A DNA stretch of 64,000 nt from an uncultured Sphingomonadaceae bacterium (GTDB lineage Bacteria; Pseudomonadota; Alphaproteobacteria; Sphingomonadales; Sphingomonadaceae): assembly GCA_947497315.1 (NCBI GenBank), contig CANMFX010000001.1, positions 1,054,001 to 1,118,000 on the forward strand. The letters are read 5' to 3'. Under the pieces are notes generated by a model. That model did no database searches. It was given only the letters and a program-made list of their open reading frames with translations, and was not told the DNA's origin. A program made the translations under genes and the position numbers. Shown here in pieces: positions 1 to 64,000 of this stretch; position 1 is the stretch's first letter; every line of letters starts with the position of its first letter.

Positions 1-2434
1 CAATTGCATAGGTGAGATCTACAAAATTGAAGGGATTCCGGTTGCGGCTAAAGATATAGTCAACATTCAGTCCCCAGTTACTAAAGAAACCGCCGTCATT
101 CGTACCAAAGCGTGTTGCAACGCCCAAATTAGCACGCAAGACAGTTGGAATTTTCAAGTTTGGATCTGTCGATTGAACAGAAGCCCTGCCTGCTTGCGCA
201 GCGTTGACGGCAGCATCAACCGCGCACTGCGGTATACCTGTAAAAGCCCCGCCACCGGGTGTAACGTCGACCTGTCCACCTGCAGTCAAGCCAGCACACT
301 CTGCACTGGACAAAGTACCAATTGCTGAAGCAAAACCGTCATTTGAAAAGGCGTTAGAAAACCAGACGGTTGGATCACCACCCGAGAAGATGCCAACGCC
401 GCCCTTGACTTGCGTATTGCTAAAGAAGCCGTCGTTGAACATATTGTAGGTGAAGCCCAAGCGAGGCAAGATTACCGGATCAAGAGAACCAAAAGACACT
501 GCATTTGTGAAGCCATAGCGCTGTTGGAAAAGAGGATTAGCGCGCGGTGCATCACCACTATACCAATCCAATCGGACGCCGCCAAGAAGGTTCAACTGGT
601 CTGTGGCTTGCCATTCATCCTGCGCATAGATGGAAAAGATAGAACGCTTGAAGGAAGCAGAGGCATCATTGATATCACCCGTGCTCGACGCTGAAATCAA
701 GAAACCGTCGGTATCTCCGTTAATCAAGTCGTCTGTGCCGAAGAAGGTGTTGAATGATCTGCCATCATTGAGCAAACCAGCCCGCAAAGCATCGACATTT
801 GCAAAATTGAACATACCTGTCGCATTAATGGCGAACAGGTTGAACACATCGGCGCGATTACCCTCTATGCCCAATGTGAATGTGTGATCTCCAGACTCAA
901 GCCGTCCTTTGACCTTAAACTGATCAACAGTTTGTTGAAGATCATTAGCTGACCGGAACTGACCCGGCCCGGCTTCGAAAAAGCCTGTCTCGCAACCGGC
1001 TGCATCAGTATCACAGCCAAATGGTGTTGTTACGCCGACCCGGATAATCGGAATTGGGTTACCATTTTGTGCTTCACCGCCATTAATCGGGTCTTGAATA
1101 TCAGTGATTTCAGAGCGGGATAGACGAATCTCTGTCGAGAAATTGTCGGTCCATTGTGAGAAAAGCCGACCAGAGAAATAGTCTGACTTGGTGCCTTCCA
1201 CACGAAAGCTCTGTAGGCCGGTTGCCACGCCGCTACCCAACGAATCTTCAAATTGTTTGGCTTCGTTGAGATGCTGGTATGAGAGTTCCAAACGATGGTC
1301 GTCATTGATGAACCAGTCTAGGCGCCCAAAATAACGCTCATTGCGTTCCGGGTTCGTACGAACCAGTGGACCTACTGCTATGCCGTAGGTATTTTCGATA
1401 ATGCCGGCGATTTCATTAAACGTGTCTACATCGATGAAATCCTGAACATTTGGATAGCCTGCGCCAATCGGACCATCTGTTACCGGAACACCAGAGAACT
1501 CAGCTTGCTCATAGCCAACGTGGAAAAACAGCTTATCTTCGATAATCGGGCCGGACAGTGTAGCGCCCCAACGCTTGTTGTTAAAAGAAGATGGTGGGGC
1601 AGATATACCACCAGCAGTATCACCGGTCAGCCCATCATCCTGATACTCAAAAAACGCCGTGCCATGAAAATCATTGGAGCCTGATTTGGTTACAACGTTA
1701 ATGGCACAACCGGTAAATTGGCCATATTCTACGTCAAATGGAGCAAGCTCCACTGATGTTTCTTTAATGGAGTCGAAAGGTAATGGCAGCGAGTTGCGTG
1801 AGGCAAAGGGCGTACCGTTCAAACCGAAAGTGTCGGCTTGAACAATGCCATCGACAGTAAATGTGTTAGCGCGGTCATTTGCGCCCAAGCAAGTAACGCG
1901 GTCCACTGTGCCGCCTTGTTCGCGGCTCAAACTGACGCGTGGATCAATTCGGATTACGTCACGAATGTCGCGGTTAATTGTTGGGACGCTTTCCAATACG
2001 TCTTGGTTGAACGCTTGGCTTGGGCCGATCGCGAGTTGTGTAACGTTGGCGCGTTGCGCGGATACAATAATGATGTTTTCATCCGCGCTGCTGGTCAAAG
2101 TGAAGGTCAGTGAAGTTTCACCCGACAAATTGATAAATGCGTTTTCTACGGTCTGACCTTCAAAGCCCGCAGCTGTAGTAGTGACAGAGTAAGGACCACC
2201 CGTTTGCAGACTACTGGCACCGAAAGAGCCGTCTGAGCTGGTCGTTAATGTCCGTTTTGCGCCTGTACGGGTGTCGGTAATAACAACGGTGGCACCGCTG
2301 ATCGGCGCTCCGGTTTCATCAAGAACCGTTCCATCAAAGCCGGATGTTGTCTGCTGTGCGGCGGCTGGTGTGGCTAGCAGGCCTGCTGTGGAAAGGCTGA
2401 CAACGCTGGCTGCCAAAAGATATTTCATTTTCAT
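1..2434 (-). CDS. TonB-dependent receptor, Oar-like, 3' end outside window
   Basis: Outer-membrane active-transport receptor. The reading frame is open from an ATG at 2434 to the left edge, about 811 codons, so the C-terminal barrel strands are missing. Residues 1-26 form a signal peptide ending in ATPAAA. Residues about 30-115 look like a carboxypeptidase-regulatory-like beta-sandwich (motifs GTVLDETGAPISGATV and DGSFGAS), which is the mark of Oar-type receptors. The plug domain follows, and then beta-barrel segments rich in aromatic and Asn/Asp residues. A GGGGAA ribosome site precedes the start. The gene is transcribed leftward away from the udk-like gene and has its own upstream region. 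The substrate cannot be told from sequence; relatives are linked to large peptides or polymers. Confidence 0.9.
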   Translation of the reverse strand, partial: MKMKYLLAASVVSLSTAGLLATPAAAQQTTSGFDGTVLDETGAPISGATVVITDTRTGAKRTLTTSSDGSFGASSLQTGGPYSVTTTAAGFEGQTVENAFINLSGETSLTFTLTSSADENIIIVSAQRANVTQLAIGPSQAFNQDVLESVPTINRDIRDVIRIDPRVSLSREQGGTVDRVTCLGANDRANTFTVDGIVQADTFGLNGTPFASRNSLPLPFDSIKETSVELAPFDVEYGQFTGCAINVVTKSGSNDFHGTAFFEYQDDGLTGDTAGGISAPPSSFNNKRWGATLSGPIIEDKLFFHVGYEQAEFSGVPVTDGPIGAGYPNVQDFIDVDTFNEIAGIIENTYGIAVGPLVRTNPERNERYFGRLDWFINDDHRLELSYQHLNEAKQFEDSLGSGVATGLQSFRVEGTKSDYFSGRLFSQWTDNFSTEIRLSRSEITDIQDPINGGEAQNGNPIPIIRVGVTTPFGCDTDAAGCETGFFEAGPGQFRSANDLQQTVDQFKVKGRLESGDHTFTLGIEGNRADVFNLFAINATGMFNFANVDALRAGLLNDGRSFNTFFGTDDLINGDTDGFLISASSTGDINDASASFKRSIFSIYAQDEWQATDQLNLLGGVRLDWYSGDAPRANPLFQQRYGFTNAVSFGSLDPVILPRLGFTYNMFNDGFFSNTQVKGGVGIFSGGDPTVWFSNAFSNDGFASAIGTLSSAECAGLTAGGQVDVTPGGGAFTGIPQCAVDAAVNAAQAGRASVQSTDPNLKIPTVLRANLGVATRFGTNDGGFFSNWGLNVDYIFSRNRNPFNFVDLTYAI

Positions 2435-2535
2435 GTTTGATTTCCCCGTACTGGTCTTCGCGATGATAAACATCTGTTAAAGACGCCGAAGGCAATCTTC
2501 TCGGATGTCGCTGGAAGCTCCCTAGAGGCCTAAAA

Positions 2536-2549
2536 TGACAGTTTTGTCA
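2536..2549. promoter_or_regulatory. Inverted repeat TGACA-N4-TGTCA upstream of receptor
   Basis: A 5-bp perfect inverted repeat with a 4-bp spacer lies about 100 bp upstream of the Oar-like receptor start, in the 228-bp gap before the uridine kinase gene. It could be an operator for the receptor. The rest of the gap is AT-rich and shows no other clear structure. Confidence 0.3.
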
Positions 2550-2662
2550 CAACCGCAACCAATTAATTTTGCATTGCAACAATTTATTTTTATCCACAAT
2601 TTATCAAGAGGTTGGAATCTTGGCGTGCGGACCAGGCAGGATCAGCTGCGCTTTGATTTATC

Positions 2663-3283
2663 TTATTGAATTATATCAGTTATTGATTTTACAATTGCCG
2701 AAAAATCACTGGTAACAGCCGTTTTCGACTGTTGCGAATTTATCACGATGTCTGCATGGGTCTGTGAAGGTTCGACAAATTTGTCATGCATCGGATCGAC
2801 TTGATTGGCGAATGCTTCGCGTACCGAGTCGGCGGTCCGGCCACGTTCCCGGACATCCCGTTCGAGCCGCCGTTCAAATCGAACGGCGCTGTCACAGCGC
2901 ACGAATACCGACAGATCGAATAATTCCCGCAATGGCGCGTGGTGCAGTATCAATATGCCGTCGACCAATATGATCGGGCGTGGTTCGGTTAGCTGTGTTT
3001 CCAATTTCGGCATGTGGGTTGGAAAATCGTAAAGTGGGCGTTGGATGGATGCTCCCTGTTTGAGCAGGCTCAATTGCGCGCACATTTTATCGAAATCGAC
3101 CGCATCCGGATGATCGAAATTCGGGCCGCCTTTCCCTTCCGGTGCATCGCCATAACCAAAGAAATAGTCGTCTTGCGGCAGGATCACACATTGCTCTGGC
3201 CCCAATGCTTCATAGATATGTGCGGCGAGAGTTGATTTGCCCGAACAACTGCCCCCGCTAATCCCGACAACCTTTGGGGTCAT
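2663..3283 (-). CDS. udk: Uridine kinase-like P-loop kinase
   Basis: Predicted cytosolic nucleoside kinase of the uridine/cytidine kinase family, phosphorylating uridine or cytidine with NTP for pyrimidine salvage. It has 206 residues, close to the usual ~210. Walker A is GGSCSGKS at residues 10-17. The QDDYF, NFDHPDA and PLYDFPTH segments match the substrate-binding regions of Udk, and VDGIL near residue 108 is the strand-end acidic motif. Its ATG overlaps the stop of the upstream 2-oxoglutarate oxygenase gene (ATGA), so the two are translationally coupled. A nucleoside transporter gene lies one gene further upstream, which fits salvage. A related kinase such as nicotinamide riboside kinase is possible but less likely. 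Confidence 0.8.
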   Translation of the reverse strand: MTPKVVGISGGSCSGKSTLAAHIYEALGPEQCVILPQDDYFFGYGDAPEGKGGPNFDHPDAVDFDKMCAQLSLLKQGASIQRPLYDFPTHMPKLETQLTEPRPIILVDGILILHHAPLRELFDLSVFVRCDSAVRFERRLERDVRERGRTADSVREAFANQVDPMHDKFVEPSQTHADIVINSQQSKTAVTSDFSAIVKSITDIIQ

Positions 3284-4224
3284 GCCAATCCTATTTCGCG
3301 CAAGCGTTCCATCAGATAGTCATGCGCCGTAATCGGTTCGGGATAGAGATCAGGGTGCTCATCATCCATGCATTGCGGCAAGGTTTCGATCAGATAGTCC
3401 GGTCGAAAATGCAGGAAGAAGGGCATGGAATAACGTGAATGCCCACGTCTTTCCGGAGCAGGATTGACGACCCGGTGTGTCGTCGAGGGCAACCGGTTGT
3501 TTGTGAGCCTTTGCAGCATATCACCAATATTAACCGCAAGTTCGCCTGGTTTCGGCGTTACCGGGCGCCAGTTGCCTTGCTTGTCGAGTAGTTCAAGTCC
3601 TGCTTCCTCTGCACCGATCAGCAAGGTGATCGTATTGATATCCTCATGAGCAGCTGCGCGTACTGCCGGGGAGTCTGCTGGTACAGGCGGATAGTGGATC
3701 AGACGCAAGATACTGTTACCGTCGCGCACGGTGTCGTCGAAAAAGTCAGGGTCCAAATTCAGAAAGCGCGCAATCCCCTCCAATATCCGTTGCCCCGCCC
3801 GGTCAAAGGCGGCGAAGAGATCCAGATAACAATCGCGAAAGCCATCCACTTCGTCCGGCCAGATATTTGCACTCATGAACGGTTCAAATTCGTGACCTTC
3901 CGGCAGTTGCCGACCAATATGCCAGAACTCCTTAAGATCATGGATGTCCGAATCCTTTGCAGCCTCTGTTCCGAAAGGTGTGTAGCCGCGTGCGCCACCA
4001 CCGCCTTCTACATAATATTTCCGCTTCACATCATCCGGTAGCGCAAAAAAATCGCGGGACATTTGTTCGGCTTTTGCGATCAAGTCATCCGGGATGCCGT
4101 GATCAGCAATGACCGCAAAACCCCAATCGGAAAAGGAATTGCCGATGCGCGCGGCAAAGGCATCCTTGTCCTGATCAGCCAAGGTGAGTGAAATAGATGA
4201 TAAAGTATCGTGGGTTTCGGACAT
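3280..4224 (-). CDS. 2-oxoglutarate/Fe(II) oxygenase, isopenicillin N synthase family
   Basis: Non-heme iron oxygenase of 314 residues with the full IPNS-like architecture: an N-terminal DIOX_N-type region (WGFAVIADHGI) and a C-terminal jelly roll. Iron ligands are visible as H193 and D195 (HEDINT) and H250 (TTHRV). R264-Y-S266 is the usual 2-oxoglutarate-binding pair. The gene sits between a nucleoside permease and a uridine kinase and overlaps the kinase by 4 nt. The family includes thymine-7-hydroxylase and many small-molecule hydroxylases, so a pyrimidine or nucleoside substrate is a reasonable inference from context. Nothing in the sequence proves it. Confidence 0.85.
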   Translation of the reverse strand: MSETHDTLSSISLTLADQDKDAFAARIGNSFSDWGFAVIADHGIPDDLIAKAEQMSRDFFALPDDVKRKYYVEGGGGARGYTPFGTEAAKDSDIHDLKEFWHIGRQLPEGHEFEPFMSANIWPDEVDGFRDCYLDLFAAFDRAGQRILEGIARFLNLDPDFFDDTVRDGNSILRLIHYPPVPADSPAVRAAAHEDINTITLLIGAEEAGLELLDKQGNWRPVTPKPGELAVNIGDMLQRLTNNRLPSTTHRVVNPAPERRGHSRYSMPFFLHFRPDYLIETLPQCMDDEHPDLYPEPITAHDYLMERLREIGLA

Positions 4225-4267
4225 GGCTCTATGATGCTCTGCTAATCGGGTTTGTCAATCTATCGGG

Positions 4268-5503
4268 TCAGCCGAGGCTTAACAACAGACCGGCCAAAGC
4301 CGCGCTCATCAGGTTGGCCAGCGATCCGGCCGCCAGTGCTCTCAGGCCAAGGCGTGCGATTACCGGGCGTTGATTAGGAGCCAATCCGCCAGTCACCGCC
4401 AGCTGGATAGCAATCGACAGAAAGTTGGCAAAGCCGCACAGGGCGAATGTCACGATTGCGACCGTAAGCGGAGTCAGTTCATCACCAATCCCGCCGAGAT
4501 CGCTGAAGGCGACAAACTCGTTCAGGACAACCTTGGTCCCAAAAAGTCCACCGGCTGCAAAAGCCTCTTCCCATGGCACCCCGAGTAGAAACATGATCGG
4601 GCCGAATACGTAGCCAATGATTTGCTGGAAGCTCAGGTCCGGCTGACCAAACCAGCCGCCAATGCCCCCCAATATGCCATTGGCCAAAGCGACCAGAGCG
4701 ACAAAAGCCAGGACCATGGCACCCACTGCAACGGCAATTTTTACACCGGTTTGTGCACCCATAGACGCGGCCATGATGATATTCGCGGGTTTTTCTTCTT
4801 CATAGTCAACGGCGACGACCAGTTCTTCCGGTGCCTCGGCATCGGGATCATCCGGCATGATAATCTTCGCCATCATAATGCCGCCCGGCGCCGACATGAA
4901 AGCGGCGGCGAGCAGATAGTCAATGCGGATGCCCATGGACGCATAGGCAGCCAATATCGTGCCCGCCACACCGGCCATCCCGACGCTCATGACGGTAAAA
5001 AGCTGAGATTCCGTGAGCTTCGCCAGATACGGCCTGATAACAAGCGGGGATTCTGACTGGCCAACGAAGATATTCGCTGCGGCGCAGAGAGATTCGACTT
5101 TCGATATGCCGGTAACTTTCTGGATCCCGCCGCCGACCCATTTGATGATAAACTGCATCACGCCAAGATAATAGAGAATGGATATCAATGCAGAGAAGAA
5201 GATGATCACCGGCAGCGCGGCTATGGCAAAGCTATTGCCGCCCATTTCTGGCGTCGCGAGCGGGCCAAATATGAAATTTGTGCCATCCGCTGCATAGCTG
5301 AGCAGGTTGGATACACCCGTAGACATCGCCTCGATAACGTTTTTACCGGCAGGTACATAAAGCACGAGGACAGCGATGCCGGCCTGCAATGCGAATGCCG
5401 CGGCGACAACACGAAGGCGGATATTGCGCCGTCCGGTTGAAAGAGCGACGGCGAGCGAAATGATCACAGCCATGCCAGCCATGCTTGTCAAAATAGCGGT
5501 CAT
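4268..5503 (-). CDS. Concentrative nucleoside transporter, NupC/CNT family
   Basis: Inner-membrane permease of 411 residues, expected to take up nucleosides with H+ or Na+. CNT hallmarks are present: the GGNSFAIAALP segment near residue 90, the QSESPLVIRPY segment in the core binding region, SVGMAGVAGTILAAY, and GLFGTKVVLNEFVAF near residue 325. Multiple hydrophobic helices run along the length. A cytoplasmic acidic loop (DDPDAEAPEE, near residue 218) sits mid-protein. Downstream on the same strand, 43 bp away, is the 2OG oxygenase and then the uridine kinase. Import plus phosphorylation is therefore a likely joint role. Confidence 0.88.
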   Translation of the reverse strand: MTAILTSMAGMAVIISLAVALSTGRRNIRLRVVAAAFALQAGIAVLVLYVPAGKNVIEAMSTGVSNLLSYAADGTNFIFGPLATPEMGGNSFAIAALPVIIFFSALISILYYLGVMQFIIKWVGGGIQKVTGISKVESLCAAANIFVGQSESPLVIRPYLAKLTESQLFTVMSVGMAGVAGTILAAYASMGIRIDYLLAAAFMSAPGGIMMAKIIMPDDPDAEAPEELVVAVDYEEEKPANIIMAASMGAQTGVKIAVAVGAMVLAFVALVALANGILGGIGGWFGQPDLSFQQIIGYVFGPIMFLLGVPWEEAFAAGGLFGTKVVLNEFVAFSDLGGIGDELTPLTVAIVTFALCGFANFLSIAIQLAVTGGLAPNQRPVIARLGLRALAAGSLANLMSAALAGLLLSLG

Positions 5504-5526
5504 TTAGCGATCCATTCCCATCAGTC

Positions 5527-6096
5527 TTACCACGTTACTTCCCCCTGCGATCCGGTGTACGCCGATGTCAATTGATCCAATATGTCACCGATATCGTCGC
5601 TCAAGATAAGCTGCTCGCGCCGGGCGGAAGACATGAAGCCATGCCCCGCGACATTGTCCAGAAAGGCAGTGAGCGAATCCCAATAGCCGTTGACGTTCAA
5701 TAGCCCAATGGGTTTGCCGTGATAGCCGAGAGCTTTCCACGTCCAAGCCTCAAACAACTCATCCAGCGTGCCTATGCCGCCAGGTATGGCTACAAATCCA
5801 TCGGTGAGCTCGGTCATTTTCGCTTTGCGTTCATGCATGGAAGTGACAACATGAAGTTCGGTCAAGCCGGTATGGGCGACCTCATGGTCTTTCAGCATTT
5901 CGGGTATCACACCATAGACCTTGCCCCCGCCCGCCAGGACAGAATCGGCGATGATCCCCATCAAGCCCAATCGTCCGCCGCCAAAGACCAGGTCGATTCC
6001 GCGCTCGGCCATTACTTGCCCCAATTTTTTTGCTGTCTGGGCGAAAGCAGGGTCACCCCCGGCGCTTGCACCGCAATAAACCGCCAATCTTTGCAC
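5527..6096 (-). CDS. LOG family phosphoribohydrolase
   Basis: Lysine-decarboxylase-like Rossmann protein of the LOG family, which cleaves nucleoside 5'-monophosphates (cytokinin riboside monophosphates or AMP) to free base and ribose 5-phosphate. With the GTG start at 6096 it has 189 residues, the usual family size. The start follows an AAGGGGA ribosome site, and the N-terminus then reads as the expected first strand (RLAVYCGAS). Earlier in-frame starts would add about 34 residues with no family counterpart. Motifs GGGRLGLMG (39-47), MHERKAKM (87-94) and PGGIGTLDE (105-113) are intact. It lies 23 bp upstream of the NupC-type gene on the same strand, which fits a nucleotide theme. Confidence 0.88.
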   Translation of the reverse strand: MQRLAVYCGASAGGDPAFAQTAKKLGQVMAERGIDLVFGGGRLGLMGIIADSVLAGGGKVYGVIPEMLKDHEVAHTGLTELHVVTSMHERKAKMTELTDGFVAIPGGIGTLDELFEAWTWKALGYHGKPIGLLNVNGYWDSLTAFLDNVAGHGFMSSARREQLILSDDIGDILDQLTSAYTGSQGEVTW

Positions 6097-6262
6097 AAAT
6101 TCCCCTTTGGACCGACCAATATCCCCGCAAATGCCTGTGACTGCACCGTCGCAGAAGCACTTCCGATTCCTCCCTAGAGGAAATTGGCCGAGAGTCACGA
6201 TTCCTTTTTCTAGTCGACTTTTGATGCTTTTTTTTCGATCCGGACCGCGCTAGGCAATAAAG

Positions 6263-6904
6263 ATGACAGCGATTTCAGAAACAAAGCACATCCCTCGGGG
6301 CCTTTTGGTTATTTGCGTATTATATGGCGGCATGGCTAGTTTGGCGGGGATTTTGGGTAACAAGCTGGTGGCGCTTGGACCATTGGCGGTGGAAGCAGGC
6401 ATATTCGCATTCATTCTGCTGGTGGTATTGGCAGGAGCAGTGGCGGAGGTCTACGGCCGGGCCACGGGTAATCGAATAGTGGTTTTTGGATTCGTTCCGA
6501 TCATCGTGTCGATGATATTGATCCAGCTGGTTTTGGCCTTGCCTCCCGCATCATTCTGGGAAGAAGAAAAGCGCGTTGCCTTTGACATTATACTCAACCA
6601 GTCGACCAGGCTGATGTTCGCGGGGATCATTGCCTATGGGACATCCCAGCTGCTCAATGTTTTCATTATCACAAGGCTGAGAGGGGAAAGCGGCAAGCTG
6701 CTGTGGCTCCGAAGTATGATTGCAGGTGTCGTGAGTCAGGCCGTTGATACGGTGATTTTCATCTCGGTCGCCTTTTACGGCGTTGCGCCATTGATGAAAA
6801 TCATGCCGGGTCAGCTGTTGGCGAAAGTCATATTGTCCGCCGTCTTAGTGCCGCCGCTAGTCTACGGAATCGTGCGGATGGCCAAGCGACTTGACGCGGA
6901 GTGA
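6263..6904 (+). CDS. Queuosine precursor transporter, YhhQ/VUT family
   Basis: Integral membrane protein of 213 residues with about six hydrophobic helices, expected to import queuosine precursors (preQ0/preQ1) for tRNA modification. Family features include ANK-like GNKLVAL near residue 29, EVYGRATGN near residue 67, and the FxxSQLLNVFIITRLR-type stretch with SQAVDTVIFISVAFYG near residue 158. It is divergent from the LOG gene and overlaps the next gene by 4 nt (GTGA). I looked for a preQ1 riboswitch in the roughly 160 bp upstream and could not make one out. Confidence 0.85.
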   Translation: MTAISETKHIPRGLLVICVLYGGMASLAGILGNKLVALGPLAVEAGIFAFILLVVLAGAVAEVYGRATGNRIVVFGFVPIIVSMILIQLVLALPPASFWEEEKRVAFDIILNQSTRLMFAGIIAYGTSQLLNVFIITRLRGESGKLLWLRSMIAGVVSQAVDTVIFISVAFYGVAPLMKIMPGQLLAKVILSAVLVPPLVYGIVRMAKRLDAE

Positions 6905-7689
6905 AGGTTTTTCGGCTCTCCTTATTCAAATGGCTAACATTCGGCTGCTTGGCTTTCATTGCAGCTTGCTCAGCACCGGCCGAACAACCCGCTCCATCCC
7001 CTGACGCCAATATTGTCACCATAGTTGGAGCGATTCATGGCCAGCACCGCCGCAGTGAAGTTTATTCCCTGACTGTCTTGCGGGCAGCGATTGTCAAATT
7101 TGATCCCGATGTCGTCATGATGGAACTGCCACCCGAGCGCTTTGCCAAGGCATCTGCAAATTACGAAAAATTCGGCGAAGTCCGCGAGAGCCGCGCCGAT
7201 GACTTTCCTGAACTGACCGATGTTGTTTTTCCGCTGTGGCAAGAGCTGGGTTTTGAGATGGTGCCGGTTGCGGCGTGGACACAGAAAATCGCCGATGACC
7301 GGCGTGCCGCGTTGGCGCTGCTGGAAAAGGATCCGGCCCGGGCGAAAGAGTGGGCTGCATATCAAGCCGCTATCGCATCTTATAGTCAGGCGGTCAGAGG
7401 GCGTTCCGATGATCCTCTTTTCATTCACAGCCAGGCCTATGACAGCGCCGTAAAAGAGCGGCAGCAGGTCTATGAGAAGCTGTTCGGCAACGATCTGGGC
7501 CCTGGCGGCTGGCAGAATATCAACGCGGCCCATTATCAGAAAGCCTCTGCTGCGCTGGATCAGTTCAAGGGGCAGGGCAAGCGGATATTGATACTCTATG
7601 GTGCCTGGCACAAATATTGGTTTCTGGAACAACTGGAGACACGCGGCGATATCCGGTTAGTGGATGCGGCTGACCTGTTTGAAGGCTAG
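6901..7689 (+). CDS. TraB/ChaN-like lipoprotein
   Basis: Predicted lipoprotein of 262 residues starting at a GTG that overlaps the stop of the transporter gene. The lipobox FIAAC puts the lipidated cysteine at residue 23. The mature part has GAIHGQH near residue 50, DVVMMELP near residue 78, and a C-terminal GAWHKYW motif near residue 238. That His/Glu/His arrangement resembles the TraB/PrgY/ChaN (TIKI-like) fold, some members of which are metalloproteases or heme-binding. The assignment is by motif pattern only. Translational coupling to a queuosine-precursor transporter is unexplained. The 3' end overlaps the convergent MocA-type gene by 4 bp. Confidence 0.6.
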   Translation: MKVFRLSLFKWLTFGCLAFIAACSAPAEQPAPSPDANIVTIVGAIHGQHRRSEVYSLTVLRAAIVKFDPDVVMMELPPERFAKASANYEKFGEVRESRADDFPELTDVVFPLWQELGFEMVPVAAWTQKIADDRRAALALLEKDPARAKEWAAYQAAIASYSQAVRGRSDDPLFIHSQAYDSAVKERQQVYEKLFGNDLGPGGWQNINAAHYQKASAALDQFKGQGKRILILYGAWHKYWFLEQLETRGDIRLVDAADLFEG

Positions 7690-8294
7690 CGCCGAGGTTC
7701 TTCACGGTTTTCTGCCGCCAATATTTCCGGTGTATCAATGTCTAGCAAGCTGCCTTGCGAGGCGGACACAAGATGGGCTGTCTGCAGCAGCTTTCTTGCT
7801 CCCTGATCTCCCTGCAAGTCCTGAAGCGCAGCAAATTGGCTGGACGGAAAGATCGCAGGGGGCATAATTTTGCCATTATCGCCCGATCCAATGATTGTCT
7901 TGCGGCCACGATCCTCAAAGGCCTGAGACAGATTCCGGATATGCTGGCGTTTGATATAAGGCATATCGGCCAAGCAGATATACAGGGCGCCGACACTGCG
8001 CTCCGCCGCAAGCTGTGCTGCGCATCGAACTGACGTGGCTTGGCCCTCGGCGGCTTGATTGTTGACGATGATATCATAGCCCATGTCCCGCCAGGCAGAG
8101 GCGCAGGGATGATCCAGATCAGATGTGATGATGATGCGGTGGTCGAACGCCAGACGGGTAAGATTGTCAGCAGCATGCAGGCCCAGCATCCTGCCATGCA
8201 GGAGGGTAGTCAGCTTGTCTTCATCACCAAACCTGCGGGACTGGCCTGCCGCGAGGACGGCCAGCATAATTCCATTGCTTGCTGCTTTGTTCAA
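7686..8294 (-). CDS. MocA/MobA-type molybdenum cofactor nucleotidyltransferase
   Basis: NTP-transferase of 202 residues in the MobA/MocA family. It probably converts molybdopterin-Mo to the cytosine dinucleotide form used by xanthine-oxidase-type enzymes. The start LAVLAAGQSRRFG (residues 11-23) is the nucleotide-binding signature, followed by DKL. LADMPY (near residue 108) is the metal-binding DMP motif. The start codon overlaps the stop of the cytochrome c gene by 4 nt, and the IorB/IorA-type hydroxylase genes lie just upstream. Cofactor maturation for that hydroxylase is therefore the natural role. Confidence 0.8.
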   Translation of the reverse strand: MNKAASNGIMLAVLAAGQSRRFGDEDKLTTLLHGRMLGLHAADNLTRLAFDHRIIITSDLDHPCASAWRDMGYDIIVNNQAAEGQATSVRCAAQLAAERSVGALYICLADMPYIKRQHIRNLSQAFEDRGRKTIIGSGDNGKIMPPAIFPSSQFAALQDLQGDQGARKLLQTAHLVSASQGSLLDIDTPEILAAENREEPRR

Positions 8295-8767
8295 TTGGCA
8301 GACGCGTCTTCAATATAAGCAATAATGGCTTCGCGTCGTCCAGTGTCGGTGATCGCGCCAGCCATCATTGTCGTGCCTGGGACTCTGGCGGCAGGGTTGG
8401 CTATATAGCTATCCAGTTCCTCCTTGGTCCAGGTGATTCCCGAAGAGGTCAAGGCGTCAGAATAGTTGAAGCCTTCAACGCTGGCCGCCGCCTGACCGAC
8501 AATGCCATAAAGATTGGGGCCAACCCGGTTGGCACCGCCTTTTTCGACGACATGACAGGCGATGCATGTGTTGAATGCTGCCTTGCCGGCTGCGATCAAG
8601 CTGTCATTTGCTTCTGCTGCAGGTGGGGTTGCACCGCTATCTGGAGCTTCAGCACCTGGCTCACGAACGACTATCTGTTCTGTCGGCCCGGGTGCGGGAT
8701 CCGACCCGCAGGCGGTCAGTGTCACTACCAAAATGGGCGCGAATGCGCGGAACAATACTGTCATCAA
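8291..8767 (-). CDS. Class I cytochrome c lipoprotein
   Basis: Small c-type cytochrome of 158 residues. A lipobox LTAC places the lipidated cysteine at residue 20, followed by a Pro/Ala/Glu-rich tether to about residue 52. The heme-binding motif CIACH is at residues 68-72, and M134 or M135 in PGTTMMAG is the likely axial methionine. It lies 30 bp downstream of the molybdenum-hydroxylase large subunit, whose product appears to be Tat-exported. It therefore probably accepts electrons from that enzyme in the periplasm. Confidence 0.88.
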   Translation of the reverse strand: MMTVLFRAFAPILVVTLTACGSDPAPGPTEQIVVREPGAEAPDSGATPPAAEANDSLIAAGKAAFNTCIACHVVEKGGANRVGPNLYGIVGQAAASVEGFNYSDALTSSGITWTKEELDSYIANPAARVPGTTMMAGAITDTGRREAIIAYIEDASAN

Positions 8768-8797
8768 TAAATCCTTTAAAGGTCAGCACGAATGGCT

Positions 8798-11041
8798 TTA
8801 GGCGAAATCCACTTTGCTGAGCGGCAGTTCACGCACGCGTTTACCTGTTGCAGCGAAGATTGCATTGGTGACGGCGGGCGCCAGTGGCGGTAATCCCGGT
8901 TCACCGGCTCCGCCCAAGCGTTTGTGATCACCATTGATGATCCCTACTTCCACTTCCGGCATCTCGTTGATGCGCAGGATCGGATAGTCATGGAAATTGC
9001 TCTGCTGAACAGCGCCGTCCTTGACCGAGATTTCGCCATAGAGCGTGGCGGTGAGGCCGTAAGCAATGCTGCTTTCCATCTGTGCCGCAAAGCCATCAGG
9101 ATTGACCGCAAAGCCGGGGTCGGCCGCGACGTAGATTTTCTTCACCTTCGGTTTCGCGCCGGTCATGTCAACTTCGGCCACTTCCGCGACAATGGTGCCG
9201 AATGACGGCACGAAAGCTATGCCCCTGCCATGGCCTTCGGGCAGTGGTTTGTCCCAACCAGCCATTTCAGCGGCCTTGTCCAGAACCGCCAGATGACGCT
9301 TCGATCCGGCAAGCAATTCCCGGCGATAGGCATAGCCATCCTTGCCCGCGGCATGGGCCAGTTCGTCAACGAAACTTTCGATGAAGTAACCATGCTGGCT
9401 ATGATCCACAGATCGCCAAGGACCGAAGCGCAAATGGGTCGGCACATCGATTTTGCGGATCTTGTGATTGGCGATATTATAATAAGGCACTGTTGGTGCT
9501 TCTTGCGGGTCGAACAGGTGCGTATGGATGTTGCTCCAGCTCACCGCCTTGCCATTTTTGTCCAATCCGGCCTGGAACCGGCTCGTGGCCGATGGGCGAT
9601 AATGATCCTGCATCGTGTCTTCTTCTCGCGACCAAATCATCTTCACCGGATAGGAAACCGCCTTGGCAATACGGGTCGCCATGATGATCGCGTCATTTTC
9701 CGACCGCCGTCCGAAACCGCCGCCAAGATAGGCATTGTGATAGGTCACATCATCCGTATCAATGCCCAGCGTGTCCGCTGCCGCCTTGCGGGCCATCAGC
9801 GGGGCCTGATGACCAGACCAGACGTCGCATTTCCCGTCCCTCACCCAGGCGGTACAGTTCATCGGCTCCATCGTGGCATGAGCGAGGAAGGGAACCTTAT
9901 ACTCGGCTTCGACTTTGGTGGCCGCATTGGCAAAAGCTTCTGTGACATCACCCTGCTCGGTCTCGACATCGCCGCCTTCGTCACCGGCCTCGTCCAGTAC
10001 AGACGCATAGCGTGCAAACAGGGCATCCTGATTTAGCGTGTCGCCTTCGGTTTTGGAATATTTGGCATCGATTGTGCCAAGCGCTTGCTGCGCCTGCCAA
10101 TAACCATCGGCAACTACAGCGATAAAATCGCCCATGTTCAGGATTTGCAGAACACCGGGCATGGCTTTGGCAGAATCGACATTCATGGATTCAACCGTCG
10201 CCCCAACCACGGGCGCGGCCTTCACCGCGGCATATTTCATGCCGGGCAGGTCCGCATCAATGCCAAATAGCGCCGTACCATTGGATTTGTCGGGAATATC
10301 ATGGCGGGCCATCGCTTTACCCATCAGCTTATAGTCTTTGGGTGACTTCAGCTTGGGTTTGTTCGGCAGGCCTTGTTCCGCCGCGGCGGCAGCAAAGTCT
10401 GCAAATGGCGCCGATTTACTGCTCTTGTCGTGCAGGATCATGCTGTTTTCTGCGCGCAATTCACCGGCAGGAACATTCCATTCTTCTGCCGCAGCGGCGA
10501 TCAGCATTTCTTTCGCAGCTGCTCCGGCCACCCGCATGGCGCGCTGTCCGGTTCCGCGAACCGAGAAACTGCCGCCGGTAATCTGCAAGTTCATTGCCGT
10601 TGCAAGCTGCAAGAAGGTGCCGCCGACCGTTGGTTCTAAAATGGCCGGAACTTCGAGATTGGGGGCAAGAAATTCGCGGCCAATATCATGCGAAACATAT
10701 TTTGCGTCGGCCGGCGCCTCGAGAATCCGGACTTTGCTCCAGTCCGCATCCAATTCATCGGCAAGCATCTGTGCAAGGGAGGTAAAAATACCCTGACCCA
10801 TTTCGACATGGGGAATAATGGCCGAGACAATATTGTCGGCATCAACCTTCACCCAGGCATTGATCAATTGCTCGCCTTTGCCCTTGGCGACCATTGGGCT
10901 TAGCCGCTCAACCGGGTTGTCCGGGCGAACCGCAACGCCGATAACCAATGCGCCGCCTGCAACCACACCGGCACCAATGAAGGCGCGGCGGGTCCATTTG
11001 CCTTTTTTGGGTGCTGTTTCAGAAGTCTTTGTATCCGCCAT
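8798..11041 (-). CDS. Molybdopterin-binding oxidoreductase subunit, IorB type
   Basis: Large subunit (747 residues) of a xanthine-oxidase-family molybdenum hydroxylase related to isoquinoline 1-oxidoreductase beta and periplasmic aldehyde dehydrogenases. The start at 11041 is set by an AGGAGG ribosome site 7 nt upstream; an in-frame start 26 codons earlier has no such support. A Tat signal is present ([10 protein letters not shown], near residues 16-25). GGGFGRR and the late [10 protein letters not shown] segment match molybdopterin-binding regions, the latter carrying the conserved catalytic glutamate. It is paired with the 2Fe-2S subunit and a cytochrome c instead of a FAD subunit. The substrate is probably an aldehyde or N-heteroaromatic, not determinable here. 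Confidence 0.88.
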
Positions 11042-11043
11042 GA

Positions 11044-11523
11044 TCAAGCCTCCTGCGTTTCTGATGATACGCCGGCGGCGGTTTTGATCGCCTTGCGTAT
11101 CCGTACATAGGTGCCGCATCGACAGATATTGCCTGCCATGGCGGCATCAATCTGTTCGTCAGTGGGATTGGGATTTTTTTTCAGCAAAGCAGTTGCCGAC
11201 ATGATCTGACCCGACTGGCAATAGCCGCATTGGGCCACTTGTTGATCGACCCATGCTTGCTGAACCTTGCTGAATGTTCCGTCTTCTTCGGCCAGACCTT
11301 CGATGGTGGTGATCGCTTTGCCATCAGCCTCTGAAACAGGGGTGGAGCAAGAACGGACAGGCTTGCCATCCAGATGGACGGTGCAGGCTCCGCAAAGCGC
11401 AACGCCGCAGCCAAATTTGGTTCCGGTCATTTTTAGATTTTCGCGCACCACCCAAAGGATAGGCGTCGCCGGATCGACCTCGACTTCCTTTGCTTCGCCG
11501 TTAACATTCAGTGTAATCATCAA
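11044..11523 (-). CDS. 2Fe-2S subunit of molybdenum hydroxylase, IorA type
   Basis: Small subunit of 159 residues with two [2Fe-2S] clusters that pass electrons from the molybdenum site. The plant-ferredoxin-type cluster is bound by C39, C44, C47 and C59, and the helical cluster by C99, C102, C134 and C136; all eight are present. It has no export signal, so it would be co-exported with the Tat-signal-bearing large subunit. The stop codon is 2 nt before the ATG of the large subunit, indicating one operon: IorA, IorB, cytochrome c, MocA type. Two adjacent ATG codons could serve as start. Confidence 0.92.
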
Positions 11524-11609
11524 AGCCTCGTCCCAAAATAAATATCATTATGCAACCTATACCGCACAGCTTCGTGTTTGGCAAAGAGGTACAATAGGAC
11601 AGGGTCTGT

Positions 11610-12368
11610 TTACGCAAAGATATCTGTCAGTGAGTCGGTCAACGGCCCTTCTTTGACAGTGCGTAGCTCGACATAGACAGCCGCGACGCCAGCGGCCTGA
11701 ACCGCTGCGACTGCGGTTTCTGCAACCATGGTCAGAATAACCGATGCGGTAGAGTTAAAAAAACCGATCCCCTCGGACATGCCGGACAAGGTTCCCGAGG
11801 CTATCATGAAAATAATGGCGAGCAGGAACATCATGCCTTTTGATTCGGAAGCCAGCTCTGCGCTGCGTCTCAGCGAGTCCGTTATACTTAAATTCTCCAC
11901 GACCATTGCCGGAACGGCCACCATCCACATCAGCATCAAAATCACGCCGGGCACAATGAACAAAACCAGCCCCAATATTATCCCAATCAGTGACAAAATC
12001 GCCAGTCCGATAAGTGACAAAAACCTTTTCATCGCTTCAGCAAAACACAGACCGATATCAACGTCCTGCCCTCGCATATCGCGGATGGTCGCAACAATCA
12101 GCATGGCCTGAAGCAATACTGCCAGAATGAAATAGGTGATGAAAACACTGATGCCAGACACCATGAATGCCAGCCAGTAATCCTCCACGTCGGCAAATAA
12201 CAGATCGACAATTGGGCCTGAAAGCTGATCGGGATTCAGCGCCAGAAACTGCATCAATCCATAAGGCAGTCCTGCAACGATCAATGACAGGCCCAGAAAT
12301 ACAACAGGATGCCGTGCGATAACCGCGAAGGTGGCGCTCATCACGCGGCCGATGTCAAAACTCTTCAT
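11610..12368 (-). CDS. Multi-pass membrane protein, glycerophosphodiesterase-membrane-domain-like
   Basis: Integral membrane protein of 252 residues with about six hydrophobic segments and no visible catalytic motif. The pattern of long helices with an amphipathic NLSITDSLRRSAELASESKG stretch in the middle is typical of the YciC/GDPD-membrane-domain group of unknown function. It is transcribed divergently from the DUF4129-to-RDD operon, across a 136-bp gap (12369-12504) in which I see no obvious motif. A role in envelope maintenance is a guess. Confidence 0.55.
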   Translation of the reverse strand: MKSFDIGRVMSATFAVIARHPVVFLGLSLIVAGLPYGLMQFLALNPDQLSGPIVDLLFADVEDYWLAFMVSGISVFITYFILAVLLQAMLIVATIRDMRGQDVDIGLCFAEAMKRFLSLIGLAILSLIGIILGLVLFIVPGVILMLMWMVAVPAMVVENLSITDSLRRSAELASESKGMMFLLAIIFMIASGTLSGMSEGIGFFNSTASVILTMVAETAVAAVQAAGVAAVYVELRTVKEGPLTDSLTDIFA

Positions 12369-12504
12369 GTGATTGCCCTGCTAACAAGCGATGGTTTATT
12401 CCTGCTCTGACCGGAGCTGTCAATTGCCCAGTACCAGATGAAATGCGTCGCCGTGGATCATCTTCGCCCTTGCTCCTGCTGCTAGATTCTGCAACATCGG
12501 GAAA

Positions 12505-13179
12505 GTGGCACGAAACGCAGTAGTACAGGGTGATAACGAGAACGCTTCTTTCGATGCCGCGTGGAAAGACGTGCGCGGTGATGAAGAGATTCAATTCAGC
12601 AACATCACGCCTAAATCACCGGAGCCGCCACCCGAATGGTGGACCGACTTTCTCGAATGGTTGAGCGATGCACTGGCTCCGGCTGCCGAGGGTCTGGTGG
12701 CGGCATGGCCAACCTTGCGGATCATATTGATCGTGCTGCTCGCGGCCGGCGTCCTGACTTTACTCTGGGTAATATTGTCGCCTTATTGGCAGGACTGGCG
12801 TAACCGCAAGCCCAAAGCGGAAGAAGAATGGAGGCCGGATCAAACGGTGGCGAGACGTTTGCTGGAGGAAGCGGATGTCCTGGCGGACAAGGGGCAATTT
12901 GACGAAGCGGCCCATCTGCTGCTGTTTCGCAGCATTGAGGATATTGAGAAGCGCCGTCCCGATCTGCTTCGACCGTCCAACACCTCCCGCGAGATTGAAC
13001 GGTTTGACAGTCTGCCCGAAACGGCGCGAGCGATGTTCGCGATTATCGCAGGACATGTCGAACGCGGGATTTTTGCTGCGACCCCGATCGGAGAAGAAGG
13101 CTGGACTGCTTCACGCAATGCCTATGGCGAATTTGCACTGGCTGACAGTTGGCGCAAACCTAAAGCGGTTGTGAAATGA
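12505..13179 (+). CDS. DUF4129-like membrane protein
   Basis: Protein of 224 residues with an N-terminal soluble part, one membrane segment at about residues 70-93 (TLRIILIVLLAAGVLTLLWVIL) and a cytoplasmic C-terminal domain with the DUF4129 pattern (ARRLLEEADVLADKGQFDEAAHLLLFRSIEDIE). The GTG start at 12505 follows a weak GGGAAA. First gene of a six-gene operon with DUF4350, MoxR ATPase, DUF58, SpoIIM-like and RDD proteins. Such operons are widespread in sphingomonads and are thought to act on envelope or secreted proteins through MoxR chaperone activity. Confidence 0.75.
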   Translation: MARNAVVQGDNENASFDAAWKDVRGDEEIQFSNITPKSPEPPPEWWTDFLEWLSDALAPAAEGLVAAWPTLRIILIVLLAAGVLTLLWVILSPYWQDWRNRKPKAEEEWRPDQTVARRLLEEADVLADKGQFDEAAHLLLFRSIEDIEKRRPDLLRPSNTSREIERFDSLPETARAMFAIIAGHVERGIFAATPIGEEGWTASRNAYGEFALADSWRKPKAVVK

Positions 13180-13203
13180 GTATGCCCTCATGAGTGCGCC
13201 CCT

Positions 13204-14571
13204 ATGAGTGTTCAGGCCAATCCGTTCAAGCGCACGACCATCATCATCATGTTCGCTATCGGCTTCGCTGCTTTTGTTGCGCTGCTTTATGGCTTGGGTG
13301 CGGGCGATAACCTGTCTTCGGGTAAAAACGGTCAGGCGCATGGCGCATCAAATAGTCTGGTTGGCTACAAGGCGCTGGCGAACCTTCTGGAAAAGACCGG
13401 CCGCGAGGTAAAGCTGTCCCGTTCTGCTGCCGCCATTGATGAACCCGGGCTGCTCATATTGACGCCCAATGCGTATGCCGAGGCGGACAAGATCGCCGAA
13501 ATCATTCAAGAACGCGCTTATGCCGGGCCGACAATGATCATTCTTCCCAAATGGCAAGTGGCAACGACAAATCTGGTCGGCATGGAGTCAAAAAAAGGCT
13601 GGGCTGTGCGTCTGGGAACAGTGCCCGGTGAATCCGGCGTTCGCATGCTAAGCGACATTGTCGATGTGGAACTGCAGACAATTCGCCCCGAAGAAGATCA
13701 AAAAGCCAATGAGGGCAAAAGCAAAGCGGTGATTGCTAGCGAACGGCAATCAACGCAATCCGATTTCAATACGTCCGAGATCGCCAATAGCGCTGTTGGC
13801 GATCCAATTCCTTTGCCTGACATTCATAACACCATGACCGGCGACTATCTTAGAAACATTGTCGAAGACCCGGAAAATGGAGAGTCTTTGATCGGCTATG
13901 TCGATGATGGCGGTATTTATGACAATCTGGAAGGACTTGATCCTTCAGTCTTGACTGCGGACGACGAGATAGACTCAGCCTATTATCCGGTCGTCATTGT
14001 GGCTGATGCGGATTTGATGAACAACACCGGCATGGGAAATGAAAAGATTGCGCGTCATGCCTATGACCTTGTCACTGCGCTTCAGGCGCAGACAGATGGC
14101 CCGATCATATTTGACCTGACCCTCAACGGCCTCGGTTCATCCGAGAATCTGTTGACGCTGGCGTTCAAGCCGCCGTTTTTATCGGCAACAATCTGTTTGA
14201 TCATTGCAGCATTGGCCGCCGCCTGGATGGCGTTTAATCGCTTTGGCCCACCGGTGCGTGAGCGTCGCAGTATCGATTTTGGAAAAACTGCGCTGGTCAA
14301 TAACAGTGCTGGCTTCATTCACCGGATGCGCCGCGAACATATGGTTGCCGACCCTTATGGGGAGATGATCCGTGACGAGGCCATTCGCGCCCTGGGTCTG
14401 TCTTCAAGCGCAGATCGCGAGGAGCAGAATCGCAAACTCGACATGCTGGGCGAAGTTGATGGTTACCGGTTCACGGCTCTGCTGAACAATCTCAATCAAT
14501 CTCAGAACTCTCGCGAAACTGCCGATCACGCTGCGGCGCTTTATCATTGGAAAAAGGAACTCATCGGATGA
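13204..14571 (+). CDS. DUF4350 domain membrane protein
   Basis: Protein of 455 residues with a membrane segment at residues 11-34, a large extracytoplasmic domain of the DUF4350 type ([21 protein letters not shown] near residue 54 is the characteristic start), and a second membrane segment at about 326-345. The C-terminal tail is cytoplasmic and basic. The domain resembles the GATase-like fold without catalytic residues. Its stop overlaps the MoxR start by 4 nt, so the two are translationally coupled. Its biochemical role is unknown. Confidence 0.75.
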
Positions 14572-15524
14572 ATATCGGGGAATTAAAGACGCTGGCTGAC
14601 AATATCCGCGCGGAAGTAGGCAAGGCGATTATCGGACAGGAAGAGATTGTCGATCATCTGCTGATCGCTCTGTTCTCCTCCGGCCATGTTCTCCTTGAAG
14701 GACCTCCAGGAACGGCCAAAACATTCCTTGCACAATGTTTTTCAGCCACCCTCAGTCTGGATTTCGGCCGGATCCAGTTTACCCCCGATCTGATGCCCGG
14801 CGACATTGTCGGCTCCAACCTGTTCAATTTCCAGACGAGCACATTCACCCTGACGCGTGGACCGATTTTCTGTGACCTGCTGCTGGCCGATGAAATCAAC
14901 CGGACACCACCAAAAACGCAGGCCGCGATGCTGGAGGCGATGCAGGAGCGTGCCGTTACAATTGACGGTGAGACCCATGATCTGTCCTCGCAGTTCATGG
15001 TGGTGGCCACGCAAAACCCGATCGAACAGCAGGGCGTTTATCCGCTGCCTGAAGCGCAGCTCGACCGTTTTCTTTTCAAGCTGCTGATCGAATATCCCGA
15101 TGCCGAAGAAGAAAAGAAAATCGTCTCCCAATATGGCGAGCGTATTGGCGCACCGGGACCCAAGGATTTTGGGATCAGCGCTCAAGTGGATGAGAAAACC
15201 CTGATCGCGGCGGCAGAAGTCGTGAAATCGGTCAAACTGGTCGAAGACGTCACCGACTATATCGTCCGGCTGGTTCGTGCGACCCGTGAAACCGCTGATC
15301 TGGAAAACGGCGCCAGTCCAAGGGCTGCGATTATGCTTGCGACTGCGGCGCGAGCAAGGGCTGCGATTTCAGGCCGCGACTATGTCGTGCCGGATGATGT
15401 GAAAGCGCTTGCTCCATCTGTCTTGCGGCATCGCACTCTGTTGTCTCCCGCTGCGGAAATTGAAGGCCGCCTTGTCGACACCATAATCGAAGCATTGGTA
15501 GAACGCACGGAAGCGCCGCGTTGA
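14568..15524 (+). CDS. MoxR family AAA+ ATPase
   Basis: Cytosolic AAA+ ATPase of 318 residues. Walker A GPPGTAKT is at residues 45-52, and Walker B is LLADEINR at about 103-110. The MoxR-specific stretch [15 protein letters not shown] follows, and the sensor region contains [22 protein letters not shown]. The ATG at 14568 overlaps the DUF4350 stop; an in-frame TTG at 14547 is less likely. MoxR proteins act as chaperones with vWA-type partners, and the next gene encodes a DUF58/vWA-like protein, the expected partner. Confidence 0.92.
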
Positions 15525-16840
15525 TCTACCCCACCGCCCGGGCTGTTTTCCTGATCGCTATTGGCGCGCCGATTGCGGCGTTGCTTGCTGCGCTGATGCC
15601 GAACCTCTGGGCGATTGGCATAGCTTGGGCGGCTATGTTGGTCTTGCTGCTTGTCGTCGATGGCCTGATCGCTGCAAAGGCTGGCAACGTCCAGCTTGCC
15701 GTTCCCAATAGTACCGAAATAGGCGCGCCGTTGGAGCTCGACCTGCAAGCCGAGTTTGCCGGCCTGATGACTCCTCGGCAAGTGAGCGGCAATCTGGGCG
15801 TGGATGACCGGCTTTCCGATTCCGGCCGGATGGAATTTACGCTTGATCGTTCTGAACCGGGAGAGTCGACCTATCGCGGCGCGACAACGACCATACCGAA
15901 CCGCAGGGGAACAGGGGATATCGGAAAACTCTGGTTGCGCTGGAAAGGCCCTCTGGGTCTGGCATGGCGTCAGACCTCCAAGCAAAGTGATCAGTCCATC
16001 GCGATCATGCCTAATATTTCAGCTGTACGCAGTCCGACTGTGCAGATGTTCCTCAGGGATTCCGTTTTTGGTCTGTTGGCCCGCAAATTTCGCGGCGAGG
16101 GCAGCGAGTTCGAGGCCCTGACCGAATATCAGCCGGGTATGGACCGGCGGAGTATCGACTGGAAAGGATCGGCGCGGCATAGCAAATTACTGGCCAAGGA
16201 ATATGATACCGAGCGCAACAACCAGATTGTCTTTGCGCTGGATTGCGGATCGGCCATGTGTGAACCGATTGACGGTCTGCCGCGTATCGACCGTGCGGTG
16301 TCGGCGGCTTTGCTAACAGCATATATCACCCTGAAATCCGGTGATAAAACAAGCCTTTTCAGCTTTGCCGCAAAGCCGGAGTTGTCGACGCCCTTTCTCT
16401 CAGGCAGCCGTAATTTTTACCGGATGCAACAGGATGCCGCGACGATTGACTACCGGCATCAGGAAAGCAACTACACCTTGGCCTTGTCAGCACTTTCCAG
16501 CCGTTTGCAGCGGCGCTCGCTGATTATTATTTTTACAGATTTTACCGACCCGACCAGTGCGGATTTGATGCTGGAGGCCGCCGGACGATTGATTGACAAA
16601 CATCTGGTGCTGTTCGTGGTGCTGGAAGACAAGGAATTGTTGGAGTTAATTGAGAAGAAACCGGAAAATGCCGAGGATGTAGCGCGCAGCGTTACCGCCC
16701 AGAGTCTGCTCGATCAGAAAAAGCTGGTTGTGACCCGGCTTCAGCATATGGGTATTGATGTGGTTGAAGGCGCGCATGAAAATATCGGTACACGGCTGAT
16801 TAACAGCTACCTCAAAATCAAGCGGCGGGGTGCGATTTAA
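15521..16840 (+). CDS. DUF58 / vWA-like membrane protein
   Basis: Protein of 439 residues with two membrane segments at the N-terminus (to about residue 45) and the DUF58 signature [21 protein letters not shown] near residue 196. A von Willebrand A-like fold with FALDCGSAM near residue 233 follows; the MIDAS DxSxS is degraded to DCGSA. The start is a TTG overlapping the MoxR stop. No ATG is better placed, and the N-terminal helix would be lost with later starts. It is the probable partner of the MoxR ATPase. Confidence 0.85.
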
Positions 16841-17883
16841 TGGCAAGCGTGGCGACCGATCCCGATGTACAGCAGGCGATAGAATCCGCTGCCCTCAAAA
16901 GCGACCGCTTTCGTCTTGAACGGGAAGCCGACTGGATACGTCTGGAAGAAATTGTCACCAAGATGGAAAAGGGCAAGACCCGGCGGTTGAGTGATGAGGA
17001 TGTGCTTGCGCTCCCGACGCTTTACCGGACATTGCTGTCGAGCCTTTCTATCGCTCGCGAAAGCTCTCTTGATGCCGGACTGATCGACTATCTCGAAGGC
17101 CTGGCGCTGCGGTCCTACTTCATGGTTTATGGCACCCAGACCAGTTTCGGCCGCTGGTTAAAGGGCTTTTTCGGCGGCGGTTGGAGCCAGGCTATCCGCG
17201 AGATCAAGCTGGATATTTGGATTGCGTTATTCGTCATGATCGCCGGGACCTTGATCGGCTATGCACTCGTCGCCGGCGATAGCGACTGGTACTATGCTCT
17301 CGTCCCCGGGAACTTTGCCGAGGTCCGGGTGCCGGGTGCCAGTGAAGAAGCTTTACGCGGAACGCTATTCGGTGCCGAGAAACAGGATGGCCTGGGCGTT
17401 TTCGCGGCCTATTTGTTCAGCAACAATGCGCAGGTCGCTATACTCGCTTTTGCTTTGGGTTTTGCTTTTGGAATACCGAGCATCTTGCTGCTCATTCACA
17501 ATATGGCCCTTCTAGGCGCGATGCTGTGGGTGTTCGCCCAGCGCGGCTTGACGCTGGAATTTGTCGGTTGGCTATCCATTCATGGCACAACCGAACTGTT
17601 CGCGATCCTGCTGGCGGGAGCGGCCGGGATTCATGTGGGGCGTTCAATTGCCTTTCCCGGTCCAAAATCTCATCTGACGGCTGCCAGCGATGCGGGCAAG
17701 CGCGCAGCTCTGGTAATGGCCGGTGTGGTGATCATGCTGATTTGCGCAGGTTTGCTGGAAGGTTTCGCGCGTCAGCTGATCAACAGTACCGCCCTGCGTT
17801 ATGCGGTTGGCGGTGCAATGCTTACATTCTGGCTGGTTTATTTCTTTGTCTTTGGCCGTAACCGTGCGGAGAACCGGTTATGA
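16840..17883 (+). CDS. SpoIIM-family (stage II sporulation protein M-like) membrane protein
   Basis: Integral membrane protein of 347 residues. The N-terminal ~120 residues are cytoplasmic and helical. They are followed by a membrane domain with about six helices, containing the SpoIIM-like SNNAQVAILAFALGFAFGIPS and GWLSIHGTTELFAILLAGAAG stretches. In non-sporulating bacteria this family is found in MoxR operons, as here. The ATG overlaps the DUF58 stop by one base, and the stop overlaps the RDD gene by four. Function unknown, possibly membrane remodelling or transport together with the RDD protein. Confidence 0.82.
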   Translation: MASVATDPDVQQAIESAALKSDRFRLEREADWIRLEEIVTKMEKGKTRRLSDEDVLALPTLYRTLLSSLSIARESSLDAGLIDYLEGLALRSYFMVYGTQTSFGRWLKGFFGGGWSQAIREIKLDIWIALFVMIAGTLIGYALVAGDSDWYYALVPGNFAEVRVPGASEEALRGTLFGAEKQDGLGVFAAYLFSNNAQVAILAFALGFAFGIPSILLLIHNMALLGAMLWVFAQRGLTLEFVGWLSIHGTTELFAILLAGAAGIHVGRSIAFPGPKSHLTAASDAGKRAALVMAGVVIMLICAGLLEGFARQLINSTALRYAVGGAMLTFWLVYFFVFGRNRAENRL

Positions 17884-18827
17884 GCACGACAGCAACCGAT
17901 CCCTGGATCAGGCGATCAACCAATCCCAAGCTGGACCGGGTGATGGTCTCTCCGGAGGGCGTTCCGCTTAATGTAACCGTTGCCACTGCCGGCGCACGCG
18001 CCGGTGCCTTGACGCTGGATATCCTTATCATCTTAGGCCTCATCCTCGGTGTGACATTGTTGGGACTGCTTGTTTTGTGGGGCTTTGAGGCTGCTTTTGG
18101 TGCGGGTGTCAGTCTGGAAACAAGCGGTCCGTTAAACGTGGTCTTTGTCCTTTGGATCATCGCCGTGTTTTTGTTCCGTAACGCCTATTTCCTCTATTTT
18201 GAATTGGGTGAACGTGCGGCTACATGGGGCAAGCGCGCCGTCGGCATCCGGGTTGCAGCGCGCGATGGTGGGCGATTGACCGCAGAGGCGGTGATTGCGC
18301 GTAACATCATCCGCGATATCGAACTGTTTTTGCCGCTTGTGTTTATAACATCCGGCGAGGCCGAGGGTACCATGAGCGACTTTACGGCGTGGGCGGGTTT
18401 CCTCTGGGTGCTGATGTTTCTGCTCTTTCCCTTGTTCAACAAGGATCGACTACGCTGTGGTGATCTGATTGCAGGGACGTGGGTAATCCAGAATGTGAAG
18501 CGGAATCTGGCCGGCGTTGTGGCACCTTCGGCCGATGCGAATGGTGCCGCCGCTGGGCAGGCGGCGGTGCGCTATGAATTTTCGGACGCTGATCTGTCTG
18601 TCTATGGAGAGTTTGAGCTGCAGACGCTGGAAAGCGTCCTTAGAACAGGAACCGACGAGGCACTGGAAACAGTGACGAAATCAATCTGCGCCAAAATTGG
18701 TTGGGAGCCGGGCACCGGTGATGAACGCATATTTCTGGAAGCTTATTACACAGCACTCAGGGCAAAACTGGAAAGCGGCATGCGTTTCGGAAAACGCCGG
18801 AAGGATAAATATTCCGCTGATATTTAA
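17880..18827 (+). CDS. RDD family membrane protein
   Basis: Membrane protein of 315 residues, last gene of the MoxR operon. The RDD domain (residues about 30-190) has RAGALTLDILIILG, GKRAVGIRVAARDGG and DRLRCGDLIAGTWVI, including the Arg/Asp/Asp residues that give the family its name. The C-terminal ~100 residues form a soluble tail with no recognised motif. In some bacteria RDD proteins are transporters or exporters. The role in this operon is unproven. Confidence 0.82.
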   Translation: MSTTATDPWIRRSTNPKLDRVMVSPEGVPLNVTVATAGARAGALTLDILIILGLILGVTLLGLLVLWGFEAAFGAGVSLETSGPLNVVFVLWIIAVFLFRNAYFLYFELGERAATWGKRAVGIRVAARDGGRLTAEAVIARNIIRDIELFLPLVFITSGEAEGTMSDFTAWAGFLWVLMFLLFPLFNKDRLRCGDLIAGTWVIQNVKRNLAGVVAPSADANGAAAGQAAVRYEFSDADLSVYGEFELQTLESVLRTGTDEALETVTKSICAKIGWEPGTGDERIFLEAYYTALRAKLESGMRFGKRRKDKYSADI

Positions 18828-18887
18828 TGAGTCGATTAAACCGGTTCGGCGATTCTTGAAAGTGAATGTCCACGAGAGTCGCGCTTG

Positions 18888-18908
18888 CCGTAGCGTCACC
18901 TGCTACGG
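18888..18908. promoter_or_regulatory. Inverted repeat CCGTAGC-N7-GCTACGG
   Basis: A perfect 7-bp inverted repeat with a 7-bp loop lies in the 152-bp gap between the RDD gene and the first acyl-CoA dehydrogenase. It is followed by TCTTTA, too short a T run for a good terminator. It may be a weak terminator of the MoxR operon or an operator for the acyl-CoA dehydrogenase pair. Confidence 0.35.
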
Positions 18909-18979
18909 TCTTTAGATCAGCTTGTTTTCTGCGGTTTTTGGCGTATGTTGCGGCCAAATTCATCATTGGAGAGTCGGTC

Positions 18980-20176
18980 ATGAACCTGGAGTTCACTGCA
19001 GAAGAAAAAGCTTTTCGCGACGACGTGCGCAGCTTTATCGAGAATAATTACCCTCAGAATATCGAACGTGCGGCGGTTCAGGACGATATGAGTCCTGAAG
19101 ATATGACTGCCTGGCACAAAATTCTCGGCGAAAAAGGTTGGTCCGTTCCGGCCTGGCCTGAGCAATATGGCGGTACCGGCTGGACCCCGACGCAGCGCTA
19201 TATCTGGTCAGAGGAAAATGCGCGTGTGAATGCGGTTATGCCGCTGCCCTTCGGCGTCGCGATGGTTGGCCCGGTCATTTATACATTCGGCAATGAAGAA
19301 CAGAAAGCCAAGCATCTGCCCGGCATTAAAAGCGGCAATACCTGGTGGTGTCAGGGCTATTCAGAGCCTGGTGCCGGTTCAGACCTTGCGTCGCTGAAAA
19401 CAACCGCGGTGCGTGATGGTGATGATTATATCATCAATGGTCAGAAGACATGGACAACATTGGCGCAGCATGCCGATTGGGGTTTCTTCCTGTGCCGCAC
19501 CGATCCCGATGCGCCCAAGCCGCAACAAGGTATCAGCTTCATTCTGGTGGACATGAAAACGCCGGGCATCGAAGTGCGTCCGATCAAGCTGATTGATGGC
19601 GGCTATGAGGTCAACGAAGTATGGCTCACCGACGTGCGGGTGCCGGCGGAAAACCTGATTGGCGAAGAGAATAAGGGCTGGACCTACGCGAAATTCCTGC
19701 TGGCGCACGAACGCTCCGGTATTGCCGGCGTGGCACGTTCCAAGCGCGGTGTCGAGCAACTGAAAGAAATTGCCCAGCATGAGATGCTTGATGGTGAGCC
19801 ACTGCTTCAGGACATGGGTTTCGCTACCAAGATCAGCCAGCTGGAAATTGATCTCGCGGCATTGGAAATTACGGAGCTACGGACATTGGCTGGCGAACAG
19901 GCAGGTAAAGGCCCTGGTCCTGAAAGTTCCTTGTTGAAAGTGAAGGGTACGGAAATTCAGCAACGCCTGACGGAATTAACGCTGGAAGCGGTCGGCCATT
20001 ATGGCACGCCCGATTTCCGCAGCTTCCCCGCGGATGGCTCCAACGATTTCCCGATTGGTCCGGATTATGCACACAGCGCGGCACCGACCTATTTCAACAT
20101 GCGCAAGACATCGATCTACGGGGGATCGAACGAGATTCAGCGCAACATCATCACCAAAATGGTCCTCGGACTTTAG
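18980..20176 (+). CDS. Acyl-CoA dehydrogenase, first subunit of a pair
   Basis: FAD-dependent acyl-CoA dehydrogenase of 398 residues, forming an alpha,beta-double bond in a CoA thioester. The start at 18980 follows a GGAGAG site 7 nt upstream; 38 in-frame upstream codons are unrelated to the family. The N-terminal helical domain, the YSEPGAGSDLASLKT flavin/substrate loop and the QKTWTT strand are normal. In the C-terminal motif usually read YEGT..IQR the sequence is YGGSNEIQR, so the usual catalytic Glu position is Gly. A Glu in AHERSG could serve, as in isovaleryl-CoA-type enzymes. It lies 34 bp upstream of a second acyl-CoA dehydrogenase gene. Such pairs form heteromers in steroid side-chain degradation. 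Confidence 0.88.
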   Translation: MNLEFTAEEKAFRDDVRSFIENNYPQNIERAAVQDDMSPEDMTAWHKILGEKGWSVPAWPEQYGGTGWTPTQRYIWSEENARVNAVMPLPFGVAMVGPVIYTFGNEEQKAKHLPGIKSGNTWWCQGYSEPGAGSDLASLKTTAVRDGDDYIINGQKTWTTLAQHADWGFFLCRTDPDAPKPQQGISFILVDMKTPGIEVRPIKLIDGGYEVNEVWLTDVRVPAENLIGEENKGWTYAKFLLAHERSGIAGVARSKRGVEQLKEIAQHEMLDGEPLLQDMGFATKISQLEIDLAALEITELRTLAGEQAGKGPGPESSLLKVKGTEIQQRLTELTLEAVGHYGTPDFRSFPADGSNDFPIGPDYAHSAAPTYFNMRKTSIYGGSNEIQRNIITKMVLGL

Positions 20177-20210
20177 ATCCAACCCGCAAATATAATAAGA
20201 AAGCGAAACT

Positions 20211-21350
20211 ATGGATTTCAATTTTTCTGACGAACAGAATATGGTTCGTGACGGTATTTCACGACTGGTTCGGGAACAATATGACTGGGATACACGCCGC
20301 GCCGTGATCGCCAGTGAGTCTGGCTGGCGGCCGGAATTCTGGGCACAGCTTGCCGAACTGGGCATGCTGGCGGCACCTTTCTCTGAAGAAGATGGCGGCT
20401 TTGGCGGCGGTGCGGTCGAAACCATGCTGATCATGGAAGAATTTGGCAAAGGCCTGGTGGTCGAGCCGTTTATTCCCAGTGTGGTCTGTGCCGGCGGTTT
20501 CCTGAAACATGCCGGGACAGCCGCGCAGAAGGAAGAATATCTCAGCGCGATCATCGCAGGTGAGAAGGTTTTTGCCTTCGCCTATGCCGAGCCGCAGGGC
20601 CGCTATGATCTGGCGAACCTCACCACCTCAGCCAAGAAAGACGGCGACGGTTACTCGCTTAACGGCCACAAAGCGGTCGTGATCGGCGCGCCTTGGGCAA
20701 GCCACTTTGTGGTGACGGCGCGTACATCCGGCGGGCAGTCAGATGCCGGCGGCGTATCGGTGTTTATCGTTGCCAAGGATGCCGATGGCGTCAGCCTGCG
20801 CGACTATGCAACGGTTGATGGCCGCCGCGCTTCGGAGGTTTATTTCGAGAATGTTTCGGTTCCGGCTGATGCCCTGATTGGTGAGCTGGATAACGGTTTG
20901 CCACTGATCGAGACGGTTGTCGATGAAGCGACAGCGGCGGTCTGTGCAGAAGCCACCGGCGCGATGCAGGTGACCCACGCGATGACGCTGGAATATGCGA
21001 AGCAGCGTAAGCAATTCGGTGTGCCGATCAGCAGCTTTCAGGTGCTCCAGCACCGCATGGTCGATATGTTCATGGAATATGAGCAGTCGATTTCCATGTC
21101 CTATCTTGCCACGATTAAACTCGATGAAGACGAAGCGACCCGCAAACATGCGGTCTCGTCCGCCAAAGTCCGCGTCGGACAATCAGCACGCTTTGTCGGC
21201 CAGTCGGCGGTGCAGACCCATGGCGGCATGGGCGTAACCGATGAGACGGCCGTCGGCAGCTATTTCAAACGGCTGTCGATCATCGAAAGCGAATTTGGCA
21301 GCGTCGATCATCATATGCGGCGGCACGTTAAATTGACCGCTGCTCAGTAA
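20211..21350 (+). CDS. Acyl-CoA dehydrogenase, second subunit of a pair
   Basis: Acyl-CoA dehydrogenase-fold protein of 379 residues. The N-terminal domain is normal. The middle loop, usually SEP.AGSD, reads AEPQGRYDLANL and is degenerate. The C-terminal FAD contacts RKQFGVPISSFQVLQHRM and QTHGGMGVTDE are intact. This matches the paired arrangement in which one subunit keeps one half of the active site and its partner the other. It probably works with the preceding gene product as an alpha2beta2 enzyme on a bulky or branched CoA ester. A strong terminator follows 24 bp after the stop. Confidence 0.88.
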   Translation: MDFNFSDEQNMVRDGISRLVREQYDWDTRRAVIASESGWRPEFWAQLAELGMLAAPFSEEDGGFGGGAVETMLIMEEFGKGLVVEPFIPSVVCAGGFLKHAGTAAQKEEYLSAIIAGEKVFAFAYAEPQGRYDLANLTTSAKKDGDGYSLNGHKAVVIGAPWASHFVVTARTSGGQSDAGGVSVFIVAKDADGVSLRDYATVDGRRASEVYFENVSVPADALIGELDNGLPLIETVVDEATAAVCAEATGAMQVTHAMTLEYAKQRKQFGVPISSFQVLQHRMVDMFMEYEQSISMSYLATIKLDEDEATRKHAVSSAKVRVGQSARFVGQSAVQTHGGMGVTDETAVGSYFKRLSIIESEFGSVDHHMRRHVKLTAAQ

Positions 21351-21373
21351 GGCAGACGTCATAGCCCTATCAT

Positions 21374-21411
21374 AAAAGGGGGTGCGGCCAGACTGGCTGT
21401 GCCCCCTTTTT
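21374..21411 (+). terminator. Rho-independent terminator after the acyl-CoA dehydrogenase pair
   Basis: A long hairpin with arms AAAAGGGGG...GGCCA and TGGCT...CCCCCTTTTT pairs over about 17 bp, counting three G-U pairs, with a 3-nt loop and a T run. It ends the acyl-CoA dehydrogenase unit before the MFS gene. Confidence 0.85.
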
Positions 21412-21447
21412 CGCGTTATCCCACTTCTTCCCAGGGAGGGGATTAGT

Positions 21448-22764
21448 ATGGTTCAACGGTCTGCCACGATTCCAGGCAAAGCAACGGGCAACATATACCG
21501 CTACTATATCCTGTTTGTGATGATGCTGACCTACATGTTCAACATCACCGACCGTATGGTCATGTCGATCCTGATTGAGGATATCAAGGCAGACTTTGTC
21601 CTGACCGACACACAAATCGGTCTGTTGGCCGGAACGGCTTTTACTCTTTTCTATGTTTTGCTCGGGATACCCGCGGGCCGTTTGGCGGACCGGACCAATC
21701 GCAAAAAAATGATCTCGATTGCGGTAAGCCTGTGGAGCCTGATGACGGCACTGTGCGGGGTTGCCACAGGTTTCTGGACCCTGTTTCTGGCCCGACTGGG
21801 CGTCGGTGTCGGAGAGGCAGGCGGCAACCCCCCGGCCATTTCTATCCTGACCAATTATTTCCAATCCCATGAGTTATCCCGGGCGATGGGGATTTTTTCG
21901 GTGGGCGCCGTGCTTGGTCCGGTGGTCGGCTTTGTGGCAGGCGGTCTGCTTGCCGAGGCTTATGGTTGGCGGTGGACGTTCATCATTCTGGGATTGCCGG
22001 GCATATTGCTCGGGCTGTTGATTTATCTGACGGTACGCGAACCTGACCGTAGCCAGTTTTCAAACCCTGGAGAGGACAAGGTCAAAGCGGCGACACAAGA
22101 ACCGTTTGCCACAACCATGGCTTCGCTCTGGCGCAATCGGATATTCATGCGTGTTGCCCTGGCGAACGCGTTGGCGGTTACGGCTTCTTATGCCTTTGCC
22201 ATATGGTTGGCACCGATCCTGATCCGCAATTTTGAGATCCCGGTGTCGCAGGTCGGCATTTATCTGGGAATTGTCTGGATTGCTGGCGGGGTCCCCGGCA
22301 TGGTCATCGGCGGTTATGTGACGGACAAACTGGCCCTCAGAAATCCGAAATGGCGGGCATGGTATTGTGCCATCGTGGTGCTGGCGGCGCTGCCGCTCTT
22401 GTGCCTCTGCCTGCTCACTGACAATCTGGTCCTGGCGCTCATCATTTATGCTGTCGGCTATGGTGTGCATTCGTCCACCCAAGGTCCCGCAATAGCAATG
22501 ATGCAATCATCAGTATCACCGACCGAGCGGGGTACAGCGTCCTCCATCGCCAGTCTGTCCGCGACTTTCCTGGGTTATTTCATTGGCCCTGCCGTGGCCG
22601 GGGCTATCAGCGACAGACTGGCACCGGACTATGGTACATTATCGCTCAACTATGCCGTTATCGGTATTACGATATTGAGCCTGACGCTGGCGATACTCGC
22701 TTATCTCTATGCCGCCAGAGCCGTTCCTGACACGCCGTCACAGGCAGCGTTGTCGTCACAATAA
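21448..22764 (+). CDS. MFS transporter, Spinster-like
   Basis: Twelve-helix major facilitator permease of 438 residues. The start at 21448 follows GGGAGGGG. Motif A-like GRLADRTNRKKM occurs in the loop after helix 2 (near residue 75), RLGVGVGEAG in helix 4, and a matching YVTDKL loop in the second half. The N-terminal MLTYMFNITDRMVMSIL segment is typical of the Spinster-type group, common in sphingomonad catabolic clusters. The substrate is unknown. The gene has its own unit, bounded upstream by a terminator, and overlaps the convergent SDR by 9 bp. Confidence 0.85.
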   Translation: MVQRSATIPGKATGNIYRYYILFVMMLTYMFNITDRMVMSILIEDIKADFVLTDTQIGLLAGTAFTLFYVLLGIPAGRLADRTNRKKMISIAVSLWSLMTALCGVATGFWTLFLARLGVGVGEAGGNPPAISILTNYFQSHELSRAMGIFSVGAVLGPVVGFVAGGLLAEAYGWRWTFIILGLPGILLGLLIYLTVREPDRSQFSNPGEDKVKAATQEPFATTMASLWRNRIFMRVALANALAVTASYAFAIWLAPILIRNFEIPVSQVGIYLGIVWIAGGVPGMVIGGYVTDKLALRNPKWRAWYCAIVVLAALPLLCLCLLTDNLVLALIIYAVGYGVHSSTQGPAIAMMQSSVSPTERGTASSIASLSATFLGYFIGPAVAGAISDRLAPDYGTLSLNYAVIGITILSLTLAILAYLYAARAVPDTPSQAALSSQ

Positions 22765-23496
22765 CAATCCGCCGTCGGCGATAAGCGTCTGTCCCACCAC
22801 ATAGCTGGCCAATGGCGAGGCCAGAAACAGCGATAGCCCCGCCATGTCGTCGGGATCACCAATGCGACCGACCGGGATATTACGGATCGTTGCCTCCCGG
22901 CGTTTGGGATTCTCGGTTGTGACAGCGGTCATCTTGGTGGCGATCAGGCCCGGTGCAATGCCGTTCACACGGATGCCATCCGGGGCCCATGCTTTGCCGA
23001 GCGTTCGGGTTAATCCCATGGCTCCGGTTTTCGATGCATTATAGGCCGGGTTACCCACGGTTGCGTGAAAGGCTGCGGTCGAGCTAATGATGATCAGCGA
23101 GCCGCTGGCTTCTTTGAGCAGATCATGAAACTGGCCAGCAAAGGTCATCAGGCTGTTGAGATTGACCTGTATCACCTTGGCAAAATTTTCCGGTTCAAAT
23201 TCCTGCCGCTTGTAGAGCACCATGCCTTGCGAGCAGATGAGAACATCGAGACGATCGAACGTCTGGCGATAGGCGGCAATAGCTGCGTCATCGGCAGCAT
23301 TGACCTGCGCATAATACAGGCCTTCCAGATCAGAGCCTTCGTCCTTGGAATAATCATCTGTTCCGGCGTGTGTCCCCGTGACATGAACCGTCGCGCCGCA
23401 TTTCCGAAATGCCTGTGCCGTGGCATTACCAATGCCGCTTGAGCCGCCAATGACGGACACTATTTTGCCTTCATAATTCAAAGATGCGTCGATCAT
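22756..23496 (-). CDS. SDR family oxidoreductase
   Basis: Short-chain dehydrogenase of 246 residues. The cofactor motif GGSSGIG is at residues 17-23, the NNAG-equivalent reads CSQG, a serine precedes (IIISS), and YNASK provides the catalytic Tyr/Lys. The start at 23496 follows AGAGGA 6 nt upstream. It is divergent from another SDR gene, with a 100-bp shared promoter region. It is probably an NAD(P)-dependent alcohol/ketone enzyme in lipid-like substrate degradation; substrate unknown. Confidence 0.85.
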   Translation of the reverse strand: MIDASLNYEGKIVSVIGGSSGIGNATAQAFRKCGATVHVTGTHAGTDDYSKDEGSDLEGLYYAQVNAADDAAIAAYRQTFDRLDVLICSQGMVLYKRQEFEPENFAKVIQVNLNSLMTFAGQFHDLLKEASGSLIIISSTAAFHATVGNPAYNASKTGAMGLTRTLGKAWAPDGIRVNGIAPGLIATKMTAVTTENPKRREATIRNIPVGRIGDPDDMAGLSLFLASPLASYVVGQTLIADGGLLL

Positions 23497-23596
23497 ATCT
23501 ATCCTCTTCCGTTTGCCCCTATGCAAAGCGATATTGGCCGAGCCGAAGGCGATGGTCTAGAGCCGATTGTGATAACGCATAATCCAGAGGACAGAT

Positions 23597-24367
23597 ATGG
23601 ACATTCCCTTCTCACTTGCGGGCCGGACCGCGTTGATCGCCGGAGCATCTTCGGGGCTGGGCGCCCATTTTGCGGAACTTTTCGGTGCGGCCGGGGCCAA
23701 TGTGGTGCTAGGTGCAAGGCGTACCGACCGCACGGCTGAAGTAGCGGACAAAATTGTGGCAGCAGGCGGCGAGGCGCTGGCGGTGGCACTGGATGTGACG
23801 GATGAGGCATCTGTCATCGCCGCCTTTGATGCTGCAGAAGCTGAATTTGGCGTTGTGGACTCGATCGTCGCCAATGCCGGGTTCAGTGAACCGGGACGGA
23901 CCACAGAACTGCCGCTGGCTGACGTGCAGCGGCTGGTGAATACAAATTTCATGGGCGTCTATGCGGCCGCCCGGGAAGGGGCCAAACGTCTGATCGCCAA
24001 TGGCAGCCGTGAAAGGGAAAACGGGCGCATCACCATTGTCGGTTCGATTACTTCCCGACTGACCGCCAATGGCGACAGCGCCTATGCTGCGACAAAAGCC
24101 GGCGTGACCCATTTGGGACGCAATATGGCGCGCGAATGGGTGCGGCAGGGGGTCAATGTGAACACCATACATCCCGGCTATATTGCCACCGAAATTCAGG
24201 GCGACTGGTATCAGACCGAGGGCGGCAAGGCCCAGATCGCGGGTTTCCATCGCCGCCGCTTGCAGGACATGGCGTCGCTGGATGCGATGATGCTCTATTT
24301 TTCATCCGATGCGTCGCGGTCGGTCACGGGGTCTGACATGGTCGTGGATGACGGCCAGTCTCTATAG
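23597..24367 (+). CDS. SDR family oxidoreductase
   Basis: Classical short-chain dehydrogenase of 256 residues with GASSGLG at residues 16-22, NAG near residue 93, the serine in VGSITS, and YAATK as the active-site Tyr/Lys. A run rich in charged residues (GSRERENGR) precedes the catalytic serine. The ATG follows AGAGGACAG. It is divergent from the preceding SDR and convergent with the XdhC gene, with 6 bp of 3' overlap. Confidence 0.87.
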   Translation: MDIPFSLAGRTALIAGASSGLGAHFAELFGAAGANVVLGARRTDRTAEVADKIVAAGGEALAVALDVTDEASVIAAFDAAEAEFGVVDSIVANAGFSEPGRTTELPLADVQRLVNTNFMGVYAAAREGAKRLIANGSRERENGRITIVGSITSRLTANGDSAYAATKAGVTHLGRNMAREWVRQGVNVNTIHPGYIATEIQGDWYQTEGGKAQIAGFHRRRLQDMASLDAMMLYFSSDASRSVTGSDMVVDDGQSL

Positions 24368-25324
24368 CGCGATATGCCCATGCGTCCGGCTGAACCGGCT
24401 GTGATAGGTTTCGATAATCTCCGTCAGCGTGGATAGCGCGAGCGTCGCCGGATCACGCGTGGACGGGATGATGCCAATGGGCGCTTTCATGCGTTTTATA
24501 TCTTTATCGCTGACGCCAATGTCGCTGAGCAAAGCCTTGCGGGTGTCATGGGTTTTGAAACTGCCCATCGCGCCGATGTAAAAGGCTGGTGAAGCCAGCG
24601 CCTGTTTCATCAGTTCTGCCTCCCAGTCATGGTCATGAAAATAGAAGACACAGGCGGTCCATGGATCGGCCTTATAGAGATCGGTTGTTGCCGGTGTCTT
24701 CAGCAGGTTGACGGTGCCCTCCTGTTCGGTGACACGCGCCATTATATCTGCATCAGGCGTCAATATTTCGCAGTCGAGTCCATAGGATGCCGTGAGATTG
24801 GCGAGATTCTCCACCACCGCGCCATGGCCGAGGATCACGATTTTTGCGGGAGGGACGTGATTGACATGAACCCATGATCCCGCGCTGATAACGGCTTGAT
24901 CCTGTACGGCTGGCGTGCAGCTTAATACTCCTGTTTCGCGGTCCGTGCTGATGGTGAAGGGCTGTCTTTCCATAACCGCATCAAACAATTCTGCAGCGAC
25001 ATGCGTATCGGCCAGGGGCGTAAACAACAAATCGATGCCGCCCCCGCAGGGAAGACGAATGTCGAGATAGGGCGATCCGGCACCAAGGCGAACTTCGCGC
25101 GGGGCACCTGTGCTGATGCAATCCACGGCTTCAGCGATGACCGCTGTTTCAATGCATCCACCGGAAAAGGAACCTGCCGCGCTGCCGTCCACTGCGACCG
25201 CCATATGGGCGCCAGGATTGCGGGTGGAAGCCCCTGTGACCGCCGTCAATGTCACGAGGGCACAATCCAGACCGGCTTCGGTCCTGTCTTTCAGAAACTG
25301 GAATATCGGAAATATATTGTTCAA
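24362..25324 (-). CDS. XdhC/CoxI family maturation protein
   Basis: Protein of 320 residues with the XdhC N-terminal domain (ALVTLTAVTGASTRNPGAHMAV and SGGCIE, which includes the conserved Cys) and a C-terminal Rossmann-type domain (KIVILGHGAVVENLANL, then FYIGAMGS). XdhC binds molybdenum cofactor, protects it, promotes sulfuration and inserts it into xanthine-oxidase-type enzymes. The only such enzyme in the window is IorAB, 13 kb away. The start is uncertain: a TTG at 25324 has no good ribosome site, while AGGAAA lies in front of an in-frame ATT at 25336 that directly follows a stop codon. Confidence 0.85.
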   Translation of the reverse strand: MNNIFPIFQFLKDRTEAGLDCALVTLTAVTGASTRNPGAHMAVAVDGSAAGSFSGGCIETAVIAEAVDCISTGAPREVRLGAGSPYLDIRLPCGGGIDLLFTPLADTHVAAELFDAVMERQPFTISTDRETGVLSCTPAVQDQAVISAGSWVHVNHVPPAKIVILGHGAVVENLANLTASYGLDCEILTPDADIMARVTEQEGTVNLLKTPATTDLYKADPWTACVFYFHDHDWEAELMKQALASPAFYIGAMGSFKTHDTRKALLSDIGVSDKDIKRMKAPIGIIPSTRDPATLALSTLTEIIETYHSRFSRTHGHIAL

Positions 25325-25388
25325 GCGCGCCGCAATCTATTGTTTCCTGGATGCTAGCGCAGTTTGGCTGATGCCTGCAATCTTTCGT

Positions 25389-26162
25389 TTAGCGCCCTCC
25401 GGTTACGAACAGACATTGGCCGGTTACCCAGCTGGCCGCCGGGGAGGCCATATAGATGACCGCAGCGGCAATATCTTCCTCTGTGCCATAGCGCTGCAAG
25501 GGAATGCCAATATGCTTGAGCAGTTTCTCCCGGTCCTCTTCGGATTTTACCCCCATGGATTCATCAAAATTCTCGGTAGGGATCGGGCCGGGGGCCACGG
25601 CATTGACGCGGATTTTTGGCGCGAGTTCAAGTGACAAGGTGCTGGTCAGGCTGTTCACTGCTGCTTTGGATGCGCCATAAGGACCGTTTTTAATCTGTCC
25701 GCCAAAGGACGCGCGCGATGAGGTGTTGATAATCACGCCGCCATCTTCCTGCATATGCTTGGCCGCAACGACAGCGCCCATCCAGACGCTTTTGAGATTG
25801 AGGTCAATCTGCGCATCCCAATTGGCTTCCGGCGTTTTTGTCAGATAGCGCGGCGTGCCATCGGGCAATCCGCCGGCATTGCTGACCCAGATGGTCAGCT
25901 TGCCCAGTTCTGTAACGGCGCGCTCTGCCAGATTTTCCAGTGCGGCCATATCGGTGACATCGGTGGCGACGGTTATCGCCCGGCGACCGAGCGCACGGAT
26001 TTCCTCTGCCACGGCTTCGAGATCGCTGGCAGTACGGGCGGCCAGAGCCACGTCGGCGCCTGCTTCTGCCAGTCCCAGGGCGATCGCGCGGCCAATGCCC
26101 TTGCCAGCGCCGGTGACGACAGCAACATCGCCTTCCAGTTTGAAATTGTCCAAAATGCTCAT
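25389..26162 (-). CDS. SDR family oxidoreductase, last gene of hyuAB operon
   Basis: Short-chain dehydrogenase of 257 residues: GAGKGIG (residues 17-23), NAGG, the serine in NTSSR, and YGASK. The start at 26162 follows AAAGGAGAG. It lies 71 bp downstream of the HyuB gene on the same strand, behind a perfect 12-bp hairpin that includes part of this ribosome site. Probably an NAD(P)-dependent dehydrogenase acting with the hydantoinase/HMG-CoA lyase genes. Confidence 0.87.
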   Translation of the reverse strand: MSILDNFKLEGDVAVVTGAGKGIGRAIALGLAEAGADVALAARTASDLEAVAEEIRALGRRAITVATDVTDMAALENLAERAVTELGKLTIWVSNAGGLPDGTPRYLTKTPEANWDAQIDLNLKSVWMGAVVAAKHMQEDGGVIINTSSRASFGGQIKNGPYGASKAAVNSLTSTLSLELAPKIRVNAVAPGPIPTENFDESMGVKSEEDREKLLKHIGIPLQRYGTEEDIAAAVIYMASPAASWVTGQCLFVTGGR

Positions 26163-26174
26163 TGGCAAGACTCT

Positions 26175-26205
26175 CCTTTGCCGCCGTGATGATCGGCGGC
26201 AAAGG
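26175..26205 (-). promoter_or_regulatory. Perfect 12-bp hairpin covering the SDR ribosome site
   Basis: The arms CCTTTGCCGCCG and CGGCGGCAAAGG pair perfectly around a 7-nt loop, between hyuB and the SDR gene. In the leftward transcript the second arm runs straight into AGAGTC, so the AAAGGAGAG ribosome site is half buried in the stem. No T run follows, which argues against a simple terminator. It may tune translation or act as an RNA-processing or stability element. Confidence 0.6.
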
Positions 26206-26233
26206 GGAAGTCCACTAACAGAAGCATTGGTTG

Positions 26234-28099
26234 CTAGGCAGCGGCATGTCCCGGTTGAACGGGTGCTGGCAGGCCGGTTTCTTCCTCGCAATTGGCCCGC
26301 AACGTATTGATATCCGGTCCGAAGTTAAACGGACTGTCGGTTTCAGTGATCTGGCTTGCCATATCGGCGCGCAAACTTTCAGTGGCGCCTGTGTCAACTT
26401 TCCCGTCATCCGTGATGACCACGCCATATTCGCGCGCGCCATCAACTGTGACCAGTCCTTGGCGGATTTCCAGGGCTACCAGCTCGGGATCGCGTTCCAG
26501 CGGACTCCCCCATCCGCCGCCGCCCCAGGTGACGAAGTGCAACTGATCACCCTCTTCCACGGCAACTTCCTCCACTTTATTCCCTATGATCGTGCTGCTG
26601 CCATCCTCCTTTTCGAGGATTTTTCGCGCTCGCTTGCCAGGCTCGCCACCATTCACGCCCCATGGCGGAACGAACCAGCGGTCATCATGGATCGAGATCG
26701 TGCCAGCGGCAAGAAAACGATAGGTGAGATAGATGCCGTTACCACCACGGTGCAATCCCGCGCCGCCGCTATCCGGCGCCGTCTCGTAACGTTCGATCCG
26801 CAGCGGGAAATAGCGCTCCAGAAACTCGTTCGGTACATTGGTAAAGCCGGGCCATAGCGAATGCCCATCCGGTCCGTCACCCAGTGGCCGTCCCGGTATG
26901 CCGCCAAAGCCGATCTGAAACAGCTGGAACCAGTCGCCTTTCTTGTCATTGCCGGAATAGAACAGATGGGGCGAGGATGAGAAGCCTGCAGCGTTGAGGA
27001 ATTCCGGCGTCTTCTGACCCAGCAGGCCGCCCAGAATATCGAAAATCCGCCCCAGCGCGTGGGTACGGCCCGACAGTGCTGCCGGGAATTTCGGCTTGAG
27101 CAGCGACCCTTCCGGAATCTTTACCTCAATCAAGTCATAGAAGCCGTCATTGAACAATATCTGCGGATCGAAAACCATGATCATGTAGATGCCGAAGAAC
27201 ATCTTGAACATATTCTCGTTGAGGAAGAAATTGATCGAAGCCCCGCTTTGCGGATCGGTTCCTTCGAAATCGAGAATGACCTTATCGCCCTCGCGCCGCA
27301 TCGTGCATTTGATCTTGTAAGGTCCAGCGCCAATACCGTCGTCGCAAATATAGTCTTCAAAGCTCACCGGCTCTTCACCAATTGCCTGACCGATCAACGT
27401 TTTCATCGCGCGATGATTGCGGGCAAGCAATTCCTGCGTTGCGGAAACATAGACATCATCGCCGAAACGTTCTGCCATTTCGATAACGCGCCGCGCGGCA
27501 ACGCGACAGGATGCGATAATCGCGTTGAGATCCGCCTGACACCAATCTGGCTTGCGCGTTTGGTGCATGACAAGCTTCATCAGGTCTTCGTTATATTCGC
27601 CTTTTTTCCAGATTTTTACCGGCGGAATCCGGACGCCTTCTTCAAAAATGGACTTCGCATCGATGGGCATGGAGCCAACAACTTTGCCACCAATATCGGA
27701 CTGATGGCCAAACATTGCAGTATAAGCAATCAGGCGGCCATCTTTGAATATGGGTAACAAGATGAGCCAGTCATTATTGTGGCTGACCGCCCCTTCGCAG
27801 CTATAGGGATCGGACAGGAAGATCATGTCGCCATCTTCCAGTGTCCCATCATATTGGCGCAGGAAACCATCAATGAAGCTGCCGAATTGCCCTACGATCA
27901 TTTTGCCGGTGTGATCGGCGATTAGCGGAAAGGCATCGCCCTGTTCCCTGATGCCGGGAGACATGGCTGTCCGAACGAGCGTTGCGTCCATCTCTATCCG
28001 GGCATTGCGAAGGGCATTTTCGATAATGTCGAGCGTAACCGGATCAATGTCGATTTTCTCAAACGGCGTGTCATTGGTTTCAATGATTGTTGCAGGCAT
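26234..28099 (-). CDS. hyuB: Hydantoinase B/oxoprolinase family subunit
   Basis: Protein of 621 residues of the HyuB family, partner of HyuA in ATP-dependent hydrolysis of cyclic amides (N-methylhydantoin, 5-oxoproline, caprolactam) or in acetone-carboxylase-type reactions. Typical stretches are DPVTLDIIENALRNARIEM near the start, GDMIFLSDPYSCEGAVSHNND near residue 93, FGHQSDIGGKVVGSMP and, late in the protein, DSGGAGLHRGGNGIYLTY. Metal-binding Asp/His residues of the family appear present. It begins directly at the HyuA stop with no gap. Confidence 0.9.
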   Translation of the reverse strand: MPATIIETNDTPFEKIDIDPVTLDIIENALRNARIEMDATLVRTAMSPGIREQGDAFPLIADHTGKMIVGQFGSFIDGFLRQYDGTLEDGDMIFLSDPYSCEGAVSHNNDWLILLPIFKDGRLIAYTAMFGHQSDIGGKVVGSMPIDAKSIFEEGVRIPPVKIWKKGEYNEDLMKLVMHQTRKPDWCQADLNAIIASCRVAARRVIEMAERFGDDVYVSATQELLARNHRAMKTLIGQAIGEEPVSFEDYICDDGIGAGPYKIKCTMRREGDKVILDFEGTDPQSGASINFFLNENMFKMFFGIYMIMVFDPQILFNDGFYDLIEVKIPEGSLLKPKFPAALSGRTHALGRIFDILGGLLGQKTPEFLNAAGFSSSPHLFYSGNDKKGDWFQLFQIGFGGIPGRPLGDGPDGHSLWPGFTNVPNEFLERYFPLRIERYETAPDSGGAGLHRGGNGIYLTYRFLAAGTISIHDDRWFVPPWGVNGGEPGKRARKILEKEDGSSTIIGNKVEEVAVEEGDQLHFVTWGGGGWGSPLERDPELVALEIRQGLVTVDGAREYGVVITDDGKVDTGATESLRADMASQITETDSPFNFGPDINTLRANCEEETGLPAPVQPGHAAA

Positions 28100-30157
28100 T
28101 TATTGTCCCTCCGCCAGATTGATAAGGATATTGCCGACTGCATCGACTTCGCCGATACAGCCTGTTTCGATCAGGGTGGTGGAGTCCATTTCCACGACAA
28201 TAGCCGGGCCAATAATTTTGTCGCCCTGTTTCAGCTTGGCGCGATCATAAATGGCGCCGTCCTGTTCAGCGCCGTCCATCCATAGCTTATGATCACGAAT
28301 CTTGGCGTCCGATGGATCGCCATTTCCTTTCGGCAGTTCAGCGGCCGGTAAATTCAGCGATTGCCCCAAGGCCACGGCGCGCAGGTTTACTATCTCATGC
28401 GGTGTATCCATGTTGAAAGTGAATAACCGATGATGTTCTTCATCAAAGCGTGCCAATATGCCGTCAATTCCATCGCGGTCCAGCATTTCCGGTGTGATGG
28501 TCAATGGCACTTCAAAAGCCTGTCCGGCATAGCGGACATCGACTTCGAACTCGCTGGTAATGTCTGCTTCCACGACGCCATCTGAAAGCAATTCTGCACG
28601 CGTTTGATCGGCCATTTCCTTGAGAATTGCGATCAACTCAGATGCGTCCGTGGTGGTAGCAAGGCGAGAGAAAGAGCGCGCCGTTTCCGTGCGCATCCGC
28701 GTTGTCGCATCTCCCAGGGCACATAGCACACCGGGAGATACCGGCGATACCGCAGGCCAACTGCCCATCAGCTTGGCAACCGCGTTGACGTGCAGCGGCC
28801 CTGCTCCGCCAAAACCCATCAGGGCAAAGTGGCGCGGATCATAGCCTTGTTGGACAGAGATCATTCGCAGAGCACCGAACATATTCTCGTTTACGATGTC
28901 AATGATACCACGTGCAGCTGACATCAGATCAATGCCCAGCGCATCGGCGATTTTCTGTACCGATTTCTTGGCACCTTCGCGGTCGAGTTGGAAAGAGCCA
29001 CCGAGAAGGTTTTCCGGCAAATAGCCAAGAACAACATTGGCGTCTGTAACCGTCGGTTCTTCGCCGCCTTTGCCATAGGCGACCGGTCCCGGCACCGCAC
29101 CTGCCGATTGCGGACCAACGCGCAAGGCCCCGGTTAGTTCTGGCACGTAAGCGATCGAGCCGCCGCCAGCGCCTACCGTTTTCACGTCCAATGAAGAAGC
29201 GCGTACCGATAAATGACCAACCTCGGTCGTACGTACCCGGCGCGGTTCCAGATTTTCGATTAGCGCCACATCTGTTGACGTGCCCCCGACGTCTAGCGTC
29301 AGGATATTTTTCAGGCCTGCATTTTTTGCCACCCATACAGCGCCGGTGACGCCGCCAGCAGGACCGGACATCAGAATGTTGACCGGATGCTCTTCCGCCT
29401 TTTGTGAAGACATCAGGCCGCCGTCCGAGCGTAACAGCGAGAAGCGTCCTGCCATTCCGGCGTCAGCGAGCTTGGATCGCAGGTTTGAGACATAATGGCC
29501 CACGACAGGCCGCACCGCAGCATTCGCAACCGTGGTCAGGGTCCGCTCATATTCCTGCATCTCAGGAAGCACTTCGTGGCTCAATGAATAGGGGACATCA
29601 GGCATTTCGGCCGCGACCATCTCACCGATACGGCTTTCATGCGCGCCATTTGTGTAGGCGTTCATTAGGGACACAGTGACCGCCTCAACGCCCTGGTTTT
29701 TCAGATGTGCAATGGCTTCGGAAACGCTGCCCTCGTCAAGTGGACGGACTTCATTACCATCGGCATCCATGCGCTCTTCCACGGTCACAGTATCTTCCAG
29801 CGCCGCCAGCGGCTGTGGCTTTGGCCAGATAATCCAGGCAGCAAGGCCACCGGGTACAAAGCTCCGCGCAATCTGCATGATATCGCGATAGCCCTCGGTG
29901 GTTATAAGGCCGACTTTCGCGCCTTTCCCTTCCAGAACTGCATTGGTGGCGACGGTTGTGCCGTGCAGAAAATATTCAATCTCGCTGGCTTGCACATCGG
30001 CATCGGTACAAATGGCGTTCACGCCGTTCAAGATGCCTTCGGAGCTATCGTGGGGCGTGGACGGCGTTTTAGTGCGCCAGAATTGTCCGGTTTCATCATT
30101 GAACAGCAATAGATCGGTAAAGGTTCCCCCGACATCAACGCCCAGTCGATACCCCAT
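28100..30157 (-). CDS. hyuA: Hydantoinase A/oxoprolinase family ATPase subunit
   Basis: Protein of 685 residues of the HyuA family with an ASKHA-type ATPase fold. It phosphorylates the cyclic amide or ketone substrate, and HyuB completes the reaction. The N-terminal phosphate-binding motif is GVDVGGTFTDLLLF (residues 5-18), and the second is LDVGGTSTDVALI near residue 290. FLHGTTVATNAVLE and GFGGAGPLH are classic. It is 30 bp downstream of the HMG-CoA lyase gene, so the operon reads HMG-CoA lyase, hyuA, hyuB, SDR. With CoA-pathway genes around, a lactam or cyclic imide is a plausible substrate, but acetophenone or acetone carboxylase-type activity cannot be excluded. Confidence 0.9.
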   Translation of the reverse strand: MGYRLGVDVGGTFTDLLLFNDETGQFWRTKTPSTPHDSSEGILNGVNAICTDADVQASEIEYFLHGTTVATNAVLEGKGAKVGLITTEGYRDIMQIARSFVPGGLAAWIIWPKPQPLAALEDTVTVEERMDADGNEVRPLDEGSVSEAIAHLKNQGVEAVTVSLMNAYTNGAHESRIGEMVAAEMPDVPYSLSHEVLPEMQEYERTLTTVANAAVRPVVGHYVSNLRSKLADAGMAGRFSLLRSDGGLMSSQKAEEHPVNILMSGPAGGVTGAVWVAKNAGLKNILTLDVGGTSTDVALIENLEPRRVRTTEVGHLSVRASSLDVKTVGAGGGSIAYVPELTGALRVGPQSAGAVPGPVAYGKGGEEPTVTDANVVLGYLPENLLGGSFQLDREGAKKSVQKIADALGIDLMSAARGIIDIVNENMFGALRMISVQQGYDPRHFALMGFGGAGPLHVNAVAKLMGSWPAVSPVSPGVLCALGDATTRMRTETARSFSRLATTTDASELIAILKEMADQTRAELLSDGVVEADITSEFEVDVRYAGQAFEVPLTITPEMLDRDGIDGILARFDEEHHRLFTFNMDTPHEIVNLRAVALGQSLNLPAAELPKGNGDPSDAKIRDHKLWMDGAEQDGAIYDRAKLKQGDKIIGPAIVVEMDSTTLIETGCIGEVDAVGNILINLAEGQ

Positions 30158-30187
30158 ATATCATTCTCTCTCTTATAATTTATGCAT

Positions 30188-31108
30188 TCAGGCTTCGGCC
30201 CTTGCGACAAGCGATGGCAAAGGCCTTTTCATTATTGTTTCAAACCATTGGTTGGTGGCGATGGCTTTTGCCAGATCAACACCATGATTGATCGCGGAGC
30301 GGTCAAGCAGGTTGATCAAGTCCTCTGTTGCGATGTTGCCGGTGGCATTGGGAGCAAACGGGCAACCGCCGAGACCGCCAAGACTGGCATCGAGCGTCGA
30401 AACACCCGACCGGACTGCGGCCCAGGCATTGGCGATTCCGGTATTGCGCGTGTCATGAAAGTGCGCCCGCATCGTGATATGGTCGGGTAAAATTTGACTG
30501 AGACGCCCGAACAAATCCTCGACCTGTCCGGGTACACCGATCCCGATTGTATCGGCAAGCGCAATTTCGAGAGGCTCTTCCTCGGCCATTTCACTTGCGA
30601 TATTCAGCACGGTCTCAGGCGGGACATGGCCTTCAAAGGGGCATCCAAAGGCGGCAGAGATCGTAACCTGCGCCTTTAAGCCTTCTCCCTTGGCAAAGCG
30701 GATCATCTCGCGATTCTCCCTTATGCCCTGTTCAATGGTCTGGCCCTGATTCTTCTCGCCGAAAGTATCGCTTGCGACGACCACACAACCGGCTTCGTCA
30801 ATACCGCGCTTGCCGCCTTGTTTCGTCGCAAGTCCGCGCAAGACGCCGCGCTTGTTGAGGCACAGGCCTATGTAAGAAATGTCGTCACGATCAGGCAGGT
30901 CAGCGATAACGGCCTCGGCGTCCGCCATTTGCGGGACGCGTTTGGGATGGACAAAGCTTGCAACCTCCATCCGGCGGATACCGGCGTCGATCATGTGGTT
31001 GATCAGGCCCAACTTGTCTGCGGTTGATATGATATCCGGCTCGTTCTGCAGTCCGTCACGCGGACCGACTTCGACGATATCGACAGATATGGGGTTTTCA
31101 TGTGCCAT
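30188..31108 (-). CDS. HMG-CoA lyase family enzyme (first copy)
   Basis: TIM-barrel lyase of 306 residues. The family cleaves 3-hydroxy-3-methylglutaryl-CoA to acetoacetate and acetyl-CoA, or similar 3-hydroxy-acyl-CoA diacids. EVGPRDGLQNE (residues 13-23) carries the catalytic Arg and metal Asp, H216 and H218 are metal ligands, and the signature GGLGGCPFAP holds the catalytic Cys249. The start at 31108 has no ribosome site; only four bases separate it from the ATTGTATACAAT palindrome. The transcript may therefore be nearly leaderless, or start further upstream. First gene of the hyuAB operon. Confidence 0.9.
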   Translation of the reverse strand: MAHENPISVDIVEVGPRDGLQNEPDIISTADKLGLINHMIDAGIRRMEVASFVHPKRVPQMADAEAVIADLPDRDDISYIGLCLNKRGVLRGLATKQGGKRGIDEAGCVVVASDTFGEKNQGQTIEQGIRENREMIRFAKGEGLKAQVTISAAFGCPFEGHVPPETVLNIASEMAEEEPLEIALADTIGIGVPGQVEDLFGRLSQILPDHITMRAHFHDTRNTGIANAWAAVRSGVSTLDASLGGLGGCPFAPNATGNIATEDLINLLDRSAINHGVDLAKAIATNQWFETIMKRPLPSLVARAEA

Positions 31109-31112
31109 AGAA

Positions 31113-31124
31113 ATTGTATACAAT
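31113..31124. promoter_or_regulatory. ATTGTATACAAT operator, copy 1
   Basis: A perfect 12-bp palindrome in the 63-bp divergent gap between the HMG-CoA lyase and CoA-transferase genes. The TTGTATACAA form fits the GT/AC half-site pattern of FadR/FCD-type GntR regulators, and such a regulator is encoded 1.2 kb away. A degenerate second copy (TTTGTATAGCAAA) lies at about 31136-31148. The palindrome abuts the lyase start codon and could contain the -35 of the rightward promoter, so binding should repress both directions. Confidence 0.75.
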
Positions 31125-31171
31125 CCATATTGTGCTTTGTATAGCAAAAGCATCATGCAGGAGGTTTTTTA

Positions 31172-32353
31172 ATGGCGCAAGGGGCACTGGCCGGGCTACG
31201 ATTGATTGAAATGGGGCAGCTTATTGCCGGACCATTTTGCGGTCAGCTAATGGGTGATCATGGCGCGGAAGTGATCAAGATTGAGCCGCCAAAGGTCGGT
31301 GATGCCATGCGCAGTTGGGGACAGGGGATACCGCTTTGGTTCTCGGTCGTCGGACGTAATAAGAAGTCGATCACGCTCAACCTGCGCGAAAAAGAAGGTC
31401 AGGAGATTGTTAAAAAACTGGTCGGGAAAAGCGACTTTCTGCTGGAAAACTTCCGGCCAGGCACGATGGAGAAGTGGGGGCTGGGCTATGATCAGTTAAG
31501 CGCGATCAACGAAGCGCTGATCATGATCCGCGTCTCCGGCTATGGGCAGACAGGTCCTTATGCCGCGCGCGCGGGCTATGGTTCTATCGGAGAGGCAATG
31601 GGCGGTATGCGCTATATTGCCGGCGAACCCGACCGTCCGCCAAGTCGCGCCGGTTTGTCGATCGGCGATTCTCTGGCTGCGACCTATGCCTGTCTTGGCG
31701 CAATGATGGCGCTGCATCATCGGCATGTGACTGGCAAAGGCCAGGTCGTTGATTCAGCTATTTATGAAGCAGTCTTGGCCAATATGGAATCGACCGTTGC
31801 GGAATATACAGTTGCGGGCCATATTCGTGAAAGAACCGGTTCTATTCTTCCGAAAATAGCGCCATCCAACGTGTATGAGACCAAAGACGGAAGCGTCCTG
31901 ATCGGCGGCAATCAGGATAGTGTCTGGAAACGCATGTCGGCGATGATGGGACAACCGGAATTGGGCGATGACCCTCGTTATGCCACCCATGTTGCGCGAG
32001 GTGAAAACCAGTCTGAACTGGATGACCTGATCAACGTGTGGACACGGACATTGACTAGTCAAGAAGTGCTGGATCTGTGTGAAGTGAACGGCGTTCCGGC
32101 GGGTAATATCTTCCGTGCGCCGGAAATGCTGGCGGACCCGCATTTTGAAGCGCGGGATGCATTGGTAAAAATGGATCATCCCCAGCATGAAAATTTCGTT
32201 ATGCAGAATGTTGCGCCGAAATTGTCCGATACCCCTGGTGGCGTCGAAACGATCGGCCCTGACCTGGGGGCCCATAACGAAGCGATTTATGGAGAATTGC
32301 TGGGTATGGACAGCGCCAAGATCAACGATCTTCAGGAACGTGGTATCATTTGA
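31172..32353 (+). CDS. Family III CoA-transferase, CaiB/BaiF type (first copy)
   Basis: CoA-transferase of 393 residues that would move CoA onto a carboxylic acid from a CoA donor such as succinyl-CoA. The catalytic aspartate is D166 in GLSIGDSLAAT. The N-terminal CoA-binding segment (MGDHGAEVIKIEPP, then WFSVVGRNKKSITLNL) and LENFRPG are canonical. A perfect AGGAGG precedes the ATG. Divergent from the HMG-CoA lyase gene across the shared palindromic operator, so activation by this enzyme and cleavage by the lyase are probably consecutive steps. Confidence 0.92.
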   Translation: MAQGALAGLRLIEMGQLIAGPFCGQLMGDHGAEVIKIEPPKVGDAMRSWGQGIPLWFSVVGRNKKSITLNLREKEGQEIVKKLVGKSDFLLENFRPGTMEKWGLGYDQLSAINEALIMIRVSGYGQTGPYAARAGYGSIGEAMGGMRYIAGEPDRPPSRAGLSIGDSLAATYACLGAMMALHHRHVTGKGQVVDSAIYEAVLANMESTVAEYTVAGHIRERTGSILPKIAPSNVYETKDGSVLIGGNQDSVWKRMSAMMGQPELGDDPRYATHVARGENQSELDDLINVWTRTLTSQEVLDLCEVNGVPAGNIFRAPEMLADPHFEARDALVKMDHPQHENFVMQNVAPKLSDTPGGVETIGPDLGAHNEAIYGELLGMDSAKINDLQERGII

Positions 32354-32357
32354 AGCA

Positions 32358-33014
32358 TCAAGATTTCGGTGTTGCGGTAACACTAAATGAATGAAACGCC
32401 CTGCGAATGTGACTCGTCATAACCGATTTTGCCCAGTCTGCATCCTTGGCGGCAAAAGCAGCGATAAGCTCGTCATGATCAACAGCTGACTGATGAAGCT
32501 GTGTTTTTGAATATTGTTGGGCGGTCCGCCGAACCACCGGCTGTTCGACCAGCGCCGGCATCAGCTTGCTCAGGCGCGGCGATTGCGCGCATTCCAATAT
32601 CAGATCATGAAAGCGCCGATTCGCTTCAAGAAAGGCCGTTACGTCAGGTGGTGATTTTTTAATTGCCCGTTTGAGTTCATCGTTGATGCCGCGCAACGCG
32701 TTTAATGCATCGCCGTCAATCCGCCGTGCCGCACGAGCTGCTGCATGCGCCTCCAGCATTGCCCGAAGGGTGAACATCTCGTCGACCTCGCCTTCGGACC
32801 AGTCCGCTACCGAAAGGCGTTTGGATGCGCTGCGGATAACCAGCATCTCGTTTTCTAGCCTGCGGACGGCATCTCTTACTGGCGTTCGCGAGACGCCCGA
32901 GATTTCAGACAGCTTTTCCTCTGTCAATTGCATACCAGGCACTGCCTCTCCCTGCAGGATGAAGGAGCGTATTTTTTGATAAGCAGTTTCAGATGCGCGG
33001 CTCATATCTAACAC
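32358..33014 (-). CDS. GntR family regulator, FCD (FadR) subgroup
   Basis: Transcription factor of 218 residues. The N-terminal winged helix-turn-helix (about residues 5-70) contains LTEEKLSEISGVSRTPVRDAVRRLENE, the strongest GntR signature. The FCD ligand domain follows (about 78-205), with the metal-type residues in DVTAFLEANRRFHDLILECA and the late H in DHDELIAAF. The start is either GTG 33014, with GAGG in front, or ATG 33005. Its 3' end faces the CoA-transferase gene, and identical ATTGTATACAAT palindromes lie at the promoters on both sides. It is very likely a local repressor that responds to a pathway acid. Confidence 0.9.
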   Translation of the reverse strand: MLDMSRASETAYQKIRSFILQGEAVPGMQLTEEKLSEISGVSRTPVRDAVRRLENEMLVIRSASKRLSVADWSEGEVDEMFTLRAMLEAHAAARAARRIDGDALNALRGINDELKRAIKKSPPDVTAFLEANRRFHDLILECAQSPRLSKLMPALVEQPVVRRTAQQYSKTQLHQSAVDHDELIAAFAAKDADWAKSVMTSHIRRAFHSFSVTATPKS

Positions 33015-33092
33015 ATTACCTCAAATTTGTTTGCGGACAAGATGGCCAAACAAGATTGATAGTGGAAACCAATTTCTCCTTGACGGGTATGA

Positions 33093-33104
33093 ATTGTATA
33101 CAAT
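33093..33104. promoter_or_regulatory. ATTGTATACAAT operator, copy 2
   Basis: Same perfect 12-bp palindrome as at 31113, here 31 bp upstream of the racemase-fold gene. A TTGACG hexamer at 33080-33085 could be the -35 of that promoter, which would place the palindrome over the spacer and -10 region, a typical repressor position. The gntR start is about 80 bp away, so autoregulation is also possible. Confidence 0.75.
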
Positions 33105-33135
33105 AGAGGTTGCTGGGAGGGAATTGTCAATCGCT

Positions 33136-33888
33136 ATGCCTGAAACATATCGTATAAAAGTCATCGTTCCGATCCCAATGGATGAAGCCGGTGTTGCTGC
33201 CCGCGCGGAACAATTGCCTGCTGATTTCGTCCGCGACGGATTTGCACCTGAATTTGTGGCGGTACCTTGGGGTGCCGCTTTGGGTGACAGCTATCATGAT
33301 ACCATGTTGATGGACTGGACCGTGTTTCAGGCAGGTATCAAAGCCGAAGAAGAAGGTTATGCCGGTGTCCTGATTGATACAGTCAGTGACAGTGGCATGA
33401 GAGCCTTGCGCTCTCGTCTTTCGATACCCGTCGTCGGTCCCGGGGAAGCGGCTTTTGCGGCTGCAATGATGTTGGGCAAGAAATTTACCGTGCTGACCAT
33501 GTGGCCCGAATGGTTTCCTCTCTATGAAAAGACCTTGAATGAATATGGCTGGTGGGACCGTGTGGCTTCACTGCGATCCATAGATACGCGGCCCGACGTG
33601 ACCGAATTGCTTGCTGGCAAAGAAGAGGTGATCTTCGACAAACTGAAGGCCGAAGCGACGGCGGCAATGGAAGAGGATGGTGCGGATGTGATCGTGCTCG
33701 GTTCAACAACCATGCACCAGTCGGCAAAATATCTTGATGACAACATGCCGATCCCCGTCCTGAACCCCGGACAGGTCGCCTATAAATTTCTCGAAACGCT
33801 GATCGAGCTTGGGCTCACCCACAGCAAAAAAGCGTTTCCGGCGCCCGAAGTGCCCAAAGACGATGATATCAGAAAAGGATGGTATTAA
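33136..33888 (+). CDS. Asp/Glu-racemase superfamily protein lacking both catalytic cysteines
   Basis: Protein of 250 residues with the hydantoin racemase / maleate isomerase / arylmalonate decarboxylase fold, recognised by IPVVGPGEAAFAAAMMLGKKFTVLT and GADVIVLG..TM. Active family members use cysteines in the two lobes. Here the first position reads IDTVSDSG (T82) and the second LGSTTM (S190), so neither Cys is present. The start at 33136 gives the usual length, although GGGAGGG is about 14 nt upstream. First gene of an operon with two SnoaL-like genes and a TonB receptor. Racemase chemistry is unlikely; a lyase, isomerase with other residues, or binding protein is possible. Confidence 0.75.
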   Translation: MPETYRIKVIVPIPMDEAGVAARAEQLPADFVRDGFAPEFVAVPWGAALGDSYHDTMLMDWTVFQAGIKAEEEGYAGVLIDTVSDSGMRALRSRLSIPVVGPGEAAFAAAMMLGKKFTVLTMWPEWFPLYEKTLNEYGWWDRVASLRSIDTRPDVTELLAGKEEVIFDKLKAEATAAMEEDGADVIVLGSTTMHQSAKYLDDNMPIPVLNPGQVAYKFLETLIELGLTHSKKAFPAPEVPKDDDIRKGWY

Positions 33889-34319
33889 TGGCTGACTGGA
33901 CCCCCGGTATGGCAGGACAAGTGCCGCTGCCTTATCCCTTTTACGTCGATATCGTGACCAAGCGCTATTTTGACGGTGTCGATAACAAGAATATGACGCA
34001 GGTGTTGAACTGTTTTGCACCAGACGCGATTTTGCATGAAGCGACATCCAATACGATTCATGAAGGTCGCGATGCCATCAGGGCTATGTTTGAAAAGCTG
34101 TTCACGGATTTTGAGTCCATCTGGCATGGCAACTTTGTTCATACCGCTGACCCCGATACCAATACGATCTGTTCGCAATTCACGGTATTGATCACGCCCA
34201 ATGGCGGTGAGCAATTGCGTTACGAAAATTGCAACCGCTTCTATTGCAAGGACCGACTGTTCCAGCATGTTTTCGTTTATATGAGCGGCGACAATCTGCT
34301 CAAAGAGGGAGACGCCTGA
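33888..34319 (+). CDS. SnoaL/NTF2-like protein (tandem copy 1)
   Basis: Small cone-fold protein of 143 residues of the SnoaL-like/NTF2 superfamily, which includes steroid isomerases, dehydratases and cyclases. Pattern: ITKRYFDGVDNKNMTQVLNCF, a helical start typical of the family, then HEGRDAIRAMFEKLF, with a C-terminal beta sheet ending VFVYMSGDNLL. The ATG overlaps the racemase-fold gene stop by one base. It is clearly paralogous to the next gene, suggesting a heterodimer or related steps. The substrate is unknown. Confidence 0.75.
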   Translation: MADWTPGMAGQVPLPYPFYVDIVTKRYFDGVDNKNMTQVLNCFAPDAILHEATSNTIHEGRDAIRAMFEKLFTDFESIWHGNFVHTADPDTNTICSQFTVLITPNGGEQLRYENCNRFYCKDRLFQHVFVYMSGDNLLKEGDA

Positions 34320-34717
34320 TGCAGTATGAACCTGGCCCTTCTCGCGCAGAACTGATCGAATTTGCGACGAAAACCTATTTTGGCAATGTCGATGCGAAAG
34401 ATATGGATGCTACGCTGGCGTGCTTCCACGATGAGGCCCTATTCTGCGTCCAGACCAGCTTTACTCGTCATGCAGGCAAGGCGGAAATCAAACGTATGTT
34501 TGAGGATTTTTTTGGTGCCTATGAAACCATTATTCACCGTGATTTTACCTGCACTGTTGACGAAGCCAATGGCCGGATCACCGCCAGTTTTGTGGCCGAG
34601 CTGACGGATGCGGATGGTAATGTCACGTTGCTAAACAACACAAATTTCTGGCGCATGCGCGACGGAAAATTTCAGGAAGTCTATGTCTATATGAGCGGGG
34701 AGAATGTCCTCGTTTAA
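34319..34717 (+). CDS. SnoaL/NTF2-like protein (tandem copy 2)
   Basis: Paralog of the preceding gene, 132 residues, beginning at an ATG inside TGATG. Shared landmarks are TKTYFGNVDAKDMDATLACFHD, IKRMFEDFF and the C-terminal VYVYMSGENVL. The charged pocket residues differ between the two copies. Same operon, followed after 58 bp by a TonB-dependent receptor gene. Function unknown beyond the fold. Confidence 0.75.
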   Translation: MQYEPGPSRAELIEFATKTYFGNVDAKDMDATLACFHDEALFCVQTSFTRHAGKAEIKRMFEDFFGAYETIIHRDFTCTVDEANGRITASFVAELTDADGNVTLLNNTNFWRMRDGKFQEVYVYMSGENVLV

Positions 34718-34775
34718 CGCCAAAATGACGGGCCAAAAGGCCTGCATCTCATTCCATTCAGGGAAGGAAAGTAAA

Positions 34776-37322
34776 ATGCGTCGCTTTAAAACAGCTCTTT
34801 CACTATCGGCAGGTGTCGCTGCTATCGTAAGTTTCAATCCGGCCATCGCTCAATCGACCGGCGATCAGGAAGCCGGTGAAGCAGATAGCGGCAATGTTAT
34901 TATCGTCACTGCGCGGCGACAGGACGAATTGCTCGCCGAAGTACCCGCATCGATTACCGTTTTCACGGCCGAAGCGCTTGAACGCACTGGTATAGAACAA
35001 GCGGATGAGTTTGTGCAGCTGACCGCCGGTGTTACTATCGTGAGTGGTACGGCCGAAGCGGGCGATACACAGATTAACATTCGCGGCATAAACGGCGCGC
35101 GGGATGCGGAAAGCTCTGTTGCTTTGGTGGTGGATGGCATCCTTAAAACCAACACCGCCCAATTGAATCAGGATCAGGGTACATTACGCCAGATTGAAAT
35201 TTTGAAGGGGCCGCAGGGCGCGCTTTATGGTCGCAATGCTGCGGCTGGCGCAATTGTCATTCAAACACTGAAACCAGGCGATGAACTGGAAGGCGGCGTA
35301 AGGCTAAGCGCAGCAGAAGATAATACATACAAAGCGTCGGCCTATATTTCAGCTCCTGTGGGCGATACTGCCGGTTTCGTTTTGTCGGGTTCCTACAACA
35401 CGACGGATGGTTTCTACCGGAACAGCTTCCTGAACAACCGAAAGGTAGTTGATGATCAAGAGACATGGTCAGTCGACGGACGCTTTGTGGCCGAACTGGG
35501 GCCTGACACCGAAGTTGACGTAAAGGCTCGCTATGCGGATCTGTCCGGCGCATCCATCAACTTCAACGCTGCTTTCCACTTGCCGAATTTTGCGGCGACC
35601 AATCCAGCGTTTTTTGAGGATGTGAATGATCATCCGTTCAACTATTATTCGAATATCCGCCCAACCAATGAACAGCAAACATTTGAAGCATCGGTTAAGC
35701 TGACCCATGAATTTGACTTTGCCACGCTGACCGCTTGGGCGCTTTATGCCGATGTGGATCAGGCTCTAACGGCCGATGGTACGTCTGCTGATTTTGCGCG
35801 CTATACTTTCCCGGGAGCCACTCCAGCTTCGGTTGATGCCTCTAACAATTGTTTTGGTTCTACTGCAGCGCTGACCGGATTTCCCGTTAACCAGCCGGGT
35901 TTTGTGGGCAACAACCCAATCCCGTTTATCTTTGATCCGGTTAATGGATCGACCTTTGGACCCTATAGTCCAACAACCTGTGACGGCACGCAGTTCCAGA
36001 TCCGTGAACAGACCGATATCAGTGCCGAAGTTCGGTTAGCTTCCAATGGTGATGGCCCGCTCGGTTGGCAGGTCGGCGGTTATTTCCTGAATATCGACCG
36101 CGATGTAGGCGTAAGCTTGGGAGCTGATTTGGGACAGGGCGTTATCCGTCAATTGTTCAATGGACCGGACAGCGCCAATCCGACGTCACAGCTCTTTGCC
36201 GATAATTTCAACACCAACGTCTATGCCGTATTCGGATCGCTGGACTATGAAGTGGCGGATAATTTTGATGTTGGTTTGGCTCTGCGTTATGATGTGGAGG
36301 ATCGCGATGTATCAAGCCAAGTACCCCTGGCAACTGATCCTATTACAGGAACGCCGATTAATCCGGGTCAGGCCTTTGGCGCGATTCCTGATCAGTCGGA
36401 AACGTTCAAGCAGCTGCAACCAAAATTGTCGCTGCGCTATGGGCTATCGGACGACATAAACTTCTATGCCAACTGGGGCATTGGCTTCAAATCCGGTGGT
36501 TTCAACAACCAGGGTTCTGCCGCGATTGTGGATCAGAATTTCAACCAGTTTATTGGTACAAATGTCTTGATCAACGATATTTTCCGCAAGGAAAAATCCA
36601 GCGCGTTTGAGGCTGGTTTTAAAGGTTCTCTTGCCAATGGCCGGATCACTTTTGATCTTGCGGGCTATTATACCGATGTTGATGACATGCAGTTTTTTGA
36701 GTTTTTCGTCGGCAGTTTCGGTCTTTTGCGGGTGGTTTCCAATATCGATGAAGTTGAACTTTACGGTCTGGAATTCAACGCAAATGCCGAAATCGTCGAA
36801 GGTTGGGACATTTTTGGTTCGGTCAATGTGACTGAGAGTGAGATTAAAGCCAACGCTTCACGGCCCAATACGGTTGGCAACAAGTCGCCCTATACTGCGG
36901 ATTACACCATCAATATCGGGACGCAAGTGGTCGCGCCGATTGCCAATGACTTTGATCTGGTGATGCGGGCCGATTACCGGATTACGGGGCCAACCTGGTT
37001 CCATTCGGTTCAGGATGATACCAGCCCGACACTATTCAGCGGTCTGTTGCCTCTGCCAGCAGATGCAAATTCACCGAACAAACTGGTTTTGCCAGCCTTT
37101 GTTGGTGATGCGGACTATTCGATTACCGAGCGGGAAGCCTTTGGCGTACTCGACCTGCGATTCGGTCTGGAAGGGGATAACTGGAACGTCACTGCTTTTG
37201 CTGACAATCTGCTCAACCGCAAATATCTCAACGAGGTTATTCCGGCGATTGAATTTGGCGGATCATTTATCTCACCGGGTCAGCTCCGGCGCTTTGGTGT
37301 CGAGGTCGGGTATAAGTTCTGA
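34776..37322 (+). CDS. TonB-dependent receptor
   Basis: Outer-membrane receptor of 848 residues. The signal peptide spans residues 1-25 (ending NPAIAQ), a TonB-box-like NVIIVTARR lies near residue 39, and the plug includes LKGPQGALYGRNAAAGAI near residue 145. The barrel closes with the terminal aromatic in GVEVGYKF. It uses the FecA/CirA type without the Oar N-terminal sandwich. The start at 34776 follows AGGGAAGGAAAG. It is the last gene of the unit downstream of operator copy 2, so it is probably the uptake port for the substrate of the hyuAB/CoA pathway. Confidence 0.93.
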   Translation: MRRFKTALSLSAGVAAIVSFNPAIAQSTGDQEAGEADSGNVIIVTARRQDELLAEVPASITVFTAEALERTGIEQADEFVQLTAGVTIVSGTAEAGDTQINIRGINGARDAESSVALVVDGILKTNTAQLNQDQGTLRQIEILKGPQGALYGRNAAAGAIVIQTLKPGDELEGGVRLSAAEDNTYKASAYISAPVGDTAGFVLSGSYNTTDGFYRNSFLNNRKVVDDQETWSVDGRFVAELGPDTEVDVKARYADLSGASINFNAAFHLPNFAATNPAFFEDVNDHPFNYYSNIRPTNEQQTFEASVKLTHEFDFATLTAWALYADVDQALTADGTSADFARYTFPGATPASVDASNNCFGSTAALTGFPVNQPGFVGNNPIPFIFDPVNGSTFGPYSPTTCDGTQFQIREQTDISAEVRLASNGDGPLGWQVGGYFLNIDRDVGVSLGADLGQGVIRQLFNGPDSANPTSQLFADNFNTNVYAVFGSLDYEVADNFDVGLALRYDVEDRDVSSQVPLATDPITGTPINPGQAFGAIPDQSETFKQLQPKLSLRYGLSDDINFYANWGIGFKSGGFNNQGSAAIVDQNFNQFIGTNVLINDIFRKEKSSAFEAGFKGSLANGRITFDLAGYYTDVDDMQFFEFFVGSFGLLRVVSNIDEVELYGLEFNANAEIVEGWDIFGSVNVTESEIKANASRPNTVGNKSPYTADYTINIGTQVVAPIANDFDLVMRADYRITGPTWFHSVQDDTSPTLFSGLLPLPADANSPNKLVLPAFVGDADYSITEREAFGVLDLRFGLEGDNWNVTAFADNLLNRKYLNEVIPAIEFGGSFISPGQLRRFGVEVGYKF

Positions 37323-37342
37323 TCTCTGGTAATTGCCGATTA

Positions 37343-37384
37343 TCGGGCCCGGCGCGACTATCGCATCGGGCCCGAACAGTTTTT
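37343..37384 (+). terminator. Rho-independent terminator after the TonB receptor
   Basis: Arms TCGGGCCCG and CGGGCCCGA pair over 9 bp around a 15-nt loop, followed by AACAGTTTTT. Each arm is itself a palindrome, so alternative small hairpins are possible. It separates the receptor from the convergent PhoX-like gene. Confidence 0.65.
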
Positions 37385-37390
37385 GTGAAT

Positions 37391-38752
37391 CTACAAAATT
37401 TTGTCCCAAGGCCCTGAGATAGCAAGCGTCTTTGTCGGACTATAAAGATTCACGAACATCGTTTTGCCATCGGGAGAAAAGCAGGCTCCAGCAGGCTCTG
37501 TCTGCACCTTGATACGTCCCAGCGCGTAGGCTTCCCCACGCGGTGTGACGCCGCGCAGGTAGTTATCCACCGTATCGCTATATTGATCTTCACAGACTAT
37601 CAGATGTCCATTGGGTGCGATCGTGATATTGTCGCCATAGCTAAATTGCCGCCGATCCGAAGATTCCATGAAAAGTTGTAACAAGGCCGGCGCGTCAGCT
37701 TCCTGTTTCTGACCTTCGAAACGGGAGGGGCGATAGCGCATGACCTGCCCTTCCTTGGCAGCGCCGCCGTTAGTGCAGCAGAAATAAAACTCGCCATCGC
37801 CGTAGATAATGCCTTCACCGCGGGCGAACTTGACTGCCCCGTTGCTTGCTCCACGCTTACGCAGATTATCCTTCGGACTCTCGACATCTGTGACGTCAAT
37901 CCATCGGACAAACTGCCATGATCCCGGTTTGAATGTGACCGCACCCCAATTGCGGCTATCGTTATCGAGGGCGTCGCTGGCAAAGGCCATGGCCTGCAGC
38001 TTACCACCTTCTGCCAGCTTGCCTGGTACGTTCGGAATGAAGCGATAGAATAAACTGTCGTTACGATCTTCGGTCAGATAGACAATCCCGGTTGCCGGAT
38101 CGACTGCAGCTGCTTCGTGATTGAAGCGGCCCATTGCTTTCAACGGCACCGGATTGACAAGACCTTCATGACCGGCTGGTACTTCGAAAACCCAGCCATG
38201 GTCGCGCTTTACGCCATCGCCGGCGCGGGTCATATCTTCCTCACAGCTCAGCCAACTGCCCCAGGGCGTCGTGCCGCCTGCACAGTTACGGATGGTCCCG
38301 ACCAGACTGAGATGCTCGCGTTCTACGGCCAGCGTTTGTTCATCCAGAAGCAGTGTTGTTGTGCCTCCGACCAGCGGTTTGCCATCCTCGCTGTGGTCAT
38401 AAGTTGCAAGCGTGGGAGGCACATCGCCGAACGGACCATCGTCAAAATGACCGACTTTCAGTTCATGGTTGCGTACCAAAGCGATCTTTCCATCGGGCAT
38501 CGCAAAACAACCCATACCATCCGCACGATCAGGCACGCGATTTCCATCTGACATCGCGCCGCGAAATTCGGAAATGACGCGATAGGAAAAACCCTCGGGC
38601 AGATCGAGCAAACCCTTTGGATCAGATTGCAGAGGCCCATAGCCTTTGTGGGACTGGGCCTTTCCGGTATTCGCCAGACTGCTGTGCTGGGCAAAGCCGG
38701 CGAAAGCCAGTGCGGTAAGCCCTCCAGTAAAATTACGACGGTTCAATTGCAT
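37391..38752 (-). CDS. PhoX-like (DUF839) exported protein
   Basis: Protein of 453 residues with a Tat-type leader (LNRRNFTGGLTALAFAGFA, residues 3-21) and a beta-propeller of the DUF839/PhoX family. Landmarks are LPEGFSYRVI near residue 53, the MALVRNHE-type ALVRNHEL, GTIRNCAGGTTPWGSWLSCEE and FNHEAAAVDP, then a late CEDQY motif. PhoX members are Ca/Fe-dependent periplasmic alkaline phosphatases, but many DUF839 relatives have other or unknown roles. It stands alone with its own 105-bp upstream region and is convergent with the TonB receptor. Confidence 0.75.
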   Translation of the reverse strand: MQLNRRNFTGGLTALAFAGFAQHSSLANTGKAQSHKGYGPLQSDPKGLLDLPEGFSYRVISEFRGAMSDGNRVPDRADGMGCFAMPDGKIALVRNHELKVGHFDDGPFGDVPPTLATYDHSEDGKPLVGGTTTLLLDEQTLAVEREHLSLVGTIRNCAGGTTPWGSWLSCEEDMTRAGDGVKRDHGWVFEVPAGHEGLVNPVPLKAMGRFNHEAAAVDPATGIVYLTEDRNDSLFYRFIPNVPGKLAEGGKLQAMAFASDALDNDSRNWGAVTFKPGSWQFVRWIDVTDVESPKDNLRKRGASNGAVKFARGEGIIYGDGEFYFCCTNGGAAKEGQVMRYRPSRFEGQKQEADAPALLQLFMESSDRRQFSYGDNITIAPNGHLIVCEDQYSDTVDNYLRGVTPRGEAYALGRIKVQTEPAGACFSPDGKTMFVNLYSPTKTLAISGPWDKIL

Positions 38753-38857
38753 GATCGGCTATCCTGTAAACCCACGTTTGTACCTGTATAAGGCAGGTTA
38801 CCTACCGATCATGACAAATTTTTGAAGCAAAGTGATAGAATATGAAAATCCTATGCT

Positions 38858-39802
38858 TTACCGAGCGCCTGCCATTCGGATTGCAAGAGCCGGATCGGTT
38901 GGATCGCTCCAGTCCTGCCGCGCCGCCCATTCGGCAAGTGGTGTCGGCCGGGTTTTGAAATATTTTGCTATTTCCTCCGTATCAGCGATGAGCGGTGATA
39001 CCGGCTGTTCATTGTAAAAGCTATAAAAGCTGGCCATGCCACTATAGATCGATTGGGGTTCGACAGTCGCCGATCCGGTAACCAATAAACTCATCGCGGA
39101 AGCGAATTCATCTGGCGTCATGCTTTTGAATGTGATGGGTTTCCCGGCAGCCTCGCTGAGGATCGAAGCAACCTCATCCCCAACCAGAGCTTGCGGTCCG
39201 CCAACAGCATAACGTCCACTCGGCAGATCATCATTTTGTAGCGCCTCGACCATGAAGGCAGCGACATCATCAAGGCAGATCCATGATATTTTCAGATCCG
39301 GCTTGGCGGGATAGGCAAATATCGAACTGTTGACGATGGAGGGTTTGTTCCAGCTGCGGATCATATTGTCCATGAAGACCTTGGTTTCAAAAATCGCATA
39401 GCTGACACCGCTATCGATAATCGCTTTTTCAATCGCCCGGCGGCCGTCATGCGCAGGGTTACCGTTGTCTTCTTCGGCCACATAACAGCTCGTGTTGAAC
39501 ACAATTTTTTGGACGCTGCTGGCTTTGGCTGCGGCTGCAATGTTACGACCGAGCTCGGTTGCCTTTTCAAGATCAAATACAAAGGGCAGGTGCATGGCGA
39601 TGGCATCCATGCCCTGCGCCGCTGCGATCATGGATTGCTCGTCATATAGATCGGCTTCTACAGTCTCGACATCCGCAAAGGGCGTATTGGCCAGTGCAGC
39701 TGTATTGCGCAGCGCTGCCACCGGATGCAGGCCCGCCGCAAGCAAACGTTCTAGCAAAGGATGGCCTTGGTCGCCGGTTGCGCCGATGGTCAATATTCTG
39801 AT
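38858..39802 (-). CDS. NmrA-like NAD(P)-binding protein with apparent ATC start
   Basis: Rossmann protein of about 314 residues of the NmrA/atypical-SDR group; GATGDQGHPLLERLL gives the nucleotide loop. No ATG or GTG is in frame between the upstream stop (TGA at 39818-39820) and the nucleotide-binding loop. A GAGGA site stands 7 nt before an ATC at 39802, and starting there yields a complete first strand ([M]RILTIGATG). A TTG at 39793 would cut that strand and has poor spacing. ATC initiation is therefore inferred; a sequencing error is the alternative. It is the last gene of the leftward operon after the KstD-like gene. Relatives include azoreductase-like and isoflavone-reductase-like proteins. 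Confidence 0.75.
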   Translation of the reverse strand: MRILTIGATGDQGHPLLERLLAAGLHPVAALRNTAALANTPFADVETVEADLYDEQSMIAAAQGMDAIAMHLPFVFDLEKATELGRNIAAAAKASSVQKIVFNTSCYVAEEDNGNPAHDGRRAIEKAIIDSGVSYAIFETKVFMDNMIRSWNKPSIVNSSIFAYPAKPDLKISWICLDDVAAFMVEALQNDDLPSGRYAVGGPQALVGDEVASILSEAAGKPITFKSMTPDEFASAMSLLVTGSATVEPQSIYSGMASFYSFYNEQPVSPLIADTEEIAKYFKTRPTPLAEWAARQDWSDPTDPALAIRMAGAR

Positions 39803-39837
39803 GGTTCTATCCTCTTCTCAAATTTCGTTGATTTTCT

Positions 39838-41457
39838 TTAGCTATTGATGCGCCGCGCGGCGGACCGGCCAGCGATATATCCGAAGGTCAAGGCAGGGCC
39901 GAGTGTTCCGCCTGCACCCGCATAGACCCCGCCGGTTGGACAGCTGATAACATTGCCTGCCGCGAACAGGCCTGGAATCGGCTCTCCTTGATGGTCAAGC
40001 ACCTGAGCTGAACCATCGGTTTTTGCGCCGCCATTGGTGCCGAGTGTTCCCATGCGGATTTTCACGGCATAGAATGGGCCATTGGTAACTGGTCCTAATG
40101 TCGCCGATGCGCCTTCGCGTGAACGGTCACCGTAGAAGCGGTCATAGGCGCTCTCGCCGCGGCCAAAATCTGGGTCATGACCCTTGATTGCATGAGCGTT
40201 GAAATGGGCGACCGTTTCTTCCAGCCGCTCGCCGTCAATATCTATTGCATCGCCCAGGCTTCCCAGATCATCTGCGCTGGTTATCCAGTCTGGCACTACA
40301 TCGCCAGGCATGACCGAAGCCAGCGGGTAGCGGGACATATATTGCGAGTCGAAAATCAGATAGGCGGGCAAATTGGGGTAAGAATAGGTTGCCGGATCAA
40401 ATTGGTGAAAAGCCCCGGCCAGTGCAGAATAGTTATTGGCTTCGTTGCAAAATCGCTTCCCGGCACCGTTGACCAATATAGTGTGCGGAAGCGTTCTTTC
40501 GATCAATACCGGCATGGAGCGCTGTTCGCCGCCCTCCCATTTCACCTCCGGGATTGAAAGGGTCGGTACCCACCAGGCGCTGGTCATATTGCCAAGGCTT
40601 GCTCCGGCGGCCATCGCCATTTTCAGACCATCGCCCTGGTTGCCCGGCGGCGAGGCGGGGGCATCAAGTGGACCGCGCAAAAAGGCCTGTTTCAGCTCTT
40701 CATTCCATTCAAAACCGCCGGTTGCCAGTATTACACCTTGTGATGCGTTGATGGTCAAATCGGCGTCGTTGCGGCGGACCTTGGCCCCGGCTACGCGGCC
40801 ATTTTCGACAATCAAGCGGTGGCCATCAACATCCAGCAAGGGTTCAATCCCGCGATCAAGGCAGGCCTTTAACAGGCGCCCGATCAAAGCCTGTCCCCAG
40901 CCGCGTAGATCTTCGCTTTCGCGCCGGGCCATTTCGGCTGGATCAACTTGTCCGGTGCCACCACCCAAAGGTGTTTCCCGCAGCATCATGCGCGGCGCGG
41001 GACCATGTTCAAAGACCTTGTCGGCCCAATCGCCGAGCGCGGAAAAGTCGAACAGATCATTATCGAGCGCGCGGCCGCCATCCGGTTTGGCCCCTGGCCG
41101 ATCGAGATAATAATCAGGATAACCTTCCAGCAGGCTGAGTCTCGCTGCATCCAGATTTTCGAGAAAGCCTAGCGCTTGTGGCCCCTCCTCGACAAAGGCG
41201 GACAATACGGTGTCATCTATATCACCCTGATCGAGAGAGCGGAAATAGGCGAGGGCATCTTCGCGGCTATCTTCGATACCATGCACCCGCATCTGCCGGT
41301 TACCGGGTATCCAGACAATACCGCCAGATATCGCCGCGGTGCCGCCCAATTTCGGCTGCTTTTCGATGACTGTTACGCTCGAACCGGCCTCATGCGCTGC
41401 CAGAGCAGCGCTCAGTCCAGCTGCACCGGCTCCGATGATCAGGACATCTGTGTTCAT
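39838..41457 (-). CDS. FAD-dependent dehydrogenase, KstD/fumarate-reductase flavoprotein type
   Basis: Flavoprotein of 539 residues. The dinucleotide-binding motif is VLIIGAGAAGLSAALAAHEAG (residues 5-25, split by a conserved Gly pattern). LGGTAAISGG follows, and the C-terminal GLFAAGNV...GGVYAGAGGTLGPALTFGYIAGR closes the FAD site. This pattern is shared by 3-ketosteroid delta1-dehydrogenases and fumarate-reductase-like flavoproteins. It would introduce or remove a C=C bond next to a carbonyl. It sits 97 bp downstream of the CoA-transferase gene in the leftward operon, so its substrate may be a diacid or cyclic ketone, not a steroid. Confidence 0.87.
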   Translation of the reverse strand: MNTDVLIIGAGAAGLSAALAAHEAGSSVTVIEKQPKLGGTAAISGGIVWIPGNRQMRVHGIEDSREDALAYFRSLDQGDIDDTVLSAFVEEGPQALGFLENLDAARLSLLEGYPDYYLDRPGAKPDGGRALDNDLFDFSALGDWADKVFEHGPAPRMMLRETPLGGGTGQVDPAEMARRESEDLRGWGQALIGRLLKACLDRGIEPLLDVDGHRLIVENGRVAGAKVRRNDADLTINASQGVILATGGFEWNEELKQAFLRGPLDAPASPPGNQGDGLKMAMAAGASLGNMTSAWWVPTLSIPEVKWEGGEQRSMPVLIERTLPHTILVNGAGKRFCNEANNYSALAGAFHQFDPATYSYPNLPAYLIFDSQYMSRYPLASVMPGDVVPDWITSADDLGSLGDAIDIDGERLEETVAHFNAHAIKGHDPDFGRGESAYDRFYGDRSREGASATLGPVTNGPFYAVKIRMGTLGTNGGAKTDGSAQVLDHQGEPIPGLFAAGNVISCPTGGVYAGAGGTLGPALTFGYIAGRSAARRINS

Positions 41458-41554
41458 GGCGATGACTCTCCCTTGTTGATGAACAGGATAAGGGAGATTG
41501 TTCGGGCGGGACCACTGTTACTTTTGGGCCGGCAAATATTGACCCGAGATCATG

Positions 41555-42730
41555 CTAGTCCACAGCGCCGACTTCCCGCAGAGTTTTTATTTGTTCCGGG
41601 CTCAAGCCGAGTTCCTCTAAAATCGCGTCGCTATGCTGACCGATCGTCGAGAGACTGGCGGATGCAGACGGCCGCCCCCCGTCCATTTCAATCGGCAGCG
41701 ATGGCAGCTTGGTTTGCTGGCCATTGGCTAGTGTGACGGGTTCGAGACCGCCACTGGCATTGAGATGCGGATCGTCGAACATGTCCTCAGGGCGTGCGAT
41801 TGGGGCGAAGGGCAAGCCGGTGCCCTCAAGCTTCCCGATCAACTCATCTCGGCCAAAGCCAGCGATCAATTCCCGGATTTGCGGCATGATCCGGTCGCGT
41901 GCGGCAACCCGGTTGTTATTCTCACGGATGCTTTCATCTGCCCACAGATCGTCCAGCGCAAACAGCTTACAGAATTTCTCCCATAGAGCATCGGTGACCA
42001 CACCAATGAAAATCGGCTCGTCCTTGGTCTGGAAAACATCATAAATGGCCCAGGCGGAGATGCGCGCGGGCATGGGATCTGCGGCCTTACCTGTCACGGC
42101 CATTTGCGCCATATGCTGGCCGATCAGATATACGGTGGTTTCAAAGAGCGAGCTTTGTACCTTTTGCCCTTTGCCAGTGCGGTGCCGTTCCTCAACTGCT
42201 GCCAATATTGCAATCACGCCGAACATGCCGCCTGTAACATCGATCACGCTGGAACCGGCACGCAATGGCTGTCCGGGCGGACCAGTCATATAGGCAAGTC
42301 CCCCCATCATTTGGGCCACTTCATCAAGGGCGGTTCGGTTTTCATAGGGTCCGGGGAGGAATCCTTTTTCCGAGGCGTAGATCAACCGTTCATTGGACTT
42401 GGCGAGCTCTTCATAGCCAAGCCCCAAACGATCCATTGCACCGGGGCGGTAGTTTTCAACCAATATATCTGCGCCTTCAACAAGCTGGCGCGCTATACCC
42501 AGCCCTTCAGGATCTTTCAGGTTAAGTGAGATGCTCTGCTTATGGCGGTTATACATCGGGAAGTAGCCAGAACCGGAGCCTACCAGATTGCGAGTTCTAT
42601 CGCCGCCAATCGGTTCGACACGGATCACTTCCGCGCCCAACGAGGCCAGAATGGCGCCCACCGCAGGTCCCATGACCATATGGGTGAACTCGATAACTTT
42701 CAGGCCTGCTAGAGGTGTTGGTGCGCTCAT
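41555..42730 (-). CDS. Family III CoA-transferase, CaiB/BaiF type (second copy)
   Basis: CoA-transferase of 391 residues. The catalytic aspartate is D164 in VIDVTGGMFG. The N-terminal segment GAEVIRVEPIGGDRTRN and VENYRPGAMDRLGLGYEEL are canonical for the formyl-CoA-transferase/citramalate-CoA-transferase family. Its ATG overlaps the HMG-CoA-lyase-type gene stop by 4 nt. It probably activates the hydroxy diacid made by the LeuCD-type hydro-lyase so that the lyase can cleave it. It is only distantly similar to the 31172 copy, so the two are not a recent duplication. Confidence 0.92.
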   Translation of the reverse strand: MSAPTPLAGLKVIEFTHMVMGPAVGAILASLGAEVIRVEPIGGDRTRNLVGSGSGYFPMYNRHKQSISLNLKDPEGLGIARQLVEGADILVENYRPGAMDRLGLGYEELAKSNERLIYASEKGFLPGPYENRTALDEVAQMMGGLAYMTGPPGQPLRAGSSVIDVTGGMFGVIAILAAVEERHRTGKGQKVQSSLFETTVYLIGQHMAQMAVTGKAADPMPARISAWAIYDVFQTKDEPIFIGVVTDALWEKFCKLFALDDLWADESIRENNNRVAARDRIMPQIRELIAGFGRDELIGKLEGTGLPFAPIARPEDMFDDPHLNASGGLEPVTLANGQQTKLPSLPIEMDGGRPSASASLSTIGQHSDAILEELGLSPEQIKTLREVGAVD

Positions 42731-43659
42731 GCTGCGGCCCTTTCAAATCCCAGGGGAAGACCAGCATCGGGAGTAAAGCCATAGAGCGGTTCTTCGGGCA
42801 GGGACGCTGCAATAATTTCCCTGACTTTCAGCAGCTTATCCAGATCAATGCCCGTATCAATACCCATAGCCTCCAGCATGAAAACCAGGTCTTCCGTAAC
42901 GATATTGCCTGAGGCACCCGGTGCGAAGGGGCAGCCGCCCAAGCCGCCCAGCGAAGCATCAAAGGTGGTAATACCTTCCGCCAATCCTGCCATGACATTG
43001 GCCAAGCCAAGTCCGCGGGTATTGTGGAGATGCAGCGTGTTGAGCTTGTCGCTGCCGATCACACCCTTGATCTGGCGAACCATCCGTGTGACTTGCGCCG
43101 GATTGGCATAGCCGGTTGTGTCTGACAGGCCGACCTCGGCCACACCGGCCTCCATCGCCGCTTCTGCGAGGCGCGCGACCTGGTCTTCGCTGACGGGCCC
43201 CTCGATGGTGCAACCAAATGCAGTAGAGAGACCTACTTCAAAATGGGGACGCTGTCCTTCGGGCTGCGCAACCACCAGATCGGCAATCGCTTTGATTTCG
43301 GCGAGCATAGCCGGATGATCCTTGCGCACGTTCTTGATGCTATGGGTTTCGGACATCGAGAAAGGGATCGACATTTTGTCGACGCCAGCAGCAATGGCTC
43401 TCTCTGCGCCTTTCAGATTTGGTATGAGTGTGACGACATCCAGATTGGGCAGTGTCTTTGCATAGGCTACAATTTCCGCAGTATCCGCCATTTGCGGCAG
43501 CAGGGCTGGCGGTACAAAGCTTCCTACTTCAATCTCGCTTACACCGGCCTCGACCTCGGCCTTGATCCAAGCCTTTTTGGCTTCGGTCGGCATCACGGCA
43601 TCAATGCTTTGCAGGCCGTCGCGTGGTCCCACTTCGCTGATCGTTACAGACTTTGTCAT
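42727..43659 (-). CDS. HMG-CoA lyase family enzyme (second copy)
   Basis: TIM-barrel lyase of 310 residues with SEVGPRDGLQS near the start, HLHNTRG supplying the metal histidines, and GGLGGCPFAPGASGN with the catalytic Cys. The start at 43659 follows TAGGAG and overlaps the LeuD-type stop by 4 nt. In this operon order (LeuC, LeuD, lyase, CoA-transferase) it most likely cleaves a 3-hydroxy diacyl-CoA such as a citramalyl-CoA analogue. HMG-CoA itself is less likely. This is inference from context. Confidence 0.9.
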   Translation of the reverse strand: MTKSVTISEVGPRDGLQSIDAVMPTEAKKAWIKAEVEAGVSEIEVGSFVPPALLPQMADTAEIVAYAKTLPNLDVVTLIPNLKGAERAIAAGVDKMSIPFSMSETHSIKNVRKDHPAMLAEIKAIADLVVAQPEGQRPHFEVGLSTAFGCTIEGPVSEDQVARLAEAAMEAGVAEVGLSDTTGYANPAQVTRMVRQIKGVIGSDKLNTLHLHNTRGLGLANVMAGLAEGITTFDASLGGLGGCPFAPGASGNIVTEDLVFMLEAMGIDTGIDLDKLLKVREIIAASLPEEPLYGFTPDAGLPLGFERAAA

Positions 43660-44273
43660 TGATTGGCTCCTAGGTAAATCCATGGCCGCTTTGCGCGGTC
43701 GGCCGCTTGCCACGCGGCAATGTCTTCGGCCATTTTCAAACTGAGGTCGATAGCATCCAATCCCTCCAGCAACATCGCTTTGGCTTCATCATCAATCGGG
43801 AAGGGCCAGCTCTGGTCTTCGCCAATGCTGATTTTTTGTGCGGCCAAGTTGATGGTAATAGGACAATTCGCTTCTTCGATGATGGTTATCGCATTGGCAT
43901 CCATGACGGCCGGCAAGATACCGTTACGAACGCAATTACCGGCAAAAATCGGGGCGAAGCTCGGGGCAATGACGGCCCGGAAACCATATTCGGCCAATGC
44001 CCAAACAGCATGCTCGCGGCTCGACCCGCAACCGAAATTCGCACCGCCCAGGATGATCTGGCTGTCGGCATAACAAGGATCGTTGAGTACAAAACTTGGA
44101 TCAGGATCGCGGCCACCGATCGCGGTATAACGCCATCCGGCGAATAGCCCGTCAGCAAGTCCGGTCTTGCCAGTGCTTTTCATCTCGCGTGAGGGGATGA
44201 TCTGGTCCGTATCGACATTATCGCGGATCAAAGGCATGGGCCGGGAGGTGAGCATGGAAATTGGTTCCGCCAT
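43656..44273 (-). CDS. LeuD-type hydro-lyase small subunit
   Basis: Swivelling-domain subunit of 205 residues of the isopropylmalate isomerase type: DNVDTDQIIPSR near residue 20, GGANFGCGSSREHAVWAL near residue 77 (the signature loop), and NCVRNGILP. The start could be ATG 44273 or a GTG one codon earlier; either overlaps the LeuC-type stop. Placed among an HMG-CoA-lyase-type enzyme, a CoA-transferase and amidases, with no leuA or leuB nearby. It probably forms a catabolic hydro-lyase such as an alkylmaleate or citraconate hydratase, not the leucine enzyme. Confidence 0.87.
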   Translation of the reverse strand: MAEPISMLTSRPMPLIRDNVDTDQIIPSREMKSTGKTGLADGLFAGWRYTAIGGRDPDPSFVLNDPCYADSQIILGGANFGCGSSREHAVWALAEYGFRAVIAPSFAPIFAGNCVRNGILPAVMDANAITIIEEANCPITINLAAQKISIGEDQSWPFPIDDEAKAMLLEGLDAIDLSLKMAEDIAAWQAADRAKRPWIYLGANQ

Positions 44274-45676
44274 CACAGCAACTCCCGGACATCGGCAATG
44301 GCACCTGCCAGCGCGCTAGCGACAACCGTTTCGGGACTGGCAATATGGGTTTTGACGCCCGGTCCCTGACGGCTTTCAAAATTACGGTTGGTGGTAGAGA
44401 TAACCCGCGCGCCTGATTGAAAACTCTCACCTCCTGCATAGAAGCACATCGAACAGCCACTTTCCCGCCATTCAAACCCGGCTTCGCGAAAAATTGCATC
44501 AATCCCTTCTGCTTCAGCTTCGCGTTTGACGCGGGAGGAGCCGGGGACACAAATGGCTTGGACATGGCCAGCAATTTTCTTGCCCTTCAGTAGGGCGCTG
44601 GCCTGGCGCAGGTCAGACAAGCGGCTATTGGTGCAGCTACCTATGAAAGCGGCATCTATCGGCGTTCCCTTAAGGCTCTGTCCTTTTTGCAATGCCATAT
44701 ATTCGAGCGGGCGCTCACCCGCAGTTTCGGGTACGGTGCCGCCAATACCAACACTATGTTCCGGACTGGTACCCCAACTGACCGTCGGTGTAATCGCGCT
44801 GGCATCTATTTTAATTTCAGCATCAAAAGTAGCATCTACATCGCTGATCAGCTTTTCCCAGCTTTCAACGGCTTGGTCCCACTCAACTCCTTTGGGCGCA
44901 TAACGGCGACCCTTCAGATATTTGAAAGTCTTCCGATCAGGAGCGATAAACCCGGACATGGCGGAAAACTCCGTCGCCATGTTGCAAAGGGTCATCCGCC
45001 CTTCCATGTCGAGCGCGCGAACCGCATCTCCGGAAAATTCCACCGCGTGACCCTTGCCACCGGCCGCGCCATGGCTGGCGATCAGCGTCATGATCATGTC
45101 CTTGGGCGTGACGCCGTTTGGTAACGACCCGGAAAAACATACCCGCATGGATTTTGGCTTGTTCAGCCGCAATGTTCCCGTCGCCATCGCATGTTCCGCC
45201 TCAGATGATCCGATGCCCCAGGCTAGTGCGCCAAAAGCGCCCTGTGTGCAGGTATGGCTGTCGGGTGCCACCAAGGTACATCCAGGTAACACGATACCCA
45301 GTTCAGGCGATATCACATGGACAATTCCCTGGTCGGGATCGTTGACATCAAACAGGGTTATGCCAGCGGCTTTGGTAGCGGCCCTCGTTTCGGTGATGAA
45401 AGCCTGTCCGCCGGGCATCAAGGTCTGGTCCGTTCGACCTGGCCGGGTGTCAACAATATGGTCTGTGACCGCAAAGACGCGTGCGGGATCGACCACTGCT
45501 CGTCCGGCCTTCGCCAACGAATTGAGCGCGGACGCACCGGTGCGTTCGTGCAGAAAAACACGGTCGATCGCCACAAGTGCGCCACTGCCGGGCAAGGCGG
45601 CGACCACATGGCTATCCCATAACTTGTCAAAGAGCGTTGATGGTTCAGGCAGAAACAGCCCCCATTTCCGTATCAA
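44273..45676 (-). CDS. LeuC-type hydro-lyase large subunit
   Basis: Aconitase-family subunit of about 467 residues. [4Fe-4S] ligands are C348 (GSCTNS), C408 and C411 (GCSMC). LVAPDSHTCTQGAFGALAWGIG is standard. The stretch after the cluster cysteines (CFYAGGESFQSGAR, then STTNRNFESRQG) departs from the usual leucine-enzyme form, hinting at another substrate, for example dimethylmaleate- or citraconate-type hydration. No in-frame ATG or GTG precedes the domain; the start is a TTG at 45676 that overlaps the lipocalin-like gene by 32 nt. A downstream CTG is the alternative. Confidence 0.87.
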   Translation of the reverse strand: MIRKWGLFLPEPSTLFDKLWDSHVVAALPGSGALVAIDRVFLHERTGASALNSLAKAGRAVVDPARVFAVTDHIVDTRPGRTDQTLMPGGQAFITETRAATKAAGITLFDVNDPDQGIVHVISPELGIVLPGCTLVAPDSHTCTQGAFGALAWGIGSSEAEHAMATGTLRLNKPKSMRVCFSGSLPNGVTPKDMIMTLIASHGAAGGKGHAVEFSGDAVRALDMEGRMTLCNMATEFSAMSGFIAPDRKTFKYLKGRRYAPKGVEWDQAVESWEKLISDVDATFDAEIKIDASAITPTVSWGTSPEHSVGIGGTVPETAGERPLEYMALQKGQSLKGTPIDAAFIGSCTNSRLSDLRQASALLKGKKIAGHVQAICVPGSSRVKREAEAEGIDAIFREAGFEWRESGCSMCFYAGGESFQSGARVISTTNRNFESRQGPGVKTHIASPETVVASALAGAIADVRELL

Positions 45677-46145
45677 TACTACGCCAATCCTTGGTCACAA
45701 AAGTCTCCTGTATCGCGGTCCGCGTTTCCAGCAATCCGTTTCTAATCCAGTGCCACGTCCGGCAACGATTTTGGCCATCGTCGGAAATCTGGATCTGTTC
45801 ATAAAGATAAAGTGATGGATCACCTTGCCGCTGCCAATACAACATCACAGTGCGGTTATATTCGTCCAGCGGCACTTCGGCAGCCCAACCCTTGATCAGT
45901 TCATTGTCCCACCAGACGCGTTTGTCCCGATATTCGGCCGGAAACTCGCGTATCTCGGTCTTTCCATCAGCCCATGTATAGTGGTTGGTCTGATGATAAG
46001 GCACATCGCCTTCGCCCGGGAATCGGCAAAGCAGGCGGGATGCATGCTCATCAATTTTCTCGTTCTGCGCGTTGAAATAGGTGTAGGTGCCGTCCCAAAC
46101 GCCTTCGTGGCGGGCCAATAGCGGCATGTCTTCTCTGATTCCCAT
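45645..46145 (-). CDS. Lipocalin-like protein of unknown function
   Basis: Soluble protein of 166 residues beginning at the ATG within TAATG, overlapping the stop of the alpha/beta hydrolase gene by one base. It begins with LARHEGVWDGTYTYF and continues with alternating strands (TNHYTWADGK, RVWWDNELIKGWAAEV, RTVMLYWQRQ, YLYEQIQISDDGQNR), a calycin/lipocalin-like beta-barrel pattern resembling DUF3598-type proteins. No signal peptide. It may bind a hydrophobic pathway intermediate or may be an uncharacterised enzyme. Its 3' end contains the start region of the LeuC-type gene. Confidence 0.55.
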   Translation of the reverse strand: MGIREDMPLLARHEGVWDGTYTYFNAQNEKIDEHASRLLCRFPGEGDVPYHQTNHYTWADGKTEIREFPAEYRDKRVWWDNELIKGWAAEVPLDEYNRTVMLYWQRQGDPSLYLYEQIQISDDGQNRCRTWHWIRNGLLETRTAIQETFVTKDWRSIDTEMGAVSA

Positions 46146-47524
46146 TAATCTTCCTTTTGTCTTGATTGGAGGGCGATATGATACTGTCTGGCACTGTGGC
46201 CGTTGATCAGAGCAAGATGCTCTGCGGCCAGATTCCCGGGTTCTAGATGCTTTTCGTCGAAAGCAAGGGCGTGATCTGCATCGACCGTGTACCAGGGTGC
46301 AAACATATGACGGGCGCGAACAATCTGCCAAGCCATGTTAAGATAATTACCAAAACGGTCGGGCGACAAATCCGGATAGAGTTGATCTGGTTCACCATCA
46401 GGCAGGGATGGATAGACGGTTGTTCCAGTGTCGAGCGCATCAGCAATAGCATTTATAACATCCTGCCACGGAGCCCAGCTTACAGGGGCTTTGTCGGCCC
46501 AATTGTCCGATAGGCCATGACCGGGCAGATCAATGGCGATCTGCCCGTCGGGTTGATTGCCGGTTACGGCATAGGCCGGCGCATGAAGAGCAAGTCTATC
46601 TGCGCCCCGATCGCCTCGCCAATGGATTAGGCCGCGAAAATCATCTGTTCGAATTTCCACAAAACCTTCATCACCGGCATCGGGTAGATTGTCGATTGTC
46701 ACCGTCTCCGTGGCCAGCAAATGGGACAGGCTGACCGCCTGATGTTCCTCTGGCGTTGTCACTTTTTGTGCGGTCCAAGTGGCAGGCATGTGACCCAACC
46801 GGTCAATATGCTCTTGCAGCGGATCGCCATCATAAGCGCTGATCAGGCAGGGTGGGACATTTGCATCCACAGCCGGAATGTCACGCGGCGCGCGCAGCAC
46901 GGCACCATAGCCTGCCTGATAGGCATTGCCGGCATCGAGCATTTCGCGAACAATCGCATCCACCCGTGCGGGGTCATCATTGGCAACCGATAGCCGGTGC
47001 GCATCATCGGTTGCAAACCATGGGAAGAACCAGCTTTGTTCCAAAATCCGGTTCCATAACCACGTCAGATGTTCGCCATAGTCGGAGGGATGAAATTCCG
47101 GCAAATAGCGATCGCTAAAAAGCGCCATTTCCTCCGCTGACCAGATCGCATAGCCCCCGACGGCCAATGTTGTGATTCGCGTCGGATGGCGTTTGACCGC
47201 CGTGACCAAAATGATTCCACCGGAATGAAAGCCATAGGCGGCGCATCTTTGGATACCCAGTGCATCAAGAAATTCGATAGCCGCGTCCGCATATTCGGCG
47301 ATTTCGGGATGGTCTGGCAGTGGATCAGACTGCCCAAAACCCGGCGTATCTGGCGCGATACATGTGAAATGCTCCGACCATTTTTTCATCAACGCTTCAT
47401 ATTCTTTGGAGCTGCGCGGGCTCTGATGCACCAGCAGCAGCGGCGGGCCTTTGCCCGCCTTGCGATAATGGACGCGGCGTCTGTTGCTGCCGCTTGAAAC
47501 ATCGATAAAGTGTCGTGTGATCAT
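46145..47524 (-). CDS. Alpha/beta hydrolase with a second degenerate hydrolase-like half
   Basis: Protein of 459 residues. The N-terminal ~265 residues form an alpha/beta hydrolase: PLLLVHQSPRSS oxyanion region, APDTPGFGQSD (58-67), nucleophile elbow G98-F-H-S101-G-G, acid in DGDP near residue 232, and His in EEHQA near 261. The elbow differs from GxSxG because the Gly at S-2 is Phe99. The C-terminal ~190 residues contain another DLPGHGLSD (332-340) but no nucleophile elbow, so this half looks like a partial, probably non-catalytic repeat. First gene of the leftward operon, 10 bp from the TTGTCnnGACAA palindromes. Ester or C-C hydrolysis is possible. Confidence 0.75.
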   Translation of the reverse strand: MITRHFIDVSSGSNRRRVHYRKAGKGPPLLLVHQSPRSSKEYEALMKKWSEHFTCIAPDTPGFGQSDPLPDHPEIAEYADAAIEFLDALGIQRCAAYGFHSGGIILVTAVKRHPTRITTLAVGGYAIWSAEEMALFSDRYLPEFHPSDYGEHLTWLWNRILEQSWFFPWFATDDAHRLSVANDDPARVDAIVREMLDAGNAYQAGYGAVLRAPRDIPAVDANVPPCLISAYDGDPLQEHIDRLGHMPATWTAQKVTTPEEHQAVSLSHLLATETVTIDNLPDAGDEGFVEIRTDDFRGLIHWRGDRGADRLALHAPAYAVTGNQPDGQIAIDLPGHGLSDNWADKAPVSWAPWQDVINAIADALDTGTTVYPSLPDGEPDQLYPDLSPDRFGNYLNMAWQIVRARHMFAPWYTVDADHALAFDEKHLEPGNLAAEHLALINGHSARQYHIALQSRQKED

Positions 47525-47534
47525 AAGAACCTTT

Positions 47535-47550
47535 ATTTGTCCGGACAAAT
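47535..47550. promoter_or_regulatory. TTGTCnnGACAA operator, site 1a (perfect palindrome)
   Basis: ATTTGTCCGGACAAAT, a perfect 16-bp palindrome, lies in the 89-bp divergent gap between the alpha/beta hydrolase and isochorismatase-fold genes, 10 bp before the hydrolase start. The same core recurs at 54780, 61247 and 63708, always upstream of pathway genes. The GT-N4-AC arrangement resembles FCD-type GntR operators. The cognate regulator is not identified. Confidence 0.8.
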
Positions 47551-47562
47551 TTGTCTCGACAA
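47551..47562. promoter_or_regulatory. TTGTCnnGACAA operator, site 1b
   Basis: TTGTCTCGACAA follows site 1a directly, differing from it only in the two central bases that are not conserved between sites. Its centre is 14 bp from that of site 1a, which would allow two dimers to bind cooperatively and control both divergent operons. Confidence 0.65.
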
Positions 47563-47613
47563 GTCTTTTTTGCAGATTATTGTCTTTTTATCGAATCCGG
47601 AGAGAAAAACCCA

Positions 47614-48294
47614 ATGACATTGATTGGCACGAAAATGGTCCAGGATGGCCGTACTGCGCGCGAGATTTTTGAAGAAGTGATCGGCAATCCCGCTCGAAAG
47701 AAATTTGGTTTTGGTGAAAAACTCGCCATCGTCAATGTCGATGTGCAGCAAGCCTACACGCGGACCGATATGTTCAAGACGGCTTATGAGACTGATCCGA
47801 AGCAGATCGACTTAATTAATAAGATTTCGGCTTTAGCGCGGGCTAAAGCCATGCCGGTCATCTGGAGCCGGGTTGCATATAAGGACGACGCCGGGGATGC
47901 CGGAGTCTGGGGCACTCGAACCGATACCGAAGATTCGCTGCAGAATATCAAATATGACAGCGAGCGCCATTTGCTGGATCCGCGCTGTGATGTGGATGCC
48001 GATGATCTGCAATACACCAAACGTATGCCGAGCGCCTTTTTCGAAACGCCGCTGGCGAGCTATCTAACATGGCACAAAGTCGATACGGTGGTGGTGACCG
48101 GCGGCTCTACATCTGGCTGTGTGCGTGCCACAGCGGTAGATGCGCTAAGTCACGGATATCGTACGATCGTTCCGATCGAAACCTGCGCCGATAAGCATGA
48201 AAGCTATCATTTTGCCAACCTGACCGACTTGCAGTTGAAATATGCAGATGTCGAACCGGTGCAGGCTGTGATTGACTGGCTGGAGGCGCGCTAG
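47614..48294 (+). CDS. Isochorismatase-fold amidohydrolase (NicF / N-carbamoylsarcosine amidase type)
   Basis: Cysteine hydrolase of 226 residues. The catalytic triad is visible: D43 (VNVDVQQAYT), K136 (TKRMPSAFF) and C169 (GGSTSGCVRATAVDA). The family includes maleamate amidohydrolase (NicF), N-carbamoylsarcosine amidase and nicotinamidase. The long N-terminal part, the GCVRATAVDA form and VWG segment favour the NicF/carbamoylsarcosine branch. The ATG at 47614 follows GGAGAG. It opens the rightward operon with two PuuE-type hydrolases, so removal of ammonia from a half-amide is the favoured inference. Confidence 0.85.
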   Translation: MTLIGTKMVQDGRTAREIFEEVIGNPARKKFGFGEKLAIVNVDVQQAYTRTDMFKTAYETDPKQIDLINKISALARAKAMPVIWSRVAYKDDAGDAGVWGTRTDTEDSLQNIKYDSERHLLDPRCDVDADDLQYTKRMPSAFFETPLASYLTWHKVDTVVVTGGSTSGCVRATAVDALSHGYRTIVPIETCADKHESYHFANLTDLQLKYADVEPVQAVIDWLEAR

Positions 48295-49187
48295 TGTCTG
48301 AAGCACAAAAAACCGATCCCGGATTATATGATTATCTGCCTTATCGCAGTCGTCCGAAAATCGAATGGCCGGAGGGCAAGACCTGCGCGGTATGGATAGC
48401 GCCCAATCTGGAATTTTATGAACTGGACCCTGCGGTAAATCCCCATCGCAAAAGCTGGCCAAAGCCGCATCCCGATGTGGTCGGGTACAGCCACCGTGAT
48501 CACGCAAATCGAGTGTCGCACTGGCGCATGGCGGAAATGATGACCAAGCATGGCTTCCCGGGTTCGGTAAGTCTGTCGGTGGCTTTATGTGATCATATTC
48601 CCGAAGTAGTGGAAGATGCCAACCAGCGTGGTTGGGAATTTTTCAGCCATGGCATTTACAATACCCGCTATTCTTATGGCATGGATGAAGCACAGGAACG
48701 CGCGATTATCGAGGACTCGATTGCTACTGTGGAGCGCGCCACGGGTCAAAGGATCAAAGGCTGGCTGGCTCCCGCGCTGACCCATACACCGCGCACGCTG
48801 GATCTGCTCGCGGAATATGGCATGGATTATACCTGCGATCTTTATCATGATGATCAGCCGACGGATGTGAAGGTGAAGTCGGGGCAGCTAACAGCAATAC
48901 CTTATAGCCTTGAGGTCAATGATCATTACGGCTTCTTCATCTATAACATGTCGCCGCGGGAATATGCAGATACACTGATCCGGCAATATGACCGGCTGGC
49001 GGAAGAAGGAGGGCAATCGGGAACGGTGATGTGCATTCCGTTGCATAGTTATTTAATTGGCCAGCCCCACCGGATTGGTCCGTTTGAGGCAGTGCTCGAA
49101 CATATTGCCGCTGATGGCCGGGCATGGATCACCAAGGCTGGTGATATTGTTGACGCTTTCCGGAAACAGACGGGAGGCGCATCATGA
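48294..49187 (+). CDS. PuuE-type polysaccharide-deacetylase-fold hydrolase (copy 1)
   Basis: NodB-fold protein of 297 residues starting at a GTG in TAGTG. It belongs with PuuE-like members (metal-light allantoinase and cyclic imide hydrolase) and not with chitin or xylan deacetylases. It lacks a signal peptide and the usual TFDDG metal motif, reading WIAPNLEFYEL in that position, with EFFSHGIYNTRYSYGMDEAQE in place of the HxxxH region. LAPALTHTPRTLDLLAEYGMDYTCDLYHDDQP is characteristic. It probably hydrolyses a cyclic amide or imide in the cytosol, possibly as a heteromer with the next gene product. Confidence 0.78.
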   Translation: MSEAQKTDPGLYDYLPYRSRPKIEWPEGKTCAVWIAPNLEFYELDPAVNPHRKSWPKPHPDVVGYSHRDHANRVSHWRMAEMMTKHGFPGSVSLSVALCDHIPEVVEDANQRGWEFFSHGIYNTRYSYGMDEAQERAIIEDSIATVERATGQRIKGWLAPALTHTPRTLDLLAEYGMDYTCDLYHDDQPTDVKVKSGQLTAIPYSLEVNDHYGFFIYNMSPREYADTLIRQYDRLAEEGGQSGTVMCIPLHSYLIGQPHRIGPFEAVLEHIAADGRAWITKAGDIVDAFRKQTGGAS

Positions 49188-50107
49188 GCCTTGATCCTGC
49201 CTATCTTGAATATCCCAAACGTGATCGCGGGATGGACCATGAACATTATCCCTATAGCAGCTTGTTTGATCGCAAGCCGTTGGAGTGGTCTGACGGCAAA
49301 AAGCTACTCATCTGGCCGGTGATCAGCCTCGAATATTTCCCGATGGTGCCCAATGACGACCCATTTCGCGCGCCCGGTCATATGCAGACCGCCTATCCCG
49401 ATTATCGTCACTATACCGCGCGCGAATATGGCACAAGGATCGGCGTTTACCGACTGCTGGGTGCGTTTGAGAAGGTGGGGGCAAAAGTCTCGGTAGCGAC
49501 TAACAGCGTGATTGCCGAACGCTATCCGCAGTTGGTTGAGGACATAGTCTCCGCTGGCCACGAAATCATCGCGCATAGCACAGACATGAACGGTACGATT
49601 GCGAGCGGAATGGCCGAGAGTGATGAGAAGGCGCTGATCGAAGGCTCGCTTACCTCACTGCAAAAAACCACAGGAATCCGCCCGCGTGGTTGGCTGTCAA
49701 TCGCGCGTTCGCAAAGCTTCAACACCGCAAAGCTCCTTGCCGATGCGGGCGTTGATTATATGTGCGACTGGGTGAACGATGAATTGCCTTATACGTTTCA
49801 GACTGACGCGGGTGCGATCATCAATATACCCCTTAATCATGAGCTGTCTGATCGCCAGATTATCAACGTTCAGCAGCAATCGGTCGATAGCTATGCCCAG
49901 CAGATGACCGATGCGGCTGACTGGTTGCTGGCGGAGGCCGGGCAACATGGTGGCCGGATGCTGCCGATGCATTTGACGCCCTATATCATGGGACTACCTT
50001 ATCGGATCAGCGGTTTTGAGAAACTGATTGCTGGCTTTGCGGAGCGTGATGATGTCGGGTTTGCAAGAGGTGAGACGATACTCGACAGCTGGAAGGCACA
50101 GCAATGA
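49184..50107 (+). CDS. PuuE-type polysaccharide-deacetylase-fold hydrolase (copy 2)
   Basis: Paralog of the preceding protein, 307 residues. Matching stretches are LLIWPVISLEYF, HYTAREYGTRIGVYRLLGAFEKVGAKVS, HEIIAHSTDMNGTIASGMAESDEKALIE, and AGVDYMCDWVNDELPY. The SHG motif of copy 1 is AHS here. Sequence drift between the two is large, so they may have separate substrates or form a two-subunit enzyme. Start and stop both overlap neighbouring genes by 4 nt. No signal peptide. Confidence 0.77.
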   Translation: MSLDPAYLEYPKRDRGMDHEHYPYSSLFDRKPLEWSDGKKLLIWPVISLEYFPMVPNDDPFRAPGHMQTAYPDYRHYTAREYGTRIGVYRLLGAFEKVGAKVSVATNSVIAERYPQLVEDIVSAGHEIIAHSTDMNGTIASGMAESDEKALIEGSLTSLQKTTGIRPRGWLSIARSQSFNTAKLLADAGVDYMCDWVNDELPYTFQTDAGAIINIPLNHELSDRQIINVQQQSVDSYAQQMTDAADWLLAEAGQHGGRMLPMHLTPYIMGLPYRISGFEKLIAGFAERDDVGFARGETILDSWKAQQ

Positions 50108-51525
50108 AGATACGCAATCCGCGCACGGGCAAAGCAGACCACGAGATCGCACCATTGAACTGTAAGGCGTTGATGGAAGAGGTGAACCGATTGCGCGATG
50201 CGCAGGTTGCCTGGGCCGCTAAAACAGCTGATGAACGCGGTGCGATATTGCTGCAATGGGCAGATGCGATAGAAGCTGACCTCGGTGCCATTATCCCGGC
50301 GCTTACAGACGATACGGGACGTGGGGGTATCTCCAAGATCGAAGCAGCGGGTGTACCGGGCCAGATTAGGCGTTGGGCTCAGATGGCGCCTCAGCTTATT
50401 GCCGAGGGGCAGTTGGCCGGTCAATCAACCTCGGTACCCACAATCACCACTTCGACACGCTTGGTACCCTATCAACTCGTTGGCGTTATCAGTCCATGGA
50501 ACTTCCCGATGACGCTCGCGCTGATTGACGCCATTCCGGCGCTGATGGCGGGATCGGCTGCTTTGATCAAACCGTCGGAAGTCACGCCACGATTCATCAA
50601 ACCCTTGATGGAAACCGTCCGGAAAATCCCGGAGCTGGCTGAGGTGCTGTCTATCATCGAAGGCGATGGTGCGACCGGGGCAGCGATGGTTGATCAGGTT
50701 GATTACATCTGTTTCACCGGATCGGTAGCCACCGGACGTAAGGTTGGCGAGGCGGCCGCGGAGGCGTTTATTCCGGCTAGTCTGGAATTGGGCGGGAAGG
50801 ACCCGATGATCGTGCTGGCCAGTGCGAATCCGGAAGCAGCGGCGGCGACGGCGCTGAGGGCCAGTATCGTCAACACGGGGCAGGCCTGTCAGTCGATTGA
50901 GCGGGTCTATGTAGCGCGAGAGATTGCCGTGCCGTTCCTGGAGCAACTAACCGCTCAGGCGGAGGCGGTGGAACTGAATTATCCTGATATCAACCAGGGA
51001 CATATCGGTCCGTTTATCTTTGAAAAACAAGCGAAAATTGCGCAGAGTCAGATTGATGATGCTGTCCAAAAAGGCGCGAAACTGATCACCGGCGGTACGG
51101 TCGAAAATCTCGGCGGCGGGCTCTATCTCAGGCCCACGGTTCTCACCGATGTCCCGCCGGATGCCGACATCATGCGCGAAGAAAATTTCGGTCCCGTTAT
51201 TCCGGTGATCGTTTATGATCAGATTGAACAGGCGATTGCGCAGGCGAATGACAGTATCTTCGGACTGTCTGCTGCCGTTATTGGCGGATCAGTGGCGGAG
51301 GCAGAACAGATAGCTGTGCGTCTGAAAGCGGGGGCAGTGTCGATCAATGACGGCTCGCTGACCTCGATGGTCTGGGAAGCGGAAAAGTCGAGCTTCGGCT
51401 ATTCCGGGCTCGGCGCTTCACGAATGGGCACGAGCGGACTGATGCGTTTTTTCCGCAAACAGGTGTTGATCCGGCAATCGGGCGACGCGGCGCGAATAGA
51501 GGCTTTTGCAGAGGAGAATTTCTGA
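50104..51525 (+). CDS. NAD(P)-dependent aldehyde dehydrogenase
   Basis: ALDH-superfamily enzyme of 473 residues oxidising an aldehyde to the acid. Landmarks are SPWNFPMTLALIDAIPALMAGSAALIKPSE (cofactor and catalytic Asn), FTGSVATGRKV, the general base Glu in LELGGKDP (near residue 222), and the nucleophile Cys in NTGQACQSIERVYV (near residue 261). It closes with the usual RQSG-type tail region. Embedded in the rightward operon by 4-nt (50104) and 1-nt (51525) overlaps. With the alcohol dehydrogenase downstream it could convert a hydroxymethyl group to a carboxylate. Confidence 0.92.
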   Translation: MKIRNPRTGKADHEIAPLNCKALMEEVNRLRDAQVAWAAKTADERGAILLQWADAIEADLGAIIPALTDDTGRGGISKIEAAGVPGQIRRWAQMAPQLIAEGQLAGQSTSVPTITTSTRLVPYQLVGVISPWNFPMTLALIDAIPALMAGSAALIKPSEVTPRFIKPLMETVRKIPELAEVLSIIEGDGATGAAMVDQVDYICFTGSVATGRKVGEAAAEAFIPASLELGGKDPMIVLASANPEAAAATALRASIVNTGQACQSIERVYVAREIAVPFLEQLTAQAEAVELNYPDINQGHIGPFIFEKQAKIAQSQIDDAVQKGAKLITGGTVENLGGGLYLRPTVLTDVPPDADIMREENFGPVIPVIVYDQIEQAIAQANDSIFGLSAAVIGGSVAEAEQIAVRLKAGAVSINDGSLTSMVWEAEKSSFGYSGLGASRMGTSGLMRFFRKQVLIRQSGDAARIEAFAEENF

Positions 51526-52712
51526 TGGGCGTGGAATTGCAACATCCGATGAAACCGGAACTGACGGCGGAGGAAGCCGCGCGCGGGCGCTTTGTGTCCG
51601 GCATCCGGGCGTTCATTCTCAACGATCTCGCCGGTGATTTGCGCTTGGCCTATGACAAGCGCGCAGCCCCTGCCTTTGCCCGGGAGAACGGCCGCGCTCC
51701 GGAAACCAGCAACGAAGCGCATCAGGCGCTGCGCGGTGATCCGGCGTTTAATAGCTATTCGGCGATGCGGGTGCAGGCGCAAAAAATGGTCTGGCAGGCA
51801 TCGGGCGCTGTCGTCGCGCGTGATCTAGAACGGCTGGAGGCGGAAGCGGCGAAAGTTGCCGATGCGCCCGGCTCTGTAAACCTCGACCCCGATCTTGACA
51901 TTCCGCGCAATGTCGATGCGATTGAAGTGCACCTGATGCCCGGCAGCTATACGCGCGGCGGGGAGTCGCTGGAAGCCGGTGCGGTCTATGATCAGGGGCT
52001 GGCGGTATTTTCCATGGGCCTGATGGGCGCCAATCTCGATGATATAGGCCTGTCCATGGCCGCTTATGTGAAAGGCAAGTTCCCAGACTTTCAGCCGCAG
52101 AATATTCTCGATACAGGCTGCACCATCGGTCACAATACCCTGCCGTGGAAACAAACCTATCCCGATGCCAAGGTCGAAGCGATTGACGCCGCGGCTGGCG
52201 GCTTGCGCTATGCGTCGGCCCGCGCAAAAATGCAGGGGCAGGAGGTTGATTTTGCGCAAATGTCCGCAGATGCGCTGGATTATCCCGACGCCAGTTTCGA
52301 CCTCGTCTTTTCCTCGATGTTCCTGCATGAGCTATCAAAAAAGGCGCGCGCGGCGGCGTTCAAGGAAGCCTATCGGGTGCTGAAACCCGGCGGGTTGCTT
52401 TTACACATGGAATTGCCGCCCAATGACCAGATGAATGCCTTTGACGGCTTTTATCTCGACTGGGACAGCTGGTATAACTCAGAACCTTTCTACAAAGGCT
52501 ATCGCGACGAAAGCCCGCCGGAACTGTGCAAGGCCGGCGGCTTTGATGCAGATGATTATTTCCAGTTTGTCGTGCCCAGCATTGGCATCTACGGTGAGGA
52601 AGCCGTGGCGCAGGCGATTGCGGATGAGAATGCTAATGCGGTCGATAGCGAAACCACCGGGCGGCTGGCCGAAGGTATCATGTGGTTCGGTTTCGGCGCG
52701 TGGAAAAGATGA
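51525..52712 (+). CDS. Class I methyltransferase-fold protein with N-terminal extension (copy 1)
   Basis: Protein of 395 residues. The C-terminal half is a SAM-methyltransferase fold: ILDTGCTIGHN (194-204) as motif I, VEAIDAAAG as motif II, DLVFSSMFLHELS, and VLKPGGLLLHME. The N-terminal ~190 residues are a separate extension with LAYDKRAAPAF (41-51) and HLMPGSY (136-142). These landmarks, and the overall order, are shared with the protein at 55968-57224. The substrate is unknown; no quinone- or steroid-methylase signature is evident. It overlaps the next gene (small protein) by 4 nt. Methylation, or a SAM-independent reaction on the same fold, are both possible. Confidence 0.78.
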   Translation: MGVELQHPMKPELTAEEAARGRFVSGIRAFILNDLAGDLRLAYDKRAAPAFARENGRAPETSNEAHQALRGDPAFNSYSAMRVQAQKMVWQASGAVVARDLERLEAEAAKVADAPGSVNLDPDLDIPRNVDAIEVHLMPGSYTRGGESLEAGAVYDQGLAVFSMGLMGANLDDIGLSMAAYVKGKFPDFQPQNILDTGCTIGHNTLPWKQTYPDAKVEAIDAAAGGLRYASARAKMQGQEVDFAQMSADALDYPDASFDLVFSSMFLHELSKKARAAAFKEAYRVLKPGGLLLHMELPPNDQMNAFDGFYLDWDSWYNSEPFYKGYRDESPPELCKAGGFDADDYFQFVVPSIGIYGEEAVAQAIADENANAVDSETTGRLAEGIMWFGFGAWKR

Positions 52713-52990
52713 GTTCTCAAACCGACAACCCCGGTCCGGTGTTCAAACCCGACGACACACCAAAAGATATTTATGGTCCGGACGGTAAACCACAATTTTT
52801 CGACGATCCCGGCATGGATCGTTTTGTCGCTGTCGTGATGAATATGGCGCAGGAAATGTGGGTACAGGAAGAAAGACTGATGGCGCTCGAAGGGCTGGAA
52901 GCCTCTGAAACGGACCGCGAGGCGAAGCTGAAAGCGTTTATCGACCGCATTTTTGCACCGCTGCGCGAACAAGGGAGTGACGACATATGA
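52709..52990 (+). CDS. Small protein paired with the methyltransferase (copy 1)
   Basis: Soluble acidic protein of 93 residues with no recognised domain. After a Pro/Asp-rich start it has QFFDDPGMDRFVAVVMNMAQ, then a long helix-forming segment (EEERLMALEG-type EERLMALEGLEASETDREAK). It resembles the small protein at 55609-55971, which also directly follows a methyltransferase gene of the same family. Overlaps on both sides by 4 nt indicate tight coupling. Most likely a dedicated subunit or chaperone of the methyltransferase-fold protein. Confidence 0.7.
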   Translation: MSSQTDNPGPVFKPDDTPKDIYGPDGKPQFFDDPGMDRFVAVVMNMAQEMWVQEERLMALEGLEASETDREAKLKAFIDRIFAPLREQGSDDI

Positions 52991-54006
52991 AGGCATGGCA
53001 AATCGGATCCAAGATCGGCATTGGCGGACTGCAGCTGGCTGACCATCCCGAACCGGAACCAGGCCCTGATGAAATAGTGGTCAAGGTTTCGGCGGCGGGT
53101 CTCAACTATCGCGATTTGATGGTGTTGCGCGGCGACTATGGCACGGATTTGCCCGAAGATCGCGTGCCTCTATCTGACGGCGTTGGCGTGATCGAAGCCG
53201 TTGGCGCTGAAGTTACAGGACTGGAAGTGGGTACCCGCGTGATGGCCCCGCATTTTGCCACTTGGCTCGATGGTGCCTACAGCTTTGCCGTCTTTGCCAG
53301 AGACCTTGGTGTTACAGCCAATGGCTGGCTGGCCGAGAAAATCACCCTTCCCGCAAATGCCGCCGTCATGGTGCCTGAAAATGTGAGCGACAATAGTGCG
53401 GCTACTTTTTCGGTCGTTGGCAGCACGGTCTGGCATGCGATGATGGCCTTTGGTGATGCGAAGCCGGGTGATCTTGTACTCGCACAGGGAACCGGCGGCG
53501 TGTCCATATTTGCGCTACAGCTGGCCAAGGCCATGGGTATGGATTTCGCGATCACCTCATCGAGTGACGAAAAACTCGCGCGCGCCAAGAAAATGGGAGC
53601 GGATTACGGCATCAACTATAGCGACCGGCCGGATTGGGGAACCGCTTTGCTGGAAGCCACGGACGGCCGAGGGGCAGATGTGGTTGTTGATACATTGGGT
53701 TTTCCGGCGATGGGTGAAACTGTGGTAGCATGCGCTGTGAATGCGCGCATCGGATCTTTGGGCGCGCTTTCCGGAACGCCGCAGGATCAATCCAGCGCCA
53801 GCCAGGGTGCGCTGATCGGCAAGAATATAGCGATCAAGGGTATCGCGTCCGGCAATCGTGCAATGTTGCAGCAAGCGCTGGATGTGGTTGCGCAAAATGA
53901 TATCGAGCTGCTGGTCGAAAGCGTTTTCGACTTTAGCGATGCGCCTGCAGCTTTCACGCATCTGGAAAGCGGCAGCCATATGGGCAAGGTGATGGTTACC
54001 GTTTGA
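52987..54006 (+). CDS. Zinc-free MDR family alcohol dehydrogenase/quinone oxidoreductase
   Basis: Medium-chain dehydrogenase of 339 residues with the GroES-like N-terminal domain (NYRDLMVLRGDYG near residue 38, LSDGVGVIEAVG) and the Rossmann nucleotide-binding region LVLAQGTGGVSIFALQLAKAMG (near residue 165; AQGTGGVS replaces the usual GxGxxG). The usual catalytic zinc Cys/His are replaced (Asn36-Tyr instead of Cys-His), as in quinone oxidoreductase or alkenal reductase members. Last gene of the rightward operon, overlapping the small-protein gene by 4 nt and the convergent gene at 53996 by 11 bp. Confidence 0.85.
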   Translation: MKAWQIGSKIGIGGLQLADHPEPEPGPDEIVVKVSAAGLNYRDLMVLRGDYGTDLPEDRVPLSDGVGVIEAVGAEVTGLEVGTRVMAPHFATWLDGAYSFAVFARDLGVTANGWLAEKITLPANAAVMVPENVSDNSAATFSVVGSTVWHAMMAFGDAKPGDLVLAQGTGGVSIFALQLAKAMGMDFAITSSSDEKLARAKKMGADYGINYSDRPDWGTALLEATDGRGADVVVDTLGFPAMGETVVACAVNARIGSLGALSGTPQDQSSASQGALIGKNIAIKGIASGNRAMLQQALDVVAQNDIELLVESVFDFSDAPAAFTHLESGSHMGKVMVTV

Positions 54007-54724
54007 GTTCGACCAGCTCGTACCAGGTCATCATGTAGCCGCCGACACCGCCCTGTACGAATATGCCGTCGTCATCATCTGTAATCCACACATCATAGGC
54101 GGGATGTTCGCCGGCCATGCCGCCTGTTCCCGGCACAATGCTGGCATCATCGACAAATTGCAGATGTTTGCACTGGAAGGTGCCAGCAGGAACGGTGACT
54201 TCTTCCTTGCCGATATAGACAGCTCCGATTTTAACCTGCGCAATTTGCGGCGGCGTTGCGCCGCGATGATCGGGTGAGGGGAGATAGCAATTGAGCAGGC
54301 GTTTGGTTTTCTTATCCCAGTCTTTGGTCGACAGCATATAGCCGTCCGAGACAATCGGATGGGTGCCAAAACCGTCGAGCGGTAATTCCGCAGCAACCCT
54401 TTGAGAGAGCCGCCCGATCGAGGGGCCATAGGATTCCATCTCGACATGTGATCCGTCAAACCGCATCCAGCCTGAACCCATAAATTCATCGCCGACGGTG
54501 AGTCGGACGTGACAGTCCATCGGCTGCTTATCCTCGTCTATGGCATAGATGATATCGCGCATCACTGTGGGCTCGGGTTCGTAAATCTCGCAATGCGCCC
54601 GCATCGTTACCTTGCCGTCGCTATGATGGGTGAACATGAAGGTTTCGAACCCGCGATTCTGGCCCTCCATTTCCGGTTTGCGCGATGTATATTCCAGGCG
54701 GCCTTCGATAATGCGGTGCTTCAT
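53996..54724 (-). CDS. Conserved hypothetical protein, DUF3108-like beta-rich
   Basis: Soluble protein of 242 residues, not recognised as an enzyme. It is predicted to be mostly beta strand, starting MKHRIIEGRLEYTSRK, with repeated short strands (TMRAHCEIYEPEP, VRLTVGDEFMGSGWMRFDG) and a C-terminal VTVPAGTFQCKHLQFV and YDVWITDD pattern. That last part is reminiscent of DUF3108/lipoprotein-carrier-like sheets, though no signal peptide is present. The ATG at 54724 follows AAGGAG. It is divergent from the membrane protein at 54833 across an 18-bp TTGTCnnGACAA palindrome, so it belongs to the same regulon. Confidence 0.5.
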   Translation of the reverse strand: MKHRIIEGRLEYTSRKPEMEGQNRGFETFMFTHHSDGKVTMRAHCEIYEPEPTVMRDIIYAIDEDKQPMDCHVRLTVGDEFMGSGWMRFDGSHVEMESYGPSIGRLSQRVAAELPLDGFGTHPIVSDGYMLSTKDWDKKTKRLLNCYLPSPDHRGATPPQIAQVKIGAVYIGKEEVTVPAGTFQCKHLQFVDDASIVPGTGGMAGEHPAYDVWITDDDDGIFVQGGVGGYMMTWYELVELKR

Positions 54725-54776
54725 CCCATTCTCCTTGTCTTTCTTCATGCCAGTGCATTTTTCTCTTGCCAAGAGG

Positions 54777-54794
54777 AATTTGTCCGGACAAATT
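54777..54794. promoter_or_regulatory. TTGTCnnGACAA operator, site 2 (18-bp perfect palindrome)
   Basis: AATTTGTCCGGACAAATT is a perfect 18-bp palindrome in the 108-bp divergent gap between the DUF3108-like gene and the membrane-protein gene. Its centre lies about 48 bp from the membrane-protein start and about 61 bp from the other. The core is identical to site 1a. Confidence 0.8.
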
Positions 54795-54832
54795 GCAAAT
54801 AGCTATTTACACGGTCTGGGAGGACGTTGGTA

Positions 54833-55525
54833 ATGGAATTTCTCACAACGAATGAACTGAGCATATTGCGCTGGATCCACATCCTGGCGATGGTTTACTG
54901 GCTGGGCGGCGAATGGGGTGTTTTCCAGACCAGCTACAATGTCACGAACCGTAACCTGTCGCTGGAAGAACGGCGGCGGCACATGGAAACCGCCTATCGG
55001 ATCGACATATTGGCGCGCACTGGCATTGTCCTGCTGCTCCCGCTGGGTCTGCATATGGGTAAGATCTATGGTTTTGTGCCCTTTCTCGATGGTGCTGGGA
55101 TCTGGTGGATGTGGTTGTTTTTTGCGATCTGGCTGGCGATGACCTGGACTGCTTTCATCAAGCGCGAGACCGATATCGGCGTCAAGGTGACCAAAACCGA
55201 AGAAATGCTCCGCTATCCCCTTATCGCGGTCTTGTTCATTGTCGCCTTCATGGCTTTTCAAGGTTCCGGTCCGGTTATCTCGGGTGAGGGCAATCACTGG
55301 TATCCAGCCAAAATCGGCCTTTATGCTTTTGCGCTATGTATCGGCCTGTTCCTTCGAGTTGTCATGCGCCGGTGGACCGTGCGATTCCGAAAACTCGCCG
55401 AAGGACCGGATGCAGCGGAAGAGGCTGCGCTGGAACGAGAGATCGGGCAAGCGCGTATTGCAGCCTATATTTACTGGATCACGATCTCCGGCGTGTGTTT
55501 CCTGGGAGCGGTCAAACCGTTCTAG
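54833..55525 (+). CDS. Multi-pass membrane protein of unknown function
   Basis: Integral membrane protein of 230 residues with about five or six hydrophobic segments and short loops: ILRWIHILAMVYWLGGEWGVFQ near the start, LLLPLGLHMGKIYGF, WWMWLFFAIWLAMTW, PLIAVLFIVAFMAF, LYAFALCIGLFLRVVMRRW and IYWITISGVCFLGAV. WIHILAMVYWLGGEWG resembles the CopD/DUF2269-type heme- or copper-related membrane proteins, but evidence is weak. The ATG follows GGGAGGAC. It is under operator site 2 and ends in a strong terminator. Confidence 0.6.
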   Translation: MEFLTTNELSILRWIHILAMVYWLGGEWGVFQTSYNVTNRNLSLEERRRHMETAYRIDILARTGIVLLLPLGLHMGKIYGFVPFLDGAGIWWMWLFFAIWLAMTWTAFIKRETDIGVKVTKTEEMLRYPLIAVLFIVAFMAFQGSGPVISGEGNHWYPAKIGLYAFALCIGLFLRVVMRRWTVRFRKLAEGPDAAEEAALEREIGQARIAAYIYWITISGVCFLGAVKPF

Positions 55526-55539
55526 CGGCCAAGTTCCTC

Positions 55540-55584
55540 AAAAAAGAGCCTGTCCAACATCGCTGTCGGGCAGGCTCTTTTTTT
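55540..55584 (+). terminator. Rho-independent terminator, probably bidirectional
   Basis: Arms AAAAAAGAGCCTGTCC and GGGCAGGCTCTTTTTT pair over 16 bp with a single G-U pair around a 12-nt loop, with a T run on the right and an A run on the left. It ends both the membrane-protein gene and the convergent operon of the small protein at 55609. Confidence 0.88.
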
Positions 55585-55608
55585 ATCATATTGTTGCGAG
55601 AGAAGCTG

Positions 55609-55971
55609 CTAGATTTCCTTCAGCTCCCGGCTGACTTCTTCCACAGGTGGTTCGGCCTGCTGCAATTCTTCTACCATCTGGTGCGGTCCGCGCATCACCC
55701 GGTAGATATATTCACGGATCATCGCGCCGCGCTCATAGGCCGCCTCTTTGTCCGGCGTATAACTTTCGATGTCATCGCGGCTGATCGTCCCCTTTGCATC
55801 GAGTAGACGCTCGACCGTATCCATTCGCTCACGCAGTACAGACACTTCGCCGACAACTGCCATCAGGATGGAGAGCATCCGTTCATCCTCGGGATCGTCA
55901 AAATATTCCGGACGCTTGCCTTTGGCCTTTTTATTGGCCGCGGCCATCCAGTCGAAAACTTGGTCCGTCAT
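55609..55971 (-). CDS. Small protein paired with the methyltransferase (copy 2)
   Basis: Acidic, helix-rich protein of 120 residues of no known domain. YFDDPEDERMLSILMAVVGE, then VLRERMDTVERLLDAKG, aligns with the FDDP/DR/VMNMAQE/ERLMALEG pattern of the 93-residue protein at 52709. The C-terminal part (REYIYRVMRGPHQMVEELQQ) is an extra helix. Its start overlaps the methyltransferase-fold gene by 4 nt, as in the other pair. A role as a partner subunit is inferred from this repeated arrangement. Confidence 0.7.
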   Translation of the reverse strand: MTDQVFDWMAAANKKAKGKRPEYFDDPEDERMLSILMAVVGEVSVLRERMDTVERLLDAKGTISRDDIESYTPDKEAAYERGAMIREYIYRVMRGPHQMVEELQQAEPPVEEVSRELKEI

Positions 55972-57224
55972 TCTGCTGCCTCCTGCATCTGATCGGCATT
56001 TTTCCAGGCTCCATAAGCGTGCCAGAAAGCGGCCCGGCCATGGTCCTCGTCCTCGCCGGTTGGTGCCTCGGGGAAAATTTCCCGATCAACAACGGCGCGG
56101 ACTCCGGTTTCGAAAATCTCGTCGCGGTCAAAGCCGGCTTTGACCATCTCGTCTTTCATATCGAGCGCATGCATGGAGGACCAGAAGGGTTCATTATTGT
56201 TGAACGCATCCCAGTCACGCAGAAACTGCTCAAATAGCGGCATGGCATCGGAATATTCCGGCTGTTCCAGATGCAGCATCAAACCATTGTCAGCGAGTAC
56301 ACGGTAGCCCTCGGCGATGATCTTGGGCAAAGCCTTTCCGCTGGTTTCATGCAGGAACATCGTGGTTTGTACCCAGTCAAATGTTCCATCATCCCAACGG
56401 GACAAGTCTTCGGCATTGGCCTGAATAAATTTGATATTGGTCGCGCCGAGTGATTGCGCGCGGGCATGGGCATAGCGCAAAATTGGTGCCGCTGTGTCGA
56501 TCGCGATAAATTCACAATCGGGAAAAGCCAGCGCCAGCGGGACGATATTGTGGCCGACGGTGGTGCCGATATCGAGCACCCGGCGGGGTTCCCAGCCAGG
56601 GCGCTCTTTCTTGATCCAATCGACCAGCGCCTGACCACCGCCGTCGGTCAGGGCGCCCAGACCGCCTCCGGTCGTCGCAAAAATCCCGCAGTCATAATTG
56701 GCGCCAGCCGATACATCTCCGGGCAATTCCTCGCCATGATAGCTGCCCGGCATGCAATGAATGTCCACGGCCGACTGATAGCGCGGTATTGCGATTTCCG
56801 GGTTGAGTTCCAGCGTGCTTTTAACACCTTGGGCTCCCCCATTATATTGCCGGGCCTTGGCGTTCAGCTCATCAATCTGGCGTAGCACGATAGCACGACC
56901 ATTTTGCTGGCGCATTTCCATCGAGTTGCGTTTCAGCGCGGACCAGAATTTGTGGAACGGATCCTTGTTCATCGCATGGCGAATCTCAAAACGATCCTGC
57001 GGTTCCCGGCCATGTTCTTTCAAAAAAGCCGGCAGGACACGCTTGTCATAAGCCAGCTTGTTGCCGGGGCTTAACGTGCTCGCCATGAACTTGTTGAAAT
57101 TGGCGAGGAAATCAAACCGCGCGATTTCGTCGTGGGACGGCTGCGGCGATACGCCATGCCGGGCCACTGCATTATAGGGTGGTGCGACGTCCAGTTTCTG
57201 GTCGCTCGGGACTGTTTTGCTCAT
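55968..57224 (-). CDS. Class I methyltransferase-fold protein with N-terminal extension (copy 2)
   Basis: Protein of 418 residues, paralog of the one at 51525. The N-terminal extension shows LAYDKRVLPAF (58-68) and HCMPGSY (156-162). The methyltransferase core has VLDIGTTVGHN (216-226), a matching motif II (IAIDTAAPILRYAHARA), WVQTTMFLHETS, and a glycine-poor VLADNGLMLHLEQ. The acid after motif I is conserved, so SAM binding is likely. It overlaps the nitrilase-fold gene stop by 4 nt and is followed by its small partner. The substrate is unknown. Confidence 0.78.
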   Translation of the reverse strand: MSKTVPSDQKLDVAPPYNAVARHGVSPQPSHDEIARFDFLANFNKFMASTLSPGNKLAYDKRVLPAFLKEHGREPQDRFEIRHAMNKDPFHKFWSALKRNSMEMRQQNGRAIVLRQIDELNAKARQYNGGAQGVKSTLELNPEIAIPRYQSAVDIHCMPGSYHGEELPGDVSAGANYDCGIFATTGGGLGALTDGGGQALVDWIKKERPGWEPRRVLDIGTTVGHNIVPLALAFPDCEFIAIDTAAPILRYAHARAQSLGATNIKFIQANAEDLSRWDDGTFDWVQTTMFLHETSGKALPKIIAEGYRVLADNGLMLHLEQPEYSDAMPLFEQFLRDWDAFNNNEPFWSSMHALDMKDEMVKAGFDRDEIFETGVRAVVDREIFPEAPTGEDEDHGRAAFWHAYGAWKNADQMQEAAE

Positions 57225-58375
57225 ATCAAGCCCTCCTTTATCATGCGCTCTATTGTTTCTTCCTGAGTGCGCAGGAAATAATCGCGATCTGGGGTCTTCA
57301 CTTCATTGACCTCGATCAAACCATCGGCTTTTTGTACGGACAAATTACCATAAGTGGCGGCAAAAAGCTCCAGTCGCTGGCGCGCCAGGAAATTTGTCAT
57401 TGCCGGTTTGCGGCGTGCGGCGCGCAGGGCACTGATGTCGATATCGGCAAAGGCAGTGAAAGTCTCACCGCTGTTCGACTCGGCCATCACTCGGCCCTTA
57501 TAGTCCACCACCATGCTGTTGCCGTCGGCCGAGGCTAGCGGCAGGGTCGTATTTTCAATGCCTGCCGTATTGGCCGAGACGACATAGGCCATATTTTCCT
57601 GTGCCCGGGCGCGCTTGCCAATATCCTTGGGCGTGTCGAGCGGGGAGCCGATTTCCGAAGAGCTATGCACGAAAACTTCTGCCCCGCGCAGCGCATGGGC
57701 GCGGGCAATTTCGGGATAGAGTATCTCTTCCGAGGCGATTGCGGCGAGATTGCCGATCTCGGTCCTCGCCACAGGGAACACCCCGTCGAGGCCGTAGATA
57801 TCAAGATATTTGGTCCAGACATCATGCGGCGTCGGCGCGAACATCGAATTGAGTCGGCGGTAGCGCAGCACCACATCTCCAGATGGTGCGACCACGAAAC
57901 TAGTCTGGAAGTAGAGGCCCGGGAAATTCGCGTCCACTTCATAGGCATTGCCGGCGATAAACATTTTCAGCCGCTGCGCCATTGCGCCCAGTGCTTCATA
58001 TTCCGGGCCGTCCATTTCCAACGCCGCCTTGTCGGCAAAATCGGGAATGGAAATACGCCCGGGATAGCTGGTCAGCAGATATTCCGGCAATACCGCCAGC
58101 TTGACCGGACTGCCGCCATATTGCTGAATGAAAATCGTCGCAGAGCGAATCTTGGTCTCGATCTCGCCGATCATCGCCAGCATTTGCGCGCGGGCAGATG
58201 CTTTGTCCGGCGTCTTTTCAATCGAACGGGCAGCCAGTTGCATCGCGACGGCAGCGTAATTTTTCGTTTCGGTCATAATGTTATCTTTATCATATTTTCC
58301 GGTCGAGGCTAAAACAGGTGATGTGACAGTGGCACAAAGTGCCGCGGCCATCATCTGTCTGCGGTCAACGTCCAT
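57221..58375 (-). CDS. Nitrilase-superfamily protein with Cys replaced by Ser
   Basis: Carbon-nitrogen hydrolase fold protein of 384 residues from ATG 58375, with a Tat-like leader (DRRQMMAAALCATVTSPVLA). A later ATG at 58276 would give a leaderless protein of 351 residues. The triad position E98 (LPEY) is present. The Lys of YRK is Arg (YRR, 172-174), and the nucleophile position, usually Cys seven residues before PE, is S215 (AIASEEILYPE). A typical amidase mechanism is therefore doubtful. It sits in the MFS-oxidase-methyltransferase operon. It may be a pseudoenzyme, or a serine variant with altered chemistry. Confidence 0.75.
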   Translation of the reverse strand: MDVDRRQMMAAALCATVTSPVLASTGKYDKDNIMTETKNYAAVAMQLAARSIEKTPDKASARAQMLAMIGEIETKIRSATIFIQQYGGSPVKLAVLPEYLLTSYPGRISIPDFADKAALEMDGPEYEALGAMAQRLKMFIAGNAYEVDANFPGLYFQTSFVVAPSGDVVLRYRRLNSMFAPTPHDVWTKYLDIYGLDGVFPVARTEIGNLAAIASEEILYPEIARAHALRGAEVFVHSSSEIGSPLDTPKDIGKRARAQENMAYVVSANTAGIENTTLPLASADGNSMVVDYKGRVMAESNSGETFTAFADIDISALRAARRKPAMTNFLARQRLELFAATYGNLSVQKADGLIEVNEVKTPDRDYFLRTQEETIERMIKEGLI

Positions 58376-58381
58376 CCCGTT

Positions 58382-59932
58382 CTATAGGCCCAATGATCCT
58401 GGATTCATAAGCCCCTTTGGATCAACGGTTTTTTTCAAATCCTGCAGCAAGCTGTTCGCAGCCGGGTCAAGGCTGTCGCGATAACGATAGGTTCTCCCGA
58501 TCTGCAAATGCGCCGCGCCCTGATCATGGAACAGGTCAACCAGCGCCTGTTTCAGTTTCTGGGTCAGCTCCCATGCTTGGCTGTTGTTTTCCAATGTCGG
58601 CAGCTTTGCGAAATGCGCCGGATCCATTGATGCTGCATGCACCGGATTGGAAGCATCCGGCCAATAGAGACAGGGCTCAATAATCGCGCCCGAACCGCTG
58701 ACGGCGGAAACAAGGATGCCCGTAAAAATTCCATGCCGTTCCATCTCTTCGCGATGCGTCTCGAACAGAGCGAGGATTGCGTCATAGCAGGAGGCAGCTT
58801 TGCTGTGCGGCAGCAATCCGTGGACAGGAGCCCAGCGCTCGCCCTCGGGTCCAAGCATCCCGTTCAGTGGTCCAAACGGATTGGCGCGGATTATCTTGGG
58901 AATGGTGTTCTCGGTCTCGGTCGCCCCATTATCCAAAGCAATTTTTCGTGCGCGTTCCAGATCATCATCGGCCGCAGCCTGAATGCGCGCCTCGGTCAAC
59001 ACATGGAGTGAAAATTTTGCCTCGTCCATAAAGTCCCGGCCAGCTGCGACGACTTTCGCGCCTTCCTTGAGCGCGCCCCAGACGCTGCCCTGTTTTTTCA
59101 TCATTTTGCCGAGTGCCTTGGCGTCACTGCCAAGACTGTCGCGTTTCATACGGATAGCGTTCAGGCTGGGATCGAAACCGAAGCATTCGGTCGAAACGCC
59201 GGAGCGTTCAATCGCACTCATGGCCGCCAATATGTCGTTGTGATTTTCGAAGGTGAAGCTGGCATAACCATGTGCCTCGGCTTCGGGGATCAGGCGGAGT
59301 GTGATGGTCGCCTTCATGCCTAAAGCGCCGGTATCGGCCAGGAAAAGCCCGGTAAGGTCCGGTCCATAAGGCCGGGTGAAATTGGCGCCGGTTTTCAGGA
59401 TCGTGCCATCCGCGAGTACAACTTCCATGGCGATACAGCTTTGTGCAGCGGTGCCATAGCGACCGGAACCCCAGAACAGGCAGTTCTGGCTCATCCCGCC
59501 ACCAATCGATGCCTTCAACCCGGAGAGGGTTCCCCAGAACGGCGTGCGTAAACCTTTCGGCGCAAGCGTTTCATATAATTTTGCCCAGGTGCAGCCCGCC
59601 TCGACCCTGACCGTCATATCGGTCTCGTTGATCTCCAGAACCCTGTCCATTGCGGCGAGGTCGAACAATACAGACCCGGCCTTGGTCATCGTGTAACCGC
59701 CGGTATAGCTCATCCCGCCGCCACGCGGGACGACCGGGATATTCTGAGCCGTGGTGGCAGCAATTGCTGCCGATAGTTCATTCTTGTCTTTGGGCCGGAC
59801 CACCGCAAGCAGATCCGCACCGCGTTGATAGACATCATGAGCATAGAAGTTGAGCGTTTCTGAATCGGTGAGGACTTCGGCGCCCGTATCGGCGATAAAT
59901 TCCATGGCTGTGGGATTGGCTTTCGTGGCCAT
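58382..59932 (-). CDS. FAD-linked oxidase, GlcD/vanillyl-alcohol-oxidase type
   Basis: Flavoenzyme of 516 residues with a PCMH-type FAD-binding domain (VPRGGGMSYTGGYT near residue 70, the phosphate-binding loop; FWGTLSGLKASIGGGMSQNCLFWGSGRYG near residue 135) and a C-terminal cap. The order and length fit the glycolate oxidase/4-cresol dehydrogenase family. There is no clear histidine for covalent flavin attachment that I can assign with confidence. Its ATG overlaps the MFS stop by one base, so transport and first oxidation of a hydroxy acid or alkyl substrate may be coupled. Confidence 0.87.
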   Translation of the reverse strand: MATKANPTAMEFIADTGAEVLTDSETLNFYAHDVYQRGADLLAVVRPKDKNELSAAIAATTAQNIPVVPRGGGMSYTGGYTMTKAGSVLFDLAAMDRVLEINETDMTVRVEAGCTWAKLYETLAPKGLRTPFWGTLSGLKASIGGGMSQNCLFWGSGRYGTAAQSCIAMEVVLADGTILKTGANFTRPYGPDLTGLFLADTGALGMKATITLRLIPEAEAHGYASFTFENHNDILAAMSAIERSGVSTECFGFDPSLNAIRMKRDSLGSDAKALGKMMKKQGSVWGALKEGAKVVAAGRDFMDEAKFSLHVLTEARIQAAADDDLERARKIALDNGATETENTIPKIIRANPFGPLNGMLGPEGERWAPVHGLLPHSKAASCYDAILALFETHREEMERHGIFTGILVSAVSGSGAIIEPCLYWPDASNPVHAASMDPAHFAKLPTLENNSQAWELTQKLKQALVDLFHDQGAAHLQIGRTYRYRDSLDPAANSLLQDLKKTVDPKGLMNPGSLGL

Positions 59933-61224
59933 CAGCTTGGCTCCGTGGCTAGTTTTTCTGTGGGGGAAGGATCAGTTTCAGGGAAGCTCTCCGGATAGCG
60001 GCTGAGGAACAGCAGTAGTCCGCCGCCAACTACGAAGGCAAAAATCGCAACACTCAAAATCGGATCATAGCTGCCCATATTGTCGCGCACGCTGGCATAG
60101 ATGATCGGTGACAGGGCCGAGAAAAAACCGAAGGGCATATAGAGCATGCCATAGATTTTACCATAATTGGCCATGCCGAAATAGCGCCCGGTGAGATAGG
60201 CGATCAGATCGCTTTCTGCGCCTGCTGCGAAGCCCAGGAGGAAGCCGGCAATAGCGGCCATCGTAAAGGAAATGCTGTCGCCGAGCAGGACATAGCATGA
60301 GATGGCTGGCAAGCAGAGCAAAGGAAAGGCAACAAAGCCCTGCCAGAACCGATCGAGCAGGGCGCCGGTAATGATCCGGCCCGACAATATGCCGATGCCC
60401 AAAACCCCCATCACGGATGCTGCGGTTTGGGCGTCCAGCCCGCGGTCGCCAAGCATTGTTGGCAGATTGATGAACGCGCCGCCAAAGGCCGTGGCGATCA
60501 CCGCGATCGACAACCAGATCAGCCAGAAACGATAGTCTTTCAATGCCACACGCAATGTGACGCCGGTCAGGTTGCCGCTATCGCTCAAAATTGCCTTGGG
60601 ACGTTCTTCCGGCCGCGGTTCGCGGAACAGGAAATAACCAAGCGGGAGAGCAACGAACAGCGGCAGAGCAGCGACGATGGCAAACATCGCCCGCCAGCCA
60701 TAATTTTCGATACCCCACACCGCGAGCTTCGGTACGACGATGGCGGCGAGACTGGTTCCAAGCAGCAAAATGCCAAGGGCCAGCCCGCGGTTCTTGTAGA
60801 ACCATAGGTTGATCGCCCGGCTCCAGCTGACGGGTGTGGAGCCAATGCCGATCAGGCCGACCAATACCCACAAAGCATAATAAATGTAGAGGGTGGATGT
60901 GACCTGCACGGTCGGCGTGAAAGAAATGGCGGCGAAAGAAAGCCCAAAAGCCAGCAGCGAATAGAGCGCCACTTTCCGGACACCATATTTATCCGCGAGC
61001 GACCCAAAAAATGGGGCGAGCAAGGACGCGATAATGCCGAAAATCGTTATAGGGAATAATATCTGCGTGCGGGTCCAGCCGAATTCTTCAATCAGCGGTT
61101 CGACAGTGAAACCGATGACGTTGAAGGGTATTGGTGATGCCCCGCAGGCTACACCGAGGACGCCGGCAAGCAGGACCTTCCAGCCCATGGCAAATTCGCT
61201 ACTGCTTGTTTTGTTGTCAGTCAT
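59932..61224 (-). CDS. MFS transporter, oxalate/formate-antiporter-like
   Basis: Twelve-helix permease of 430 residues. Motif A-like GSLADKYGVRKVALY follows helix 2 (near residue 74), and the helix-5 region carries LALGILLLGTSLAAIVVPKLAVWG. A long cytoplasmic loop with basic and acidic residues (FREPRPEERPKAILSD) separates the halves. This pattern fits monocarboxylate/oxalate-formate carriers of the MFS. First gene of the leftward operon (MFS, FAD oxidase, nitrilase-fold, methyltransferase, small protein), with operator site 3 about 25 bp upstream. It probably imports an organic acid. Confidence 0.87.
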   Translation of the reverse strand: MTDNKTSSSEFAMGWKVLLAGVLGVACGASPIPFNVIGFTVEPLIEEFGWTRTQILFPITIFGIIASLLAPFFGSLADKYGVRKVALYSLLAFGLSFAAISFTPTVQVTSTLYIYYALWVLVGLIGIGSTPVSWSRAINLWFYKNRGLALGILLLGTSLAAIVVPKLAVWGIENYGWRAMFAIVAALPLFVALPLGYFLFREPRPEERPKAILSDSGNLTGVTLRVALKDYRFWLIWLSIAVIATAFGGAFINLPTMLGDRGLDAQTAASVMGVLGIGILSGRIITGALLDRFWQGFVAFPLLCLPAISCYVLLGDSISFTMAAIAGFLLGFAAGAESDLIAYLTGRYFGMANYGKIYGMLYMPFGFFSALSPIIYASVRDNMGSYDPILSVAIFAFVVGGGLLLFLSRYPESFPETDPSPTEKLATEPS

Positions 61225-61246
61225 GCACCCTCGGCGATCCTAAAAG

Positions 61247-61258
61247 TTGTCCGGACAT
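61247..61258. promoter_or_regulatory. TTGTCnnGACAA operator, site 3
   Basis: TTGTCCGGACAT, one mismatch from the consensus, with the 10-bp core TGTCCGGACA a perfect palindrome. It lies 23 bp upstream of the MFS start, the promoter region of the five-gene leftward operon. Confidence 0.7.
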
Positions 61259-61300
61259 ATTTTGTATAGCGTGATTTGTCCTTTACGCCAGAAAAAGCCG

Positions 61301-61332
61301 CAAAAAGAAAGCGGGCCATTGCTGACCCGCTT
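61301..61332 (-). terminator. Rho-independent terminator of the right-hand TonB receptor
   Basis: On the minus strand AAGCGGG and CCCGCTT form a 7-bp stem around a 10-nt loop, followed by TTTCTTTTT. It lies 23 bp past the receptor stop and upstream of operator site 3. Confidence 0.75.
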
Positions 61333-61354
61333 CCTTCCTTGTGTCTTGATCGTC

Positions 61355-63655
61355 CTAGTTGACACGGCCACCAAATTTATAGGTGGCTCTTATCGTCCAA
61401 CGCCCAGGCTGGTTGAAATAGGTGTCCTGATTACCGAAAGAGGCCACCAGATACCGTTTGTTGAAACAGTTTGAACATTCGACGGCAAAGTTCAGCTGAT
61501 CTCCAAAAGGTTTGAAGTCGATACCGGCATTTACCAGAACATAGCCATCCGCTGGGCCTACGCCGCGCGTTGATACTTCCTGATCAGACACCATGCGAAT
61601 ACTGCCACGCGGGCTGATCATCGCATCGCCGATTTCGATATCATAGGATCCGCCCAGTGTTACCTGAACATCCGGACTGCGTTTGGGTTCGATGAGCTCG
61701 CAGTTCACATCAAAGACCGACACGGTTCCATTTGGTGGAACGCAAGCGGCGATGTCTGCCTCACTGGCTTCATATCGGGCATCCATTATACCCAGTGCTG
61801 CATAAAGATTCAGATTCCGAACCGGACTAATAAACGCTTCCACCTCAAGGCCGGTATTGAGCAACTTACCTGCGTTACCGATGGCAAAGACGCCTTGGGC
61901 AATGGCCGTGTTGACCTGCAGGTCTTTGGCTTCGAGATAGAAGGCGGTCGCAGCAATAGAGAAGTCACGACCGAAATTCAGTCTTGTGCCAGCTTCATAA
62001 GACCAGACTTTCTCCGATCCAAAGGGCTGCAATCCGGACGCCGTATTGACACGAGCGTTCCAGCCGCCGGAGCGGAAACCACGGGTGGCAGAAGCGTAGA
62101 ACATCAAATCGTCATCGGGCTCAAACTGCAGAGCAAAGCGCGGTGTCCAAACTTTCTCGCGCTGGTCGATGGGAATGCCGAGCGCAATCATGTTTGCCGT
62201 AGTCAGATCTGTAATATCACCGACCGGGCGATTGTCCGAAATGCGAAAATCCTTTTTCTCATCTGTGTAACGGACACCGGCTGTTGCGGTAATCTGGTCG
62301 GAGAGCGCGAAATCGCCTTGGATATAGCCGGCAATATTTTCCGTATCATTGCTGATTATCCGATCGCGTGATGGTGTCGGTCCGGCAAAATAGGCGGCAA
62401 AGTCACTACGGTTTTCTTCTTTCAAATAGAATAAACCAGCTGTCAGGTTGAGGAAATCATCAAACAGCGAACCATTATATTTGAGTTCGGCCGAATATTG
62501 TTTGAAATCGCCAATATTGTCGATGATGAAAATGTCATCCAATGCCGGGTTTGCCGGAGATGGAAACTGCATGAACGCATCAAATTGCGGTAATGGGAAA
62601 TTCACCAGAAAGTCATTTTCAACCTTGCGATAGCCCATGATCAACGAAATGGATCCATTGTCCATTTCATATGTAAGATTGGATGACGTGTTGTAGGATT
62701 TGGTTAGGCTGCCATAATCCGCCTTGGACACAGCGCCCGGGAAAACGGCATCCAGCCCCAAGGGGAGGATGGAGGTGGATACCAGATCAACGTCACCATA
62801 ATTGCCAGATGTTCTGACTGGCCCAGTGGCAGCGTCGGTATCCAGATTGATATCCCGGCCCGTAATGTTGGTACCGCTATCGCGAATATAGTCGCCGACG
62901 ACGTACCAGTTGAGATCGTCCGTCAGGTCGATGTCAATGGCAATGCGGCCGCCATAAGCGTTGCGGTCATTAATATTGCGGTCGAGGGCTGTGTTTTCCA
63001 GCCAACCATTATCATCGACATAGAATCCGCTGACAAGGAACCGGACGCGTTCCGATAGTGGTAGATCGACGGAGCCACGCAGGGTTATCTCATCGAACCG
63101 GCCATAGCTGGCTTCGGCAAAGCCTCCAAATTCCTCACCAGGCCTACGGAGAACGACGTTAATTGCGCCGCCGGTGGTGTTCTTGCCAAAAAGCGTTCCC
63201 TGGGGGCCGCGCAGAACTTCTGTTCGCTCTATATCGAACAGGGCAATATTATTGCCGTTCTGGCGCGCATAGAAAATCTCGTCGACATAGGTACCTACGG
63301 CGGGGTCGAACGTCGGGAAGGATTCGTCCTGACCTTGCCCGCGCAGGAAGTAGACATTGGCACTTCCCAGCGAAGTGTTGTTGCTGCCGACGAGGTTGGG
63401 AAGGGTGTCGACGAGATCGATGGTTTTCTTCACCGCCAAAGTATCGAGCTGTTTTGGGGTAAAAGCGGAAATCGCGATCGGAACATCCTGGATGCTTTGC
63501 TCACGACGCTGGGCGGTCACAATGATGACGTTATCGCTGGTTTCAGCTGCATCTGATTGGTCGCCGTCCTGTGCATGGACGGGGGCGCCGGCTAGCGCCG
63601 CCAGTGCCAATCCAAAAATGGCAGTATTTCGATAGATTGCTTTGCGCGATATCAT
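61355..63655 (-). CDS. TonB-dependent receptor under TTGTCnnGACAA control
   Basis: Outer-membrane receptor of 766 residues. The signal peptide covers residues 1-28 (ending APVHA), a TonB-box-like NVIIVTAQRREQS follows near residue 42, and the plug contains FLRGQGQDE and VLRGPQGTLFGKNTTGGAINV near residue 150. The last residues (YKFGGRVN) differ slightly from the usual terminal Phe. The ATG at 63655 follows GGGAGACA. Operator site 4 lies about 55 bp upstream, so this receptor is the probable uptake port for the 47.5-61 kb pathway. Confidence 0.93.
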   Translation of the reverse strand: MISRKAIYRNTAIFGLALAALAGAPVHAQDGDQSDAAETSDNVIIVTAQRREQSIQDVPIAISAFTPKQLDTLAVKKTIDLVDTLPNLVGSNNTSLGSANVYFLRGQGQDESFPTFDPAVGTYVDEIFYARQNGNNIALFDIERTEVLRGPQGTLFGKNTTGGAINVVLRRPGEEFGGFAEASYGRFDEITLRGSVDLPLSERVRFLVSGFYVDDNGWLENTALDRNINDRNAYGGRIAIDIDLTDDLNWYVVGDYIRDSGTNITGRDINLDTDAATGPVRTSGNYGDVDLVSTSILPLGLDAVFPGAVSKADYGSLTKSYNTSSNLTYEMDNGSISLIMGYRKVENDFLVNFPLPQFDAFMQFPSPANPALDDIFIIDNIGDFKQYSAELKYNGSLFDDFLNLTAGLFYLKEENRSDFAAYFAGPTPSRDRIISNDTENIAGYIQGDFALSDQITATAGVRYTDEKKDFRISDNRPVGDITDLTTANMIALGIPIDQREKVWTPRFALQFEPDDDLMFYASATRGFRSGGWNARVNTASGLQPFGSEKVWSYEAGTRLNFGRDFSIAATAFYLEAKDLQVNTAIAQGVFAIGNAGKLLNTGLEVEAFISPVRNLNLYAALGIMDARYEASEADIAACVPPNGTVSVFDVNCELIEPKRSPDVQVTLGGSYDIEIGDAMISPRGSIRMVSDQEVSTRGVGPADGYVLVNAGIDFKPFGDQLNFAVECSNCFNKRYLVASFGNQDTYFNQPGRWTIRATYKFGGRVN

Positions 63656-63707
63656 TGTTTGTCTCCCTGGTTCCCGACATTTCTAGAATGCTTGATTTGC
63701 ATCCAAG

Positions 63708-63719
63708 TTGTCCAGACAA
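63708..63719. promoter_or_regulatory. TTGTCnnGACAA operator, site 4
   Basis: TTGTCCAGACAA, matching the consensus in every conserved position, lies about 53 bp upstream of the TonB receptor start, in the gap before the LysR-like gene. Confidence 0.72.
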
Positions 63720-63808
63720 ATTTTAGGAGTCTTGGCTAGTCTTCTTGATAGGGTCAGCGCTAACAACCAACAGTGCGTTATCTACAACCAATTGGATTTT
63801 CGGGAGCT

Positions 63809-64000
63809 TTATGACTTTTCCGCCACAGTCATGCCGCGCAACTGATTGATGCCGACCACAGACCGGCAGGCGGCGATCAGCTCATTTTTCAGGCTCTGGG
63901 CTGCCGGTTGCAGCAAGGAATTACGGCGAATCGCAAAATAGGCGGTACGTGCCACCGGAAATTCTGTTCCCTCGATGATATGATATTGGGCGCGTTCCTC
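63809..64000 (-). CDS. LysR-type regulator, C-terminal fragment
   Basis: The last 63 codons of a gene that continues past the right edge. The text (VARTAYFAIRRNSLLQPAAQSLKNELIAAC) is the typical end of a LysR effector domain: a final strand with ARR/IRR, then the helix following PAA. Family assignment is moderate because the DNA-binding part is outside the window. It is transcribed toward the TonB receptor. Such a regulator could control the pathway, but the TTGTCnnGACAA palindrome is not of LysR form (T-N11-A), so it is not an obvious match. Confidence 0.6.
   Translation of the reverse strand, partial: EERAQYHIIEGTEFPVARTAYFAIRRNSLLQPAAQSLKNELIAACRSVVGINQLRGMTVAEKS

Follow-up and report, generated by a model that had tools for sequence, protein, structure and literature searches.

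What would be the function of a locus in which PuuE-like hydrolases and an isochorismatase-fold amidohydrolase are divergently arranged from a LeuCD-type hydro-lyase, a CoA-transferase and an HMG-CoA-lyase-like enzyme? The locus lies in a stretch of 64,000 nucleotides from an uncultured Sphingomonadaceae bacterium (the window), and the original prediction read it as a cyclic-imide/half-amide degradation route. We find that these genes are conserved and co-occur as one unit, with a palindrome in the shared promoter. The set is probably jointly controlled, and its most likely role is to open a ring that contains nitrogen, strip out this nitrogen and cleave the small acid left over. With some reservation, we favor a catabolic divergon that follows the imide-type order of steps at the core of a likely ~49-kb regulon; each reaction, the substrate and the palindrome-binding regulator are what we infer.

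Gene layout of the divergon

The genes named in the original prediction are all present where it placed them, with Pfam or profile matches; it did not mention the lipocalin, the FAD enzyme, the aldehyde dehydrogenase, the methyltransferase or the tandem palindrome. In the following list, linkage is counted over 60 of 80 named loci, those longer than 18 kb (long loci).

38858-39793, minus: NmrA-type protein, in 6/60 long loci
39838-41457, minus: FAD_binding_2 dehydrogenase, in 6/60 long loci
41555-42730, minus: family III CoA-transferase (CoAT), Pfam PF02515
42727-43713, minus: HMG-CoA-lyase-like C-C lyase (HMGL), PF00682, PRK05692
43656-44276, minus: LeuD-type small subunit with loop IIPSRE, PF00694
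44273-45676, minus: LeuC-type hydro-lyase large subunit, PF00330 (longest frame; the true start is probably downstream)
45645-46145, minus: lipocalin-fold protein, by structure model and fold matches
46145-47524, minus: alpha/beta hydrolase, PF00561 (start of our choice inside the longer frame 46145-47548)
47537-47562, no strand: palindrome TTGTCNNGACAA, two copies (47537-47548, 47551-47562), between the divergent operons in their shared promoter
47614-48294, plus: isochorismatase-fold amidohydrolase, Pfam PF00857
48294-49187, plus: PuuE-like hydrolase 1 (PuuE1), PF01522
49184-50107, plus: PuuE-like protein 2 (PuuE2), diverged partner, PF01522
50104-51525, plus: aldehyde dehydrogenase family protein (ALDH), PF00171, in 24/60 long loci
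51525-52712, plus: SAM-methyltransferase-like MT1, PF13649, in 10/60 long loci
52682-52990, plus: small protein adjoining MT1
52987-54006, plus: zinc-type alcohol dehydrogenase family protein, PF00107

On both strands neighboring genes mostly overlap by a few bases or almost touch, as in operons, and with the chosen ATG starts the divergent gap is 89 bases long and contains both palindromes. Below, the isochorismatase-fold hydrolase, PuuE1 and PuuE2, which diverge from the LeuC-LeuD-HMGL-CoA-transferase operon, are called the trio. Other FAD enzymes, flavocytochrome-c-like, adjoin LeuCD in loci L139 and L142.

Linkage and co-occurrence

The trio is present in 104 of 115 distinct loci, and among these 104 it is accompanied by a LeuCD-type pair in 76, by a C-C lyase route in 77 and by both in 73; 17 of the 115 carry the trio with none of the tails sought, although a more distant tail would be missed by this count. 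The long loci, which show two gene orders, hold PuuE1 and PuuE2 in all 60, the isochorismatase-fold gene in 58, HMGL in 51, and LeuC, LeuD and CoAT in 48 each. Across 196 genomes of the order, CoAT occurs in 28 of 29 genomes with PuuE2 and in 10 of 167 without it (both, PuuE2 alone, CoAT alone, neither: 28/1/10/157), and the corresponding counts for core LeuC are 27/2/9/158, with Fisher values that ignore phylogeny. The exceptions with PuuE2 are G091, without CoAT or core LeuC, and G002, without core LeuC; those lacking PuuE2 are the 10 genomes with CoAT and the 9 with core LeuC. Because of this conserved linkage and genome co-occurrence, the genes are more than chance neighbors, and the search for conserved co-occurrence that the original prediction had proposed bears out its claim that they belong together.

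Enzymes and the order of steps

In the scheme that we favor, the PuuE-like pair would first open the ring, a cyclic imide or a comparable ring of five or six atoms, by hydrolysis of an amide bond, and the isochorismatase-fold enzyme would then hydrolyze the half-amide, releasing ammonia and leaving a cis-butenedioate of the alkylmaleate type. LeuCD would add water to give an alkylmalate, which the family III CoA-transferase would convert to its CoA ester for the HMGL-type lyase to cleave, with an acyl-CoA and a 2-oxo acid as products. Also in favor of this scheme, an isochorismatase-fold homologue sits with LeuCD, CoAT and HMGL without PuuE in G057 and G109.

The Asp-Lys-Cys triad is typical of isochorismatase-fold amidases such as NicF. 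The enzyme of the window, likely a half-amide or carbamoyl hydrolase, carries this NicF-type triad as D64, K157 and C190, none of which varies among the 17 orthologues aligned. Its score is higher with N-carbamoylsarcosine amidohydrolase (129.4 bits) and lower with 3ot4/3uao (92.6 bits), which we take to be NicF. Both PuuE1 and PuuE2 score over the PF01522 cut-off, placing them in the PuuE/polysaccharide-deacetylase-like superfamily, and PuuE structures rank among the best solved relatives of both. PuuE1 reaches 107.7 bits against TIGR03212, the PuuE allantoinase equivalog-domain model, under its cut-off of 424.6; its H119 and H251 are invariant in 19 of 19 aligned sequences, whereas in PuuE2 the His of the last motif is replaced by T265, which at least 90% of 19 sequences share. 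Motif counts for PuuE2 (100/131 and 78/131), LeuC (CTNSR, 65/94) and CoAT (Asp motif, 77/86), and likewise the low counts for the isochorismatase-fold enzyme and PuuE1, are lowered by strict patterns or partial frames and carry no weight here.

According to PMC9304392, 3qbu is a relative of HxnM, a known cyclic imidase. PuuE1 scores 125.9 bits to PuuE allantoinase and 52.4 bits to 3qbu; with 3qbu as proxy for the CIH/HxnM branch of cyclic imidases, these scores put the pair nearer to allantoinase PuuE than to that branch. The original prediction is upheld in its gene unit and in the order from amidase through LeuCD to C-C cleavage, for which lyase replacement in distant genomes (see below) speaks, but not in its choice of ring, against which stand the closeness of the PuuE pair to allantoinase and that of the amidase to N-carbamoylsarcosine amidohydrolase rather than 3ot4/3uao. 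A hydantoin or a six-membered imide is possible as the ring.

In the first case, the PuuE pair would be a hydantoinase and the isochorismatase-fold enzyme an N-carbamoyl amidohydrolase, with the LeuCD tail degrading a dicarboxylate that a different branch of the regulon supplies. The closest solved relatives just mentioned point this way, as do HyuA nearby, neighbors of the ureidoglycolate-lyase family in three loci, and a hydantoin-racemase-like gene in pJE1, an Asp/Glu racemase whose reading as a maleate isomerase we dropped because the four solved relatives found for it are hydantoin or allantoin racemases. Nevertheless, the labelled recurring genes include no PLP enzyme or ammonia-lyase to take a carbamoyl amino acid to a cis-butenedioate, and LeuCD and the lyases are conservedly linked to the trio; we consider this hydantoin or ureide route rather unlikely.

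The tail raises the question of leucine metabolism, with the hydrolases as mere neighbors. LeuD scores 174.2 against TIGR00171, over the cut-off of 116.25, and HMGL scores 281.4 against PRK05692, over the cut-off of 246, with the three catalytic motifs of the HMG-CoA lyase family in 83/87, 84/87 and 82/87 sequences, placing it in that family. LeuC, however, stays under the TIGR00170 (3-isopropylmalate dehydratase) cut-off (518.9 against 560.25), and the LeuD loop is changed: IIPSRE occurs in 83 of 85 LeuD sequences of at least 40% identity and an ordinary-type loop in none of the 85. The divergon LeuCD is a paralogue of another leuCD in the same genome, whose LeuD loop is IISAKW and whose LeuC is 47% identical to that of the window. 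This second leuCD and the changed loop rule out the divergon pair as the leucine enzyme, and with the co-occurrence with PuuE2 they make the leucine reading as a whole extremely improbable. The original prediction held that it would fall if this leuCD complemented a leucine auxotroph and were the only one in the genome; because another is there, the objection lapses. Where homoaconitase has an Arg, the LeuD loop has a Lys; we weighed this Lys as an indication of a tricarboxylate substrate and dropped it as uninformative, because ordinary LeuD can have Lys there too.

CoAT passes PF02515 (349.9, cut-off 23.3), and SUGCT and formyl-CoA transferase are among its relatives of known structure. In distant proteobacteria the trio is found with an unrelated ICL/PEPM-type lyase and another LeuCD lineage (LeuC only 35% identical to window LeuC) instead of HMGL and CoA-transferase, so that the CoA-transferase and lyase step can be replaced, as would be expected if the pathway tail cleaves a substituted malate. 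In 24 of 25 of these lyases the Arg after CGH, present in the methylisocitrate lyases shown, is missing, and 10 of 25 have N[ML]VEGG, compared with NMIEGG of petal death protein; by these motifs they appear closer to petal death protein than to methylisocitrate lyase, and we reject the latter identity for all except L168.

The same Arg bears on a six-membered ring, namely a pyridine-derived, citrazinate-like glutaconimide that would give an aconitamide-like half-amide and then an aconitate analogue. We would expect a tricarboxylate substrate to go with the methylisocitrate-lyase Arg, and its loss in 24 of the 25 lyases argues against this route, as does an HpaB-like match in none of 134 trio loci (query from L145). 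On the other hand, in Thioclava and Terrarubrum the clusters that hold isochorismatase-fold homologues (51-58%) also contain amidases, a flavin reductase and an HpaB-type monooxygenase, and PuuE-related HxnM opens a piperidinedione according to PMC9304392. On balance we regard the six-membered imide as improbable.

The imide-type order has partial counterparts among known systems. The tail of aerobic nicotinate degradation comprises NicD, NicF and maleate isomerase; like the divergon it has an alpha/beta hydrolase and an isochorismatase-fold amidase turning a half-amide into a maleate, but it isomerizes where the divergon has PuuE-like proteins, LeuCD and CoA-dependent cleavage. Eubacterium barkeri uses dimethylmaleate hydratase and dimethylmalate lyase, by description a LeuCD-type hydratase with an ICL/PEPM lyase as in the distant proteobacterial trio loci, whereas the window has CoA-transferase and HMGL. 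Chloroflexus has R-citramalate CoA-transferase and R-citramalyl-CoA lyase, by description a family III CoA-transferase with an HMGL-type lyase, whereas the window pair is tied to an amide-hydrolyzing trio. In fungi, a PuuE-superfamily cyclic imidase (HxnM) is followed by an amidase (HxnN), but HxnM is related to 3qbu while the window pair is nearer PuuE, and the available text of PMC9304392 does not mention a LeuCD/lyase tail. A literature search over titles and abstract starts in open PMC returned no description of this gene set or route. If our reading is right, genes that annotation assigns to leucine biosynthesis, to polysaccharide deacetylases or to isochorismatases make up a pathway that can be tested in many Sphingomonadales and in certain other proteobacteria. 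They would offer a genetic handle on bacterial breakdown of ring-nitrogen compounds that give a branched maleate on opening, and the pathway would have two or more interchangeable endings: HMGL with CoA-transferase, ICL/PEPM lyase, and perhaps a RipBC-like third.

The palindrome and the wider regulon

Exact copies of the palindrome number four in the window, where 0.03 would be expected, and genome-wide 14 against one for the reversed control, 10 of the 14 falling in C1:1101537-1150592. The sites and modules of the window outside the divergon are as follows.

26234-32353: HyuB-like, HyuA-like and HMGL2 (minus) with divergent CoAT2, a second ring-opening and lyase module (HMGL2/CoAT2 by Pfam; HyuA/HyuB by reading and an annotated hydantoinase/oxoprolinase homologue in L139)
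54780-54791, no strand: palindrome copy between 53996-54772(-) and 54827-55525(+)
55609-55971, minus: small protein (small2), in 33/60 long loci
55968-57224, minus: MT2, in 25/60 long loci, with the fold of ordinary SAM-methyltransferases
57221-58375, minus: CN-hydrolase, in 21/60 long loci
61355-63655, minus: TonB-receptor-like frame, by reading and a 39% match to other such loci
63708-63719, no strand: palindrome copy upstream of 61355-63655(-)

The palindrome was found in 46 of 225 loci, in 41 of these directly upstream of the isochorismatase gene, in only 34 of the 80 named loci, and at 42 sites across the whole genome of G105. The tandem copy is likely a regulon operator, with TTGTCCGGACAA as the candidate sequence bound by its putative regulator; a LysR frame near one palindrome was set aside as that regulator, with no match in the stretches of twelve relatives. 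The palindrome likely marks a ~49-kb regulon reaching 32 kb beyond the window, and by tagging it would make the genes, and perhaps the substrate, findable by induction. The ~49-kb stretch also contains TonB receptors, further amidases, a third PuuE (PuuE3, 247.2 bits against TIGR03212, cut-off 424.6) and, outside the window, a RipBC-like branch, whose CitE and MaoC have RipC and RipB of itaconate degradation as best NCBIfam models but remain below both cut-offs (NF038242, 227 of 375; NF038241, 242.1 of 340), a likeness to RipABC that is thus partial. A CitE gene from this type of operon also adjoins a palindrome in four relatives. HyuA is present in 22 of 29 PuuE2 genomes and 41 of 167 others, at most 20 kb from PuuE2 in 10.

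The model of the lipocalin-fold protein (pLDDT 90.1) has BFA1 and DUF3598 as best folds, followed by, among others, spirocyclases, nitrobindin and the S-type phycobiliprotein lyase CpeS (Foldseek, VIA-align); a Pfam search of its longer frame gave no match. Fold matches that include bilin lyases, and several parallel ring-opening modules, hint indirectly at tetrapyrroles. Bilins, chlorophyll catabolites or substituted maleimides, as linear tetrapyrroles or products of their oxidation, might then be what the regulon mineralizes, a reading that we regard as improbable. TonB receptors would import the pigment, the lipocalin of CpeS-like fold would hold it, and an exported flavin oxidase, an esterase and CN-hydrolases would trim it. 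Parallel modules (the PuuE trio with LeuCD/HMGL; HyuAB with HMGL2/CoAT2; PuuE3/amidase with RipBC-like enzymes) would yield 2-oxo acids and acyl-CoAs from pyrrole rings with different substituents. With such a regulon, bacteria would have a complete route by which tetrapyrrole rings reach central metabolism, and the fate of tetrapyrrole maleimides is one directly testable case.

Among further neighbors, the recurring VOC1 is not a classical extradiol dioxygenase, since in an alignment of 28 sequences none of the columns conserved at 85% is a His. The hydrolase L227:11601-12461 was not retained, plant pheophorbidase being among its relatives yet not the best one. In five loci, another family reads like an Asp/Glu racemase.

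Gene layout and conservation of the combination

The enzymes considered here are ordinary, but their combination is well supported. Frame reading and family searches of the window, which spans C1:1054001-1118000 of a 3.4-Mb genome, bore out the genes and coordinates listed in the original prediction, and the core region reads as two divergent operons, separated by 89 bases provided that the chosen ATGs are the true starts:

26234..32353, second module (HyuB-like, HyuA-like, HMGL2, CoAT2)
41555-42730 (-), CoAT, family III CoA-transferase
42727-43713 (-), HMGL, HMG-CoA-lyase-type enzyme
43656-44276 (-), LeuD
44273-45676 (-), LeuC
47537-47548 and 47551-47562, two palindrome copies between the operons
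47614-48294 (+), isochorismatase-fold hydrolase
48294-49187 (+), PuuE1
49184-50107 (+), PuuE2

The last three genes form the trio, and the four on the minus strand the tail. A search with PuuE2 at a threshold of 1e-60 picked out 29 genomes from 196 of the order. PuuE1 adjoins it in all 29 short loci and the isochorismatase gene in 27, and 20-kb stretches round 20 of the matches carry LeuCD, HMGL and CoAT in two arrangements, some incomplete. The best 80 of 562 loci from a scan of named genomes belong mainly to Sphingomonadales and also to Steroidobacter relatives. Among the 60 of these best 80 of 562 that exceed 18 kb, PuuE1 and PuuE2 occur in 60 each, the isochorismatase in 58, HMGL in 51, LeuC, LeuD and CoAT in 48 each, and the NmrA-type and FAD (39838) enzymes in 6 each. 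Pooling the 20 stretches, the 80 named, 5 plasmid and 29 further loci gave 134, of which 115 were kept (17 dropped as shorter than 15 kb, 2 by other filters). In this pool, which includes the best 80 of 562, the trio is present in 104 of 115 loci, accompanied by a LeuCD-type pair in 76, by a C-C lyase route in 77 and by both in 73; 17 of the 115 loci hold the trio without any tail that was sought.

Ignoring phylogeny, CoAT is found in 28/29 PuuE2 genomes vs 10/167 others (Fisher 2e-24), and core LeuC, the orthologue of the window copy, in 27/29 vs 9/167 (Fisher 3e-23); each lies within 20 kb of PuuE2 in 21 of the 29. The co-occurrence that the original prediction proposed to look for is found both as linkage, in 73 of the 104 trio loci, and as joint presence in the survey of 196 genomes. 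In line with its remark that no account of the set as one pathway was known to it, searches of the open-access literature found no description of this gene combination.

Proposed ring opening and the acid that would follow

The trio's proposed chemistry fared less evenly. The best solved match of the PuuE1 profile is PuuE allantoinase, and PuuE2 matches 1z7a, an uncharacterised chain, first and PuuE next. PMC9304392 relates the cyclic imidase HxnM to 3qbu, which scores far below PuuE for both profiles and so places the pair nearer to PuuE than to that imidase branch. PuuE2 lacks the last-motif His, which suggests that the pair may act as a heteromer. Likewise, the supposed NicF-type amidase has its catalytic triad intact, although the solved structure it matches best is N-carbamoylsarcosine amidohydrolase. 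Isochorismatase-fold relatives of 51-58% in Thioclava and Terrarubrum (L144, L145) cluster with an HpaB-type monooxygenase, a flavin reductase and amidases, in what is probably a separate pathway for ring-nitrogen breakdown; no HpaB-like gene was matched across the 134 trio loci (best 80 of 562 named among them).

One unlikely reading takes the window LeuCD for the leucine-biosynthesis enzyme. A further LeuC, followed by LeuD, lies at C1:1238495; the remaining PF00330 matches are an aconitase-family protein at 924018, in an 897-aa frame, and one weak partial. The two LeuC are 47% identical, and the window copy falls below the TIGR00170 cut-off. Against the 196 genomes it yields two score groups, an upper one of 35 genomes with at least 578 bits (at least 58% identity), to which G113 adds a 61% fragment, and a lower one with at most 492 bits among the matches listed. 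The LeuD loop reads IIPSRE in core LeuD vs IISAKW in the genome's other LeuD, and IIPSRE recurs in 83 of 85 LeuD of at least 40% identity. Judged from these sequences, a role in leucine biosynthesis is most likely not that of the window LeuCD.

The best argument for a substituted maleate, converted to a substituted malate, between trio and tail is that unrelated lyases and different LeuCD lineages have been recruited to one amide-hydrolysing trio. On plasmid p1 of Burkholderia plantarii, the trio has as neighbours a different LeuCD lineage (LeuC 35% identical to that of the window), an FAD-dependent oxidoreductase and an ICL/PEPM-type lyase, and no annotated HMGL was found in that stretch. This combination, whole or partial, recurs in L146, L149, L151, L152, L156, L165 and others, and both tails occur together on pJE1 (Sphingomonas sp. 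JE1) and a Sphingobium plasmid. Alkylmalates are substrates of petal death protein and dimethylmalate lyase; among solved relatives of the p1 lyase, petal death protein ranks second, ahead of methylisocitrate lyases. The loci yielded 25 homologues: the Arg that follows CGH in the three methylisocitrate lyases compared is missing from 24, N[ML]VEGG, resembling NMIEGG of petal death protein, is present in 10, and 14 match neither second pattern. The sole exception, L168, reads CGHR and NLTEFG and appears to be a genuine methylisocitrate lyase.

Ten genomes of the order have CoAT and no PuuE2 at the threshold. In these and two core-LeuC genomes, a PuuE1 match like that of the orthologues was found in 0 of 12, and a weak one in 4 (best 110.7 bits). 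An isochorismatase-fold homologue (37-38%) lies about 10 kb or less from CoAT and LeuCD in G057, G109 and G111 (L217, L218, L220), with HMGL also there in the first two, and in G098 6 kb from CoAT; relatives of a CN hydrolase (L216, L217) and an amidohydrolase (L216, L217, L219, L220) occur too. Because such loci keep it, the amidase-LeuCD-lyase part can work with another ring opener; the L216-L220 lineage, which has LeuCD, CoAT and HMGL and lacks the PuuE pair, would then combine a different opener with the same tail.

A palindrome and its likely regulon

The intergenic gap contains TTGTCCGGACAA and TTGTCTCGACAA. Matches to the palindrome pattern TTGTCNNGACAA number 4 in the window vs 0.03 expected, and 14 genome-wide vs 1 for the reversed control; 10 of the 14 sites fall in C1:1101537-1150592, and of the 4 elsewhere 2 lie within long frames. 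It is present in 46 of 225 loci, directly upstream of the isochorismatase gene in 41. In the named loci, the best 80 of 562, the pattern is present in 34, and in 32 of these it precedes the isochorismatase gene, so that relatives showing the second gene order are mostly without it. Sites gather round the core in G136 (7/7 in 47 kb), G128 (8/11 in 51 kb), G184 (5/9 in 32 kb) and G189 (7 sites, the 6 with a listed position all within 44 kb); G149, G121 and G155 have 5, 10 and 3. G105 carries 42 copies over its whole genome vs 3-14 in eight others counted.

Genes in the stretch beyond the window
Regulators/DUF: LysR regulator, DUF1838
Enzyme families: CitE-type lyase, two CaiB, two MmgE/PrpD, PaaK-type ligase
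MaoC protein: matches PF19315 mesaconyl-CoA hydratase
Hydrolases: amidase, PuuE3 (a third PuuE), further alpha/beta and CN hydrolases
Others: VOC frames, amine oxidase, TonB receptor
By reading: ECH frames, Tat-type leaders

The CitE gene adjoins a palindrome, followed by CaiB and mostly MaoC, in G136, G189, G128 and G184, and in 3 of the 4 PrpD lies close by together with amidase or PaaK genes; parts of such sets stand beside the trio in distant loci L147, L148 and L168 and in few others. The best models are RipC for CitE and RipB for MaoC, both below cut-off, and the CaiB pair is far under all cut-offs. These sets near palindromes suggest that the likely regulon handles more than one branched dicarboxylate.

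A membrane-like family without Pfam match (window 54827-55525, L226:3476-4162) adjoins palindromes, beside the L226 member a one-mismatch copy, and some trio loci. A DUF1838 protein (L226:4222-5154) also adjoins a palindrome, and relatives lie near 10 of 144 loci examined.

Hints at a multi-ring substrate

HyuA of the second module occurs in 22/29 PuuE2 genomes vs 41/167 others, at most 20 kb from PuuE2 in 10, at 21-46 kb in 4 and on other contigs in 8; on an Acidiphilium plasmid the module is near the core too. The protein at 45645-46145 has a predicted lipocalin fold, with BFA1 and DUF3598 as best matches ahead of spirocyclases, nitrobindin and the S-type phycobiliprotein lyase CpeS, which tie with one another; this predicted likeness to CpeS concerns the fold and is no proof of function. 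Module and fold are compatible with a tetrapyrrole substrate without demonstrating one.

Two pairs (55609-57224 and 51525-52990) each join a small protein of 100-120 aa to a SAM-methyltransferase-like protein whose N-terminal part is helical, and MT2-like proteins lie near trio loci in distant taxa as well. By reading only, window frames at 8798-11523, 7686-8294 and 24362-25324 resemble a molybdenum hydroxylase with FeS subunit, a MobA-like protein and an XdhC-like protein.
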